From: Roridomyces roridus | Taxonomy: Eukaryota > Basidiomycota > Agaricomycetes > Agaricales > Mycenaceae | Reading direction: 5' to 3' | DNA: 64,000 bases | NCBI GenBank assembly: GCA_029378245.1 | Contig: JARKIF010000002.1 | Span: forward strand, 1,612,001-1,676,000 | Notes under the pieces: generated by a model | Databases searched by the model: none | Told to the model about the DNA's origin: nothing | Seen by the model: the letters and a program-made list of their open reading frames with translations, nothing else | Translations under genes and position numbers: made by a program | Part shown: piece after piece, positions 1-64,000 of the stretch | Layout of the letters: each line of letters begins with the position of its first letter | How positions within the stretch are numbered: position 1 is the first letter of the stretch

Positions 1-7
1 TGCGCTA

Positions 8-1414
8 TCATCGTGCCCCGTTCGACGTGTTCCCGTTTCCATTACTCGGAAGCGCTCCCACGCCGTTATTGGCCACAGGGCCCGATGACGACGATGATGC
101 CACTCGGCTCGCGTTGGCCGCTCGCTGTCCAGAGTTCGCCGTCGCCAGAAGGGGTCGCGCGGCGTTGAGCCGCTGCAGAGTTTTCATCGGGAATTTCGTC
201 CTGACAGCCGGTCAGCCAAAGTAAGCCACCACCACCGCCGATACGCACCGGCATGTAGTACACACTGGTAGTGGCGCACAAAAGACTATTCCACTCTCAG
301 TCCCTCGTTTCGCAATGAAAGGAGTAACTCACTCGACAGACACACCGAGCACACGAATCCAATGTCAACAATCTTTTTATGGCAGAAACACGCCGCGCGA
401 AAGTCGACCTTGCTCCTGTGTCGGCACGGAGAGCGTCTTTCGGATGGCGGGCGGTGGCAGGAAGGACATCTGGATGTGGCACGTAAGTTGCCTTGCTAGT
501 GCGGCACGATGAGAAGACCTACGATTAGGTACTGGAGTAACGCGTCCCGGCGCTCGAGGAAGATGTAGGATCCGCCCGTAAGGTGCGCCGCCTGCTGCAG
601 GAAGACCGTATTAGGTCCGTAGATCTGGCATACATCGATGGTCGCTTTCTGTAAATTTGGCACAATCTTGAGATGAACATGGACAACGACGGAGAATGAC
701 TGACGAGCTTCTGCGCGGAAAATATGGCGTTCATGATGGGAATGTAGGAAGTGGAAAGGTCGGGGGAGACGGAGAGAACGAGGATACGAGGATCGGGGAG
801 AACGCCTGGGTGAAAACCATTCGCCTGGGCTTTCGAGTTGGTATTCGGTGGGAGAGTTATTCTGTTCACATCTGTGCAAGGGGTCAACCTCGGACATGCA
901 CAAGATGGAACTTCCTTACAGCAGAGAGCTTTTGCAATGGCGCCGACCAAAGCAGAGGGCGCTAACCATAGCTTGACTCATTAGTGGAAAGAGAATGCTA
1001 TAACACTTACCTTCTTCGTCCTCGAGTGAATCCAACTCCTTCATGATGTGCTGCACGACAGCAGAGTCCACGGCAGCAAACGGTGGATATGCATTCGGGT
1101 TCGCGTCCGTCGCAACTGAATCCAACGCGGTGTCCGACGAGTAAAGCATTATACTGGGCCATGCTTCATGCCGTCCTGGACATGAGAAGAGAAAAGTTCA
1201 CGCACCTCTTCCCAGGAAACGCGCCGAACACGGCCAAAGTATTTTCGTGTCTACATGCGATATGTGCATTGAGAAAAGCGAGTAGTTGAGACAAAAAGGT
1301 CGCGAGAGTGAGTGGGTACGCGTTCTCTGGTGACTCTTGGGCAGAGAGTTCCCAGTGAGATGGGGAGAGGTCGAGCACGACTGACAAGTGCGATGCTTTC
1401 GAGGAATCGTCCAT
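8..1414 (-). CDS. TFB4: TFIIH core subunit TFB4 (p34 homologue)
   Basis: Subunit of the TFIIH core, acting in RNA polymerase II initiation and nucleotide excision repair. The N-terminus ([14 protein letters not shown], about residues 9-22) starts the von Willebrand-A-like domain typical of the family. The stretch [20 protein letters not shown] and a C-terminal cysteine-rich zinc module (CFCHKK, then CSVCLS, then CTTC) match the Tfb4/p34 plan. I read eight exons separated by seven short GT-AG introns, ending in a Ser/Asn/Gly-rich tail with TGA at 8-10. One odd point: an extra base near 408 shifts the frame just before the zinc module, and removing it restores the conserved reading. I treat this as a probable sequencing error. 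The start shares a 53-base gap with the divergent taspase gene. Confidence 0.9.
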
Positions 1415-1467
1415 TGACGCGAAGGGAAAGACGCGTCGGCAAACACGCTACTCTGATCTGAACCTTG
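1415..1467. promoter_or_regulatory. 53-base divergent promoter TFB4/taspase
   Basis: Only 53 bases separate the two start codons, so both genes must share promoter elements. The gap holds ACGCGT (1431-1436), the core of the MluI cell-cycle box of yeasts. Whether it acts here is inference. Confidence 0.5.
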
Positions 1468-2811
1468 ATGCCAAAACTCGCAGTGCACGGCGGCGCCGGA
1501 GTCCACAGCAAAAACTCAGAAGCAGAGGTCAAGGCTGCTCTTCGGCTGTGAGAAGGATTCCTTTCGCGGTGTCGCAAGCAATAAAATTGGGGCTCAGCGC
1601 ATGCACCCAAGCACTCTCAACTTGTGGAGAACCCTCAGCTTTGAATCTAGTCGAAAATGCCATCCTAGCTCTCGAAGACTCGCCTCTACTCAACGCAGGT
1701 CCGAGTGCATGCATCTGTATTGAATGGAAACGAGACAATGCTCAGGCTACGGCGCGAATCTAACCCTGGACGGCACGGTCGAGTGCGATGCTGCAATCAT
1801 GGACGGCTGCACACGCGACTTTGGCAGCGTCGGGGCCGTATCTGGTAGTTCCAACTCGACCAAACAATTATTCATGTCTGAACCTGTTCCAGGCGTCAAG
1901 AACCCGATCCGGCTAGCACGCGCCATCCTCGAGCACGCACGGGTCCCAGACGCCCTGGGACGCATTCCACCCTTGACCCTTGTCTCCGAAGGTGCCCACG
2001 CCTTTGGGCGGTCTGCCGGCGTCCAGCTCGTACCCCCAGACTCCCTAAGACCCCACGTGCACAATCGCAATGGAACACGTGGAAAGCGCGCCTGGACGGT
2101 GTGGATGCAGGGCCTGTTGACGACATGCAAGTGCTGCAGGACACGGTTGGCGCCGTGGCATGGGACCTCTCCTCTGGGACCATTGCTAGCGGAGTATCGA
2201 GCGGCGGCATCCTCCTCAAATACCCCGGCCGCGTCGGAGAGGTGGGCTCATCATATCTCTCTCTGGTTTGTTCCTCATATTCTGCCAGGCAGCTGTATTT
2301 GGCGCAGGATGCTGGGCGCAAGAGGGAATGGCGTGTGGCGTGTCAGGCGCAGGCGAGTACATCATCAAAGCGAGTCTAGCACGTTCTATCGGCCAAGCTC
2401 TTGAGCAAGGAACAGACTTGGACGTACACGCCATTCTGCAACGCGTTCTTGTCGAAGACTTTTGGAGTACGCGCAATCTTTCATGAGACCCCTTGAATTT
2501 ACGTTCATCAGAACCGAGCCGGAGTTTGACCAACCCAGATCCAAGTGCGGGGGTCTTGCTGTTGACCACCGAAGAAAATCAAGACGGCTCACCGGTGGGT
2601 ACGGCCTTTAATTATCGCCTTGCGAGGTGGACATGATATTCTAAAGGACGCTTATGGTGTGCATTCACGACCCCAAGCATGGCTATCGCCTTCGTCTCAT
2701 CTGAAAGCGCTCATCCAAAGGTTGGTCAACTTGAAGCTCATACGAAATCAGCTCAATGTTCCAGGCTCTCATCTTGCGCAGACCAAAGGAGCTCGAATCT
2801 CGTCCAAATGA
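1468..2811 (+). CDS. TASP1: Taspase-1-like threonine aspartase
   Basis: Member of the type 2 asparaginase (Ntn-hydrolase) family. These are made as a proenzyme that cuts itself before a threonine, which then becomes the nucleophile. Visible landmarks in order: start MPKLAVHGGAG, LEDSPLLNAG, CDAAIMDG, VKNPIRLARAIL, the autocleavage segment QDTVGAVAWD (nucleophile Thr codon 2143-2145), SSGGILLKYPGRVGEAAVFG, and a C-terminal strand LWCAFTTPSMAIAF. The order and the extended C-terminus fit taspase 1 better than plain L-asparaginase. I infer seven introns (the first is 1548-1597). One base appears to be missing in a run of C at 2051-2054, which breaks the frame before the active Thr. In animals taspase 1 cleaves TFIIA and MLL proteins at Gln-X-Asp-Gly. 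A TFIIA large subunit with such a site lies at 51694-52646. Confidence 0.85.
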
Positions 2812-2850
2812 CCAGCCTCGAGTTTTCATAACGGGGTTCTCTATTTGACA

Positions 2851-4229
2851 CTACAACACACTGGACAAGTCGAACACCAGCTCGCCCGGTGCCCTAGTGG
2901 CAACGCCCTTCTCCGTTACGATCGCAGTGATGAGCTCTGCCGGAGTAACGTCGAAGCTCGGGTTATAGATTCCTTTCAGGCCGGGAGGTGTTATCATTAC
3001 GGTGGCTTGCTTTGATTCGCCTTCGCTTGGATAGATTGCGCCCCGGACGAGACAGGCTTCGATGGCAGGGCGTTGTTCGATGGGAATGCTAGAAGCGGTT
3101 AAGATGGGGTTGTAGAGGTGAAATGCAGCGCGTACCCCGAGCCATCGGCAATGGCCAAATCCACAGTACTGATTGGAGCAACTACAATAAATGGGATGGA
3201 ATGTCGCGCTGCAATGACTGCTGCGTTGTAGGTTCCGATCTGTACAACTGGGTTGGAAAGAAGAATCGGAAAAGAGTGGGTGTACCTTGTTGGCGGTGTC
3301 ACCGTTCTTCGCTATTCTATCAGCTCCGACCACTGGTTTTCGGTCAGACTTGACTACCGTTTGTGTTGGATTCACCGACCGACTGCATGGATGTTGTGGT
3401 GCTGGAATAATGACCCCACCATCGTATCGCAGATCATGACCGAGGGGATATTGAGTGTTTGAAGCTCCAAAGCGGTAAGCCTGACTGGGCTCAGATTGTG
3501 AAAAAAAAAGTTTCCGAGGTGTGTACCTCGAGCCTTGGTGGTACGGCGCTGTCTGAGTATAGTATGCAGTGCCGAGTTTGCCCGTCTCATGCAGATATGT
3601 TATCAAACCCAAGGCCGTTCCGTAGCCCTAACCGATTTCTGAGAAAACAAAATGTATTCTTTGGAAAAAACACGCGTACTGAAGTCGCCAGGGATCCAGT
3701 GTTGCAGACGGTCATTAAATTGAGCCCAGTTCCACTTTCACCCTTCTGCTTGACGAGGTCGGAAAGCCATTCGCCTCCCCACTGGGACATTTTCTTGTTG
3801 CGACCGACATCCTCGTCTGCGACCAGGTGTGCCTCTGCAATGAGCTCTTCGCAGATCGCCTTGCCATCCTTGCCTGCAGCGATGGCTGCTTCAAGAGTTG
3901 CCGTCAAGCGGCGCGTCGCGTTGCCGAGATTGACTGCCGTCGGACGTGCGGTGTAAAGATGAGCCAAGACAGGCTCAACGTATGCCTTGACGGTTGTTGG
4001 GGATGCAATAAAATCGGCATTGGCTTGCACGGCGCGCGAGAGATCGGCGGCAAACGCGAGCGCCGCCAACGAGGCTATCGCAGGTGCCCCCCTAATCTTC
4101 ATGGTCTTGATGGCATCGTGTGCATCGTCTATCGAGGTTATAGGGCACGAACTCGGTGGTGTGGGGAAGTAGGAGCTGGTTAACTATCTCGATTTTGTCG
4201 CCATCGGTCTTGATAGAGATGAGTGACAT
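2851..4229 (-). CDS. MRI1: Methylthioribose-1-phosphate isomerase
   Basis: Converts methylthioribose 1-phosphate to methylthioribulose 1-phosphate in the methionine salvage pathway. It belongs to the eIF2B-alpha/beta/delta-like fold. Diagnostic stretches are MKIRGAPAIASLAAL, CNTGSLATSGYGTALG, HETGKLGTAYYTQTAPYHQG, VVGADRIAKNGDTANKIG (catalytic Asp in the GADRI motif) and IPIEQR. The ending VATRAPGELVFDLSSVL is typical. Five short introns join these blocks. The start at 4229 gives MSLISIKTDGDKIEIVNQLL, the usual N-terminus. One extra base at 4136-4137 shifts the frame at VPYN/SIDDAHDAIK and is probably an error. The gene is divergent from the lipase-like gene, with 142 bases between starts. 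Confidence 0.93.
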
Positions 4230-4371
4230 GGTCGTGGCTGTGGCAAGAGTCTCAAGCGGTGATGCAAATCGGAAGACGGCCCGATTAGGAAGTTGGCAAT
4301 TATCACATGCCTCTCAAGACTTGTACTGCTCCTCCATCTCCTGCTCCAGTCCGTCGAGGTCGTCGTGCACG
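4230..4371. promoter_or_regulatory. Divergent promoter MRI1/HSL-like lipase
   Basis: A 142-base gap between two outward-facing start codons must hold both core promoters. I see no strong TATA element. Confidence 0.4.
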
Positions 4372-7243
4372 ATGATCGACCATCTCTTTGGCCGGCCCAA
4401 CGCCTATTGGAAGCGTGCACAAGTCTTTCTCATCATCCTCTTCTGGTTTTGGCGCATTCTCAGTGGAAACCCTAGAGGCCCGCCTCTCTTGTGGTTTAGG
4501 GCCCTCAACCGCAGACTCAAACGTTTCACGCCATGGCAGTTGATTGCCACCACGCTCACCACCGTTTATATTGTACGCAACTTTGACAAGATTCTTGGTC
4601 TGCAATGTACGTCAAACTCTGCAACTCTGCACTTCGCTGCTGACCGCTGAATTCAGCACCAGAGCCTCATGCTGGCCTTGTGCGTCATCCTTGACTTCTC
4701 TTATTTCCTCCCCTCATCGTTTCACAGTACTCTCCGTCGTATTACCGTGCCACTTGGATCAACACAGGTCTCGATGCCGGCTTCGCAACAGCCATGTCTA
4801 TACGAAATAAATGGCTGCGGGATATCTGCTCCGTTCTCTTCTCCGTCTACTACATTCTCTATCCAAACCAAGCAGACGAAAAGATTCGGAGGTTCAGAGC
4901 CGTCCCAACGGTTGAAATGCTTCGTCGATGCTGGGAGAAGACTTCAAATCCATATGTGTGTTATTTTCTTTTGCCGAGACGCGTTACTCACTGAGCTTAG
5001 ATCCGCGCATTCACTGTACTGCCGCCTATCCTCATTCGCCGCAAGATCTTGCTTGCTCGACCGGCTGGGTCCACCTATGACCGACCCATAGTCGGCTATC
5101 TGTTCTTTTCCCTTCCCGAGAAGCAATTGAGCAAAGGTGGGTTGGCGGGTTATCTCAATGGAGTACCTCGCTGATTAGGTTTCAGCCACCGACCTCATCC
5201 TCGACTTTCCGGGAGGTGGTTTTGTTGCAATGTCTCCGGAACATCATGAAGAGCGTCTCCGAGCATGGGCGATCTCCACAGGCAAGCCTGTACTCGCGAT
5301 CGACTACGGCAAGGCGCCTGAGTGTATGATTGTCAATCCTATTTGCGCATACCTTTTAACGCGTTCATCCAGACCCGTATCCGTTTGCCATTGACGAAGC
5401 ATTTGATACTTACAAGCTTCTGGTTCAGTCGGGTAAGCCGTGTTCAATAACTTGCGTCTCAATCACTCAATCGTGCCCTCAGGTGGCACGGTTATTGGGA
5501 TGTCTGGCAAGAAACTCAATATCGTGCTGACCGGCGACTCTGCTGGTGCTACCATGGCAGCAAATGTCGTGTTCAAGGTTATAGAGCACAACGAGAACCC
5601 TGCAAATCGACTCTCGAATCTTCCCCAGCCCATCGCTCTTGTACTCAATTACCCGGCTTTCGACTTCAACTTTACCTCCTGGATGACACCCGATAACTTG
5701 CGCGTTCTCCGCACGGAGGAGTCTTCGGGAAACCTACCCGGCATCAAGGAATTGGCGGCTCAGAAAGACCATCTCAAGCACATAGTAGGGACACTTGTAT
5801 TCCATTCGTGATCAGGATCCTTACGCTTCCACAGAGTCCTTTGAGTATGGTAGGAGACCAACGCAGCACTCTACCCCGCCGGAAACCCCTCAAGCGGCAG
5901 CAGAGTTGGAAAGACACCATCCGCGGTTTCACCAGTGGAGAAGAAGAGTCCGCGCCAGCCGCTCCTCGGAAGAGGCGATCCACTGGTGCACTCAAGTCAC
6001 CTCCCGGCAGGCGCAGCACCTTCCTGGAGCCTCGCCATCGGCCCAAGTCGCTGGATGGAGAGAGCGCCGTTGACGAGGGCGCAACGGAATCTGACGAGGA
6101 AGACTTTAACCAGTATCGCGAGGAAGATCGGCCGCTGCAGGCCCGTGTGCGCTACGTCTACCCTCAGACGACTGTTCCGCGGAGCAAGTCTGCTGTGGTG
6201 AATGAGCAGCGTGCGTTGTCTGCGGCCGTGGAGGAGGCGAACTACAAAGGCGACGGAGCGGTACGGTGGCAAGGGCAAGCAGAAGGAGCCCATTGGGACC
6301 CGGCTGACGATGACCAGTCGGACTGGCTACTTTCAGGATAGGGTGATTACGCCCAGCATGATGCGCGCCATGGCCATCTTGTACATTGGGCCTCATCGGA
6401 ATCCCGATTTCGCAACAGATTACCACTTGTCTCCGATCCTTGCACCAAGCCACGTACTGGCGCAGTTCCCTCCAATACTTATGCAATGCGGGGAGAAGGA
6501 TCCTCTCGTGGACGACACGGTCATCTTTGCGGGCCGTGTTCGAGAGGCGAAACGAGCGCGCAAGTCCGAGTTGGATTTGCTTATTTCTGGCAAGAGCGCG
6601 CGTTTCGGGGAGAGCTTGCGGATGAGCAATGCAGAAGGACCTGTCGATATTGCGGCTTTGAAGCTCGAACGGGACAAGCTCGCCGCGCAGACTGGAGGAG
6701 GACTGGGTTCAGCTCACTATTTGGTCGGAATGGTCGCACGGATACTTGCAGATGACTGCCCTCATGGCAGAGGCGGGTGCGGTGAGTCCTTGTATGGCGT
6801 GGTGCAATGCATTTTTACTCAAACACACACTCTAGGTCATCGAGGAACTAGCCGAATGGATCGATTCTGCGTTTGAGCGATACGGAACACCGAGCAATGT
6901 ACCCAGCCGCCGGTGGGCGAGTCCGGCGAGGAAACCTATTCCCACCCCGAAAGAGAGCCTCTCTGCATCAGAAACCGAAACGGATGACAGCGGGATTACT
7001 TTCGTTCCTAGGCGGAGGTCACCCACGCAGTCCGTGGATGGCAACAGACCGTCAACGCCGGTTCGGTTGTCTGAGACGGAGACGGTGGCGGATGGCGATG
7101 GGGAGTTGCTGGTCAATGGACATGCTAGAGGGGGGAGCGATACGGATGCTGCTGGCCAGCGCCCACGGCTCGGGGGACAGATGATCTCGGAGACAGAGTT
7201 GATGCGCCGTCGTCGACTGTTAGATTCGCACATTTTTGAATGA
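4372..7243 (+). CDS. Hormone-sensitive-lipase-like alpha/beta hydrolase
   Basis: Esterase/lipase of the hormone-sensitive lipase family. The oxyanion-hole region reads DFPGGGFVAMSPEHHEERL (Pro replaces the usual first His of HGGG). The nucleophile elbow is GDSAG (Ser codon 5539-5541). The acid is in GEKDPLVDD (Asp 6499-6501) and the base in WSHGYLQ (His 6737-6739). Between nucleophile and acid lies an insertion of about 200 residues rich in Arg, Ser and acidic residues, holding kinase-type motifs such as KRQQSW. This is the place where mammalian HSL carries its regulatory module. The C-terminus is a Ser/Thr/Arg-rich tail. A hydrophobic N-terminal segment (about residues 15-25) could be a membrane anchor. 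I infer eight introns. Extra bases at 6246-6248 (run of A) and 6694-6695 (run of G) break the frame and look like errors. Confidence 0.85.
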
Positions 7244-7597
7244 GTTGCTGTATGAATATAATGTGATGGGTGTCTGGAGCGTTGTCGGCGACTAGACGTC
7301 AAACACAGCTTGCACTGCTTTCGACTGCTTCGAACAGACAGCCTTAGGGACCAATGATTGCCGCCTACAATTCCTCTGAGACATACTCAGCCCACAATCT
7401 TCTCCACTGATTCACCCGATCCCGCAGATTGGACTTGATTGACGTAGCTGACGGTGAGCGGTAGTTATGGCACCAGGGTCCTTGAAGAAATAAATGGCAC
7501 GAGTTGTCTTGCTGTTGCGGGATGGCATATTGATGGACGACAAAGCTGAACAAATATTCCCGGCTTTGAACCTCACAGCCACGCCGCCAATCCGCCA
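7244..7597. other. Intergenic, no feature seen
   Basis: A 354-base gap between a same-strand pair. It must contain the lipase 3' end and the promoter of the zinc-finger gene. I see no open reading frame or repeat worth calling. Confidence 0.5.
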
Positions 7598-8561
7598 ATG
7601 TCTGCTACGGCCCCTCCCCAGCAGCTTTACCACATAATGTATCCCAATCCCAACCCGACACCCATACCCATGCATGGTCCAGCAACCCACCCCGAGGGAC
7701 CCCAGGAATACGTCGCTCCTCCACTCGACATGAAGCAGGAACCTCCCCAGTACTACCAACCCACTGCTGCCGAGCTTTATAGAAGCACCCAGGGCGGAAG
7801 GCTGCCCTCTCCTGGTCCGGACTGGTCCCGGTGCCAACCACTATCCCTCGGCCGAACGGTGTCCCGCGACTTCCTCCCATACTGCAGGTCGAGAAGCAGC
7901 AGGTGACTACGTCGGCGACCCAAATCGCGAGTGCTAGCAGACGTCGTAACGAGGCGCACTTTGTCTGCCCCGTTCCCAATTGTGGTAGTACGTTTACTCG
8001 TCGGTTTCAATCTGAGAGGTGCGTTTGTTGTGATGTGATCGCATTTGCTCTCGTGCTCATGCAATCCAGGCCATCTGCGTTCGCACACGGAAGAACGCCC
8101 GTATATCTGCGAATGGCCGAATTGCAAGAAGGGTTTTGCTCGTCAACATGACTGCAAGTAAGCATCCTTCGAGTCATGTTTTAGTTTCCGTGACCGTGTC
8201 TTACCTACCGTTTTCGCAGGCGTCATCAAGCACTGCACACTGCTAAATCGCAAACCAACGTCTGTGTCGGTTGTAAGAAGACGTTCAGTCGTCTGGATGC
8301 CCTCAATGTACGTCCTCTTTTTCATTGTCTTCGGGACGCGCGTTAACGTCACCCGCAGAGACACTGTATGCTGTTTTCGGTTCATTGCCCGAGACGGACT
8401 AACGGATTTATCCAGTGCGTTCTGATGGTGGGGCCGAGTGCCGTGCTTTGAGAGACCAGCTGCAGCAACAGCAGGGAGGGAGTACTGCGCCAGACGACGG
8501 TGTAGTCGAGGCACCGATGGAGCCAGCCGCCCCCGCAGTAGGACCCACAGAACGACGTTAA
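7598..8561 (+). CDS. C2H2 zinc-finger transcription factor
   Basis: Small nuclear DNA-binding protein. A Pro/Gln-rich N-terminus of about 100 residues is followed by two classical fingers of C-x4-C-x12-H-x3-H form (CPVPNCGSTF...HLRSH and CEWPNCKKGF...HQALH). A third, imperfect finger (CVGCKKTF...HLRSDGGAEC) has Cys where the last His should be. The C-terminus is Gln-rich and ends in Pro/Ala. Four short introns sit inside the finger region. Two probable single-base errors occur: a missing G at 7819-7820 and an extra T at 8005-8007 in the first finger. I cannot name an orthologue. The target genes are unknown. Confidence 0.8.
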
Positions 8562-8646
8562 AGCCTAAAGCTCGATAATTGTAGTCTTACTTCTTGAACC
8601 TGTGATTATATCCGGCTATTACTGTATCTTTTTGCCTTTCCCCGTC

Positions 8647-11092
8647 ATGGCGCTGCCTCTACTCGTGAACAACGCCGACTGCGGGCCTTCCAACCCTCTC
8701 CAGGGCCTCTCCAAGCGCTTCGATCAGGACAGAGGCTTGCAGCAGGACCACTTTGGTGCAGGCCGTGCCGGGTCATCGAGAGAGGTGTGGCCACAGTTCG
8801 ATCCGCAAGCTCTTCCTGAAACCAAGTCCCACAGGCTTTTCGCAGCCAGCAATCTGCGCCGTCCGGGTCAGCTCAAGAGGCAGCTCGTTTCTTTTCCTCT
8901 GGACCGGCACCACAACTTGCAGGCGCCTCTGCTTTTGATCTATCTGCCCTCAATGGATCGTTACCGCTGGCGCAAATGCCCCTTCAGCAGCAGTCGCACG
9001 GACCTGCAGCCTGGGCGGCCGACTTTATGATCCAACGGCCGCAACAAACCAGCAGCAATAGCAGCTCTCAGGTAGAAATGCAGCGCGAAGTGAATGTGCC
9101 GCAAGGTCGACAGCATTTGTTATCGCCGACGCAGCCCTCGCTGATGCCTACTCTTCAGGCCAATGGAATCCCATGTTTTCGTCTTATGCTCAGCGACCAA
9201 TGCAGAACTTTATGCCTCCGATGATGATGCAGCAGCAACCGCAGAGACCAGCAACCCAACACGACCGTTCGTACAACTCCCATAGCACCATGGGTTATGC
9301 TAAACTCTCGCAGAGATACAGTGGGATCGAGAATTCAATGAGATCTCTCAAGCGGTCAAGGAAGAGCCCGTAACCTCGCAAATCCCACAAGACCCACAAC
9401 AGGCGTCGCGCGAGGCTGACGAGCTAGCGCGTACAGCAGGGTTATTGTTGGATACCGTCGGCGAAGCCCAAAATACCAAATTCGCAAAAAGCGAATTTAT
9501 GGAGCTCATGCGTGGTCTGCGGGATCGGAATATCGTGGTGGAAGGAAACGAGATGGTGCAGAACACGGGGCAGAGCTCTGCGTCAGGCTGGGCAAGCGAT
9601 TTCAAGGCGGATGTCAAGGGTAAAGGGAGAGCTGTAGACCCCCTTGTTGGTGGTGCGAGCACATCGTTCGCAGCAATGACGAGGGCGAGGCTGGCGGAGC
9701 AACCTCAGCAGGAGCCTTTATTGGACGAGGACCCCAACGACGCGTACTTTAGACAAGATAACGCGGAATACCAGCGGTATTGGGCCGAAGCTAATGACCG
9801 CGCATCCACGTCGCAGCATCCTGCGACTAATGCAGAATGGGACCGACTGCAGGAAGACTGGGATAACTTTGAGGCCACTGCTACTGGTATCCAACCGGTT
9901 GAACGGTACATTTTCCAGCCGAACAATCCCTACCTGTCCGATAGGCCGTCATCCACGACGAGACACCACCTCTCGCACAACGTCCGGCAGCCCTTCCTCG
10001 ATGTGAGGTGCTCTTGCATGAGGATCTATCATTACTAATCCTGCGCAGAGCGTACTCGAGCTCGAAGCAGCTGTACAGCGCAACATGACCGACGCCTCTG
10101 CGTGGTTTGATCTCGGTGTCAAACAACAAGCAAACGAGCGCGAGAAACAGGCGTTGGCGGCACTCTCGCGTGCGGTGGAGCTGGATCCATCCCACCTCCC
10201 TGCATGGCTCGCACTGGCCATCTCACACACGAACGATGGCAATCGCGAGGCGACGCATGACGCTATCCGGAATTGGGTGGACCGGAACGAGCGTTACAAT
10301 GGATGCTGTGGCGCAGTACAAGGCGAGCCACCCGGAGAGCGTGACCGCGTCCATGCCGGAACGGTTCGGGAGCTTGATCCAGTGTCTGATCAACATGGCG
10401 CGGAGCGACGCGGGCAACATTGATGCCGATATCCAGATCGCGTTGGCCGTTCTGCTGAATACCAACGAGGACTATGCGAAAAGCAGCAGGATTGTTTCAG
10501 GACCTGCCCTCGCCGTCCGGCCTGACGTGCGTTATTCTATCCAAAGTTTATCTACTCGACCTCATTTTTCCTAGGATTGGTTGTTGTACAATCGCGTCGG
10601 TGCGACGATGGCGAACAGTGGTAGGGCGGAAGAGGCTCTGCAATACTACCACAAGGCCCTCGAGCTGAATCCCTTGTATATCCGAGCGAGGTGGGCTTGT
10701 TGTGACCTTGCTCGAGTTGACCTAACCAACGGCAGATTCAACCTCGGTATTCTCGTGTATAAATCTCCGCGTAAGGGTTTTCCTTTCTCTCATTTGTTAC
10801 AATTGCTGAGTTGGCTTCTCAGCGGTTCGAGGAGGCCTCACACCACATCCTGGATGCCCTTAGGCTACAGGAGAGCGACGGTCTATCTTATGGGAACGAT
10901 GCAGCAGGTTCGAGCGGAGTGACAACGACCGCGCTGTGGGATAGCCTGAGGACAGCCTCGATGCACATGCAGCGCCCAGATTTGGCCACATTCTGCGACC
11001 AACGGGATCTTGAAGGCAAGTATACATCCACAAAGCACCGCGCGCCCAAACTGACCGATTCTGCAGCCTTCCGAAGCAACTTTCAGTTCTGA
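8647..11092 (+). CDS. PEX5: Peroxisomal targeting signal 1 receptor PEX5
   Basis: Cycling receptor that carries PTS1 cargo to the peroxisome. The N-terminus ADCGPSNPLQGLSKRFDQDR holds the conserved Cys used for export ubiquitination. The disordered N-half has Trp-x3-Phe/Tyr docking motifs (WAADF, WDREF, WASDF) and a Gln/Met-rich segment. The C-half is TPR repeats: SVLELEAAVQRN, AWFDLGVKQQANEREKQALA, LLYNRVGATMANSGRAEEAL, and the LQYYHKALELNP and FEEASHHILDALRLQ blocks. It ends in CDQRDLEAFRSNFQF. I infer six introns, the last (11016-11066) with a GC donor. About six single-base indels interrupt the frame (near 9171, 9308, 10298, 10480, 10508 and 10752). The surrounding protein is strongly conserved, so I read them as consensus errors. 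Confidence 0.93.
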
Positions 11093-11236
11093 GTGGGGAG
11101 CATTGGTCAAGAATTCATTTGCATCTACAGAATAAAGTAAAGGCTGCAGGAGGTTATTGATACATTGAGCTGCTAATGGCAGCGACTTGGAATCGAATCG
11201 GATAAAGTTAAAAAGACAGGAAACCCGAAGAAGACA

Positions 11237-14200
11237 TCATTGCAGATAAATCGTCTGCACTTCTGATAGATGAAAGGGTTGATTGCAGGCCGGACATTTG
11301 CGTTGCCGCGTTGTTAGCCGTGCGTCCACGCAGGATCGGCAGAAAGCTGCAATCAAATGAGCGGCCGGAATAAAGTAGCCACGGGACACCCACTGTGCAT
11401 GCATTTCGTGAGGACAGTATTCCGGAACTCGGCGCCTTTGCACGCAGTGCACTTGAGCACGTTCTGGCAACATAGTCATTATGTGCGACCCTGAAGTAAG
11501 CTTCCAGACTCACCAGCGTCTGCTTGAGTTCCATTTCCAGTTCTGCTTCTCTCGACGACGCAGTGCCCGTCGACCTCTCCTGCAATTTGGCCGTCTGCTT
11601 CTCGAACTGTTTCTTCGTCAACGACAACTCCTCCGTCAGCTTCTGCAGCTCCGTCTTCTTCTGAAGCAAATCCTGATCGCGTTCCATGTAAAGTGTCCGT
11701 AACTAGAGGCCGATTAGCTCTGAGATTCTCTTCTTTTACGAGAAAAAAAATACCTCGCCGCTTCTCTTGATTTCTGCTTCCTGCAAGACCTTGAGCTCTT
11801 TGTATTCTCGTCGGAGAGCACCAAACTCCATAACGGTCGACTCGAATTGTTTGCGGGTAGCGCCAAGATCTTTCTCGAGGTTGAGCACCTGCGCAGAGAG
11901 ACCTCGTTCCGATTCCACCAAGCGCTCGACAGCCTTGCCTTGCTTTTCAAGATTCCGGCTGAGATTCTTGCGCTCGTTTTCCACAGCCTCCTTGTCCCGC
12001 ATGGCAGCGAAAAATTTGTTCTCAGATTTCGCTTTCTGCCAGACATCTCAGTCAAAAGCACAGAAAGAAGGGTCGCGTGACGCACATCAAGACCACTCTT
12101 GACAACCCGATCCTCCATCTCTTTCAGCTCGAAGACCTTGCTCTTCACTTGCCGATCTAGGGCCTCCCAAGCGGCGGACAGTTGATCCAGTTCGCTGAAC
12201 ACAGGGGCCTTGTCCTGGTTGTGCTGGGCGTCAATTAAACGAAGCCTCTTGATCTCATCCTCCTGCTCCCGGAGTTTCTCTGCCAGCTGCGCCACATCGG
12301 GAGGAAGGGTTGAGAGATCCCCGAAAGTGCTCTCATACTTTTCCAATTTGGCGGTGGCTTCTGCCAACTTTTGCAGAGCATTCGCTTCGGCCTCCATGTG
12401 TTGTACAACATTCGGATGGTCATCTTGGAAGATGGAGAGCGTCTGATCGACAGCAGCGGCTCGTTGCTCCGCAGTCCTTTCCGTACGTCAATCACAGAAT
12501 AGAAACACACGACCAAAAAACGTACGTGACTCGGTTCTTCAAATCCTCAATGTACGCCATATCCTCGAGTTGGCCGGTGAAAAAGAAGTGCATCAAATCC
12601 TCGTTTCCTGCTTGCGCCGCCAACTGAGCCTTGTGTCGGCTCAATTGGGACTCGAGCACCGCGATACGACCCTGCGTAGACGTCAATATGGCGAGTCACC
12701 AGTCAAAGAACGGGACTTGCTGAACGGGTTTCGGCCAGTGACTGGAGCTCTTTCATGGAAGCAAGTTTGACGCTATCTTTTTGCTTGCGCTCATTGAGTT
12801 CTGCGGCCTGCTGCTCCCGTTGATCACGAAGTCGCGCGTTCTCGGTGTCGCGTTTGGCGATGAGTGTTTTGAGCTCTACGTTTACGTGACTGGCCTCGGC
12901 CTGCCAGATCGAGTTAATGTGGGTGCCGCAAAGCTCGCGTCATCACGCACCTCTACAACGTCTTGCCACTGTTGCCGCGACTCGAGGGCAGATTGAAGCT
13001 CGCCAGAGATGCGAGTATTTTCCGCTTGAGTCTCCGAAAGCGCGTTCATTAAATAGGAAGCGTGGTCGAGGAGAACCTTGTAATGCGGAGTCTGGGAAAT
13101 GAATTCCTGCGACGGGGCTTTCGACTGAAAGGGACCGTTGTGAATTGATTAATGGACCGACTGGGGGCGACTTACGTCCAAAGTAAGCGTCCCATTGACA
13201 GCAGTGAGTTCTGCGATCTCTTTTCGCAAATCTGCAACTTCCTTCTCCCGCAACTCTAATAAATGTTGGCGCTCGTCCCAGTGCATCAAGCCGGTGTGAC
13301 CGTTAGCAGACGGGGGAGGGGCAGGAAGCTAATTGCGCATTAGAAAGGGAGAAAAATGCATTAGAATCACTCTTACAAATTAACCAGACCACTCACTGCA
13401 GGAGAGGATGGCTTTTTCTGCTCCTCCGTCCCTTCGTGTGGCGAGTCCGGCATGACTGGCTCCGACCGTTGCTTGACTGCGATGACCGTATTGCTACGCA
13501 GTCGGTCTGCAGCATTCTCAGCGGCAAGGAGTTGCTCGTGGTACCGGGACTTTTGGTCTTCTGAATCTCGTAGTTTTCGATTTAGTAATTGCATCTCGGA
13601 CCGCAACGCAGCACACTGTGCATATAAATTGGTTGACGAAATGCAGCCAGAAGCTTGCCAACGTACCTCAGTTTGCGCCTTCTGACAACGCGTATATGCA
13701 TCCCCTCCCGACACTCGCGATGCATTGCCAAGGCTGACAAATTTAGTCACAAGATTTCGCGTGGCGTTCATATTGTCTTCGAGAGCGGAGACGAGGTCGG
13801 GCGCGTCGTCGTCGGAAATGTGGGACGATAGGTCAAAGATGTCTATTGGAAGGATCAGATTGGAGTGCGAATAGAGTGAAAGGCGTGCCTTGGGTGTTGG
13901 GAGAATTAGGCGGCAGGTCTTCCGGTTTGGCCAACAACCGAATGGCCTCCACCAGCTGAAAAATGGCGTCAACGACAGCACCCAGAGGCGCAAAAGGGCA
14001 CGAACCTGGCTCCAACACGCCGCCATTGCCGCCAGACCAGCCTCGCACGCATTTTTCCTTCTCTCGAGCTCGATGATGCGACTCTGGCTCCGGTCGTGTT
14101 CTCGCGAATAATGCTTCATCCGCCTATAAATGGCTTCTTTGCGGAACATCTAGGAGAGGTGAGCTGAGGTAGATACGAAGAGCTGGGCGCGAAATACCTC

Positions 14201-14341
14201 GAGGTTGTCAAGGTCCGCCGGTTCCTCCGACTCGGGAGCTGAGCCATTGACATACGGGGCGCCATTAGCACCAGCGAGGATCCGTTTTTTTGAGACGGAG
14301 ACGCTGGCTTCCTGGGCATGGGGCCGCTTTTTGGACTCCAT
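11237..14341 (-). CDS. BRE1: E3 ubiquitin ligase BRE1 (histone H2B)
   Basis: RING E3 that with RAD6 monoubiquitinates histone H2B during transcription. The N-terminus MESKKRPHAQEAS leads to the conserved block LFRKEAIYRRMKHYSREHDR, used for RAD6 and chromatin contacts in the family. Most of the protein is long coiled coil rich in Glu, Lys, Gln and Leu. The C-terminal RING reads LKCTACKGAEFRNTVLTKC, then MHTFCRSCVDARLTTRQRKC and PACNQPF, with the usual ending VQTIYLQ. About ten short introns break the gene, including one inside the RING between MH and TFC. It converges on PEX5 with a 144-base gap between stops. Confidence 0.93.
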
Positions 14342-14419
14342 CGAGGATATGAACAAGAGAGAGGTGGAAGTGCGATAAACAGTCACAAAGTGACAAGAAC
14401 AACTCTCAATTGATCGGCT

Positions 14420-16594
14420 CTATTCACGCGCTATCTTCAGTCGAACAACCCTCTCCAGCTCCACAATCTCGCAATCCGATGCACTCCCATCGCCAATTTG
14501 CGTCTCGACACACACAAAGTCCATGGCCTGCAATTGCTCAGAAACGGCGGTCAAGATCACCACTGATACGCACCTTTCCAAACACTGTCATGGGTTGATC
14601 TGCTCAGAAAAAAGCGTGGTCAAATCGCGTACAATACCGGCAGACAAGCCACTTACGCCAAACTGCCGTGTTGTACACAATCCCTTGCGAGGCGGTAGCC
14701 ACAAAGGCCCTTACCGTTGCCAGATCTGGCTGGCCATCTGTCGCGTTCTTCGCCACCACAACGAGATACGCGCTTCCTGGTTCAGCGAGGCCTTCTCCTG
14801 ATCCCCGACCCATTGGAATGAAGGCCTGGTTGGTGAATGGATGCCGTTCCATCACCTTCAGCTCAACGATGCCGTCCTTGGAAATACCCTCCAATGGATT
14901 GCACCTATACACCGACAGACCTGCAGTAGCCCCAGCCTCTGGCGGATAGGAAGAAGCAAGTAACGATAGTTTGTGGAATTTGCTAGCAGAGCCCTGGTTT
15001 GCTGGCGTGACCTTGGTTCCCTTTGGGGCGGCGTTATGGTCTCCGTACGCTTGGATGACTTGTCCGAACGGGGCGAACGCTTCCGGCGTCAGAGGCAGCA
15101 CGGGAATGGTAGACAAGGCGTCGCGAACAGTTGAGACGGAAGGAATGTCTTCCGTGGGTTTCGAATCCTCCTTCGCTGCCAAAGAAGAAGCATTCCGTGC
15201 GTCCTTCGTCCCTATAATCCGGACCCTTTTAATTCCACCATCCGGATGAATCGTAACCTTGACGTGCGTGTATAGTTTGCCCTCCACATTCTCCAACTGG
15301 AAGTAATGTTGTCTATGGGGTCCGAGCTTAGTGCGCGGTAGGATCAGGGTCCATTCGCCATCCTCTCCTCTGGTGCGCGACCAATCAACATCACCCGTTA
15401 CGGCTGTGGCATGAATCTCGCAACTCTCAGGAAAATTTCCTTTGAAATGAGCAGTGTCAATTTCCACCTGCTCAAGTGCACCTGGTGCGCCCCTTCGAAG
15501 GCTTGTTAGCCGAGATCATGGAATGTAAAGGGACCCACAATTTAATAATTGCCCAGTCTTTATGGCCCTTCTCTCTGCTTCGTTTGGTCTCCCAACCATC
15601 ACCCATGTCCTTCCCACGCCCTGGAATTCACGTTAGTTTGCGAGAAACGATTCGCCTCGGCCCGCTCACCGGGAAGTATCAAGTTTGAGCCAACGCCAAA
15701 GTGCTGGTCAGACGTAAATTCGACTCGGCCACCAGCAAACACGTGTGCCAGGTCAAACGCTTCCGCCTCGTCCGCAGGGTGGACAGGTTCTACGTGGCCG
15801 TATACTCGGAAGCGAGCCTGAATAGTGTCAATAGTCTGAGACGACGGAGTACGAGACTTACAATGCCGCCATCGGGATACATATTGAGCTTTACAAAGTT
15901 GACGCTAGCGGTTTCCGGGACACGGAACAAGTGGCGAGAACTCGGGCTCATGGCCTCTTTGGGCAGCACTTCGACCCACTGCGTCACTCAGTGCATCGCC
16001 CAATGAATCGACAGAGGACACACCCTGGGGTCATCTTTCGTAGGCTCCTCCGAAGCAGAACCCGAGAGAACATCGATAGAGACATGAGGAGCTTCGTTAC
16101 CTATCGAGGTATCAATAATGGATCCAAAGAAAATAGAGAACCCAACCGTTGAAGTGAGAAGTATCGACGTCAAAGCCATGAATCTTGCCCGAGGTACCAA
16201 GCTGGATGATGCACCTACGGAAAAATGAGGTTAATAATAATTGAGAGGGGCATGCAGCCGACCAGTCGTATGCGGGGTTATGCCGCCTGCTCTCCCAGCC
16301 GCTGAACAACGCGCCCTTGGGACCAAAACTGCCCTTGAGGCTTGGAGCGGGCTGGGCTCGATGAGCCACGTGTCTGGATTGAGATCACAGAACTGTATAC
16401 CTCTACGAGGAGGAGGTGGAATGCTTCAGCGAAGAAGTCGTCCGATACTGAGACCACGCGACCACCCAACGCGACACTGGAGAGCTCTGTATGCGATGAT
16501 TTAGATCTGCATCGGGTACAGGAATTGGCGGACAACCTGTGAAGGTGCCGAACTCTTGCTCGAACGCGTCGAGGGGGACTCTTTGGGCTGCCAT
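14420..16594 (-). CDS. Allantoicase / ureidoglycolate lyase fusion
   Basis: Two consecutive purine-degradation steps in one polypeptide. The N-terminal part is allantoicase (allantoate to ureidoglycolate and urea): two repeats are seen, the first with [19 protein letters not shown] and [19 protein letters not shown], the second with [20 protein letters not shown]. The C-terminal part, from about [20 protein letters not shown] on, is ureidoglycolate lyase, with [14 protein letters not shown], the metal-site region YNTAVWHQPM and the end [20 protein letters not shown]. Several short introns are needed. I see no frame break. This suits use of purines as nitrogen source and would be expected under nitrogen catabolite control. 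Similar fusions are known in other basidiomycetes. Confidence 0.9.
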
Positions 16595-16767
16595 ATCGAG
16601 GTAGAAGGAGAAAGCCGTCTAGATTATAAATATCCGGTACGATCACGTGATGACAATGTAATGGTTATTGGATTGTGCGCCGCACGAACAGGATGGTAAG
16701 TACTATTTAGAACCATGTACCAGTAAGCTAAAAAGAGCGAATTATGTAGCAGTAAGTAAAAGGGAAA

Positions 16768-18177
16768 TTAGTCGTGATAAAAACCGATTCTGACCTTCAT
16801 CCCCTCCTGGCGCAGCCTCTGCAGCTTCTTGCGGTCAGGCCCATTCGTGTCCCAGAGCAGGTGCATGTCGACGTGCACATGCTCCAAGCGCGCCACGCCC
16901 GCCTTTTTCGTCCGCCATCGGCTCTCGATCATGTCCGAGAGCAGCCCATCTGGGCAAGTCCAACAGCCCCTCCCAAGATCGAGCTTCCGAAGCGAAGGAA
17001 GCAAGATTTCGCCCCCATCCACGGTCAGCAGTTTGACCAACTTGGGCGTGATGATAGGATCCCACGTCCAGTCGCGATTGTCGTGCACGACAAGCTCGGT
17101 GATGCCACGCACGCTTTCGTGCTCTAGACATTCGATGAATTGGGATGGAAGCACACCCGTATCATACACATTCAGGCGCGTTAGTGTGCATTTTGACCGC
17201 CCAAGGAAGTCCATAAAGGACGTCTGCGGCCAGAACACTTGGCTGTCGTCCGCATTTTGTACGTATAGCACCATGCTTTTGAGAGCGGGGAAGATGGCGC
17301 GGTCCAAGAGGGCCGCGAGTTCAGTGGAGCGGATGTGCAGTTCAATCGAGGTCAAGGCGGGGAGGACGATTGGGACGGCGGGAAGAGGCCCTTGGTTTTC
17401 GTCGACAAGCAGGTTGCAGCTCTCAAGCTTGGGGCAACCGCTCATCAAGGACAGACAAGCGCTGACGGATGGGATGAACCCAAGATCAAGGCAAGTCAAT
17501 TGCGTCCACGGGATGGCGACAGTCGTCGTTGGCGAGACATCCAAATCGCTGAGACGTGTAACAGAGAAGTTGGATAGCCTCGGGGCCACCTCGAGCATTC
17601 TCAGCAAGTCCTGCATAATTTCATCGTTGGGGGTCATGCGATGAAGGGTCAATAAATGGAACGTCTCCAGTAAAGGAGCGTAAAGATGGGCGGATGGTTG
17701 TAGAGATTTGCCGTACGTGGGGTTGGCAACATCTAATCGCACGTCTTTCCAACGCCTGAGGTAGCGCATGTAAAGGGCAAGGACTGCGTCCGCGGCCTCC
17801 TGGTTGCCATCCGATTCGTTGGATTGGGATAATGACAGCTGCAGGGGAAGATCCCCTGAGCGCTGCAGCCACTCGGAGGCGACGTTTAAAGGAGGAGACG
17901 CTTGGCCGTTGCGAACGGCAACAGACAGCGACGTCCACAGATGCGGCAATGATAACGCTACCCTGCGCCATGCCCTGCAAACTTGCAGCAGGAGCAGTGG
18001 AGCAGTCGACGTGGTGCAGTGCTGCATGCTGGGGACAGGCAGACAATGGAGGAAAATATCCTCCCATACATCCCGTGGCATACGCCCCGCGGGATACGAA
18101 TACATGGCGTAGGCGATGGAGAGACGATGGAGAGACGTGGATTGGGGATAAGTGTTGCTGCGGGGACGAAGGGACAT
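16768..18177 (-). CDS. F-box protein, single exon
   Basis: A 469-residue protein from one uninterrupted frame, unlike its intron-rich neighbours. The F-box-like start (MPRDVWEDIFLHCLPVPS, then LLLQVCRAWRRVALSLPHLW) is the form common to the very large F-box families of Agaricomycetes. The rest shows irregular leucine-rich segments (LTCLDLGF, LRKLDLGRG) that probably form the substrate-binding part of an SCF ubiquitin ligase. No substrate can be inferred. The ATG at 18177 gives 469 residues; a later Met would also leave the F-box intact. Confidence 0.8.
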   Translation of the reverse strand: MSLRPRSNTYPQSTSLHRLSIAYAMYSYPAGRMPRDVWEDIFLHCLPVPSMQHCTTSTAPLLLLQVCRAWRRVALSLPHLWTSLSVAVRNGQASPPLNVASEWLQRSGDLPLQLSLSQSNESDGNQEAADAVLALYMRYLRRWKDVRLDVANPTYGKSLQPSAHLYAPLLETFHLLTLHRMTPNDEIMQDLLRMLEVAPRLSNFSVTRLSDLDVSPTTTVAIPWTQLTCLDLGFIPSVSACLSLMSGCPKLESCNLLVDENQGPLPAVPIVLPALTSIELHIRSTELAALLDRAIFPALKSMVLYVQNADDSQVFWPQTSFMDFLGRSKCTLTRLNVYDTGVLPSQFIECLEHESVRGITELVVHDNRDWTWDPIITPKLVKLLTVDGGEILLPSLRKLDLGRGCWTCPDGLLSDMIESRWRTKKAGVARLEHVHVDMHLLWDTNGPDRKKLQRLRQEGMKVRIGFYHD

Positions 18178-18278
18178 GGTGGTAGAGGAAGAAGGGGGAT
18201 GTAAGACCAGGTCTCAAATCAGGGGGTGCATTTGGCCTGGGAGCGGAGACGAATCGGCTCCGATCGAAGGTCTAGCAT

Positions 18279-19098
18279 TCAACTTGATGCAGCCCACACC
18301 AGAGTTCGCTTTTTCTTCCATGGATCCAACCAAACCTCCATCTTCATTTGAGCAGTCGATCGAAATATTTCCTCGACTTGCTCCGCTTGCCCGTCGCCTA
18401 CTTCTACAGGCCACAACGGCGTCAGGGTTCAGGAAACCCTTGCGAGCGACCAGCGCAGCTATCGCGTGGTAGAAATCGAGACCGTCGGGACCACCAAAAA
18501 GTGCTCTCGGATCTTCATAGTCAGTGACGGAACGTGAGAGCTGGGTATATTCGTGCCAAGATATATACGGGGGATTCGACGTCACGATATCGAACGGAGG
18601 GTGGACGCCGAGATTAGGGTGAGGGAAAAGAGGGTCCAGGAACGAAGCGCGAACGGCCCGAAAGGTATTTCCGCTGGGGGAGCAGAGGGCTGCGTTTTCG
18701 GTTGCGAGTTTAACTGCTTCTTCCGAAATGTCAATGCCAGTGGCCTGGACAGATCCTGGTGGTAGCAGAGAGCAAATCAGCAGTGGAATACAGCCTGTTC
18801 CAGTGCCGAGGTCGAGCATGGAGAGTGGACGCGTATGGGGGCGTGATGCGAGTCGTTCTGCCAAACGAATCGCCCAATCCTCGGTTTCTGGACGCGGAAT
18901 GAGGACCGGGGAGCGTAGTTTTATTGAGAGTGGGCCGAAAGGCTGCTCTCCGAGAATGTACTGCAATGGTTCTCCAGCGACGCGACGCTCGAGCATTTCA
19001 CGGAGAGGAAGAATGGGCGACACTGCACGCTTCATCCATTGATATTCCAGCGCGAACTGCCGTTTTCCGAGCTGCGAGACAAGAGTTGAAAGAGTCAT
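18279..19098 (-). CDS. MTQ1: HemK/PrmC-type glutamine methyltransferase
   Basis: Methylates the Gln of the GGQ motif of release factors. The N-terminal helical part (MTLSTLVSQLGKRQFALEYQ) and the LIPRPETEDW segment are typical of PrmC-like enzymes. The SAM site is MLDLGTGTGCIPL, and the substrate-Gln-binding motif is SNPPYIS. With its helical N-domain it is closer to the mitochondrial enzyme MTQ1 than to MTQ2, which is inference. I place the start at 19098 because the longer frame would run into the divergent gene. The C-terminal end is reached only if one extra base near 18406-18411 is ignored; the frame then reads VEVGDGQAEQVEEIF and stops at 18279. Confidence 0.82.
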
Positions 19099-19204
19099 GG
19101 CAAAAGAAGAAAATGCCAAAATTGGAAACTGACCCGGGGTCAACTTGAGAGCGAACAACAACACCCTGACTTTGCTCTCGACCACCACTTGCGGCCGTCT
19201 GCAC
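19099..19204. promoter_or_regulatory. Divergent promoter with TGACC/GGTCA inverted repeat
   Basis: A 106-base gap between the methyltransferase and the ERT1-like regulator. It holds TGACCCGGGGTCA at 19130-19142: inverted TGACC/GGTCA arms around a CGG core. CGG is the half-site of Zn2Cys6 proteins, so autoregulation by the adjacent factor is possible but unproven. Confidence 0.4.
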
Positions 19205-21160
19205 ATGTCCGTGTCCGCAGCCCAGCCTGCTTCAATGCTTCAGGGCTTCGTCACTCCCGACCAGACAATGGCTGGCCAGAAACAGCTGCAGCCTGCTCCC
19301 ATTGCCCCCGCCTCCCAGCTTCCTGCTTCTTTAAAACGGAAACAGGCCCAAATGTCCCGCCAGAACACGGAAGAGGATGCCCAGAACGAGTCCTCAGCCT
19401 CCGCCCCCGCTGCACGCACACGCGGTACCAGGGACGGGCCAAAGAAAAAGAAGGCTAGCCGAGCCTGCGTCCATTGCCAAAAGGCCCATCTCACTTGCGA
19501 CGACTGTGAAAGATCTTGTATCATTGGCATGTACTTGCTTCGCTCACGCTATTCTCAGCGCGTCCCTGCCAACGCTGTATAAAGCGGGGCATCGCCGCCA
19601 ACTGCACAGAAGGCCACCGCAAGAAAGCAAAGTATCTGCTGGACGAGGAGGAACTTGGTCCGTCGTCCCCTTTTCTCTTCACAGTCCCTCCCTTTAATCC
19701 CACACCCAGCTGCCGGGAAACAAAAGACTCCCCGTGACAAGTCGGACACTGTTGCTGAACCCGCCCCAGTTCCCCCAGCACCGTGTAAGCGATTCAATCA
19801 TGCCTCGGACACACTTTTTACGGCAAAGCAGCACAACCTCCATTCGAACCCAATGATATGTTCGACCCGGTTCCCTTCGACCCTAGCTTTCCGTTTGGCT
19901 CGGAAGCGGCGAATCTCGAGTACTCGATCCTCTCCGCAATTCTCGGCAATCCAAGTCCCCCCGAAACGACGACGAGTCCCAACCCGCAGTATCCCACCTA
20001 CGAAGGAATGGACTTTACGTCACCACGAACCGATGACTTCCCCGCATCCTTCCCCGCTCAGCAAATAGCTGTCCAACCCTCCGAAACTACCACCGCGCCG
20101 AGTTTCCTCTCATATCCATTCCCTCAAACCTCGGAGCAGGACTCTCAACAATACGCCTCACAATTCCCGCAAGAGCTACATCCGCTTCAGCCGCGTTTCC
20201 CCTTGGATACTCGCCCGCGCTCGCCGCAGCTGTCTAGCAAAGACACTCCCAGCGTCTCGGCGACTCAGCCATCCTACCCTCACGGCATACCAGATCAAGC
20301 TCGCGGTGGTGGTTCCCAGCTACAAAACATCAATGACCGCATTACGATGCCGTACGACTACACGGAGGGATACCACTTCCTGATGAAACACCTTCCCGGT
20401 CGGTGCGTGCAAAACCAGGTTCTACACTGAAAAAAAAGAGTGCCTCTGGGACTCGGCTCTGATATTATCCCCTCTATAATATGGGTAATTCCCTCCTTGC
20501 CTTGTTCTTGAATCTTCCGTTCGTGTGCCCAAAAAAGATTCGAAAAGAACGACATCCTGCGCATCGTCCGCGCGTTGGCCATCTTCCGACCGTCGCTCAT
20601 CGCACTGCAAATGCCACTGTCGTTTGACGACGAAGTATTCGTCGAAAAGTGCTTTCAGCGCTCTCTACTCGTACGTTGTCTAGCTGTGATGCCACATATC
20701 TGATCATAGGTGTAGGAACTCGACAAGCTCATCTCGTTTAGTGGTACACCCACTGTTGTGTGGCGCCGTACTGGAGAGATTTGCCTCGTTGCACCCGAGT
20801 TTTGCATGCTCACAGAGTGGTCATTAGACGAGCTCGTTGGGCGAAAAAAGTACATTTACGAGGTGTGTCCTTTGCTCTATATTCTAGCCGATGTTCATGC
20901 CTTGGCTAGTTGTTCGAAAACCAATCTGTCGTGGAGTACTGGGAAAACTTTGCATCGCATGCGTTTGAAAACACGACACAGTCGGTTTTTTCGCATTGTG
21001 TACTACTCAAGCCGTCTGGCGCACCGGTACCCTGCACGTTCTGCTTCTCGATACGACGAGATCTGTTCGACCTGCCGAGCGTCGTGATTGGTACGTAGCA
21101 TTCATGCTGTCTCTCATGCGGGCTGACCCTTTTTCAGGCCAGTGGCTCCCGCTGCTCTGA
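19205..21160 (+). CDS. Zn2Cys6 + PAS regulator, ERT1/AcuK family
   Basis: Transcription factor of the family that controls gluconeogenesis and non-fermentable carbon use in ascomycetes. The Zn2Cys6 cluster reads [15 protein letters not shown] joined by an intron to [16 protein letters not shown], followed by the family signature [16 protein letters not shown] Ser/Pro/Gln-rich middle follows. The PAS-like C-terminus contains [20 protein letters not shown] and [20 protein letters not shown], and ends in [21 protein letters not shown]. Introns include one of about 130 bases near 20403-20535, long for this window. I see no frame break. Family placement is firm; which carbon genes it controls here is inference. 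Confidence 0.87.
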
Positions 21161-21340
21161 CGCTGTATATTATAGTTATTATTCCGGGACACCAGCATTT
21201 GCATTCTCTCACATCCTTCTTACGCTGTTGTATTTGCTTCAATGAAGATTGTACCGCGCCAGTTTCCGTTCAAAATAAAGTCCTGGAATAGAGTAGACTA
21301 TAGTTAAATATGGCTATCAAGTCCTGCTTTTCTGCCTGTT

Positions 21341-22097
21341 CTATACCTGCCCCTCGACCGAGGCGTACTCGCTCTCGACGCCCGGCTCAATCATGACTGC
21401 GTGTCCCAGAATGACAATGGCAGACGCCCCGATGACCCAGAAGAGGAAACTGAAGGGGCCGGCGAACAGAAGTAATGGTATGCCGATGACGAAGAGGCCG
21501 ATGTAGAGCGACTTTTGAGTGACGACGTAGTCGCCGACTTGTGTCGGTTCGGGGGCTGTGAGGGGCAGTATCAGCGGTACAAACACAGGAGAGAAAGTGG
21601 GGTTAACTGCGCACCGAATTTATTGATCAAGGTGAACCCTCCGACAAGGAATACGAGCGCGCCAAAGAGCCACATGTTGGAGAACCTGGAAAGGCATGAG
21701 AGTCGTGAGGCACGAATAAGAGGGCACGCACAGCGCGTAGATAGCGAGCGCTATGACGATAAGACCATAGTTTCCTGCGCAGACAGGGTTTCAGCAGCCA
21801 GCGCGGTCATATACGTGTCCACACTGACCAGAGAAATAGCGGGTGTTGTAGGAAATTCGCTGGGGAGGATGAGCAGGGTTTCATTACAGATTGGCGAGGC
21901 ACGCACAGAGGTGGCCGTGTTCATGTCGGCGGGACGTGAGATGCGCTGGACATCGAAAAATTCGGTCGGCCCTCGGAGGGCGGATAGTCTAGCTTCCTGT
22001 TTCGGGGTGTTATAATGTGCTGCTCTCCAAGACGAGACGGGCGACGACGAACGCGAAAGTTGCGGACGGTTTCGGTAGCGCGCATAAGTTGCTCCAT
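21341..22097 (-). CDS. PRA1 family protein (Rab acceptor)
   Basis: Small integral membrane protein of the Golgi/ER that interacts with prenylated Rab GTPases. The N-terminus MEQLMRATETVRNFR joins across a 56-base intron to EARLSALRGPTEFFD and ISRPAD. RISYNTRYFSGNYG is the family hallmark. Two hydrophobic hairpins follow (LIVIALAIYAL with FSNMWLFGALVFLVGGF, and LYIGLFVIGIPLLLFAG with FSFLFWVIGASAIVILG). The acidic tail ends in YASVEGQV. About five short introns. The start codon faces the probable CDC26 gene, 149 bases away. Confidence 0.88.
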
Positions 22098-22246
22098 GGT
22101 GGATGGAAGTAAGGAGGTAGGTGGAATACAAACAAACAGTGAGCGCTTTGTTCTGGTTCACCACTGGCAGGTGGGTTAAATACAGCAACAATGAGGCAGC
22201 TGCGGAACTGCGCCGCTCCCTGACGCCTTTGCCGCAGCCCAACTCC
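22098..22246. promoter_or_regulatory. Divergent promoter PRA1/CDC26
   Basis: A 149-base gap between two outward start codons. It contains TTAAATAC (about 22176-22183) upstream of the rightward gene, a weak TATA candidate. Confidence 0.3.
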
Positions 22247-22529
22247 ATGATTCGCCGCAATCCGACCCTCATTGCCATGAACGACTTTGATGTCCAGGAT
22301 GTCCGGGACCTCATCGCGAAAAATAAGACGGACGCGTCCTTGATGCTCAAAATGAAGCGCATGGCAGAGAACCCGGCCATGGAAAAGGAGGACATGGAGA
22401 TGCTCGACCAGCTCAAGGCGCGTTACGGCGACAAGCAGGCACCCACTCGAGGCAAGAGTTCTCTCTACATAACCGACTCTTGGTGCTCATTCCATGCCAG
22501 ACGCCGCAGGCCCAAGCACTGCAAACTGA
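22247..22529 (+). CDS. CDC26: Probable APC/C subunit CDC26 (small protein)
   Basis: A protein of about 80 residues starting MIRRNPTLIAMNDFDVQDVR. The Met-hydrophobic-Arg-Arg-x-Pro-Thr start followed by a helix is the pattern by which CDC26 inserts into the TPR groove of CDC16 in the anaphase-promoting complex. The remainder is a charged helix (LMLKMKRMAENPAMEKEDME). I propose a short intron near the 3' end that gives the ending GKNAAGPSTAN at 22529. Without it the frame would run to 22603 and overlap the convergent ribosomal protein gene. Family assignment rests on the N-terminal pattern only, so it is tentative. Confidence 0.5.
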
Positions 22530-22592
22530 ATTTGTATATTAATCCATGTATTACATTTCCCTGTAATACTGGCAGTAGAGCGACCATACTTT

Positions 22593-23995
22593 TCAACGCT
22601 TGACCCAGGTGTACTGCAGAGCGGCGTGAATAAACGGTGGCTAGAACGCAAAGGACACTGACCCCCTTCCTGGCTTTGGCCTTGCCGGTCTTCTTGCGCT
22701 CCACCATACGAGGATCGCGGCGCAGGAGTTTCGCTAAAAGAGAGTCGGCCGCGGTATGTGCATACAAAATGAAACCCACTTCTTCTCAGCACGGTGCCGA
22801 GGTCGGGATTGTGAACCAAAAGACCCTTTGAGATGCCATGGGCAAGTGCGCCAGACTGACCAGTGGTACCACCGCCACGGACGAGGGAAAAGATATTGTA
22901 CGCCGAGAACATTCCCGCAATCTTGAGTGGCCTGACAGCACGCTCACGGTCGGCGGGGATCGGGAAGTACTCGCCAAGCGGGATATTGTTGATGAGAATG
23001 GCAGTCTGCGGTACCAGCTGGGGTTGGTGGAATCGCTCAGGCTGAGACGTCATCAACGCCTCCGCCTCGTCGAGCGAGTCGATCATCTCGAGGTCAATAA
23101 CATCCAACTTTTCCGACGGAGTCGCGACGGGGACCATCCACACACGAGCAGTGCTGGTCTTGCGCTTCCCAAAGGTATACGACCGCCCCAGGTGGTCAAC
23201 ATTTATAACCTTTTTCCGCCCTCGGGTCAGGTTCGCCTGCTTGGTGGAACTCTCGAAGAGGTTGAGCAGATGCTTGGCGCGCTCTGCGAGCTCGTCGCAC
23301 CCAGCAGCGGTCGCAATGACCAGATACTCGTTCATCTGCACCAAAAGTCGCGTGAGGGTCCGATACCGCCCGCTCGTCATCGGGATACCGAGGTCGTCAC
23401 CCATCTCTTTCGCCGTCTTCCAGATCGCTGGCCGCGTGGGAAGACTTTGACGAGCAAAAGCAGGGAGGGGAAGCAGTTGCAACATACGGAGAGCAGAGCG
23501 TGTGTGCGCCACGGCGCTCTCTATTTGAGCTAGCTGGTCGTAGTATGCTGCACGTCCAGAGTAAAAGTTGGGCGAAGTGGGGGGCTGTTTTCCTGTTAGT
23601 GTCGGGTCTTCTTCAAACTCAAACTCCTCGTCCTCGTCGTCCTCTTCCTCTTCCTGTTCCTCGCTTTCCTCCAAGGCCTCGGAACCCTCGACCTCTCCCT
23701 CGATGCCTTCCTCCTGCTCTTGCATAGCAAACGCGTCCGCTGCCTCTTCCATAGCGCGAGTAACCTCCTCATCCTCCAAGGCAATAGCAGCCTCGTCATC
23801 CTCCTCGAAAAACTCCTCGAGGTCGTCTTCCATGACGCGCTCGCCCTGCCACCTAGGAAGGCTGCTGCCCCCGCCGATTTGCTGCACCGGCGGCACAAAA
23901 GGCGGCCGCGAAGCAAATGCTCGCTGCGGTGCTCGTGTTATTGCATGTCGGCAGAGTGTAGCAAGTCCACTGCGAAGCAGCCGCTGGGCTTGCAT
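22593..23995 (-). CDS. MRPS9: Mitochondrial ribosomal protein uS9m
   Basis: Small-subunit mitoribosomal protein. The N-terminus (MQAQRLLRSGLATLCRHAIT) is an Arg-rich presequence without acidic residues. The uS9 core is VDHLGRSYTFGKRKTSTARV, then ILINNIPLGEYFP, SLVRGGGTTGQSGALAHGIS, RRDPRMVERKKTGKAKARKG and the classical end YTWVKR. Two introns near the 3' end are required to reach this ending at 22593. Odd: between presequence and core lies a stretch of roughly 80 residues dominated by Glu and Asp (for example EESEEQEEEEDDEDEEFEFE). The start at 23995 was chosen because the frame upstream lacks presequence character. Confidence 0.9.
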
Positions 23996-24054
23996 GAACC
24001 AGAAAAATATGAGATGGGAATGGTCACGTGCAATTGATACAAGTACAATCAGAT

Positions 24055-25977
24055 TCATAGCACGTAGATAAAGTCCTCGTTACGGAGGTCCGACAGGTCG
24101 TCGAACGACAGCAGATTCTCGGCCTTCTGCTCTTCCTCGACGTCCCCAGCGGCGACTGTCCGCGTGAAGCGACACGTCGATCACATCTCCCACTTTCCCC
24201 AGCGCGACGCGTCGTGCAGCGTGTCGTGCGTTGAGGAATTTGAGATAAGCTGCTGTGACACTGGAGCCAAATGTCAGCAGAAGAATTCGTGTCCATAAAG
24301 CGACTCGCAGTGTTAAGGCAGACAGCAAGATCCAACATATCAAACTGTTGACAGTCAACAACAGTCGTCTCAAGTGCGTAAAAGTAACTCACTCGCAAAC
24401 GAGCCCGGGTTTGTAATACGGCGCATCCTGCGTCTTGTAGACCAGAGGCCCCACAATATTACCAGCACATTGGGCTACAAAGATGATCCCAGTGGTACAT
24501 GTCTTTTTCGTATGTCCCGCTGTATTTTGCGATGACCATGTGTATAGCATCGGTTGAATGGCCGCGAAGAAAGACACCACGTAATAGCACCCTAGCAATT
24601 CATGCCGCAAACTGGGTCCACGACCCAATTTGAAGAGCGCAGCGGCGGCGGCGATCGGTGGGAGCGTCAAGAAGAAAACCACCGGCCATTTGAGCTTGAT
24701 CCTGGTCGATACAAAGGCGGCGAGGAGCGTTATGACAACTTGTAGAGCACCAAATGGGATGTTGAACAAGATCGTATCAAACTGGTTGAATCCAAAACCC
24801 TCTAGTCGATCCATGAGCACGTTTGACAGAGAAGGAATCATCACGAACGGATAATGAGGGGACCAAAGGCGCTGATACCGCCGCTTGGAACCTAGTTTGA
24901 TATTTAACAGAAAAATAGTACAAGCGAGGAAACACTCACGGCGCAGAGAAACAGTAAAGAAAACCAAAGGTACGTCTTGACATCCAGCATGACTTCAAGG
25001 ACCTGATCCCACTTCCACACCTTGCTTTCCGTTCCCTGGTTATTGGCCCGCAGCCGCTCAAGGGCAACGATCTTTTCCTCGTAGGTGAGGAACTTGGCTT
25101 TGGTCGGAGAGTCCGGTAGTACAAAGCTGTAAACATCCAATGAGTACTTTTTGCCTGCTGAGAAAGATCCTTACTAGACCACAGGCGAGCAGACAATTGT
25201 GATGAGCCCAATAAACAGGAAGATAATTTGGTATGGGTGCAGCTTCCCCTGAATATGGCCGAGACCGTAGGTGAGGAGGGAGCCACCATCGCCGTGCATC
25301 CATTCATCGCGTACCAGAACGCTAGGCGCGTAGTCTGCTCTCGGCGACGCCACCACATTTGGGTGATGGTAATGAAGCAGGGCGCTATAGTAGCTTCAAA
25401 CAAGCCCAAGAAAAACCGGGTCGTGATCAGCCCGGTAAAGTTCTTTGCAGCGGCCATGCAAGCGACGCAAACACCCCACATGAACACATGTACGAATACT
25501 GGTCGAGTGTCAGATACTGTGAGTGACGCAAGTTACAACTGACGGTATTTGGAGAGCGGCAATTTAACGAGAAAGTAAGAAGATGCGGGCTGCCAGACCA
25601 ATTCTGCGACATAAAGGATGCTGTTGAGCCAACTGTACTGCGATCCGACGAGACCCGTCTCCTTCACGATTCCGAATATGGATGTATAAGAGAGAGAAGA
25701 TCTGGAGAGAAAATTTAGCATTGGATACATTGCAGCTCTTGACCTACTTGTCCAGTTGTTGCAGGAAGTAAACCATCAGTATGACCGGTAAAATGACCTT
25801 GTCGATTTTGCGCAAAACTGCTGCATTCTCTTGTTCTGTTATTTCGCGCCGTATAGCGCTACTGCCGAGGATGGCCAGAGCGGCGTCGCCGTTGGTGACA
25901 ATTTCGTGGGGCGGCGGCGACAAGACGCCATCTTTGTCCTCGTACCGTTCTTCTTCTGCCTTGCCCAGGTCCGACAT
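24055..25977 (-). CDS. MFS anion transporter, DAL5/allantoate permease type
   Basis: Plasma-membrane symporter of the anion:cation symporter branch (allantoate, pantothenate, nicotinate, other organic acids). The cytoplasmic N-terminus leads into VLRKIDKVILPVILMVYFLQ with QLDK, the family signature of TM1. Later landmarks are FTGLITTRFFLGLFEATIAP, WYAMNGCTAMVG, the central loop FLTYEEKIVALERLRANNQG and TMs such as VVFFLTLPPIAAAAALF. Twelve TM segments are expected. About six introns. One extra base near 24149-24153 shifts the last 35 codons; corrected, the tail reads EEEQKAENLLSFDDLSDLRN and ends in YVL. The gene is divergent from a sugar/polyol-type dehydrogenase. Substrate is unknown; allantoate is one option given the allantoicase 7.5 kb away. 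Confidence 0.85.
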
Positions 25978-26172
25978 GGAGAACCGTCAGCCAGAGTTTC
26001 ATATATATACTACGCCGCCGATATTTAGAGGGTCACGAGTGCTGAGAGACCACGAGAACGTCCGGAAGAGGCCAAGTTCTTCCGCCTAAAGTTGGACGAT
26101 TCCGGGCCGGCGGATCTACAGGGGCTTGGATAAAAGGCAGGTGAGAGCACAAGCAGCCGCGGAAGCATCATC
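25978..26172. promoter_or_regulatory. Divergent promoter, transporter/oxidoreductase
   Basis: A 195-base gap with two TATA-like elements: ATATATATA (26001-26009) near the transporter start and GGATAAAAGG (26128-26137) upstream of the oxidoreductase start. Shared control of transporter and enzyme is plausible. Confidence 0.5.
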
Positions 26173-27630
26173 ATGGCACCGACACTCGGGGGACGCGTTG
26201 CAATTGTCGGGACAGGACACCGAGCAGAGATGTTCGTCCGAGGTATCCTGGCTCGCCCATCCAGCTCCCTTGTCGCCATCTGCGAGCCCAATTCCATCCG
26301 CGCTGCATTTTACAACCAACTCCTGATCGACCTCGGCGCACAGCCAGTCCCAGTCTACCAGCCGGTTGATTTCAAGGACATGCTGCAAAAGGAGAAGGTC
26401 GAGACGCTGGTGGTGTGTTGTGTTGATGCCCTGCATGATTTGTACATCGTCCCTGCGCTCGAGGCTGGTGTGAATGTACTCACCGAAAAGCCCATGACCA
26501 CCGATGTCGACAAGTGCCGTCGTATACTTGAAACCGTCCAGCGGACAGGACTGCATGTCACTGTCACTTTCAACTATCGGTACAATCCCGTGCACGAGCT
26601 TGTGAAAAGGACCATAGCGGAGGGAAAGATCGGCAAAGGCGAGTGGCTCGAATATTCTGCCGATGATATCCTGACTTGAGTAGTACTCTCTGTGCATTTC
26701 GAATGGCTGCTCGACACGGTTCACGGCGCCGATTACTTCCGCCGGTGGCACCGTCAGAAAACACATTCGGGCGGTGAGCGCCCCAAAGTGTCCAATAGAA
26801 TTCAGGCTTACTTTGAGATATAGGACTCATGGTCCACAAGGCCGGCCACCACTTTGACCTCGTCAATTGGTGGATCGACGCCGAACCAGAAACCGTGGCT
26901 GCCTTTGGGAAGCTCGCCTTCTATGGCGACAAGGCAGGCAAGGAGCATGGCTGGGCGAGAGAATACGAACGCGCGCGGGGGAGCGAAGCAGCTAAGAACG
27001 ATCCGTTTGCCATCCATTTGGACCAAGATACTATTCTCAAGGCGAAATATGCCGATGCGGAAGGAGAGGACGGGTATCATCGGGACCAGAATGTGAGCAA
27101 GATAGTCGGATCAGACGCCCACTGAGCGCCTGCAGGTGTTCGCCCCAGGAATTGGCATCGAAGACGATATGAGCGTCATGGTCCGGTACAATACAGGAAC
27201 CACCATGACTTATCACTTGACAGCCTACTCCCCATGGGAGGGCTACAACGTGGTATTCAATGGATCGCAAGGGCGGCTCGAGCTGCGCGTCGTAGAGTCA
27301 CAGCATCGGGTGCCAGGAGGCACTATGGAGGACGGTGTCTCTGCGCCTCCGGTAGTGGGCGACGCGACGGTGACGCTGCAAAGGCTCTGGGAGAAGCCCG
27401 AAACGCTGCCAGTCGTGTGGAGCCACAAAGGACATGGCGGAGGTGACGAAAGGATGCTCAATGTTCTGTTTGGACCGCGACCAGGGGAGATGAAAGAGAC
27501 GGGGGATGCTTCGAAGCAGGGTGCAAACGAGAGAGACGGGGCCATGGCGTTGGCGGTGGGGATAATGGCAAATGAGAGTTTCAAGACGGGCAAGTTCGTA
27601 GATATCAAGTCCCTGAATTTTCCCTTGTAG
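26173..27630 (+). CDS. Gfo/Idh/MocA family oxidoreductase
   Basis: NAD(P)-dependent dehydrogenase of the glucose-fructose/inositol dehydrogenase family. The Rossmann start is [20 protein letters not shown], followed by [10 protein letters not shown] and the catalytic-site motif VLTEKPM. The C-terminal domain has [36 protein letters not shown] and [11 protein letters not shown]. Its large insertion ([20 protein letters not shown]) resembles the branch found next to carbohydrate-use genes. Three introns; the first (26639-26683) has a GC donor. No frame break. The divergent transporter suggests uptake and oxidation of the same compound, which is inference. Confidence 0.87.
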
Positions 27631-27700
27631 TAGCAGATCAAAGAGGGAATGATGGCATTGATGTTGAGCGCGTCACCAGCGGCTGGACCACGACTTTAAC

Positions 27701-30358
27701 ATGGAACAAAATTTCTCGGGCGCGTTGGCCACCTGGAAAGGTATACACACCGTCTTGCCCATGAGTCCTGCTCAAGACTGTGTCAGAAATCAATCTCTCT
27801 GAATTACAAAAGGCACTCGATGCGCAAGGAATTCAACTCGTCGACAACCAGAAAGAGAGCGTCCTCGGGCGGAAGGGCTTGGCCGACAAGACCAAGGGTA
27901 CTGAACCTGTTGTGAAGTTAGCCCCCAATTGACCCACCAAAGAATTCAAGAAACTTGCAGAGGACGAGAAGCTCAAGTCGTTCAATGGACTGCTCAAAGG
28001 TGCGTGGTCTTCAACTGGGTGTATATTCAAGCTTCAAACACGCGACTAGCGTACCAGTCTGAAATCGACAGCCTCACGAAACGGTCCAAGACCTCCGAGA
28101 ATGCTTTCCTCGACGTATACAAAGTACTCGCAGAGGCGCCCGACCCATACCCGCTCTTGGAAGCTGCTGTTGTGAGCGAAGACTCTGCTGCTGTCTTCGA
28201 CAAAGTTTCACCCGATGTCCTTAGGACCAAACTGTCAAGGTCGCAGAGGCGCGCGACTTCGAGTCGGAGCTGAAGCGCGTCAGAGAGGAAAACGCCGAGC
28301 TCCGGAAACGCGTCAACGAATTCTCGGCGGTCGAAACGGCGAAGAAGAAGGCAGAGCTCAAGGTCGAGCAGTTGGAGTCAAAAGTATGTGGCCAACATAT
28401 CCTCTATTTCCCCACTCAACTCGTATAGATGGAGGAGATGATCCTGGAAAAGGTGGCTCAGAAGGAAAACGAACTTAATGCGACTTATGACGAGAAATTG
28501 AGAAATTACGAGGAAAGGTGCGGTGTTTTGCTTCTGGGATGAACGTTCAATAACCCTTACTTTCAGGGAGCAAGACTTGCAACGACAAGTCTCTTTAACG
28601 AAGAACCAACTCCGCGATCTGCGCATGTCCAACGACTCTAACCAGGCGAAACTTATCGACCATGGCCAACGACAAGGTATGGGTTCTGTCCAGACTTGAC
28701 TCTGTTTTCCTGACAGTTTGTAGACCAGGAAGTTATCGCGAAATTGGCAGAGGTCGACATGATTGTTGCCGACCTGGAGCGCGCCAATAGCCGTGTTGTC
28801 ACCGTCGAACGGCGGAATGTGCGTGGTCTCTGTGCATTCGCTGCCGGCGCTAACTTGTACCTAGGAGATCCTACGTGCAGAGATCGAAGCCATGCGGACG
28901 GGGACCGAGAACTCTGATCGGTATGTTTAGTACCCCTCATCGACGTCTCTGATTTCTCGCAGGGTCAAATCTCTCGAGGCGCAAGTTGCCGACCTGGAGG
29001 CGGAGCTGGAGCGACTCTCCCGGGCTCTGGAAACGCAGAAGCAGGCAGCTTCGGATGCCGACCTTACCGGTCACAAGCACGCCGAAGAATTGGCTAGAGA
29101 CGCGCAGAAGAAGGCGGCCGAGATTGATCAACTCAAGCAGCGACTGAAGCAGTACGGGGACTACGACGAAATCAAGCGCGAACTGGAGATTATGAAGGTT
29201 CGTTTGGCTCGAACAAGTGACCTTGACTAACATTTTTTGTTAGTATGTCGAATTCGCTGGTCTGGACGAAGAAGCAGAGGACGGCGGAGATGATTTGCAG
29301 TTACCCGACCCAAATGCACAAAAGGCGAATGCCCGGCCTGGGAAGACCCTCGAAGCACTTTTAGCAACGAAAAACAAAAAGATGCTGGAAGAGTTGACTA
29401 AATTTAGGGTTCGTAAACCGCTTCCATTCCGTGCCCCTGTTAAGATACCCCCAGATCCTGCAATCAGAGCTCGAGGCATCGTTGCAGACCGTGGAGGAAC
29501 AACTCGCAGGCACCAGCGCCGAACTGGGAAAGCAAAAAATATTGAATGAGAAGCTAGAGAACGATTTATTGTCCATGAATTCGCATAAATCCAACGGAGA
29601 TCTCACGGCGTCCAACAACGACTCCACCGATGTCCTGGCTGGACTGGATCTTGGCCGGAAGACGGTACGTTATAGCCCGGAAGTTTCACTTGCACCTCAC
29701 CAAGTATGGTAGGACCAACCCGTTCGAACGACCCCGATACCTTTTGCATCCTCGGCAGACACCACCATCCTTCCCATCGTAACGAGTCAAAGAGATAGAT
29801 TCAGACAACGTAACGCGGAACTGGAGGAGGAGCTGCGAAAGCAGTTCCAGATCATCTCTGAGCTACGCACGGAAATCAAAAACCTGCAGTCGGACAATCT
29901 CAAGTTGTACGAAAAGGTGCGGTACATGCAGAGTTACAGCTCGGAGGCCGTCGGTTCGCGCCAGGTTACTTCGCAGCTCGATCCCCTGCCAGTGCCCTCG
30001 GGATCTGGCTCGGGCCCGGGTGCAGGACGGACAGACGACATCAGCAAGTACCGCGTGCGGTACGAGGAGGCAATAAATCCGTTCGAAGCTTTCCGAGGCC
30101 GGGTACGTTGTCTGCCGCCCGCCCCATCTCTACTGCTGATTCATATCATTGTCGTAGGAAGCCACGCGAGGGTATCAGAACCTGAACCCCATCGAGCGCG
30201 GGGTACTCGTTCTCACACGGGGTATTCTAGGCAACCGGCGTACCCGTGCATTCTTCATCGTTTACGCTCTCGCGTTGCATCTTCTCGTCATGTTTACTTC
30301 CTACGAATGCGCCGCTTCATCCGGTGGGGGGCTGCAGAAACAGCCTCGGCCAGTTTGA
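27701..30358 (+). CDS. COY1: Golgi coiled-coil membrane protein CASP/COY1
   Basis: Golgi tether-like protein. The N-terminus MEQNFSGALATWKEINLSEL and QKESVLGRKGLADKTKEFKK are conserved in the family. Nearly the whole middle is coiled coil. The C-terminal CASP domain reads YRVRYEEAINPFEAFRGREA, then NLNPIERGVLVLTRGILGNR with one TM segment FFIVYALALHLLVMFTSYEC, giving a tail-anchored type protein. About a dozen short introns, all joining in frame, including one that removes an apparent stop near 29700. Transcription runs toward TFB1, with 83 bases between stops. Confidence 0.9.
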
Positions 30359-30441
30359 GATTTTATTTATTAGTGTAGTGTTCATGATACAGTGGACGTT
30401 GGATGCGATGTATATACAATACAATATGGGATTATAATGTC

Positions 30442-32616
30442 CTAAGTGCGCGAAGAACTTGTCTTGCTCTGATGGAATGTAATGGCGCGGTTTACTGCAT
30501 TGATGACTGGCTTCATGGCGATTTCTATTCGTTTAGGGTCGATATTGTGCTGAGGGCCCATGAACACCAGTGCGTCGACTTTTTCTTGCGTCTTGGCCAG
30601 ATAGCCGATCATTTTCGCTGCTTTGGCAGCGCGTTGGGCGGGTGTGGCGGTTGCTACAACTTGGACTTCCGCCGCCGGGGGATACATCGACGACCAGAAC
30701 TGCCGAAGAAATTCATTCGCGGCGCTCTGGCAGATGGTCATTTGTCGGAAAAGGGCGTCGGGGATATCGTCTGGCGTTTAGCAGATTATTCAGTTGGATT
30801 GTACGCGGACGCAGGAACACACTTTTTCGTGCCTGGACTTCTAAACGGGAAGCGACGTTATGGGTCATGGATCCCAAGGCGGTGTCACTCGGTTTGCGCT
30901 CGATCTTGAGCTAGAGCAAAAAGAGTTGATCAAGGGGTCGAAGGCAAGGGGACAGGACACACTTGAGCCAGGTTGGTCTCCCAATTCTGCATGTGTGCTT
31001 TGGCATGTCGTAAAAGGGTTTTAATATCCATGGCCTCGAGACAGAGTCGGTCAAGTGTTCGAGAAGAAAGGCAGAGTACACACCTTGAGCGTGGTTTCCG
31101 CACTTGATGTAGACTGCGATATACCTCCTTCAAAGTATCGTTGCCTGTCTTGCATCTCGAGAACGATGCCGGTCGAGGCTTCCGCGTCATGAAGGTCATC
31201 AATGTCTATTTGACCATAGGAACCCTGGATAAGATGGTCAACGACTTAGGGTTTGTTGCGAAACTTGGGACTTGCATCTGCGCTCAGTTTTTGCCGCTTG
31301 GCGCCAGGGAGATCACCCCTACAGGAAGGTAAGAAGATAACCCGGGCAGTCACGAAACACCTACAATGCAGAGTTAAGAAGCCTTTCCGAGTGCTCGTTG
31401 AATTTTCGTATCAAAGGGAGGGCACCCCGTTGTCTTCCAGCAATCATGGTCACGTCCTTTTCGTTGCCAGTCTCGGTATGGTCCTCCAAAGTCGCACCCA
31501 AATCGACAAACAACTCGACGCATTCGTTCCTTTGTCGTCGCGGTTCCAATTCTGGCCAAGTCAGCTCGCGTAGGCGACCATGGGCAAACAGTCTCACCAT
31601 CGTCAATCTTTTCAAGATACTTGTCCAGGATTGGGTCATCGGAGACGACGTGTTGGACGGCAGTTGAACGAATTGACGCGCGGTGCGCATGGTAAAGCTT
31701 GGACTTGAAATATCGCGTCCAAAACTCGGATTCGGAGAGCTACAAAACCTTTTGAGCGTGTTTGAGATTCACGTGAATGAAACGCGTACTTGTCCCGGGA
31801 CATTTTCGCGGTGGGCTCTGGCCACGACTGGATATTCGTCGAAAATGTCGTGTATGAGCTGCGGAGTCATGACGATTTTTGTTTCTCCGTCGACTGTTTC
31901 CGGTCGTGGGTCCACCATTTGGCCTGCCTTGCCCTTCTGCTGGTTCTCGGATGCAGCGAGTGATATTAAAAGGTGTTCCCGACCCTCCCAGAACTCGGCC
32001 TCACTCAGCTGCCCGCTGACTGCCACAAGCTCGCGATGCAGCGCCCCCAGATCTGGGTCGCTCATAAGAATGGTCTTGCGCAGTCGTATATCGGTGGCCG
32101 GGTCGTTCCCGGGAATGATGATGACATTCCGCTGGTCAGCGGACGAGACGGACACGGCGCGTGATGGGGCTTGGGAGATGAGGGGTCGCTGGGGCGTAGA
32201 GGACACCCTCGCTACGGGTGCTGGCTTGGCTGGAGGGGCGCGGGCAGCAGCCTCGGCCGCGGTACGGTTACGACTGACGATGAGTGTCAACTCGGACTTG
32301 AATTTTTCGCGTTCAGTTTGGGCTTTTGGCGACGTGAAGGCAAAGTTGTGGCCCGTGTCATCGCCGGCGAGTGCTACCTTGAGTCTGACCTGCGCGGCGC
32401 CCTCTTTGCTGGAAAACAAGGCTTTTTCGCGGAGAATGACTCAGTACAAAGCCACAGAGAACAAGGCAACGAGAGGGTACCATTGACGTCGGAGTGGGGC
32501 ACGCGTACTGAAGGCGCAGATTTGCCGTCCTGTGCCCACTGGAGATGGGTCTCATTGAGCTCTAGGACGCCAGACAACTTTTTGTACAGAACAGCTCTAG
32601 CGATGGTCGTCGGCAT
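30442..32616 (-). CDS. TFB1: TFIIH core subunit TFB1 (p62 homologue)
   Basis: Structural subunit of core TFIIH. The N-terminal PH-like domain begins MPTTIARAVLYKKLSGVLEL and continues after an intron with EGAAQVRLKVALAGDDTGHN and FAFTSPKAQTEREKFKSEL. The first BSD domain is around FWEGREHLL, the second has LSESEFWTRYFKSKLYHAHR. The C-terminal helical part (NEFLRQFWSSMYPP) matches p62. Introns are short; the first uses an acceptor CAAAG downstream of an earlier AG, which keeps the frame. The window thus codes for two TFIIH subunits. The start shares a 53-base divergent gap with the phosphatase gene. Confidence 0.9.
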
Positions 32617-32669
32617 AAAGGCATTCTCGGTGCTTAGGTAACTGCGACAAATTCTTATTCCGTCCCACC
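32617..32669. promoter_or_regulatory. 53-base divergent promoter TFB1/phosphatase
   Basis: Two outward start codons lie 53 bases apart, the same spacing as the TFB4/taspase pair. No clear motif seen. Confidence 0.35.
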
Positions 32670-33571
32670 ATGGCAGACCGCCAGCTCGTCGTCTTTGACT
32701 TTGACTGGTATGCACGGCCACCGCTGGCATGCGCTCCCTGATCACCATCGCAAAGGTCCATGGCTGACCAGGACACGGATAGATGGGTCTTTGAAGTCAA
32801 CGCTCCTGAAGTTCGCCGCTGGATCGAGGACAACGAGGGCAAGATCCAGTTCACCGACTTGATGTGAGGCGGCCCACGACTTTCTTGTCCCTTTTCTAAG
32901 TCGCACAAGCGCGCAAGCTCTTCGCGATGCCCATGCGCGCGGTGTAACCCGTGAGCAGCTCGAGCATGCTCTCCGCATCATGCCATTCGTATGGACTACA
33001 TCTCTGGGATAGAATACGAATAACGCGCTCTAGCACCCGGCCATGGTCCGTGCCATCACAAATCTCAAGGCTGCCAGCAAGACCACCTTTTTCTGCCTCT
33101 CCAACGCCAACTCGGTCTACATTTCGACGATTCTCAAGGTACAAGAATACTCTTCTACATGCCCGTCTCACTCGTGTGCTGCAGGAGAAAGGTTTGGACG
33201 CGCTATTCACCGAGGTAGTCACCAATCCCGCTGAATGGGATCCCTCCGGGCTCCTTGTCCTCCGCCGTCGGGTCGATCCAAGTGGTCCTCAGCATACTTG
33301 CACGGTCGGATGCAGCGCCAATATGTGCAAAGGTGCAGAGCTGGAGGCCTTTTACGCCAGACATTCACCAGCATTTGACCGTGTTGTATATGTCGGCGAC
33401 GGGTCCAACGACTTTTGCCCGGCCCTCCGGTTGCGCAGCCAGGATCTCCTCCTATGCCGCACCTTTGGCGGTCTGCACAAGCGTATCGCGAGGGATGGCG
33501 GGCTCAAATGCGAAGTCAAGTACTGGACCGGTTCTTGGGAAGTCGAAGAGGTCTTCAACAGCCTGCAATAG
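32670..33571 (+). CDS. PHOSPHO-type HAD phosphatase
   Basis: Haloacid-dehalogenase phosphatase of the PHOSPHO1/PHOSPHO2 family (phosphoethanolamine, phosphocholine or pyridoxal phosphate as known substrates). Motif I is VVFDFDWSMADQDTDRWVFE, split by an intron between DFD and W. Motif II lies around FFCLSNANSVYI. The family-specific Cys block is TVGCSANMCKGAEL, and motif III/IV is VVYVGDGSNDFCPALRL. About 240 residues, usual for the family, with four introns. Substrate cannot be told from sequence. Confidence 0.87.
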
Positions 33572-33747
33572 AAATAGATGATAGATGAAATACATTGCGT
33601 GCATCCGAGCAAGTGGGATCGAGTACTAGCGCGAGTCTGGCTCGAAAGAACTAATAGTGAACACGGAAAAAAAAAACTTGCAAATCTGGTACGCAACAAG
33701 ATTGAAAGTGAAATGGATCGGAGTGTAAGTATACGATCACGCGCCGC

Positions 33748-36700
33748 TCATCGCGGCCAAGAGTCCACCCCGTTGTTCCCTCGCCGCGCATCTTTAGGCG
33801 GCGCACTCGCAGAATCTGATGCGTTGAAAGGATTGCGGCCAGGAGGAGGGCCCGGTCCATAAAATGACGGCGGAACAGTCTGCGCAGGTGGTGCCACATG
33901 CCGGGCTCCTCCAGCGCTTGGAGGCGGGTTTCCGTACGACTGATACTGCTCAGGCTGCATCGGAACGTACAAGCCACCAATCTCGGGACGCCCATCAAAC
34001 GACTGTTGTTGCTGCTGAGGCGGCGGCGGCGGTTGTTGTTGTTGCGAGGGTGGTTGGGCATATGTCGCAGCGTATCGATTTCCTGCCGTCGTGACATTGC
34101 TGGCATAAGCTTGGGCGGGACTCGGTATGACGTTTGCCGCTGAACTCGAGTAGCCACCCGTGTCTGTCCGCCCTGCTGCAGCTGCAGACCGCACATTCGA
34201 CATGACAACATCCCGTCGCACACTCGTTTCGTCGCGGTCCTCGCCCATCAGCGTTTGAGGGTGGTACGTGTGCGCGAGTTTCGAGGAAGGTGGTGGCTGG
34301 TAGCGCGCCCAATTCGTTTGCGTTCCCGCCGCGGCCGCCATCTCCGCCTGCTGCTGCAAATACTCGAGCTGCGGGTAGGGCTGGGCTGCACTGGGCTTTC
34401 CAGCCTGCCGCCTCTCCCACTCGCGCATCGCGTCGTCACGGTTTAGCACCGGTGTCAACGCGTTCCGTCCCGCAATCACGTCCTGGTTCATGTGCTGCAA
34501 ACGGGCCAAGGCGGGTGGCACGGCGGAATCCATCTGATTGATCGTGTTAGCCCGGGCGCGCGCGTTGGGATAGTATGACGTGGAAGGTACCAGATGCGCC
34601 GCGTTGCCGCCAGGACCAGTCGGGCTCAACGTTGCCGCCGCCGCGTTACCAGACTGCGAACTGCTCGCGTACGCACCGAGGTTCCCCGCGGAGCTCTGAT
34701 GCGATAACGTTCGGTATGTTTGTTGCGGCGGTGCATAAGCACTGTCAGAAGGATACGCTGCTGGCGGTGGCGGTTGGGGTACTTGCTGTGGTGCTGGAGG
34801 CGGAGCCTGTTGTTGCGAGCTTTGAGGCGTGATGTAAGGATTCCGGAATGTGGTGGCCGACTGCGCCTGAGCCTGTGCCTGGGCAGTGTAGGCCTGGTGC
34901 TGCGCCAGATGGTGATTGTAGCTCGCCGCATCCTGATACGCTCGTGTGCCCTTGGGTTGCGAGGGAACGAGCCCGCCATAGGGCCGCTTCGGGTCTGCCA
35001 CTGCCGTACCCGGTTGCGATGGTGAGCCGCCATTGAGACCGTCGGGCTGACAAGGATTGGTCAACAAACAGGAAGAAATTTGAACCGACGCACGACAAAT
35101 GGTTTGGTGAACTTTTCACCAGTGATAAATGGATGGAGACGCGCCTGCTGCGGCGACCACCGGGTAACAGGATTGAGATTCAAGAGCCCTTGACAAAAGT
35201 CGATGAACGACGCGCGGTTGTTCAGCTCTGCGTGACGATGAGCAGAGCTACAAACGAAAGACAGGTGCCACTCACCCTTCTCAACCTCGTGCGCTTGTCG
35301 TGCAGTCTTTGTCTGCGGCATCGGCGCGGTATTAATGATCTCGGGCAACGTTGTGGCTTTGAAGTATTGCTTCCCGGGTTGCTCGTTGGTGTTGTGCTCT
35401 CGCGAGTACTATGGCTACATCAGCAGAGTTATAAACAAAAGAATAGCAGGTACACACCTGCTCTATGCTCTTCAACCGATACTTCTTCTCGTTCTGATTC
35501 GTATGCGGGTTGTACACCTCGTAAGAATCAAAGAACTGCGACACTTGCTTCCCCGTATTGAGCATGCTTTGCGGAGGCAGCCCGAGCATCTCCACGATGC
35601 GGGTCAGCTGGTTGTATTCGCTCGTGCCCGGGAAAAGCGGAAGGCCGAGGAACAGCTCGACGGCAATGCATCCCAAACTCCACATGTCGATGCTCGCCGT
35701 GTATGACATGCCCAGCAACACCTCGGGGCTGCGGTAGAAGCGGGATTGGATGTATGTGTACACCGTCTGCCGTTCGTGGCAAGCAGAGCCAAAGTCGATG
35801 ACTTTGATCTGCGGCGACTGGAGGGATTTGAGAAGGATGTTCTCGGGTTTGAGATCGCAGTGGATGAGGCGGGCCTCCTTGAGAACGGTCATGGCATCGA
35901 GCAGCTGGGCCATAAAGACCTTGACGAGTTGTGTCGATAGGCCTTGGAATTGGTTCTGCTTGATCAGCTCGTACAGATTCGAGCTGAGAAGCTCAAAGAC
36001 GAGGCAGAGATGAGAACGGTGAATAAATGAATCGCGAAGTCGCAGGATATGGTGTTGGTCGTTGGCGTCAAAGTTTTTGTTGAGCATCTCGAGGATGGTA
36101 ACTTCCATCATGCTCTGGTTAAAGTACGCCGGTTTGTTCTTGACGACTTTGACCGCGACAATCTCGTGCGTCTTCATATTCTGGCACTTGACGACCTGGC
36201 CAAAGGTGCCCTGGCCGAGAATATCGAGGATGAGATATTTGTGACCATCCTCTGCCCCGAGCCAGTCGTTGACATAGAGGATATAGTCGTAATCGTCATT
36301 GTCGTAGCCATCGTTGTGCACAGGTTTGCTCGGCTTTGTGAGTACGCGACGAGGGTTGTGGGTGGATTCGTAGCGGAACTGAGGATTGCAGATGCGGTAA
36401 GTGTCGAGCAGATTGGTGGTGAGTTGGCGCAAAGGCGAAAGATAGACGCCGTCGGCGCCCATCCGACGACCGTGCACGCTGGCATCTAACCGCGGATGTA
36501 GATCGTGTGTTGAGCGGACACGACGGAACCCATCTGCCCGACGCTTCGGAGGCGGAGGGTCGACGGGCATGGGCGAATCGTGGGGGTAGAACGTAGGTGG
36601 ATATGAAAGAGGCGTCGGGGGGCTGGAAACGGAGCCCTGTGGGTAGGGGTAGTTGTCCTGCTTCGAGTGGTTTCTCGAATGGGATTGTGGAGGCCCATAG

Positions 36701-37059
36701 GGATACTGGGGGGTGGTTGGAGAGTACTGGGCCTGCTGGTGGGCGTAAGGGTCCAACAGGGCCGAATTCGGTGTACGCAGCGGCGAGCGCGGTGGTTCGC
36801 GCTTCGGATAGTACATTGCAGGATCACCCTGCTGCGAGTAGGGCTCCTGATACTGCGAATAAAAGCCGGCATCGAGCTCATCCTGGTTGTGGTGCCTCCT
36901 TCTTGCAGATGCGCCGCCGAGGCTCTGGGAGCGGGCGATGTTGGTCTCGTGGATACGAGGGGCATAATAGGCTGCCTGTGCGGCGGTCTGGGAGGAGGAG
37001 AGGGGGGAGGAGAGCTGTTCGACCTGCGAGCTCCATCGCGGGAGGTCGAAGTCATCCAT
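33748..37059 (-). CDS. YAK1: Dual-specificity kinase YAK1 (DYRK family)
   Basis: Growth-restraining kinase downstream of nutrient signalling. A disordered N-terminus rich in Tyr, Pro and Gln (about 250 residues) precedes the DYRK homology box (DDYDYILYVNDWL) and kinase domain. Landmarks: LGQGTFGQVVKCQN, VAVKVVKNKPAYFNQS, catalytic HCDLKPENILL, DFGSACHE, the autophosphorylated activation loop QTVYTYIQSRFYRSPEV (Tyr-x-Tyr) and DMWSLGCIAVELFLGLPLFP. The long C-terminus is Gln/Pro/Ala-rich with runs of Gln. The first 575 codons are one exon, followed by three introns. The promoter and first 74 codons are repeated in inverted orientation at 39234-39733. Confidence 0.95.
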
Positions 37060-37335
37060 GAAGCCTTGAAGTATTATGCTACAAACAATCCGAGAGATCG
37101 ACTATAATGCTTTGTTCAGCCACCACCACCAGCCGGCTTTCGACGTCGAGCGCAGCGAATATCTGGCAGCCGAGGCGTCTGGCTTATGGGTTATGAGAAG
37201 AAGAGTCAGAAAAACAGATGTGCACACACACCCAATCGACACGCCATCGGTATCGCTGCAGAATCTTGCCCCGATGTCCTCAGCAGTCCTGTGCCGGTCT
37301 GCTGCCGTCAGCCAGTCTGCTCACAATGCTCTGTG
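36837..37335 (-). repeat. Inverted duplication, left arm (YAK1 5' end)
   Basis: About 499 bases covering YAK1 codons 1-74 and some 275 bases upstream. Matches 39234-39733 in reverse orientation. Aligned by eye, nearly every base agrees; the differences seen are two substitutions near 37311-37314 and a small indel/substitution cluster near 37097-37101. Confidence 0.92.
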
Positions 37336-39233
37336 CTATACGACCTACCCCGTCAGGCATGCCACACGCCCAGTCTCGCCCCAGGTGTCCTGCTGCCAGC
37401 GCCTTTTCCTTGTCTTCTTCGCTACCCGCCCAAGTTCCAGCCCAAATCATATATGAACCCCGCAACGTGGTTATCTGCACCACAATCCCTGGTTCGGACG
37501 CATCTCTTCCCGCGTGGAACACCGTTTTCACCGATATGCTCATGGTGGTGATTTACGATCAAAATGTGGGCACCATCACACTCCGCACGACTTGGGCGTG
37601 GTCGCCCTCTTGAATAGTACGTACTATCCTCGCAACTAAACTAAACTGAATAGAGAGTCGGACCCTGGAACGACATTTTGAATTCTTGGATCCCTTTGAG
37701 ATGGCAATCATGTATGCGTTGGTCCGTTCCGCCTTCGAGGGTACTCTTGAAATAAGTGCCGCAGTTCCTGACCTCTTCACAGAGTCTTTTGTTCCACGAT
37801 CAGCGTCAAGGCACGCTTCACAAGACCAGAAATACCACTACTCTATATCAATCCATTCGGCATGCGGAGTCGGTCATTCCGCAGCTCGACGGCCTCGATG
37901 CCCGACTTGTCATTTACGCGACTGTAGAGGCTGTCCTCGTTGCTGTTGTAGTCATTTACCTTGAATTAGATCGCGGTCGGACAACTATCTGCTCAGAGCT
38001 GAGCTTGATCATGAGCATCCTCGAGGTCGCACGATACCTGCATGGACCAGACTGAATAAAGTTCATACATTTCAAACAGGACAGCCTCGACGCGGCGGTG
38101 TTACCAGCCAGTTCGGTATACAAGAAACCCTTTTGGAACTCGGCGTCGTGAAGCTGGGATGAAAATTGGAGGAAACAAAAATTTGATCAATTCGCACGAT
38201 GAGACTCTCTTTCCACAACAACCATCGGTTACTAGCGTCCTCTCCTGTAATCCCGCCTCAGGCTCTCCCCACGCCAGGCTAGCTTGTATAAATAAAATGG
38301 ATTCGACTTGGTCGATGGGTGCTCGCTATGAGTACGAATTCATCCGATCACTCCGATCGACCCCCTGTCCTCATCTAGACAAAATCTGGGCTGGTCCACC
38401 AAGAGATGGATGTCGATCAACGCGCCTCGCACAGGAGCACAAGAATATGTCCTTTTCATCGAGAAAGAGCCAGGTTTGAACGAATTTGAGGCCCTTCTTT
38501 CCTCCAGATCATGCCAGCCACCGCGCGGAAAGTTTGTTCTTGTTTTCCCTCCCAACTCAGCCCTCCGCCTCGTCACGTGAAATGGGAGTGCTTCGCTCGT
38601 CGTCTCCGAAAATTCTCTCTCATGCTATCTGAGTGCACCTGTTTCCATTCAAACAATTTTACGCGTTAGCATGGATTTCAGGCCACAATCAGACCTGTGC
38701 ATCATCATATCTACATAATAACAAGGGCGTCGAGGCATACCTTCTCGGCCTCTTTGATGCTGCCAAACAACGAACCCTTCCAAAGACCATGGTGAGCGAT
38801 TTTTTTGAATCTCGCGCCTCGACTGAAAAATCCTTGTTAGCCGTACCACAGCCAGAGTACTGGGACCAAAAACTCACAGCATTCACCTCTAGATCTGGTA
38901 TTCTGAGTCTCCCAGGCCGGTGAGGCTTCGAGCCACCTTCGAGTAGCCATCTTCCTACTATTGAATTGCGTTGCGAGCTTCCGATGCGCGTGCTCATATT
39001 CAAACCCACTCTCCCTGCAAACCAGCAAGGCAAAGAGTATATTGAAGTGACTGAGATCGCTTTGGCGCTAGCGACCATGTCGCCGCTCATTCCCTTGGAA
39101 CTTTCCCATTGATGAGTAGAGAGCTTTACGCCCCGACTTTGCTGACCGCGGAGGCTTTTGCGACGATGCCCGAGTCCTTTATTCCCGATTTGCTCCAGAT
39201 CAATTTCTTGTACGACCCCAAAGAGGTGCTAGA
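37336..39233. other. Spacer between arms: unassigned coding-like sequence
   Basis: About 1.9 kb between the two repeat arms. On the + strand I see several coding-like blocks: one near 37440-37570 (NVVICTTIPGSDASLPAWNT), one near 37660-37740 (RHFEFLDPFEMAIMYALVRS), one near 37780-38040 (QSIRHAESVIPQLDGLDARL), one near 38060-38155 (GGVTSQFGIQETLLELGVVK), one near 38660-38790 and one abutting the right arm (ESFIPDLLQINFLYDPKEVL). Plausible short introns join some of them (for example GTGAGC...TTAG near 38791-38840), but frame breaks remain. It could be one multi-exon gene divergent from YAK1, damaged by sequence errors or by the duplication. I do not recognise the family. Confidence 0.4.
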
Positions 39234-39733
39234 CACAGAGCATTGTGAGCAGACTGGCTGATGGGAGCAGACCGGCACAGGACTGCTGAGGACATCGGGG
39301 CAAGATTCTGCAGCGATACCGATGGCGTGTCGATTGGGTGTGTGTGCACATCTGTTTTTCTGACTCTTCTTCTCATAACCCATAAGCCAGACGCCTCGGC
39401 TGCCAGATATTCGCTGCGCTCGACGTCGAAAGCCGGCTGGTGGTGGTGGCTGAACAAAGCATTATAGCCTGATCTCTCGGATTGTTTGTAGCATAATACT
39501 TCAAGGCTTCATGGATGACTTCGACCTCCCGCGATGGAGCTCGCAGGTCGAACAGCTCTCCTCCCCCCTCTCCTCCTCCCAGACCGCCGCACAGGCAGCC
39601 TATTATGCCCCTCGTATCCACGAGACCAACATCGCCCGCTCCCAGAGCCTCGGCGGCGCATCTGCAAGAAGGAGGCACCACAACCAGGATGAGCTCGATG
39701 CCGGCTTTTATTCGCAGTATCAGGAGCCCTACT
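39234..39733 (+). repeat. Inverted duplication, right arm
   Basis: Reverse-complement copy of 36837-37335. The homology stops sharply at both sides: after CTCTGTG in the upstream part and after the codons for QEPY in the coding part. The promoter segment now points rightward. Confidence 0.92.
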
Positions 39734-39735
39734 GA
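39511..39735 (+). pseudogene. Truncated copy of YAK1 N-terminus
   Basis: The copied segment keeps the YAK1 start codon and its first 74 codons without change in protein sequence (start MDDFDLPRWSSQVEQLSSPL, last residues SQYQEPY). At the breakpoint the frame hits TGA within one codon. It carries no part of the kinase domain. If transcribed from the copied promoter it would give only a short disordered peptide, so I call it a partial pseudogene. Confidence 0.85.
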
Positions 39736-40303
39736 TGATTCCGAGTCGAGTCCAGAGTAGTGTCGAGTGTGCTTTCGCGTTCTTTGCTTGCCTACAAGTC
39801 CCTTCCCAACCTTGTTAGATTTCGAGATATCCGACAGCGTACTGCGGAGAGTTCCAAGGAGCGCGCCGAATCTCTGAGCAACACGTTGATTGCGGAGGTC
39901 GTCGTTTGAGCAGGTCCCTGTTTATTTCAAGGCCAGTTGGAACTGATGTTTCCCTAGTTCGTAAGAAATTCCGCAAGTTTTTATCCGCCAATACGCCGGA
40001 CGACAAATGTTCTGCCCCCAGTTCGACGTGCAAATGGTCCTTTTCCTCATCCGTGCGGCGTGCTTTCGTTCTTCAATAGTCGCATGGTACTCACATTTTA
40101 CCAGAGACAAAAGCCATTCTTGCTCATGAACGGTTCTTTACTTTGTCTTGCATTCGCGATAGAGTTGAGGTTGTCCTGAATGGGGTCAGCGCTCCGGATG
40201 AAGCGGATTTTTTGAAGTTAATAGTCTGTATCGCCACTGATCGGCTATCACGTTTTTTGACTTTGTCCTGAACTCTCAACTGAGCTACACAAGAGCGATC
40301 CTA
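39736..40303. other. Unassigned coding-like fragments
   Basis: On the + strand there are open stretches with protein-like composition: VRFRDIRQRTAESSKERAES near 39815-39880, LVRKKFRKFLSANTPDD near 39955-40010 and ERFFTLSCIRDRVEVVLNGV near 40130-40190. They lie in different frames and do not join by clear splice sites. They may be the far side of the gene seen between the repeat arms, or a decayed gene. Confidence 0.3.
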
Positions 40304-41470
40304 ATGTCGAACCTTCACCTCGCGTCCCCAGTACGCTCAAACGGCAAAGTCAGATGCTTCCGCCATGAAAACCTACTGGAGCGTCAAGTTTCGAAGACTC
40401 TGGCCAACCCCAACCGGTGCGCAAGGAAACTTGAATCTCAGCCCATACCCATCGTTCTTTCTAGTGGCTTTTACTCCTGTGATGCCTCCGTGGGCACAGA
40501 TGGAGAGTCTTGTGATTTTTTCAGTAAGTTCCCGCTATCTGTGTATAAGGTTTCAGGCAAATCAGGATTAGAATGGGAAGATGAAATGTCGCCCCCACCA
40601 TCTCCGAGTCCAAGCCGCAAGCGGCCAGCGTCCTTGTTGGAGGACGACCTGGCTCATAAACGACCCAACACATCGCAGAACACGACGCGTTCTCCAGCGT
40701 CTCAGGCTCGCTATGAGGCCATCATGCGCTCGTCCCGCCAGGGTACAAGTGTCACACCATCACCATCCCCCGCAAACACTTCAACGGCCGGACCTTCAAC
40801 CGCAGTCCATCGGCCGGTGACACCAACTCCAAAGACAGAGGAGCAGGATTGGTACCCCACATACTCCTCCGCCGTCAGCCCCACAATCCACCACCACTCC
40901 AACCTCGCAGAAGGGCTCCGATTCTTCACGAAAACGTTATGAGGCCATGTTGCGCGCCACTGGTCGTTCGGCCACGAGTGCCACACCTCCGTCCTCTCCG
41001 TCTCCCTTCTTAGCAGCTCCAGCAACCCCTCCTCCCACGAAGGAACGCGCGGAAGCCCTTGGAAAGACTCCTGCATCATCTTCTCTCCTCGCATCAGAGC
41101 ACGACAGAAATGCGACTAGCAGCAGCAACGGCAGAGGAACTCTTGGCACGGTATGGCGATACTTCTACTGCGTCTTTCAAGCTGATCTCCGCTTCTCTAG
41201 CCGACGGAAGTATTTCATGTAACAGACAATCTTTCGCCAGCCGTTCGCGAATACATGGAGTGGTCAAATCGGACAGCGGCGCATATTGTAGATCTCGAAA
41301 GAAGGCTATCGGCGGCGGAGGAGAACAATTCCGCGAAGGCTGAAAGAATAGATCAACTAGAACGAGAGATTAACAGGTACCGAGCGCTCAAATTCAATTC
41401 CAATTCCTGCTCTTTTCTGATGTGGATTATGCCTGGTTTAGACTCAAAGAGCGCAATGCGGAGCTCGAAG
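40304..41470 (+). CDS. Ser/Pro-rich coiled-coil protein with repeated RYEA motif
   Basis: Unrecognised protein, probably nuclear. After an intron (donor near 40524, acceptor near 40568) the frame reads LEWEDEMSPPPSPSPSRKRP, a basic Ser/Pro segment. Two related units follow: RYEAIMRSSRQGTSVTPSPS (about 40711-40770) and RYEAMLRATGRSATSATPPS (about 40938-40997). A helical part then reads LAAATAEELLARYGDTSTAS and REYMEWSNRTAAHIVDLERR, with a coiled coil RIDQLEREINR that continues across an intron as LKERNAELEG. Two likely single-base errors (near 40845 and 41219) break the frame. Start and end are uncertain; the frame may extend upstream. Confidence 0.45.
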
Positions 41471-42854
41471 GGGGTGTCGACTAATTGTCTCGGTATTGTG
41501 ACCGTTCAAGAAGTGAACTTTGTATTTGGTGCTCAATGTACAGATCCCTCCTGGTGCCTGAAAGATGACGCCAATTCTGATTGAACTTTCCGACTCGCGC
41601 AACAATGAGGACGCCGCGGCGACGCGCTGCCAATCAGAGCCTTCCCTAGCCTTCCTCGACAAACGCGTTCCGACAGCGTTCCGATCTTATCCTATCATAG
41701 CCGGACATTTCGACTCCGAGCCGCTATCTTTGACGTCTTGATTCATCTACCCCGCCGCCAAGTTCGTTGAACAGTCGAGAGCACTCGACGAAATCAGACG
41801 AATCACTCTTGGATCACCCACCACCGAAGCATTCAATACACCCGCACATATCCTTGACCTCGAGACCAGACGGGGCCCGACGCGAGCAAACGTCGTTCTC
41901 ATGCGTGCTCATGGTCACTCTGACACAGGACTAGTACTGTAACCGGGGGCGGCGATCTGCTTAATTTTGGGGCTGATGCGACATGTCATTTCCCAGGCCC
42001 CAGCTAAAAACTTGTATGGAAGTCGACGCTCACGGGCGCCGCTTGAAGGTGGCCAATCACGCCTGAAAAGGGTTCTCTCTGTCATTGGTCGCAGTAAGCG
42101 TAGATGCTCCGAAGTCGGACCAATCCGATACACTCAGCCATATGGCGCCAGAGCATCGAAGGATGAAGACGAATTGCGGTTGGATGGTCTCGAGATTGCA
42201 ATTGTGGAGATCAGGTATGGTACCTCCGTATCAGCCCGTTCATTGTCTACCATTTCAAGAAGTATCTTTCACACAGAACACACCCAGTTCGCTCCAGCCA
42301 TTGCGGTCATTGACCGAGGGTGATGGCGCATCATTCGCGGCGCGACCCAGGACAGTGGAAACGCTGTTCGCGCCATTTATGGGCGAGCCGCAATAGCTGG
42401 TTGTGGGCGCGGGAGGACACGACACGGCACACGACACTACTTACCCAGAAGGAGCTAGCGGCAACCCGCGCAAAAAAAAGGCCAAGCACATCCACGGTCT
42501 ACCCTGTGTAAAAAACGCTAAATTTCTATCTGCCACGGACATCTCGCGTGGCCAGATTCCCTCCTCACGTCGGTGGAGCGGAGTTCAGGCACAGGTATCA
42601 CCTGGGCTCAAATGGCTCAAGCAGAGAGAGAGAAACCGTCCAAATATGGTGATCCCAATTGGCTATGTTCACTGGATCGATCTCAACCTGCGGAACCCAG
42701 GACCATGGTCATGTTCACGTCTAAAACCTATTTGGAAGGTTGGAACTGGCCCGACACGATGCCAGTGACGGACCAAGGCCAGGGAATTGGGAACAGTCTA
42801 AATGAAATGGTGATGCAGCGTTTGGATGGCGTGAGCACCATTTCACGAGAATAG
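41471..42854 (+). other. Possible continuation of the preceding gene
   Basis: Coding-like + strand segments follow the coiled coil: LIELSDSRNNEDAAATRCQS to FVEQSRALDEIRRITLGSPT (41572-41935, one in-frame TGA near 41738), MAPEHRRMKTNCGWMVSRLQ (about 42139-42390) and TGITWAQMAQAEREKPSKYG with TYLEGWNWPDTMPVTDQGQG (42573-42854). No family recognised. They could be later exons of the same gene or a second gene. A short GGAT repeat at about 42963-42980 lies just beyond. Confidence 0.3.
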
Positions 42855-43054
42855 CTCAAAGTTTAAACTTGTATGCAGCGTACCTTGGGCAAAGGTCTAT
42901 AAAAGTACATGCGGGTGGGTATTCAAACGGAGTGAGTGATTGTCCAGAATGTCTGAGCATGAGTGTGGATGGATGGATGGATGGAATGCAGATGGCAATG
43001 TTCGAATGAATACAATGTTTAAGTTGGAGCAGCCCCAGTGAGATACCAGTTTCT

Positions 43055-44572
43055 CTAGCAGAAAACCTGTTTCCACCAGAGGAGGAAGCGCGTCCACCAG
43101 CCTCCCTCCCAGTCGTCACTCCGCTGGAGGGAGGTCACCCGCATGGTACCTGTACCAAAATTCAGGGACCTGTCCTCCCCAGGACCCTCTTCGATGTCCT
43201 TCTGCGCTACCGCATCGGGAAAACGCGGCATCGTGCGACGCGTAATGAAGGACGGGAAGACCGTGAGGAGAACGATGTACTCGGGATTGGGAAGATCCGG
43301 AGACGTCCATATCCGCATGAATTCCTCGTCCCCGTCCTCAAACGTGTCGTCTTCAGCAGCAGCGTAATAAGCCGCATTTGAAACCGGTGTTTCGTCTGTG
43401 GTCGGCGTGACGAGCATGGTGGAGGATACGGAGGCCGGAGACGACGAGAGGGAGGTGGAGAGTACCGGAGTGTCCAGGAAGGGATCACTAGGTGCACGAG
43501 CGCGTTTCGGCTGGGGCGTGGCGCGTTGAGAGGATAAGGGTTGAGACTTTGAACGGGAATGGACCGTGGGCGATGGGACATCGAAATTCGAGGCGCACGA
43601 GACTCGCTTGGAGGAAGCAGTTTCCGTAAAGGCGAGGACACCTTTGAGGATATCAATAGCCTCGATCATGAATTCCTTGCCGCTATAATAGAATGTGTGA
43701 GATGTAGCGCCGAACGCAACTATTATGACTTGCCCAGTTTCTCTCAAAACGGCGTCGTCAAATTCCCACTCGATCCTGTTCCGGCCAGCGCCACCAATGC
43801 CCTCTGGGACGATCTGAAGTCGCATGAGGGCCCACACTGCGGAATTTCAACTCTCCAAAACATTTGATCATGTATTATTTACGCACGGGCTTGGAAGAAA
43901 GGTTGGGGGCCTGGCATGCCCATTGTGCACCAAGTCCGAACGAACCGCTCGAATCGCTCGAACCGTTCTGCATATTGTCAGATTACCTTACCTCCGCAGT
44001 AAATATTGAATTAGCATACCCTTCTTCGCCACGTTTCCTCGCGGATTCGCACGCGCATGAGGCAGCAGCGACCCGCCAGGCTGCGTTGCACTGAGGTGTG
44101 CCCGAAATTCCGCAGTGCGCCGGGCGTTCACGGAGCGGTGGTAAGCTGATCGGACTGAGGCTTGCAATCGCGAATACGGTGCTCGGTGAGATGAGGGCAG
44201 ATTCGCGAGCGTCTGCGTCATTAGACGGCCAGCGTTTTCGTCCTGGTCAAAGTAAAACTGTCGACAGTATTCCGTGAAATGCTCCAGTTCACTGGTCGTG
44301 ACGCCGGAGGGAGTTGCGGAACGATTCCGATGGCCGCTGGGGGACGGAGTGGGCCTGCCATTTATCGGAGTGCGAGAACGGCCAAAGGTAGGGGATGTCG
44401 GGGACGTGAGCCTTGACCTGCTGGGAGAGCGAGGGCTGGTTGGCTTGCGCGGACTCGTCGGAGGCGACATGGCGGGGAGATTGTAGAGAAGAGGTTCAGA
44501 GATGACGGAGGAATTATAAGACGACTTGTCCACCTGAAGAGGTGGTGGACGAGTTTGCAGACGATAGGACAT
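43055..44572 (-). CDS. Conserved basidiomycete hypothetical protein
   Basis: No known function. The N-terminus has a Ser/Pro/Arg-rich disordered segment (SPPTSPRKPTSPRSPSRSR). A folded part follows: TSELEHFTEYCRQFYFDQDE, RLQASVRSAYHRSVNARRTA, then across introns ERFERFERFVRTWCTMGMPG, QPFFQALWALMRLQIVPEGI and GGAGRNRIEWEFDDAVL. The C-half is Ser/Thr/Pro-rich with an acidic patch (AAAEDDTFEDGDEEF) and a Trp-rich end (GGWWTRFLLWWKQ). Two introns near 43810-44010 join all blocks without a frame break. I recall similar architecture only from Agaricomycete proteomes; function unknown. Confidence 0.75.
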
Positions 44573-44945
44573 GGGAAAGAGAGTGCGTGCGCCGACGAGG
44601 GCAGAGACAGACGTGGGCTGAGGATCAAACCACTACCACCTTGCCGATGCCGCGGCTCAAATTTTACTCTTACTTGCTTACTTGTGGGTCCCGAGAATTG
44701 GTTGTCACTCCCACCGACCTGGGCATTTCATTATCGCGCGTCGTACGCGACACGCGTCCCAATCAATCTTCTCACCGCGAGCTCAAAACTGGAGAGTACC
44801 CATCTATGTATGTATGTACATACTCATTTGTTGGCCACGGCAGTCCAAATTCTGCAAGGAAGCACCACTCTTCTTTCGGCCTTTTTTGTTGCTAGACAGT
44901 CACCTCGCAGCACTCTCTCTGCCCGTTGGGTCGTGCTCTACAGCT
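44573..44945. other. Intergenic, no feature seen
   Basis: About 370 bases upstream of the preceding gene. Open frames here are short and lack protein-like composition. Contains a TATGTATGTA stretch (about 44808-44817). Confidence 0.4.
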
Positions 44946-45592
44946 TCACCTCTGGTCATCATCACACACGGAATGCCGACGGGCTCCTTCATCGCTTGAC
45001 ACCAAGTATTCTATTCCTGCCATCTTACGTTGATTTAGAGCGAGTTTGAGGCATTCCGCAGTTCTTTCTTGGAATTCTTCTGTCGAGTTTCCAAGTAGAC
45101 GTCCGATGCGGCTCCTTTGTCCCTGCACGACGACAATCCTCGGGGAGCGTCGCGTCGCGGCTTCTCCATGGCCATGTGGGTGTTGCGTCATGAAGATACT
45201 CTCCGCAATAGGCACTAATTTCCAGCAATTGCTTGAATCTCCGTGTCAGCCCAGAGATCGTACCTATCAGAGGTCGAGTAGGATAACGTCACTCTGGAAA
45301 TGCTTCCGTCTGGTCGAGGCTGGGTTGCCAGCTCGAGCACGGTGAGCCAGGACCCTTGTTGTGGACATATGGGACGGGGACTAGGACTGTGGAAATGCAA
45401 AAACGGAGGCATTTCTGGAGAGATCATAGAAGAGGCGGTAGTTACCGCGCAGAAACGGTTGCAGAGATGGGATCTAAACCCGTCCAGAATTGAGCCATAA
45501 GGACATGAGAGTCCGGGAAGAGGGTCTGTCTCGGAGCGGTAGGATATCGAATAGCCAGAAAACCGACAAGTTGGTAGATCATATGTCCCCAA
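44946..45592 (-). CDS. Possible hypothetical protein (low confidence)
   Basis: Two minus-strand frames look coding: SWLTVLELATQPRPDGSISR (about 45283-45345) and RIGRLLGNSTEEFQERTAEC (about 45055-45115). A well-formed candidate intron (GTACGATCTC ... GAAATTAG, about 45215-45264) would join the first block to a different frame (SAYCGEYLHDATPTWPW), while a single missing base would join it to the second. I cannot decide between them, and no family is recognised. It could also be non-coding sequence upstream of the CSL gene. Confidence 0.25.
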
Positions 45593-45671
45593 GCCTGACA
45601 GCGGCCGAGAGTGTACTTGTTATAAAGACAGAGACTTGTCTTCTGCGCGCTCGAGCGAGCGTCCGTGCCAA

Positions 45672-48600
45672 ATGAACTCGACCTCTTCTCGTCCCTCCAC
45701 AGACCCGAGAAGCTGGGACCTTGCCGACATCCTCAATCCTTCTTCAGCCCCCCCGCGCATCGACCCCGCTCGTGAGCGCAAAATGTCCCTCGACTTTCCC
45801 CACTCGCAGCACCCCATGTACGGCCAGAACGACCTCGACTCGGCTTTCAACGGCCACCCAGATGGCCGCCCTCACCACCCACAGCATTTTGACCAAGAAG
45901 GCTAGTCGATTACCGCGTCTTGTTCGCGCTTCTCGGCTGAACGAGTTGTCCAGGCCATCCCTTTGACTCTAGGTACCGCACCAATGCTTCTTCCTCGTCC
46001 TCTCTGGGCCCCCCGAACTTTGGCCTTAACGGTGACGGCATGTATCACTCGGGCTTCCCCCCGGACGCGTCTTTTCCCCAAAACCCGAATCCCTACGACA
46101 TTCCCAGCCTTCCTTCGTCCTACAACAGTGGCAAGGTCTCGCCGCTCACTCCCACAGACCCGGTGGGCGGCATACATCACCCGTCTCCGTTCGCCAAGGA
46201 CTACCCTCCCAGCTACCAGGATATTGGCGACCGTCGCATGTCCAATGTCGGTTCTGGCGACTACCCCGGCTTTGGTGACGAATACTCGTTTACGCCCTCC
46301 CACTTCCCCTCCGACCGTCTGCCACCGCGTTTTCCGCATGACAACCGGTTCAACCCACCGTCGCACATGAACGGCCATGACTCGGACCTCATGCGAAGCG
46401 TTGCACCCGGGGCGACCCATGCGACGTACAGACCCGACAACGGTCCATACGGCGACAGCCCCATGCCTTACATGCCCGGCCAAGGATCAGACATGGGCCC
46501 CCCGCCAACTGTCGCTGCAACGCTACGGGAACTCCGACTTCACAACCCAGACATGGGCGACCTCCACACGTTTATGCGGCCGATCCTCGAGCAATACACG
46601 CGGACGCCCAACCGTCTTGCCTTTGGCGAACGCACGGTGATCGTCATGTCCAGCAAAGTAGCGCAAAAATCCTACGGGACCGAAAAACGGTTCGTATGCT
46701 ATCCGTATGAACAGAACCATTAATTCATTTCCGCAGCTTCCTGTGCCCGCCCCCCACAGCCATCATGATTGGCAACTCGTGGTGGTCAGAGGTCAATCGG
46801 CGTGGAGAAGAACCCAAGCTCTGCCCTCCGCGCGTTGTGGTCTCGATTTCCGGAGAGCCAGTTCCTCAAGAAGGGTCCATCGAGTGGACGGGGTCGTCGG
46901 GCAAGTCATTTGATATCAGTGATCCGCCCTCTGGCACCACGTACACTGGTCGCTGCGTCGGCAAGCAGCTCTTCATCTCTGATGTGGACGAGAAGAAGAA
47001 AAAGGTCGAGGCGCTCGTCAAGATCACCGCGCCTGCAACAGACGACGAGCCGGAGCGCATTATTGGCACTTTCCCCAGTCGGCCCATCAAGGTGATCAGC
47101 AAGCCTAGCAAGAAACGGCAAAGCGCCAAGAACCTTGAACGTAAGTTGCAAGTGGACCAGCCCGTCGTTTGACTGACTCGTTATCCAGTCTGCATCAACC
47201 ACGGGTCGACGATATCCCTGTTCCATCGCTTGCGTTCGCAGACTGTGTCTACCAAATACCTGTGTGTTTCTGGTTCCGGGTCTTCCTTCAAAGGCTCGGA
47301 CGGTGCACCCCTTTTGGGTTTGGATCAGCGTGCCCGATCTACCACGCCGTCCTTCATCGCAAGAACTGCCAGCTGGGGTTTGTTTCCTTTTGGAATGCAG
47401 AGACCCACATTAATCACCGAAATTTAGATCCATTCGTCATGTACATCGTGGATGTAAACAAACCAGCCGGGGGCATTGATGCACCACCGCCTCCACCGCC
47501 CCAGCACGACTATCCCTCACCCCCTCCAAATGCCATCCCCTTCTCGAACAATGGCTCGCAGATCCCGATTTACTACAATCAGACCGTGGTTCTGCAATGC
47601 CTCACTTCTGGAGTGGTCAGTCCCGTCCTGATCATTCGCAAAGTCGACCATCAGACCACGGTTGTCGGTGGTGGTCTGCAAGAGGGCGCCAAAGGTGTCG
47701 CAGACCACTACTGCGCTCCTGCGGAAGTTTGCGGAGATCCTGTCTCTCAATTGCATAAAATTGCATTTGAGGTTTACGATGGTGCGCGTGCGATGCCTGA
47801 ACCAGGAACTCCGGGGACGTCCGGTGCTTTCCTGTCCTGCATGGGTGAAAAGGTTAATACCTATCGGCCCATTGACGGGCGGCAATGGAACGGTGCCATG
47901 AACGGATCCAACTCGCCTACGATGCCGGGCTCGCCAATGTCTGCGGGGCCGTCGGGTGGAGAATATTTCCACCCATCGACTGGCAGTGCGCCGACGTCGC
48001 CTTCGGCATCGCCGGACTTTTTGTCCAATGATGGCGGGCGTGTGCGCAAACCCAAGCGTGGCACGACGAGTGCAGGGGGTGGAATCGCCAAGAATGTCCC
48101 CAAGGGTGGACGGCGTCGTCCTAGCTCAGCAGGTTCCGTGACGTCGACTCGGCGAGGATCAGGGAGCGACTCTGGTATCGCTTCCGGCGCGCTCTGGCAG
48201 GTCGATATTGGTGAAACCAGCGTTTGGACCATCGTCGGGACCGGTGAGTGCCCATTTCTTGGCTTTGTTTTATAAAGGTATTTAACATCCACCTCAGACC
48301 AAGTGCGGTACAACTTTTACATCCCCCCTGCCCTTTTCGACAGCCCGAATGCGTCGCCCATTCCCTCGAAACCCATCACCCCGTTCCCCGGGCTTGTGAA
48401 ATATCTGCCGCCCGACCGTGCTGCCGAGGCACCGAAGCATCATGCCGCCGCTGCGCGTTCAGTGCTGTCGAAGCCGAACCCGCATGCCTCCAAGATGCTG
48501 ACGGTGTATGGGGAGAACTTTTCCAAGACGGACCCCGTCTCTGTCTTCTTTGGCGCAGAGCCTTCGCCCTTCGTCGAGGTACGCTGCAACGAGGTGCTCG

Positions 48601-48698
48601 GATGTTTGCCGCCCGAGTCCCACTCGCAGAAGCGCCGGCCGCTTATCCTCGTTCGCTCAGACGGTGTTGTGTTCCCGTCAAACGTGTATTACCCTTGA
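45672..48698 (+). CDS. CSL-family transcription factor (CBF1/Su(H)/LAG-1 type)
   Basis: Fungal member of the CSL DNA-binding family (related to fission yeast Cbf11/Cbf12). After a long disordered Pro/Ser-rich N-terminus comes the LAG1/RHR-N domain: EKRFLCPPPTAIMIGNSWWS, then RVVVSISGEPVPQEGSIEWT and GRCVGKQLFISDVDEKKKK. The beta-trefoil domain includes INHGSTISLFHRLRSQTVST, SSFKGSDGAPLLGLDQ and IYYNQTVVLQCLTSGVVSPV, then AFEVYDGARAMPEPG. A C-terminal TIG-like domain has LTVYGENFSKTDPVSVFFGA and ends VRSDGVVFPSNVYYP. An unusual Gly/Ser/Arg-rich insertion (about 47880-48170) interrupts the trefoil. The junction near 45905 is unclear: either a GC donor or a one-base error. No Notch pathway exists in fungi; known roles are in adhesion and cell separation. 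Confidence 0.9.
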
Positions 48699-48898
48699 TC
48701 CCGCCTGTCGATTGTTTTTGCGCGTACTAGGTTTTCTGGTCGTCCTTTATTGTTTTGGGCGCTACTATGTTGTCTGCTGTGCTGTTGCGCTATAGTCTCT
48801 AATGTGTATGTCTAGTGGCGGATGGAATAGGACAATCATTCGTCAGATTTGCGTGTGTGATGTAATTCAGAACTTGTCATCTTTCTTCTGCTTCCTCC

Positions 48899-49580
48899 AT
48901 GGACCTTCACACAACGGTGGCCTCGCTGCCGCAGGCGCTGTGGAATCTCTATGTCGAGCATTTGTGGAACTGGACCGACCATCCTTCCTCGTGGATTTCG
49001 CGCATTGCATATACTGCCCGCGTTCTTTCCATCTTGCTGATTCTGCCTCTGGTTATCTTGATCTTGCTGGTATGCCCTCGAATCCCAACCTTTCTTTCCG
49101 GGAGTCAATGAATAATAGGACATTGCGTCCTATGGAATCGCGCGGACGTTGGGTGTCATTGACGATGTGAAGGCTTCGACCAGCGACAAGGAGACGATAC
49201 ACAATAAAGAAGGCCCGCTCGTGCACATTTACGAGACTTCGCCCACACCGACGCTCAGCAGCTCTGCATCCATACCGGACTCGGGCAGGGACACGGACAC
49301 TGAGCCCCAGTCACAGTCCGAGTTGAGCAGCAGCTCAGACAGCCTTGCACCACTACCGCGCCTCACGATCCCTTCCGACTCGGAGGAACCGCGCACGTAC
49401 TTTACAGAAAATAGCTCGCAGCTATCAGGAGCTGGTGTCTTCTCGCCAGCTGCATCCAGACCCCCGTCACCGACCATCACGAGAAGAGCGTTGCCGGTCG
49501 AAGACAAACTGGTGGACTCGGACGAGGGAATCACGTTGAGGAAGAGAGGGAAAGCACTGAGCGCTCCCCAGGACGACTGA
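48899..49580 (+). CDS. Small single-pass membrane protein
   Basis: About 210 residues, function unknown. One hydrophobic segment (VLSILLILPLVILILLDIAS, about residues 45-64), crossed by the single intron, separates a short N-terminus with several Trp residues from a long Ser/Pro/Asp-rich tail. The tail holds many Ser/Thr-Pro sites and ends in basic LRKRGKALSAPQDD. The segment SYGIARTLGVIDD after the membrane helix looks conserved in Agaricomycetes as far as I recall. It converges with ESA1; stops lie 41 bases apart. Confidence 0.7.
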
Positions 49581-49621
49581 ATGAAATTATCATGCTACTG
49601 TATTATCCGTTGTAATGTACA

Positions 49622-51474
<1,853 letters not shown>

Positions 51475-51693
51475 GGCGCTTTGTTTCTCTTCTCCTGCTC
51501 GATGACTCGACGACTGGCTGACAAATCAATTGATCTCTCTTCGCGGGCAAGCTTTTATGGCCATTCCAGATATTATATACAGGTAGTAGAGAGATGGTAA
51601 GCTTTAGAATGGAATGCGGACAGGTAAAGATGCAGATGGATGGGAGCAGACAGAGATGATGTTTAAAAGCAAAAGGAAATGGTACTTGGGTGA

Positions 51694-52646
51694 TTACACC
51701 CAATCGAACTCGCTGTACACTCGTTAGGAAACGCGGAGAGTGGAGATGGTTGCACGAACCCTGTACACCTCGAGAAGAGGTAGTCTTTCCCGTTTGCATG
51801 GATCATACCATCTTTGAGAACACACTTCCATTTGCTCTTGACCCGCGCAACCTGGGAAAGAATGAGCACAAGGCTAGCAAACTCTGAAGACCACAGCGTA
51901 CCTTGTCGTACGTGCAAAACACAATGTCAGTATTGGCTCCAGCGCCATCCTCCAAGTCCTCGTCGTCGTCTTCAGAGTCGTCCAAGTCGCTATTGATCGC
52001 TTCCGAATCAACGGGAGCGGTGGACGAAGTAGACGCAACCGGTGGCTGCGGCAAAGACGGATGCGATGTGCGTGGAGCATACATCGCAGGAGGAGGTGTC
52101 GCAGAATCATCCGAGTCTTCCGAAGGCCCATCGACCTGAGGGATATTCGGACGGCCTTGGGACGGAAAGGAGAGGACGCTCGTTTGACCTCCAGGGTTTG
52201 GCCTCGCAGCGCCGTTGATTTTTGGTCCAGGGAGCGGTGGCAGCGTGTAGTTGGCCGCGTTCAGCATGTACCTCGCATCCATGGGCTCAGATTTGACCTG
52301 GGACTGCTGCTGGGGCAGCTGAGGAGGAGGCGGAGGCGGTGCGTAGGAGTGATGGACTGCAGCGTATTGAGGCATCATCTGCATGGTATGGGGCGGGAAG
52401 TGGGGCTGGGGTGCCTCGTTGCTGCTATTGAACTCTGCGACGTGAGACTCCATGATTTTCGTCTCCCACTTCTATGCTCGCAGAGGCCAGTTGAAGACGG
52501 TCCAAGGAGGAGAATGAGTGACTTACATGCTGGAGCTCGACGAGGACGTCCTCCGAGACGCCAAAGTCTTCGAATTCGCCTTTAATCGACGCAATAACGT
52601 CGTCTATCACCGTCCGATAGATGGTGGGCACTATTTTATTCGACAT
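51694..52646 (-). CDS. TOA1: TFIIA large subunit TOA1 with taspase-type site
   Basis: Large (alpha-beta) subunit of TFIIA, which stabilises TBP on DNA. The N-terminal four-helix-bundle part is VPTIYRTVIDDVIASIKGEF and EDFGVSEDVLVELQ. The middle is a Pro/Gln-rich linker, then acidic (SDLDDSEDDDEDLEDGAG). The C-terminal beta-barrel part is DIVFCTYDKVARVKSKWKCV, then LKDGMIHANGKDYLFSRC and TGEFDWV. In the linker sits PQVDGPSEDSDD (QVDG codons at 52127-52138), matching the taspase-1 cleavage core Gln-Val-Asp/Gly with downstream acidic residues. The animal TFIIA precursor is cut at such a site. Three introns. The start at 52646 gives MSNKIV and the usual helix 1. Confidence 0.93.
52127..52138 (-). 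other. Predicted taspase cleavage site in TOA1 (QVD/G)
   Basis: Codons CAG GTC GAT GGG encode Gln-Val-Asp-Gly, followed by Pro-Ser-Glu-Asp-Ser-Asp-Asp. The animal taspase 1 consensus is Gln, hydrophobic, Asp, then Gly and acidic residues. The site lies between the two structured halves of TOA1, as in animal TFIIA. Cleavage here is prediction. Confidence 0.65.
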
Positions 52647-52902
52647 TTTCCGTACAACCAAGGGAAGCGTGAGGGGTCTTCCGCGAGGTGGTGGGCGGGA
52701 GTAGATGATGGCCTTTTTATAATCAGTGGCAAAGTCACAATGCCAACGTGACACTGACTTTACCACGCACGGACCACCTGACTTTCGTGGAGAATGACTT
52801 CACTAATCTAAAACACGAGGAATGACGCTAGGATGGAGCATGTACGCGAACATATAAGGCGCTAGCCTGCCCCAAACCATATACCACTTCACCCCACACC
52901 CA
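52647..52902. promoter_or_regulatory. Divergent promoter TOA1/small coiled-coil gene
   Basis: A 256-base gap between outward start codons. Contains ATATAAGG at about 52852-52859, a good TATA candidate about 45 bases before the rightward start codon. Confidence 0.4.
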
Positions 52903-53462
52903 ATGCCTTTGTTCAAATCCAACACCGAGGCTGAGCGCTCCGTTTCTCCTCCTCCGCCGCCCACCAGCAACCGTGGCTTCTTCGGTCGCCGCCGTTCTTC
53001 CGAGGACTCGAGCCTCGGGAATCGAAGTTCCAGCGATCAACCCAGGAAGAATGGCAGCGTCCGCAGTGGAGGCAGCAGCATTCGCAGCGGCACAGGCTTT
53101 TTCGGCCGCAACAACGGCTTCGACGTTAGCAAAGATCCTGCGATAATGGCCGCACGCGGGAAGGTCACTTCTGCAGAGAAGGCCGAGGCCGAGGCCGACC
53201 GTAGGATATTTACTTCTTCGTAAAGCAATTCAAGCTTATTTCGGGAACATAGGTGCTTTGATGGAGGCGAGGACGAGAGTCAGGGAGGCTAAAGCTCATG
53301 TCATTGCTCTCGAGAGGGAGTCCGCTGAAGAGTAAGCTGATTCATGGTACACAAACTCACAGATTTACTGACTTGATGCCCAGACACCGCAGAGCCAAGG
53401 CCAAGAAAGCAGAAGCCGGCGTCGTCTCGCGCAGCGCTCGTGGCCTCGGACGACATGGTTGA
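52903..53462 (+). CDS. Small basic/coiled-coil protein, fungal hypothetical
   Basis: About 150 residues. The N-terminus is Ser/Arg/Gly-rich with repeated GFFGRRRSS/GFFGRN elements (two near residues 25 and 66). The C-half is a single charged helix: DPAIMAARGKVTSAEKAEAE, then RALMEARTRVREAKAHVIAL and ERESAEEHRRAKAKKAEAG. Two introns (about 53202-53251 and 53333-53384). Proteins of this plan occur in Agaricomycetes without assigned function. Possibly abundant and stress- or development-linked, but nothing in the sequence proves that. Confidence 0.7.
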
Positions 53463-53574
53463 GCAATTCGGACTCGAAACTATATCCTGTTGTAATCTTA
53501 TTCCCACCTATACTTTATATCCATGTTGCTTTGTCCTATTTTCTTTGTACACAGACAAACGGCTACGGACTTGT

Positions 53575-55412
53575 TCACGGCTTAACGAAGAGATCGGTGA
53601 ATTTGTCGACGGGGAGCTTGGAGAACGAGGGCGCGTCAGAGACGATGTCGAGAATCCTAAAGCGAAAAGAAATGAGCATGCATTCATTTGGGAGGCAGCC
53701 AAGTACTTCTTCTGGTGCACTTCGTCAAAGTGGTGCGAGATGTGCCGCTTGAACTTGTTCATGAGGAGCGGAGTACCCTCGGTTCTCCTGCGCTTGTGAC
53801 CAACAGGGTATTCGACCTCGACCTCGTCAAGAACAGTTCCATCGTTCAGCTCGACCAAGAGGGCGTTTCCGATGGAACGCTTCTCAGGGTCGTGGTACTC
53901 GACACTGAACTTCTTCTCCTCAACGCAGTAGATCTTGGCACGGAGGGCGTCAATGCGAGGGTCCGCCGCAGACTCGTCGGTGCTAACAACATTTGACAAG
54001 CTGGACAGAGAAACAGCAACACACGCACTAGCTCTGAGACGTAAGTTCACCAAAGATGAGCGGGTAGGCAACCATGTAGTTGATGGCGTGGCTGCCGGCT
54101 TGTGAGCAGACGGGTATTACAAGATTCAAACGACCCACTCTCGGTCAGCAAAGTTGTCCAATGGGCCCTGTTTGTCGATAATCCGGACGGCAGCTTCCTG
54201 GGTGCGGATGCGGACGCTCTTGATGTCCTCGGCGGTCTTGCCCATGGCCTTGAGCTTGTCGTGTACAATGTGAGCAGCTTCGACAGCCGTTTGCGCGTGG
54301 AATTCAGCCGGGTACGAGATCTTGAAGAGGACGTTTTCCATGATGTACGAGCCGTAAGGGATTTGGAACTCGAAAGGCCTGCCCTGTGCAAACGTGAGTG
54401 CAAGTTACATCTGTAAGAAATGGCACTGACCTTGAACAAGACATCGTAAAAGCCCCAGGTCTTGGCCGTGAGTACAGACGGAAGACCCTTCTCGCCCTTC
54501 TTGACGAGAAGCGCGAGGTTGACAGCACGGGAGCACGCGTCACCGGCAGCCCAAGACTTGCGGGGGCCGGTGTTGGGAGCGTGACGGTAGGTCCGAAGAG
54601 ACTGGCCATCGACCCACGCTTGAGAAACCGCGTCGATGGTCTGGTCGCGGTTGAGGCCAAGCATCTTGGACACGACGGCTGTGGACGCGACTTTGACGAG
54701 CACGACGTGATCGAGACCGACGCGGTTGAAGGAGTTGAGGAGGGCAAGAGATCCCTGGATTTCGTGGGCCTTGATCATTCCCTCGAGAATGTCATGGACG
54801 GTGAGGGATTGACCTTGGCGAGTAAGGTGGTCAGCAACGGCGAGGATGGCGCCCAAGTTGTCGGACGGGTGTCCCCCTTGAAATAATGTGGGTCCAAGAG
54901 TAAAGGCTCGAAGATACAGACATACACTCGGCAGCCAAGAAGCAGTCGTTAAAGTCGAGCCAACGAATGATAGTGCCAATGTTGAACGCGCCGCGGATGG
55001 GATCGAGCTGGTAGTTAGTCCCCGGAACCTTGGTTCCTGGCCACTAGAATCAATACAAGTGGATAATGAGCAGCTGAGGTAGTCTACCGTTAGGAACAAC
55101 GGTGCCCTCAACAACCGGGCCAAGCAACTTGGCACACTCGGGGAACCGCAGACCCTCGAGACCACAACCAATAGTGTCGATGAGGCAGAGACGCGCGGTC
55201 TCATACGCAAGGTCGGACTCGATCTTGTAGCTGTGAACGTAGTCGGCAATGTCCTGCAGGACCTTGTCCGGCTCTGGACGAAGCGTCGATTCTCCGTGGC
55301 TGGACATGAAACGGAGGGAGCGGGGGAGGAGAACGGGCGAGAACTTGTGCTGGGGAAGCCGGGCGACGGGGATGCGCTTTGAAAGACCAGAGAATGCTCG
55401 AAGGAAGAGCAT
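53575..55412 (-). CDS. Mitochondrial 2-methylcitrate dehydratase (PrpD family)
   Basis: MmgE/PrpD family enzyme; in fungi this family dehydrates 2-methylcitrate in the methylcitrate cycle, which removes propionyl-CoA. The N-terminus [20 protein letters not shown] is a presequence. Core blocks: [79 protein letters not shown] region at 54370-54490, and [20 protein letters not shown] near the end. The last intron leads to [20 protein letters not shown] and LFVKP with the stop at 53575. The frame upstream of 55412 has only a TTG, so I use the ATG at 55412. It is divergent from a Zn2Cys6 regulator, 129 bases apart. Confidence 0.88.
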
Positions 55413-55484
55413 CGAGCAGGTCAAAGGTCAAGATGCGTATATTCACGAGCAAATAGACGCGAAGCCGGTAACTCACTCTCATTT

Positions 55485-55498
55485 ATCGCCGCGGCGAT
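55485..55498. promoter_or_regulatory. Perfect 14-base palindrome ATCGCCGCGGCGAT
   Basis: Lies in the 129-base gap between the PrpD-type gene and the Zn2Cys6 regulator. Its centre is CCGCGG, two everted CGG half-sites with no spacer, as expected for a dimeric Zn2Cys6 factor. Candidate operator; function is inference. Confidence 0.5.
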
Positions 55499-55541
55499 CA
55501 ACTTCGTAACTTCGGCTTCGTTCTCTCGACTCAGAGTCACT

Positions 55542-58500
55542 ATGTCTGACCTTACTCCCCCGTCCGATGGCGAGCCCAAATCCAAGAGACGCAGGCTGCA
55601 GCACAGCTGTGATACCTGCCGTCGTCGCAAGATTCGCTGTACGAAGCTTCGGGTTGGCCAAAAAATGTTTCATTGATTTCTGCAGGTGACAGTGCGAATA
55701 TGCCCGATGGCCGCTGCTCTAGGTGAGTAGAGAGCACGATCCCAGCTCAGTTTGTGAGATTCCTTCATTCTAGCTGCATTTCATTCAACACAGAGTGTAC
55801 ACACACGGAACCGCAAAAGAAACGCGGTCCCAAAAACAAGTATGCTCTGATCGGTGCATCCAACTCGTTTAATAATCTCTGCCAAAGGCATGTTGAGGAG
55901 CTAAAGCAGCAGGTATCTGTTTTGGAAGCCCAACTCCGCAGCTCGTCTGCAACTGCCCCAAGTACCTCTGTCATTCGCGCAAGCCCCCCACAAGACTCAA
56001 TGCCGGCCCCTCCTCCGATTACCGACGAGGAGCTATCGCACGACGAGCTGTCCGAGCGATTCAGACAGTTCTCTCTGGGCGGCATGAGACTTCGCTTCTT
56101 TGGTGCAGCCAGCGGCTTTCAGCTTGTCAAAAACGCTATTGACATCAAGGTATACCATGAATCTGCAAGCTTTTGCCCATGCTCAAAGTCAAATAGGAGG
56201 ATTATCTGGGAAAACCTCTGGTGACACAGTTTAGACGTCCAGAATTTTGGAATGTTCGGCCGGTCGGTTTTCTCGTGTTTCTGTTATTCTCCTGCTAAAG
56301 TCCTTTGATAGTGGGAGGAGCCAGCCATATACGACGTCCCTCGCTACAGTTTTCCAGAGACTGATCTTATCAATCATCTCATGGATCTGTATTTCAGCAA
56401 TGTGCATCCCACTCTACCCCTCCTTCACCGTCCGGCATTCCAAAGATCCGTGGCTGAAGGATTGCATCTCAGAAACCATTTGTTTGGCGCGTTGCTACTC
56501 GCGCTTTTAGCTGTAGCATCTCGCTATAGCGATGATCCACGCGTTTTCGTCCCGGGAGCCGACTCAACCCTATCTTGTGGCTGGTTATTCTTTGAGCAAA
56601 TTCAGGTCATCAAAAAATCGCTCTTCAACGAACCTTCTGTATACGAAGTGCAGAGCTACTGCGTACGCCCCATGACTGGACCGTAAAACGCTCTCTCTCA
56701 ACCTTTGTAGTTGATGACGCTCTACACCTTGGGCACGTCCAATCCCCAAGCGTCTTGGATCCATTTAGGGCTCGGCATACGATTTCTCGAAGAAAGGGGT
56801 GCCCACCGCCGGTTCGTGCTGCTCATGGGGATTGCAAGCGCACTAACCTAATCTAGGAAACGCGATGGGCACAAACCAACGGGCGAGGATGAGTTGTGGA
56901 AACGGGCATTCTGGTTGCCACCGACATCACTTTGTTGAGGTCGAAAACTCAACTTTTTTCAGGTGTCTTCTCTCTTTGGACCGAACCGTCTGTTCCTTCC
57001 TGGGTCGCCCCTTTGCCATTCACGTCGAAGAGTGAGTGTCCTCCCCTTCCCTTGGCCGTTTGTTTAACTGGGTTTGCAGTTATGATGTTGAATTACCTCT
57101 CGAAGTCGACGATGAATACTGGCCCGGAGAAAATGCCGACCCAGCGCAGGATTTCAAGCAACCGCAGGGACAGCCCTCCCGTATTACCTACTTTGTCTGT
57201 CATATAAGGTGTGTTATCCAACTGAAAACACCGACTTTGTGACTGATTTTCGCCCGAGACTGTGCGAGATACTTGGCTCGTGCCTACGTCGTCTGTATGC
57301 GACGCAGAAAGCGAGACTGCTGATGAATCTAGTCGGGAGCGACTGGGAGCAACGCGCTGTAGCTGATTTGGATTCCGCCATGAACGAATTCTTGGGTTCT
57401 CTCCCAGATCACCGTAAGGAATCAGTTCATCAAAAGTCAACTGATTTCATGATGTTCAGTCCGGTGGAACCCTCATCGACCTGGGGTCTTTTTCGATCAA
57501 TCAGCGACGCTTCACGCCATGTACTACTCCCTCCAAATCACGGTCAGCTCTTTTCATGTCTGCTGGCCACCCCTGAACTCCGTCGACAGATTCATAGACC
57601 ATACATCCACAAACAGACCACGCTGGCCTTCCCTTCCCTTGCTATATGCACCAATGCGGCCAGAAGTTGTATTCATGTCGTCGATATTTGGTTGAATAGG
57701 TTGCAGCGTCTCGCTCTACCTTTTATGCAGGTACGTTACTCCCCAACCCAAAGGCACTACTGATTCCCCTCGGTAGACACCTGTTTTCATTTCTGGCACC
57801 ATAATTTTGCTTCAGTTGTTTGGGTGCAAGCGATCTGGCGTGCCAATCGATGTGGGCAAAGAGTTGGCTCATGTCACTACCGCCATGAGGATACTCAAGT
57901 TCTGTGAAACGAGGTCAGCCTTGATGGTGCTGTTGTCTCAATATGCTACACACTTTTTAGATGGCAATCGGCAGGCCGGCTGTGGGAACTTCTTCAGGAG
58001 CTCAAGGCTTGGGAAGGACCCCCGCCTCCCCGGCGAAACGCTCCAGCCGACGGGACCGCGGCGCCGCCCAACGAGGCTTTACATCCCGCCGACATGTGCC
58101 CAACCATGAGGCGGGCCCTTGAAGAACCTCCTGTTGAAGAAAGTTCCATTTTTGCACCTACGCCAACAACCTCCAGCGAGGAAGCTTCTCCACCAACGGA
58201 ACCAACGCCGCCAGAGATCCACCGGCCCACCGTCAACTCTTTCGCCACGGTCGCTGATGAACTGTCTGCGTACCCCATGCCTGCTGCCATGGTCTGGAAC
58301 GACCCAGTCACTCAAACCGCCGCCACCGCCAACAACACTCAACCGGGTCATGTTTTCATCGAGCAAATGCTTGCGGCTACCGCAGGATACGACGATGTTA
58401 CTGGGCTGACCAAGTCTGCTGACCAGTGGAGCAACTCGACTGGTCTCGCGAATATGATGGTGGACGACGATCTCATGTCGATGTGGCTGGCGGCTCCCAA

Positions 58501-58632
58501 CGGATTTGGGTGAGTTTGTTTTTGCATTGTGTTTCCGGCGTGTCATTGACAGAGTGCAGCAATCTCGCCGATTGGGATGCGTATATCGAGACGAAGAGTG
58601 GGACGGGCTTCAACTGGGCCACTGGGCGGTAA
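55542..58632 (+). CDS. Zn2Cys6 regulator with fungal-specific TF domain
   Basis: Gal4-type activator. The cluster CDTCRRRKIRC joins across an intron to DSANMPDGRCSSCISFNTEC, followed by PQKKRGPKNKY and a dimerising helix VEELKQQVSVLEAQLRS. The fungal-specific domain starts around HLMDLYFSNVHPTLPLLHRP and includes LALLAVASRYSDDPRVF, then SYCLMTLYTLGTSNPQASWI and ELWKRAFWCLLSLDRTVCSF. The C-terminus is Thr/Pro/Asn-rich and acidic (MMVDDDLMSMWLAAP), a likely activation region. About ten introns. Its divergent neighbour is the PrpD-type gene, so it is a candidate pathway regulator. Confidence 0.85.
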
Positions 58633-58768
58633 ATTATTCGGTCTATCTGTATCATAGTAGCGTACATAGTATACAAATGTATCCCAATTCTCATGGAAGC
58701 AGATTTCATGCCATGCGCCTGAAACAATTGAACAGATGTGTGTTAAAGGGTAAAACAAGGCGAATGCC

Positions 58769-60305
58769 TCACTTCTCCGGGTCCTCATTGTCGACCTTGC
58801 TGTATTGGGACTCTGGCAGGCCCACGAGTCGGCGCACCAGACGCAGGCCTCCAAGGTACCAGAACAGCCCACCACCGGCGCCCAAGACGAGGAGGACGAA
58901 GAAGAAGAGGCTATATGACGACGCATCGGTAGTCTCTTCATCCTCCTCCTCGAGCGTGGCGCTAGCAGGGGGTGTAACGACATGGGACGCGGCTTCGGTC
59001 GAGGTGGAGTCCGTTGAAGGTGCAGCCTGATCTGCGATTGTGTGCGCATCGTCCTGAAAAGCACGACAAATTTTATTGATAATGTTTTACGGACAAGCAG
59101 AGCTCATTAGAGCTCAGAGTGAACAGGCACCTCTTTCTCATCAGCAGCCGGTGCCTCGGATTCGACTTCCAGCTGGGTAGAGTGTCAGAAGGAGACTGCA
59201 TGTGCGGCAATGGGGTATCCTACCTCGCCGGAGTCGGCAATGATGATATCCTCCTTGGGCTTGTCGCCAGGACCCTTGGGGACGTTTTCTGTCGCAACAA
59301 GTGAGAAACGAATGGAAGAGCTTTCATTCAACGTACCAATGGCGTGGACGATGTCCATACCCTCGAGGACCGTGCCGAAAACAACCTATGTAACGGATTG
59401 AGGGAATGAACGGACCTGAAGAACAGAAACTCACGTGCTTGCCATCTAACCAGCTGGTAACGACGGTGCAGATGAACTGCGGGGGCATGTTCAATGGGAA
59501 AGGTTCAGACTAGTAGCGGAACGTACGAATTGAGAGCCTGTGAAACAGTTCAGCTGGCAAGTACATACTCAATCAAATAAATTACCGTTAGTGTCCTTTC
59601 CAGCGTTGGCCATAGGACAAGGGTACCGGGACCGGTGTGGCGGAGTTTGCTGCGAAATCGTATGAGACGGGTACGGAGATTGTATGCAAGAGCGATTTAC
59701 AAGTTCTCATCGGCGAACCGGTCACCATAAATCGACTGGCAGCGCATGAGAAGATGCTGGCACACAGATTGGAAATGCAAACCTTTCCACCGGTACCGTC
59801 ACCACGCGCTAGCAGAATCAGCTTGATGCTCTACAATTGGTTCCAGTGACTTACTGAAGTCGCCTCCCTGAATCCTGTGGAATAGATTAGAGGGGAAGAG
59901 GCAGCAAAGAAGCACGACGCACATGAAGTCTTTGATGACACGGTGGAATTTTGAGCCCTTGTAGCCATATCCGAGCTCGGTGCCGTCCTTCTTGAGCCCA
60001 GTTGTCAAGGCGCGGAAGTTCTCGACGGTCTTGGGGACAGTCTGGTATACGTGTAAGACGACTGCGTGAGCGAAAGGGATAGTTTGGGCGCACTCCACCG
60101 TAGAGACCCATGACAACTAGCAAATATGAGCGAAGCTTAGGGAAATTGGCATGAACATACTGCGACCCATGTCCGTGTCGCCATGCTTAATGTCAAAGTA
60201 AACCTTGTGGGTGATTTTGGGACCCTTGGCAGCATCCACGGGCTGGGCGCAGAAGAAAGCTGCGACGGAAACAAGGATGACGGCGATGGAGAGTCGGGCA
60301 AACAT
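58769..60305 (-). CDS. ER cyclophilin (PPIase) with C-terminal membrane anchor
   Basis: Peptidyl-prolyl isomerase of the cyclophilin B type. Signal peptide [20 protein letters not shown] is followed by the core: [54 protein letters not shown] (catalytic Arg), [20 protein letters not shown], and [19 protein letters not shown]. Past the domain comes an acidic Ser/Thr/Ala-rich stalk (roughly 60 residues), then a TM segment [20 protein letters not shown] and a short basic tail [16 protein letters not shown]. So it should be a type I membrane protein with the enzyme in the ER lumen. About eight short introns. Confidence 0.9.
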
Positions 60306-60395
60306 GGTAGGGAGAGAAGAGGTAATTTGAGACTAACGTGGCGCTTTGACGGCTTTCGATCGTGTCCAGCCGTGATCGCCGATTTCTTTCTGCTG
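60306..60395. promoter_or_regulatory. Divergent promoter cyclophilin/DBP7
   Basis: A 90-base gap between the two start codons. No clear TATA element or CGG pair beyond single copies. Confidence 0.3.
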
Positions 60396-62914
60396 ATGGA
60401 CGACCTTGTCCTGAATATTGCCCCGGCTGCAGGACATGCTTCAGCAAAATCTTCAGCAAAGGGAGGCAGATGGACGGATAGGTGCGTCTTTGAGTTTTAC
60501 CCCCAAGCTTGTCCCAATTTTTTCTGTAGGCTAAAAGCCAAACGGGTTCAAAAACGCAAGGCAAAAGACCCTGAAAAACGCCCCAATAAGCCTGCAGATG
60601 ACCTCGACTCCCGCCCCGCAAAACGTCCTCGGATAGAACCATCTCCGAAGGAGCCCAGACCAGCGGCAGTTGCCCGACCAACCCGTCCTCCGACTCAAGT
60701 GATCTCTTCTCTTTTCTCCTACAATCCAAAGATCGAGGCACCAGTCAACGCTCCTGCGCCGAAATCCATCGCACTTCCCAGCAATGCGCCACTAGCAGAC
60801 GCGTCCAGCTTTACTGGCTTGGGTCTCAATCCCTTGATAGCTGCGCACCTGGTCAGCAAGATGAGCATCCAGAAACCAACCTCGATTCAGCGTGCAGTCC
60901 TCCCGGCCGTATTTTCAACCACTTCTTTGGAGCGGGATGTATTCATCCAGTCCCAAACCGGCTCCGGGAAAACGTTGTCTTTCCTACTTCCGATAATCCA
61001 AGATCTGCTTCCCCTCAGTTCACTGTCCTACATTGACAGGACCATCGGCACTCTAGCCATCATCATTGCCCCGACCCGTGAATTGGCTAAGCAGATTTCA
61101 GATGTATTAGAAGCTCTGCTAAATCTACGTCTGCGTCCAGAGGATGAATCTGCCGAGGACGCAGGCAGCTCTGGCCGATTAACCCGGTGGCTTGTTTCCG
61201 GTCTCCTCACTGGTGGAGCAACCAGAACGCACGAAAAGGCTCGCCTACGCAAGGGTCTTCCCATCATCGTGTCGACTCCAGGCCGCTTACTCGATCACCT
61301 GCAAAAAACATCGTCTTTCAATGTCGCCAAATGTCGATGGTTGGTCCTCGATGAAGCAGATCGTCTCATGGAACTCGGTTTCGAGGAGACGATTACTGGC
61401 ATCATTCAAGGCTTGGACGGCCGGAGGAAGCTCGCCGTGCAGGCAGTAGAGGAAGGGAAGGGAATGGAGGTTGGAGGTTGGGACTGGGAACGCCGTCGTC
61501 GGACGATCCTTTGCTCTGCCACTATTCGTGAAGACGTCCAGAAATTGGCGGGCAAGGCTTTGATCAATCCTATGATGGTCAAAGCCACAGAGGCCGAACC
61601 AGAGCAAAATGCCACTTCCACGGGTGAATTGCCGGGCGCTGCTGCTGCGGAAAAATTCACTCCGCCATCCCAATTGTCACAGAAATACGTCGTTGTGCCA
61701 TTGAAGCTGCGACTAGTCGCTCTTGTGGCCCTGTTGCGATCCCTCATCGCTCAGTCTCAAGGTCGTCGCGGCACCAAGATAATCGTCTTTTTGAGCTGTA
61801 TGGACTCGGTTGACTTCCACTGGAATCTCTTTGGAGGTTCGTCTATGGGTGGCGAGGAGGAGGGGGCCACAGAGGAGGATTCAGATGCGGACAGCGATGC
61901 TGAACCCGAGTCGAAGGGCGAAAAAGTGGAACTCAAATCTTCTCTACTTCCAGACACATCCATCTTCCGTTTGCACGGTTCTCTTCCAACTCAAACGCGT
62001 TTGGCATCGCTCCGTGGATTCTCGGGTGCTAAAGGAAAGGGACCGGCGACCACTTCGACGTCCTCGGTTTTACTTTGCACTTCCGTTGCATCACGTGGTC
62101 TCGATCTACCCCTGGTCCGAGCCGTCATCCAATATGACCTCCCAACTGAGGGTGGTGCAACAGAGTACGTCCATCGTGTTGGACGTACAGCACGTGCTGG
62201 GAAAGGTGGTGAGGCTTGGAGTATGGTGTCTCCCAGCGAGTCGGAATGGGTGAAATGGGTTGAGGGGAAGATGCGGGGAGACGAATCCAGTGGTGACGAC
62301 GACGGTGCTAACATCACGTTGTCTGGCGTTTCCATTGACAACGTCCTCCGCTCTGGATTTGGTGGCAGTAAGGCCAGCGAATATGAGGCACGGGCGACGG
62401 AAGTCCAATTGTCATTCGAGCGCTGGGTTTTGCGCAAGAAGGAGGTTGGTCACAATTTACTATTTTCGTGAATATTCTGAGCATTTTCCAGAACGCCGGG
62501 TTCGCTCGCAAGGCTTATCTTTCTCACATGCGGGCGTATGCAACCCACCCATCGAACGAAAAACACATATTCCATGTTCGGCACCTTCACCTCGGACATT
62601 TGGCCAAGTCGTTCGCCCTACGTGATGCACCCAAGGCTGTCTCAACTGTTGGCGGCGGCAAGGCGCCCAAGATTCAGAAGGACAAGGAACGCAAGCCGAA
62701 AAAGGCCGCAGATGCTGAGGGCGCGTCTACGAAAAAGCGCAGCAGGGATTGGGAAGTGGATCATAGCGGCGAAGCGGAGCGCCGTATGCAAGAGGTGGTG
62801 CGTTCTCAGGGCCGTCTGACCAAGAAGGGGGGTGTGATGATGAGCAGTGGTGCTTCCGAGTTCCAAATCGCCGGCGGTGCGGCGTTGGAACGATTGGTGG
62901 GGTCACGGTCATGA
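60396..62914 (+). CDS. DBP7: DEAD-box RNA helicase DBP7 (ribosome biogenesis)
   Basis: Nucleolar helicase for 60S subunit assembly. Motifs in order: Q-motif region [27 protein letters not shown], Ia [11 protein letters not shown], Ib [31 protein letters not shown], then [24 protein letters not shown] and [15 protein letters not shown]. The C-terminal extension [20 protein letters not shown] and [16 protein letters not shown] is typical of Dbp7. Two introns: a 48-base one near 60481-60528 that is a multiple of three without a stop, so its retention would keep the frame, and one near 62446-62491. No frame break. The start MDDLVLNIA at 60396 fits the family. Confidence 0.94.
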
Positions 62915-63007
62915 GTATGGCGTGTGTGGGTAAAGAGCCTATCTGTGACGAATGCGTTGAGAATTTGATGCCGGTCGGTTCTTAGGCCATTCCACTCCGG
63001 TACGACC

Positions 63008-64000
63008 ATGTCTGAGTCCAAGTTGCGCGTTGCGATATGGTTTGTGTCTCAGTTTGTGAGTGCCCGGATAATTCATTGTGGCTTGAACAGCGGTGGCGGG
63101 ATTGGAGGGCTTGCTTTGGCTGTTCCACTGTCCAAGCACAAGAACATCCAGGTAGACGTCTACGAAGCTGCAGGCCGCTTTGCGGAAATCGGTGCTGGAG
63201 TCATGATCTGGGCGAGAACTTGGCGTATATTTGAACTGCTTGGACTGGCGGAAGACTTTGCAAAGGTCGCAGACTCGGAACCTGACCCTGCTGTGGGTAT
63301 GTACAATACTGAACAGAGCACGGCTGCCCACGAACTCAAATGATAGCTACAGGCTTCAACTATCGGCGGTCTGATGTCGGTGCGAATGGGTTCCATTGGA
63401 ACTTTGTCTCAATGCCGTGTACGTGGACCTGACAGAACATTGCACAAATTTCTGATGATGAATGATAGACGGCTGCATCCGCTTCCACCGAGCTCACTTC
63501 TTGGACGTCTTTGTTGAACATTTGCCTCCAGATGTTGCACACTTTGGGAAGCGACTCGTGTCGTACGAGAGGCGGGAAGACGGTGATATCAGCCTCAACT
63601 TTGCGGACGGAACGAGCGCAGAGTGTAATGTGCTCGTTGGGTGCGACGGGATCAAGTCCGTTGTTCGTGGACAGTTGTTGCGCGACAAGGCGGAGGCAGA
63701 GGGGCGACCGGATCTCCTTGCTCTAATCGAACCTAGATGGTCCGGAACTGTCGCGTACCGAGGACTTATCCCTGCTACAGAACTTCCGAAACACGAGACG
63801 CTCGCATCCCCGATGATGGTGTGTGGAATACCTCAGACTTTCAATCTTTCTTGACGCAATACAGTATTGTGGACAGGACAAGGTTTGTGAGCCGCATCTT
63901 TACGAGGTGGAAACTAAACCTGGTTAGCATATTGTCGCGTATTCCATATCGCGAGGCCACATCTGCAACGTTGTCGCCTTTGCCACGGAACCGAAGAACG
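63008..64000 (+). CDS. FAD-dependent monooxygenase, salicylate-hydroxylase type (partial)
   Basis: Flavoprotein aromatic hydroxylase family, cut by the window end. The FAD Rossmann motif GGGIGGLALAVPLSKHKN is formed across the first intron (about 63042-63090). Further blocks: YEAAGRFAEIGAGVMIWART, GCIRFHRAHFLDVFVEHLP, the DG motif VLVGCDGIKSVVRGQLL, and after two introns YCGQDKHIVAYSISRGHICN. The visible part is about 230 residues, about half of the usual length. Substrate unknown. Confidence 0.85.

What the first reader, a model, noticed from the sequence alone, without database searches (positions are those of the whole stretch)
1468..52646. Taspase-1-like protease and a TFIIA subunit with its cleavage motif in one fungal window
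The window codes for a taspase-1-like threonine protease (1468-2811) and for TOA1 (51694-52646) whose linker has Gln-Val-Asp-Gly followed by acidic residues. In animals taspase 1 cuts the TFIIA alpha-beta precursor at such a site; budding yeast TFIIA is not cut. Enzyme plus matching site in one genome predicts TFIIA processing in basidiomycetes.
Basis: partly seen in the sequence, partly recalled or inferred. Interest (0 to 1): 0.9.

Follow-up and report, generated by a model that had tools for sequence, protein, structure and literature searches.

The report
Fungal taspase and its TFIIA target
A mushroom carries both the protein-cutting enzyme taspase 1 and a basic transcription factor (TFIIA) bearing the core of the site that this enzyme cuts in animals, and that core is kept across very different fungi, so cutting of TFIIA is probably older than the split of animals and fungi and was lost in baker's yeast.

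Summary

Decisive new evidence: all 172 fungal TOA1 sequences examined carry Q-x-D-G. In the 149 agaricomycete-like ones Q, D and G, the residues the human enzyme strictly needs, never vary. The site aligns with the human one; S. cerevisiae Toa1 has none. All 23 other fungal TOA1s have a second site.

Against: after the cut, the human enzyme needs Asp at P3' or P4'; this site has Ser and Glu, and only 15 of 153 agaricomycete-like sites comply (39 of 46 in the other fungi). Cleavage was not observed, and taspase absence could not be scored across species.

Novelty: an animal system extended to fungi, with a two-site variant.

The parts
1468..2848 (+). Taspase-1-type threonine aspartase gene, eight exons: 1468-1547, 1598-1698, 1746-1844, 1893-2241, 2289-2466, 2512-2598, 2647-2720, 2765-2848 (stop included)
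   Evidence: splice-site model; PF01112 (P0001); best public hit is the Roridomyces roridus protein, 97%
2047..2050 (+). approximate place of the single frame break in this allele; the copy on contig C315 of the same assembly is not broken
   Evidence: the public gene model P0001 passes over it by dropping the codons just before it
2140..2145 (+). Asp-Thr autocleavage site; the Thr codon 2143-2145 is the predicted catalytic nucleophile (human Thr234)
2197..2238 (+). taspase-type core SSGGILLKYPGRVG (asparaginases read STGG..NK..GR.G)
   Evidence: read; comparison
51694..52646 (-). TOA1, TFIIA large (alpha/beta) subunit gene, four exons: 52646-52527, 52471-51902, 51851-51760, 51712-51694; 266 aa
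   Evidence: public protein P0121 is identical over its aligned part and hits PF03153
52127..52138 (-). codons for Gln-Val-Asp-Gly (residues 152-155); predicted cut after Asp154
   Evidence: conservation; fungal site aligned with the human site

Best explanation
The two genes are a protease and its substrate. The proenzyme is predicted to cut itself between Asp and Thr (...LQD|TVGAV...), which frees the threonine as the N-terminal nucleophile of a beta subunit. The mature alpha/beta enzyme then cuts the TFIIA large subunit once, in its linker, after Asp154 (IPQVD|GPSEDSDD), giving an alpha-like fragment (residues 1-154) with the N-terminal helices and a beta-like fragment (155-266) with the acidic stretch and the C-terminal domain. 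Both should stay together through the small subunit, as in animals. The fungal enzyme must have a P' preference different from that of the human one. Shown here: the genes, subfamily, catalytic residues, fold of a relative, and conservation of the site. Inferred: self-activation, cleavage of TOA1, the altered preference, and any effect on TFIIA turnover or promoter choice. The site (site 2 of other fungi) is probably ancestral to animals and fungi.
Against: No cleavage data. The human enzyme needed Asp at P3' or P4' and was impaired by Glu, and did not accept Ala at P2 (PMC3102056, passage). This TOA1 has Pro P2', Ser P3', Glu P4'. Of 153 agaricomycete-like sites, P3' is Ser in 145, P4' is Ser 65, Glu 62, Asp 15; so 15 of 153 meet that rule, and 77 of 153 have any acid at P3' or P4'. 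P2 is T, A or G in 22 of 153, and site 1 of the other fungi mostly has Asn (17 of 46 sites over both sites; by the listing all at site 1). The alpha-C-terminal loop said to be conserved among Taspase1 homologues of 32 species (PMC4790943, passage) is not recognisable by eye in the fungal sequence. The window's own allele has a frame break. Taspase absence could not be scored in other species. Other linker stretches (RTSHPSLPQP, INSDLDD) are also conserved in agaricomycetes, so conservation alone does not prove cutting.
Confidence: 0.75

Rival explanations
1. The conserved IPQxDG segment is a binding motif for a partner of TFIIA and is not cut, or is cut by another protease; the taspase-type enzyme has other substrates.
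For: In agaricomycetes the residues after the site are a conserved Pro-Ser, and only 15 of 153 sites have the Asp at P3' or P4' that the human enzyme needs; neighbouring stretches of the linker are conserved too.
Against: The three residues that taspase cannot do without are the three that never vary, while P2 does; the site was duplicated in tandem in 4 of 149 sequences and occurs twice in all 23 other fungal TOA1s, where 39 of 46 sites meet the human P3'/P4' rule; it aligns with the human site.
Confidence: 0.17
2. The enzyme is an ordinary type 2 asparaginase or isoaspartyl peptidase, as public annotation calls it, and the QVDG in TOA1 is unrelated to it.
For: Public names are mostly 'asparaginase' or 'nucleophile aminohydrolase'; PF01112 covers both kinds.
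Against: Tree, residues, scores and fold all side with Taspase1; the C. elegans taspase was annotated as L-asparaginase in the same way (PMC5940137, passages); the genome has a separate asparaginase with Gly-Thr and STGG.
Confidence: 0.05
3. A separate question: the taspase gene in this nucleus is a null allele, so processing depends on the other haplotype or is dispensable.
For: Frame break near 2047-2050 in the window's contig, absent from the second haplotype contig.
Against: Such a difference between contigs may be an assembly error; the rest of the gene, splice sites and 99% identity show no other decay.
Confidence: 0.3

Closest known systems
Human Taspase1 (TASP1) and its substrate TFIIA alpha/beta (GTF2A1)
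   Same: Same protease subfamily, Asp-Thr autocleavage, same SSGG core; the TFIIA site Q-V-D-G lies in the linker upstream of the acidic stretch at the aligned position.
   Different: Fungal enzymes have Glu (108 of 110 parsed) where human has Gln in GRVGQ and a different alpha-C-terminal loop (by eye); a nuclear signal in the human loop is recalled, none was seen by eye in the fungal one. The agaricomycete site has P-Q before and P-S after the core and mostly lacks Asp at P3' and P4'.
C. elegans TASP-1 and PQN-51 (TFIIA)
   Same: Taspase annotated as L-asparaginase; TFIIA has an aligned QMDG (PMC5940137, passages). Substrates are called not yet known there.
   Different: Animal; no two-site arrangement mentioned in the passages seen.
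S. cerevisiae Toa1
   Same: Orthologous TFIIA large subunit with SELDDSDDD and the C-terminal domain.
   Different: No Q-x-D-G in its 286 residues; said not to be processed (PMC4513858, passage).
Human ASRGL1, E. coli EcAIII and the Roridomyces asparaginase
   Same: Same family PF01112 and, for the solved ones, the same fold.
   Different: Gly before the catalytic Thr, STGG, Asp in GRxGD; second to Taspase1 in score, fold and tree.

Membership tests
Taspase1 (threonine aspartase 1) | Type 2 asparaginase-family (PF01112) Ntn-hydrolase fold | tested here: met
   fold by a model of the relative P0002
Taspase1 (threonine aspartase 1) | Catalytic Thr preceded by Asp (Asp-Thr autocleavage; asparaginases have Gly) | tested here: met
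   110 of 110 parsed of 120 fungal hits, and the window at 2140-2145
Taspase1 (threonine aspartase 1) | Groups with animal Taspase1 to the exclusion of asparaginases | tested here: met
   split 100/99 with 19 rows, one of them animal; several long branches and partial outgroup rows
Taspase1 (threonine aspartase 1) | Long conserved loop at the end of the alpha subunit | tested here: inconclusive
   a loop of about 50 residues with conservation of its own among fungi and helices of lower confidence; not recognisably the known sequence
Taspase1 (threonine aspartase 1) | Cuts proteins after Asp in Q-x-D|G | not testable with these tools
   needs an enzyme assay
Taspase1 (threonine aspartase 1) | Unbroken coding sequence in the window allele | tested here: not met
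   frame break near 2047-2050; intact copy on contig C315
TFIIA large subunit | N-terminal and C-terminal domains of PF03153 | tested here: met
   (P0121); for the relative P0122
Taspase cleavage site (PMC3102056 and PMC3343046, passages) | Gln at P3, Ile/Leu/Val/Phe at P2, Asp at P1, Gly at P1' | tested here: met
   QVDG at 52127-52138
Taspase cleavage site (PMC3102056 and PMC3343046, passages) | Asp at P3' or P4' (human enzyme) | tested here: not met
   Ser at P3', Glu at P4', Asp only at P5'; met in 15 of 153 agaricomycete-like sites and 39 of 46 sites of the other fungi
S. cerevisiae-type TFIIA | No Q-x-D-G in the large subunit | tested here: not met
   site present in the window; yeast has none

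The most novel reading that the evidence does not exclude
Taspase processing of TFIIA is an ancestral trait of animals and fungi, and the fungal ancestor cut TFIIA twice. In all 23 TOA1s seen from Mucoromycotina, Mortierellales, Coemansia, Daldinia and Lipomyces two Q-x-D-G sites, 29-87 residues apart, bracket a linker segment that in the one protein modelled has two helices, so that processing would release an internal fragment of TFIIA; agaricomycetes kept the downstream site only and changed its P' side together with their enzyme, and S. cerevisiae lost both.
Probability: 0.45. Interest if true: 0.75.

Novelty: new member of a known kind. Interest (0 to 1): 0.6.

Why it matters
What cleavage of a general transcription factor is for is unsettled in animals, where cut and uncut TFIIA both occur and cleavage is called not necessary for activity (PMC10886972, passage). 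If mushrooms, moulds and a yeast relative such as Lipomyces keep the same cut, it is an old part of transcription that the standard model, budding yeast, has lost, and it can be studied in genetically tractable fungi with one enzyme and one site. It also corrects public annotations that call these proteases asparaginases.

Tried and rejected
Intron to explain the frame break: by eye, no donor and acceptor pair with the needed length modulo 3 kept the conserved segment; only a 20-base gap or loss of the whole segment would fit, both rejected (sequence). Other substrates: an IPQ-hydrophobic-DG DNA pattern over the whole genome gave 18 matches against 15 for the reversed control; of the 12 fetched, the TOA1 one sits in a frame of 222 residues, the other 11 in frames of 8-125. 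One of those, L023 (IPQVDGAIDDD, 83 residues, the same matched letters also on another contig), has acids after the motif and was not followed up. This is no proteome search. Conserved linkage: taspase and TOA1 lie on a contig of the same length in 26 of 48 species of both lists, where 2-4 would be expected by random placement in genomes of 30-60 Mb; ordinary large-scale synteny was not controlled, so I do not use it as evidence of function. The column gives the longest contig of a cluster, and for Sparassis and Termitomyces the two lists name different species. A fold search with the TOA1 model was not run because its confidence is low (pLDDT 55.9, pTM 0.28). My first count of acids after the site (labelled P3'/P4') was one position off, that is P4'/P5', and counted QEDG matches of the acidic stretch; it is replaced, and for that I lowered the best explanation from 0.8 to 0.75, raised its main rival from 0.13 to 0.17, lowered the novel case from 0.5 to 0.45 and the interest from 0.62 to 0.6. 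Literature: ten searches listed no paper on a fungal taspase cutting TFIIA; one search matched 4,129 papers by three of four terms and listed 20. The library holds open-licence papers only, and Zhou et al. 2006 is not held. Beyond search listings I saw passages only, of PMC3102056, PMC5668323, PMC5810475, PMC4790943, PMC8410044, PMC9140057, PMC10886972, PMC4070553, PMC5940137, PMC4513858 and PMC3343046.
Full report
1. What is in the window. The window is bases 1612001-1676000 of contig C112 of a 90.8 Mb assembly of 501 contigs, some of which are second copies. Its taspase-like protein is 97% identical to one of Roridomyces roridus, its TOA1 is identical to that species' protein over the aligned part, and both public proteins lie on a contig of one length, 4,026,065 bases. 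Roridomyces is an agaricomycete of the family Mycenaceae.

2. The protease gene. From the ATG at 1468, splice sites give eight exons with introns of 44-50 bases and a stop at 2846-2848. Within exon 4, near 2047-2050, the frame shifts between two stretches that relatives share, and by eye no plausible intron accounts for it. The copy on contig C315 is 99% identical over the gene and is not shifted. The public model of this gene drops the codons before the break. So the allele in this contig is broken or misassembled, while the assembly holds an intact copy.

4. TOA1 and its site. TOA1 has four exons and 266 residues; the public protein hits PF03153. Residues 150-158 read IPQVDGPSE. Of the 120 listed TOA1 hits (of 888) all have Q-x-D-G. 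Because that query held the motif, I made a second query from the conserved ends without the linker; all 120 listed hits (of 1984) also have it, and 52 of them were new. Together 172 sequences were examined, none dropped: 149 agaricomycete-like (unnamed metagenome sequences included, classed by similarity) and 23 others.

5. Pattern of conservation. In the 149, Gln, Asp and Gly are 100% conserved; at P2 the 153 sites have V 113, L 18, T 15, A 6, G 1 (QEDG matches in the acidic stretch left out); the mean linker column is 61% conserved. Shuffling each linker gives one or more Q-x-D-G in 2.7% of cases. For the human enzyme, Gln at P3, Asp at P1 and Gly at P1' could not be exchanged and P2' was free (PMC3102056, passage), so the three invariant residues are the three indispensable ones. 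Four of the 149 have a second, tandem site. Other stretches of the linker are conserved too, so conservation is not confined to the site.

6. What does not fit. The same passage says that at least one of P3' and P4' must be Asp, that Glu there impairs cleavage, and that Ala at P2 is not tolerated. This site has Ser and Glu. Of the 153 agaricomycete-like sites, P2' is Pro in 148, P3' Ser in 145, and P4' Ser 65, Glu 62, Asp 15; 15 of 153 meet the rule. P2 is T, A or G in 22 of 153. If these sites are cut, the mushroom enzyme must differ from the human one on the P' side; I did not test whether its pocket does.

7. Two sites in other fungi. All 23 TOA1s from 13 Mucoromycotina, one unnamed Mucoromycotina-like sequence, two Mortierellales, three Coemansia, three Daldinia and one Lipomyces have two Q-x-D-G sites 29-87 residues apart; one Coemansia has a third (Lipomyces and Daldinia caldariorum were looked up, the other placements are recalled). 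By shuffling, two or more occur in 0.75% of cases. Site 1 reads mostly [IL]PQNDGA.D, with Asn at P2, which the human rule would not allow; site 2 reads I.Q[LV]DG..DD. Of the 46 sites, 39 have Asp at P3' or P4' (9 and 37, 7 with both) and 42 any acid there. In an alignment of 26 fungal TOA1s, three of them agaricomycetes, Q, D and G of site 2 are invariant together with SDLDD, and the single agaricomycete site falls on site 2; so does the human QVDG in three MAFFT modes. In a model of the Halteromyces protein (low overall confidence, pLDDT 55.9) two helices, 212-231 and 260-275, lie between the sites with block means of 75-81, while both sites fall in stretches under 50. That suggests, no more, that double cutting would release a small helical segment. 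In Coemansia the segment is shorter (gap 29-52), so this may not hold there.

8. Yeast and other taspases. S. cerevisiae Toa1, checked in full against its PDB sequence, has no Q-x-D-G and is said not to be processed (PMC4513858, passage). That this yeast has no taspase gene is recalled. A Pezizomycotina taspase is indicated by one table line in PMC5810475: a Pseudogymnoascus destructans gene whose best Swissprot hit is TASP1_HUMAN (passage; lineage).

9. Co-occurrence and linkage. 48 species (Sparassis and Termitomyces matched by genus) appear in both truncated lists; 48 of 48 TOA1s have the site. Lists cut at 120 say nothing about absence. In 26 of 48 the two genes share a contig length, more than random placement gives, but large-scale synteny is not controlled.

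10. Paralogue. The genome holds a second TOA1-like gene on two contigs, 71-73% identical in the C-terminal domain; both copies carry IPQTDGPA. The C1 copy matched with one stop inside the matched stretch; I did not model that gene.

11. Verdict. It extends a known animal system to fungi; the two-site form is the new part.

Noticed in passing
window 1893-2241 (near 2047-2050): Frame break in the taspase gene of this contig; the other haplotype contig C315 is unbroken, and the public protein P0001 has a gap at that place.
   Followed up: partly
L030 and L031 (contigs C1 and C484 of the assembly): A TOA1 paralogue, also with IPQTDGPA in its linker; second TOA1 copies with a QTDG site also occur in Mycena species (P0174, P0270, P0284).
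   Followed up: partly
Could be plain synteny.
   Followed up: partly
TOA1 hits P0248-P0291 outside agaricomycetes: Two Q-x-D-G sites bracket a linker segment that in Mucoromycotina often begins with TTEEID or the like and has predicted helices in the one modelled; its function is unknown.
   Followed up: partly
L023, middle of the locus, - strand: IPQVDGAIDDD in an 83-residue reading frame, the only other pattern match fetched with acids right after the motif; gene not identified.
   Followed up: no
window 50328-51335, - strand: Next to TOA1 lies a frame that reads like a chromodomain and MYST-type acetyltransferase (Esa1/Tip60 type); named by eye only.
   Followed up: no
window 2851-3627, - strand: Next to the taspase gene lies a frame that reads like methylthioribose-1-phosphate isomerase; named by eye only.
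   Followed up: no
PDB 9hd7 chain P: A PWWP-domain protein of 915 residues ends in a stretch that matches the TFIIA C-terminal domain (29 bits).
   Followed up: no
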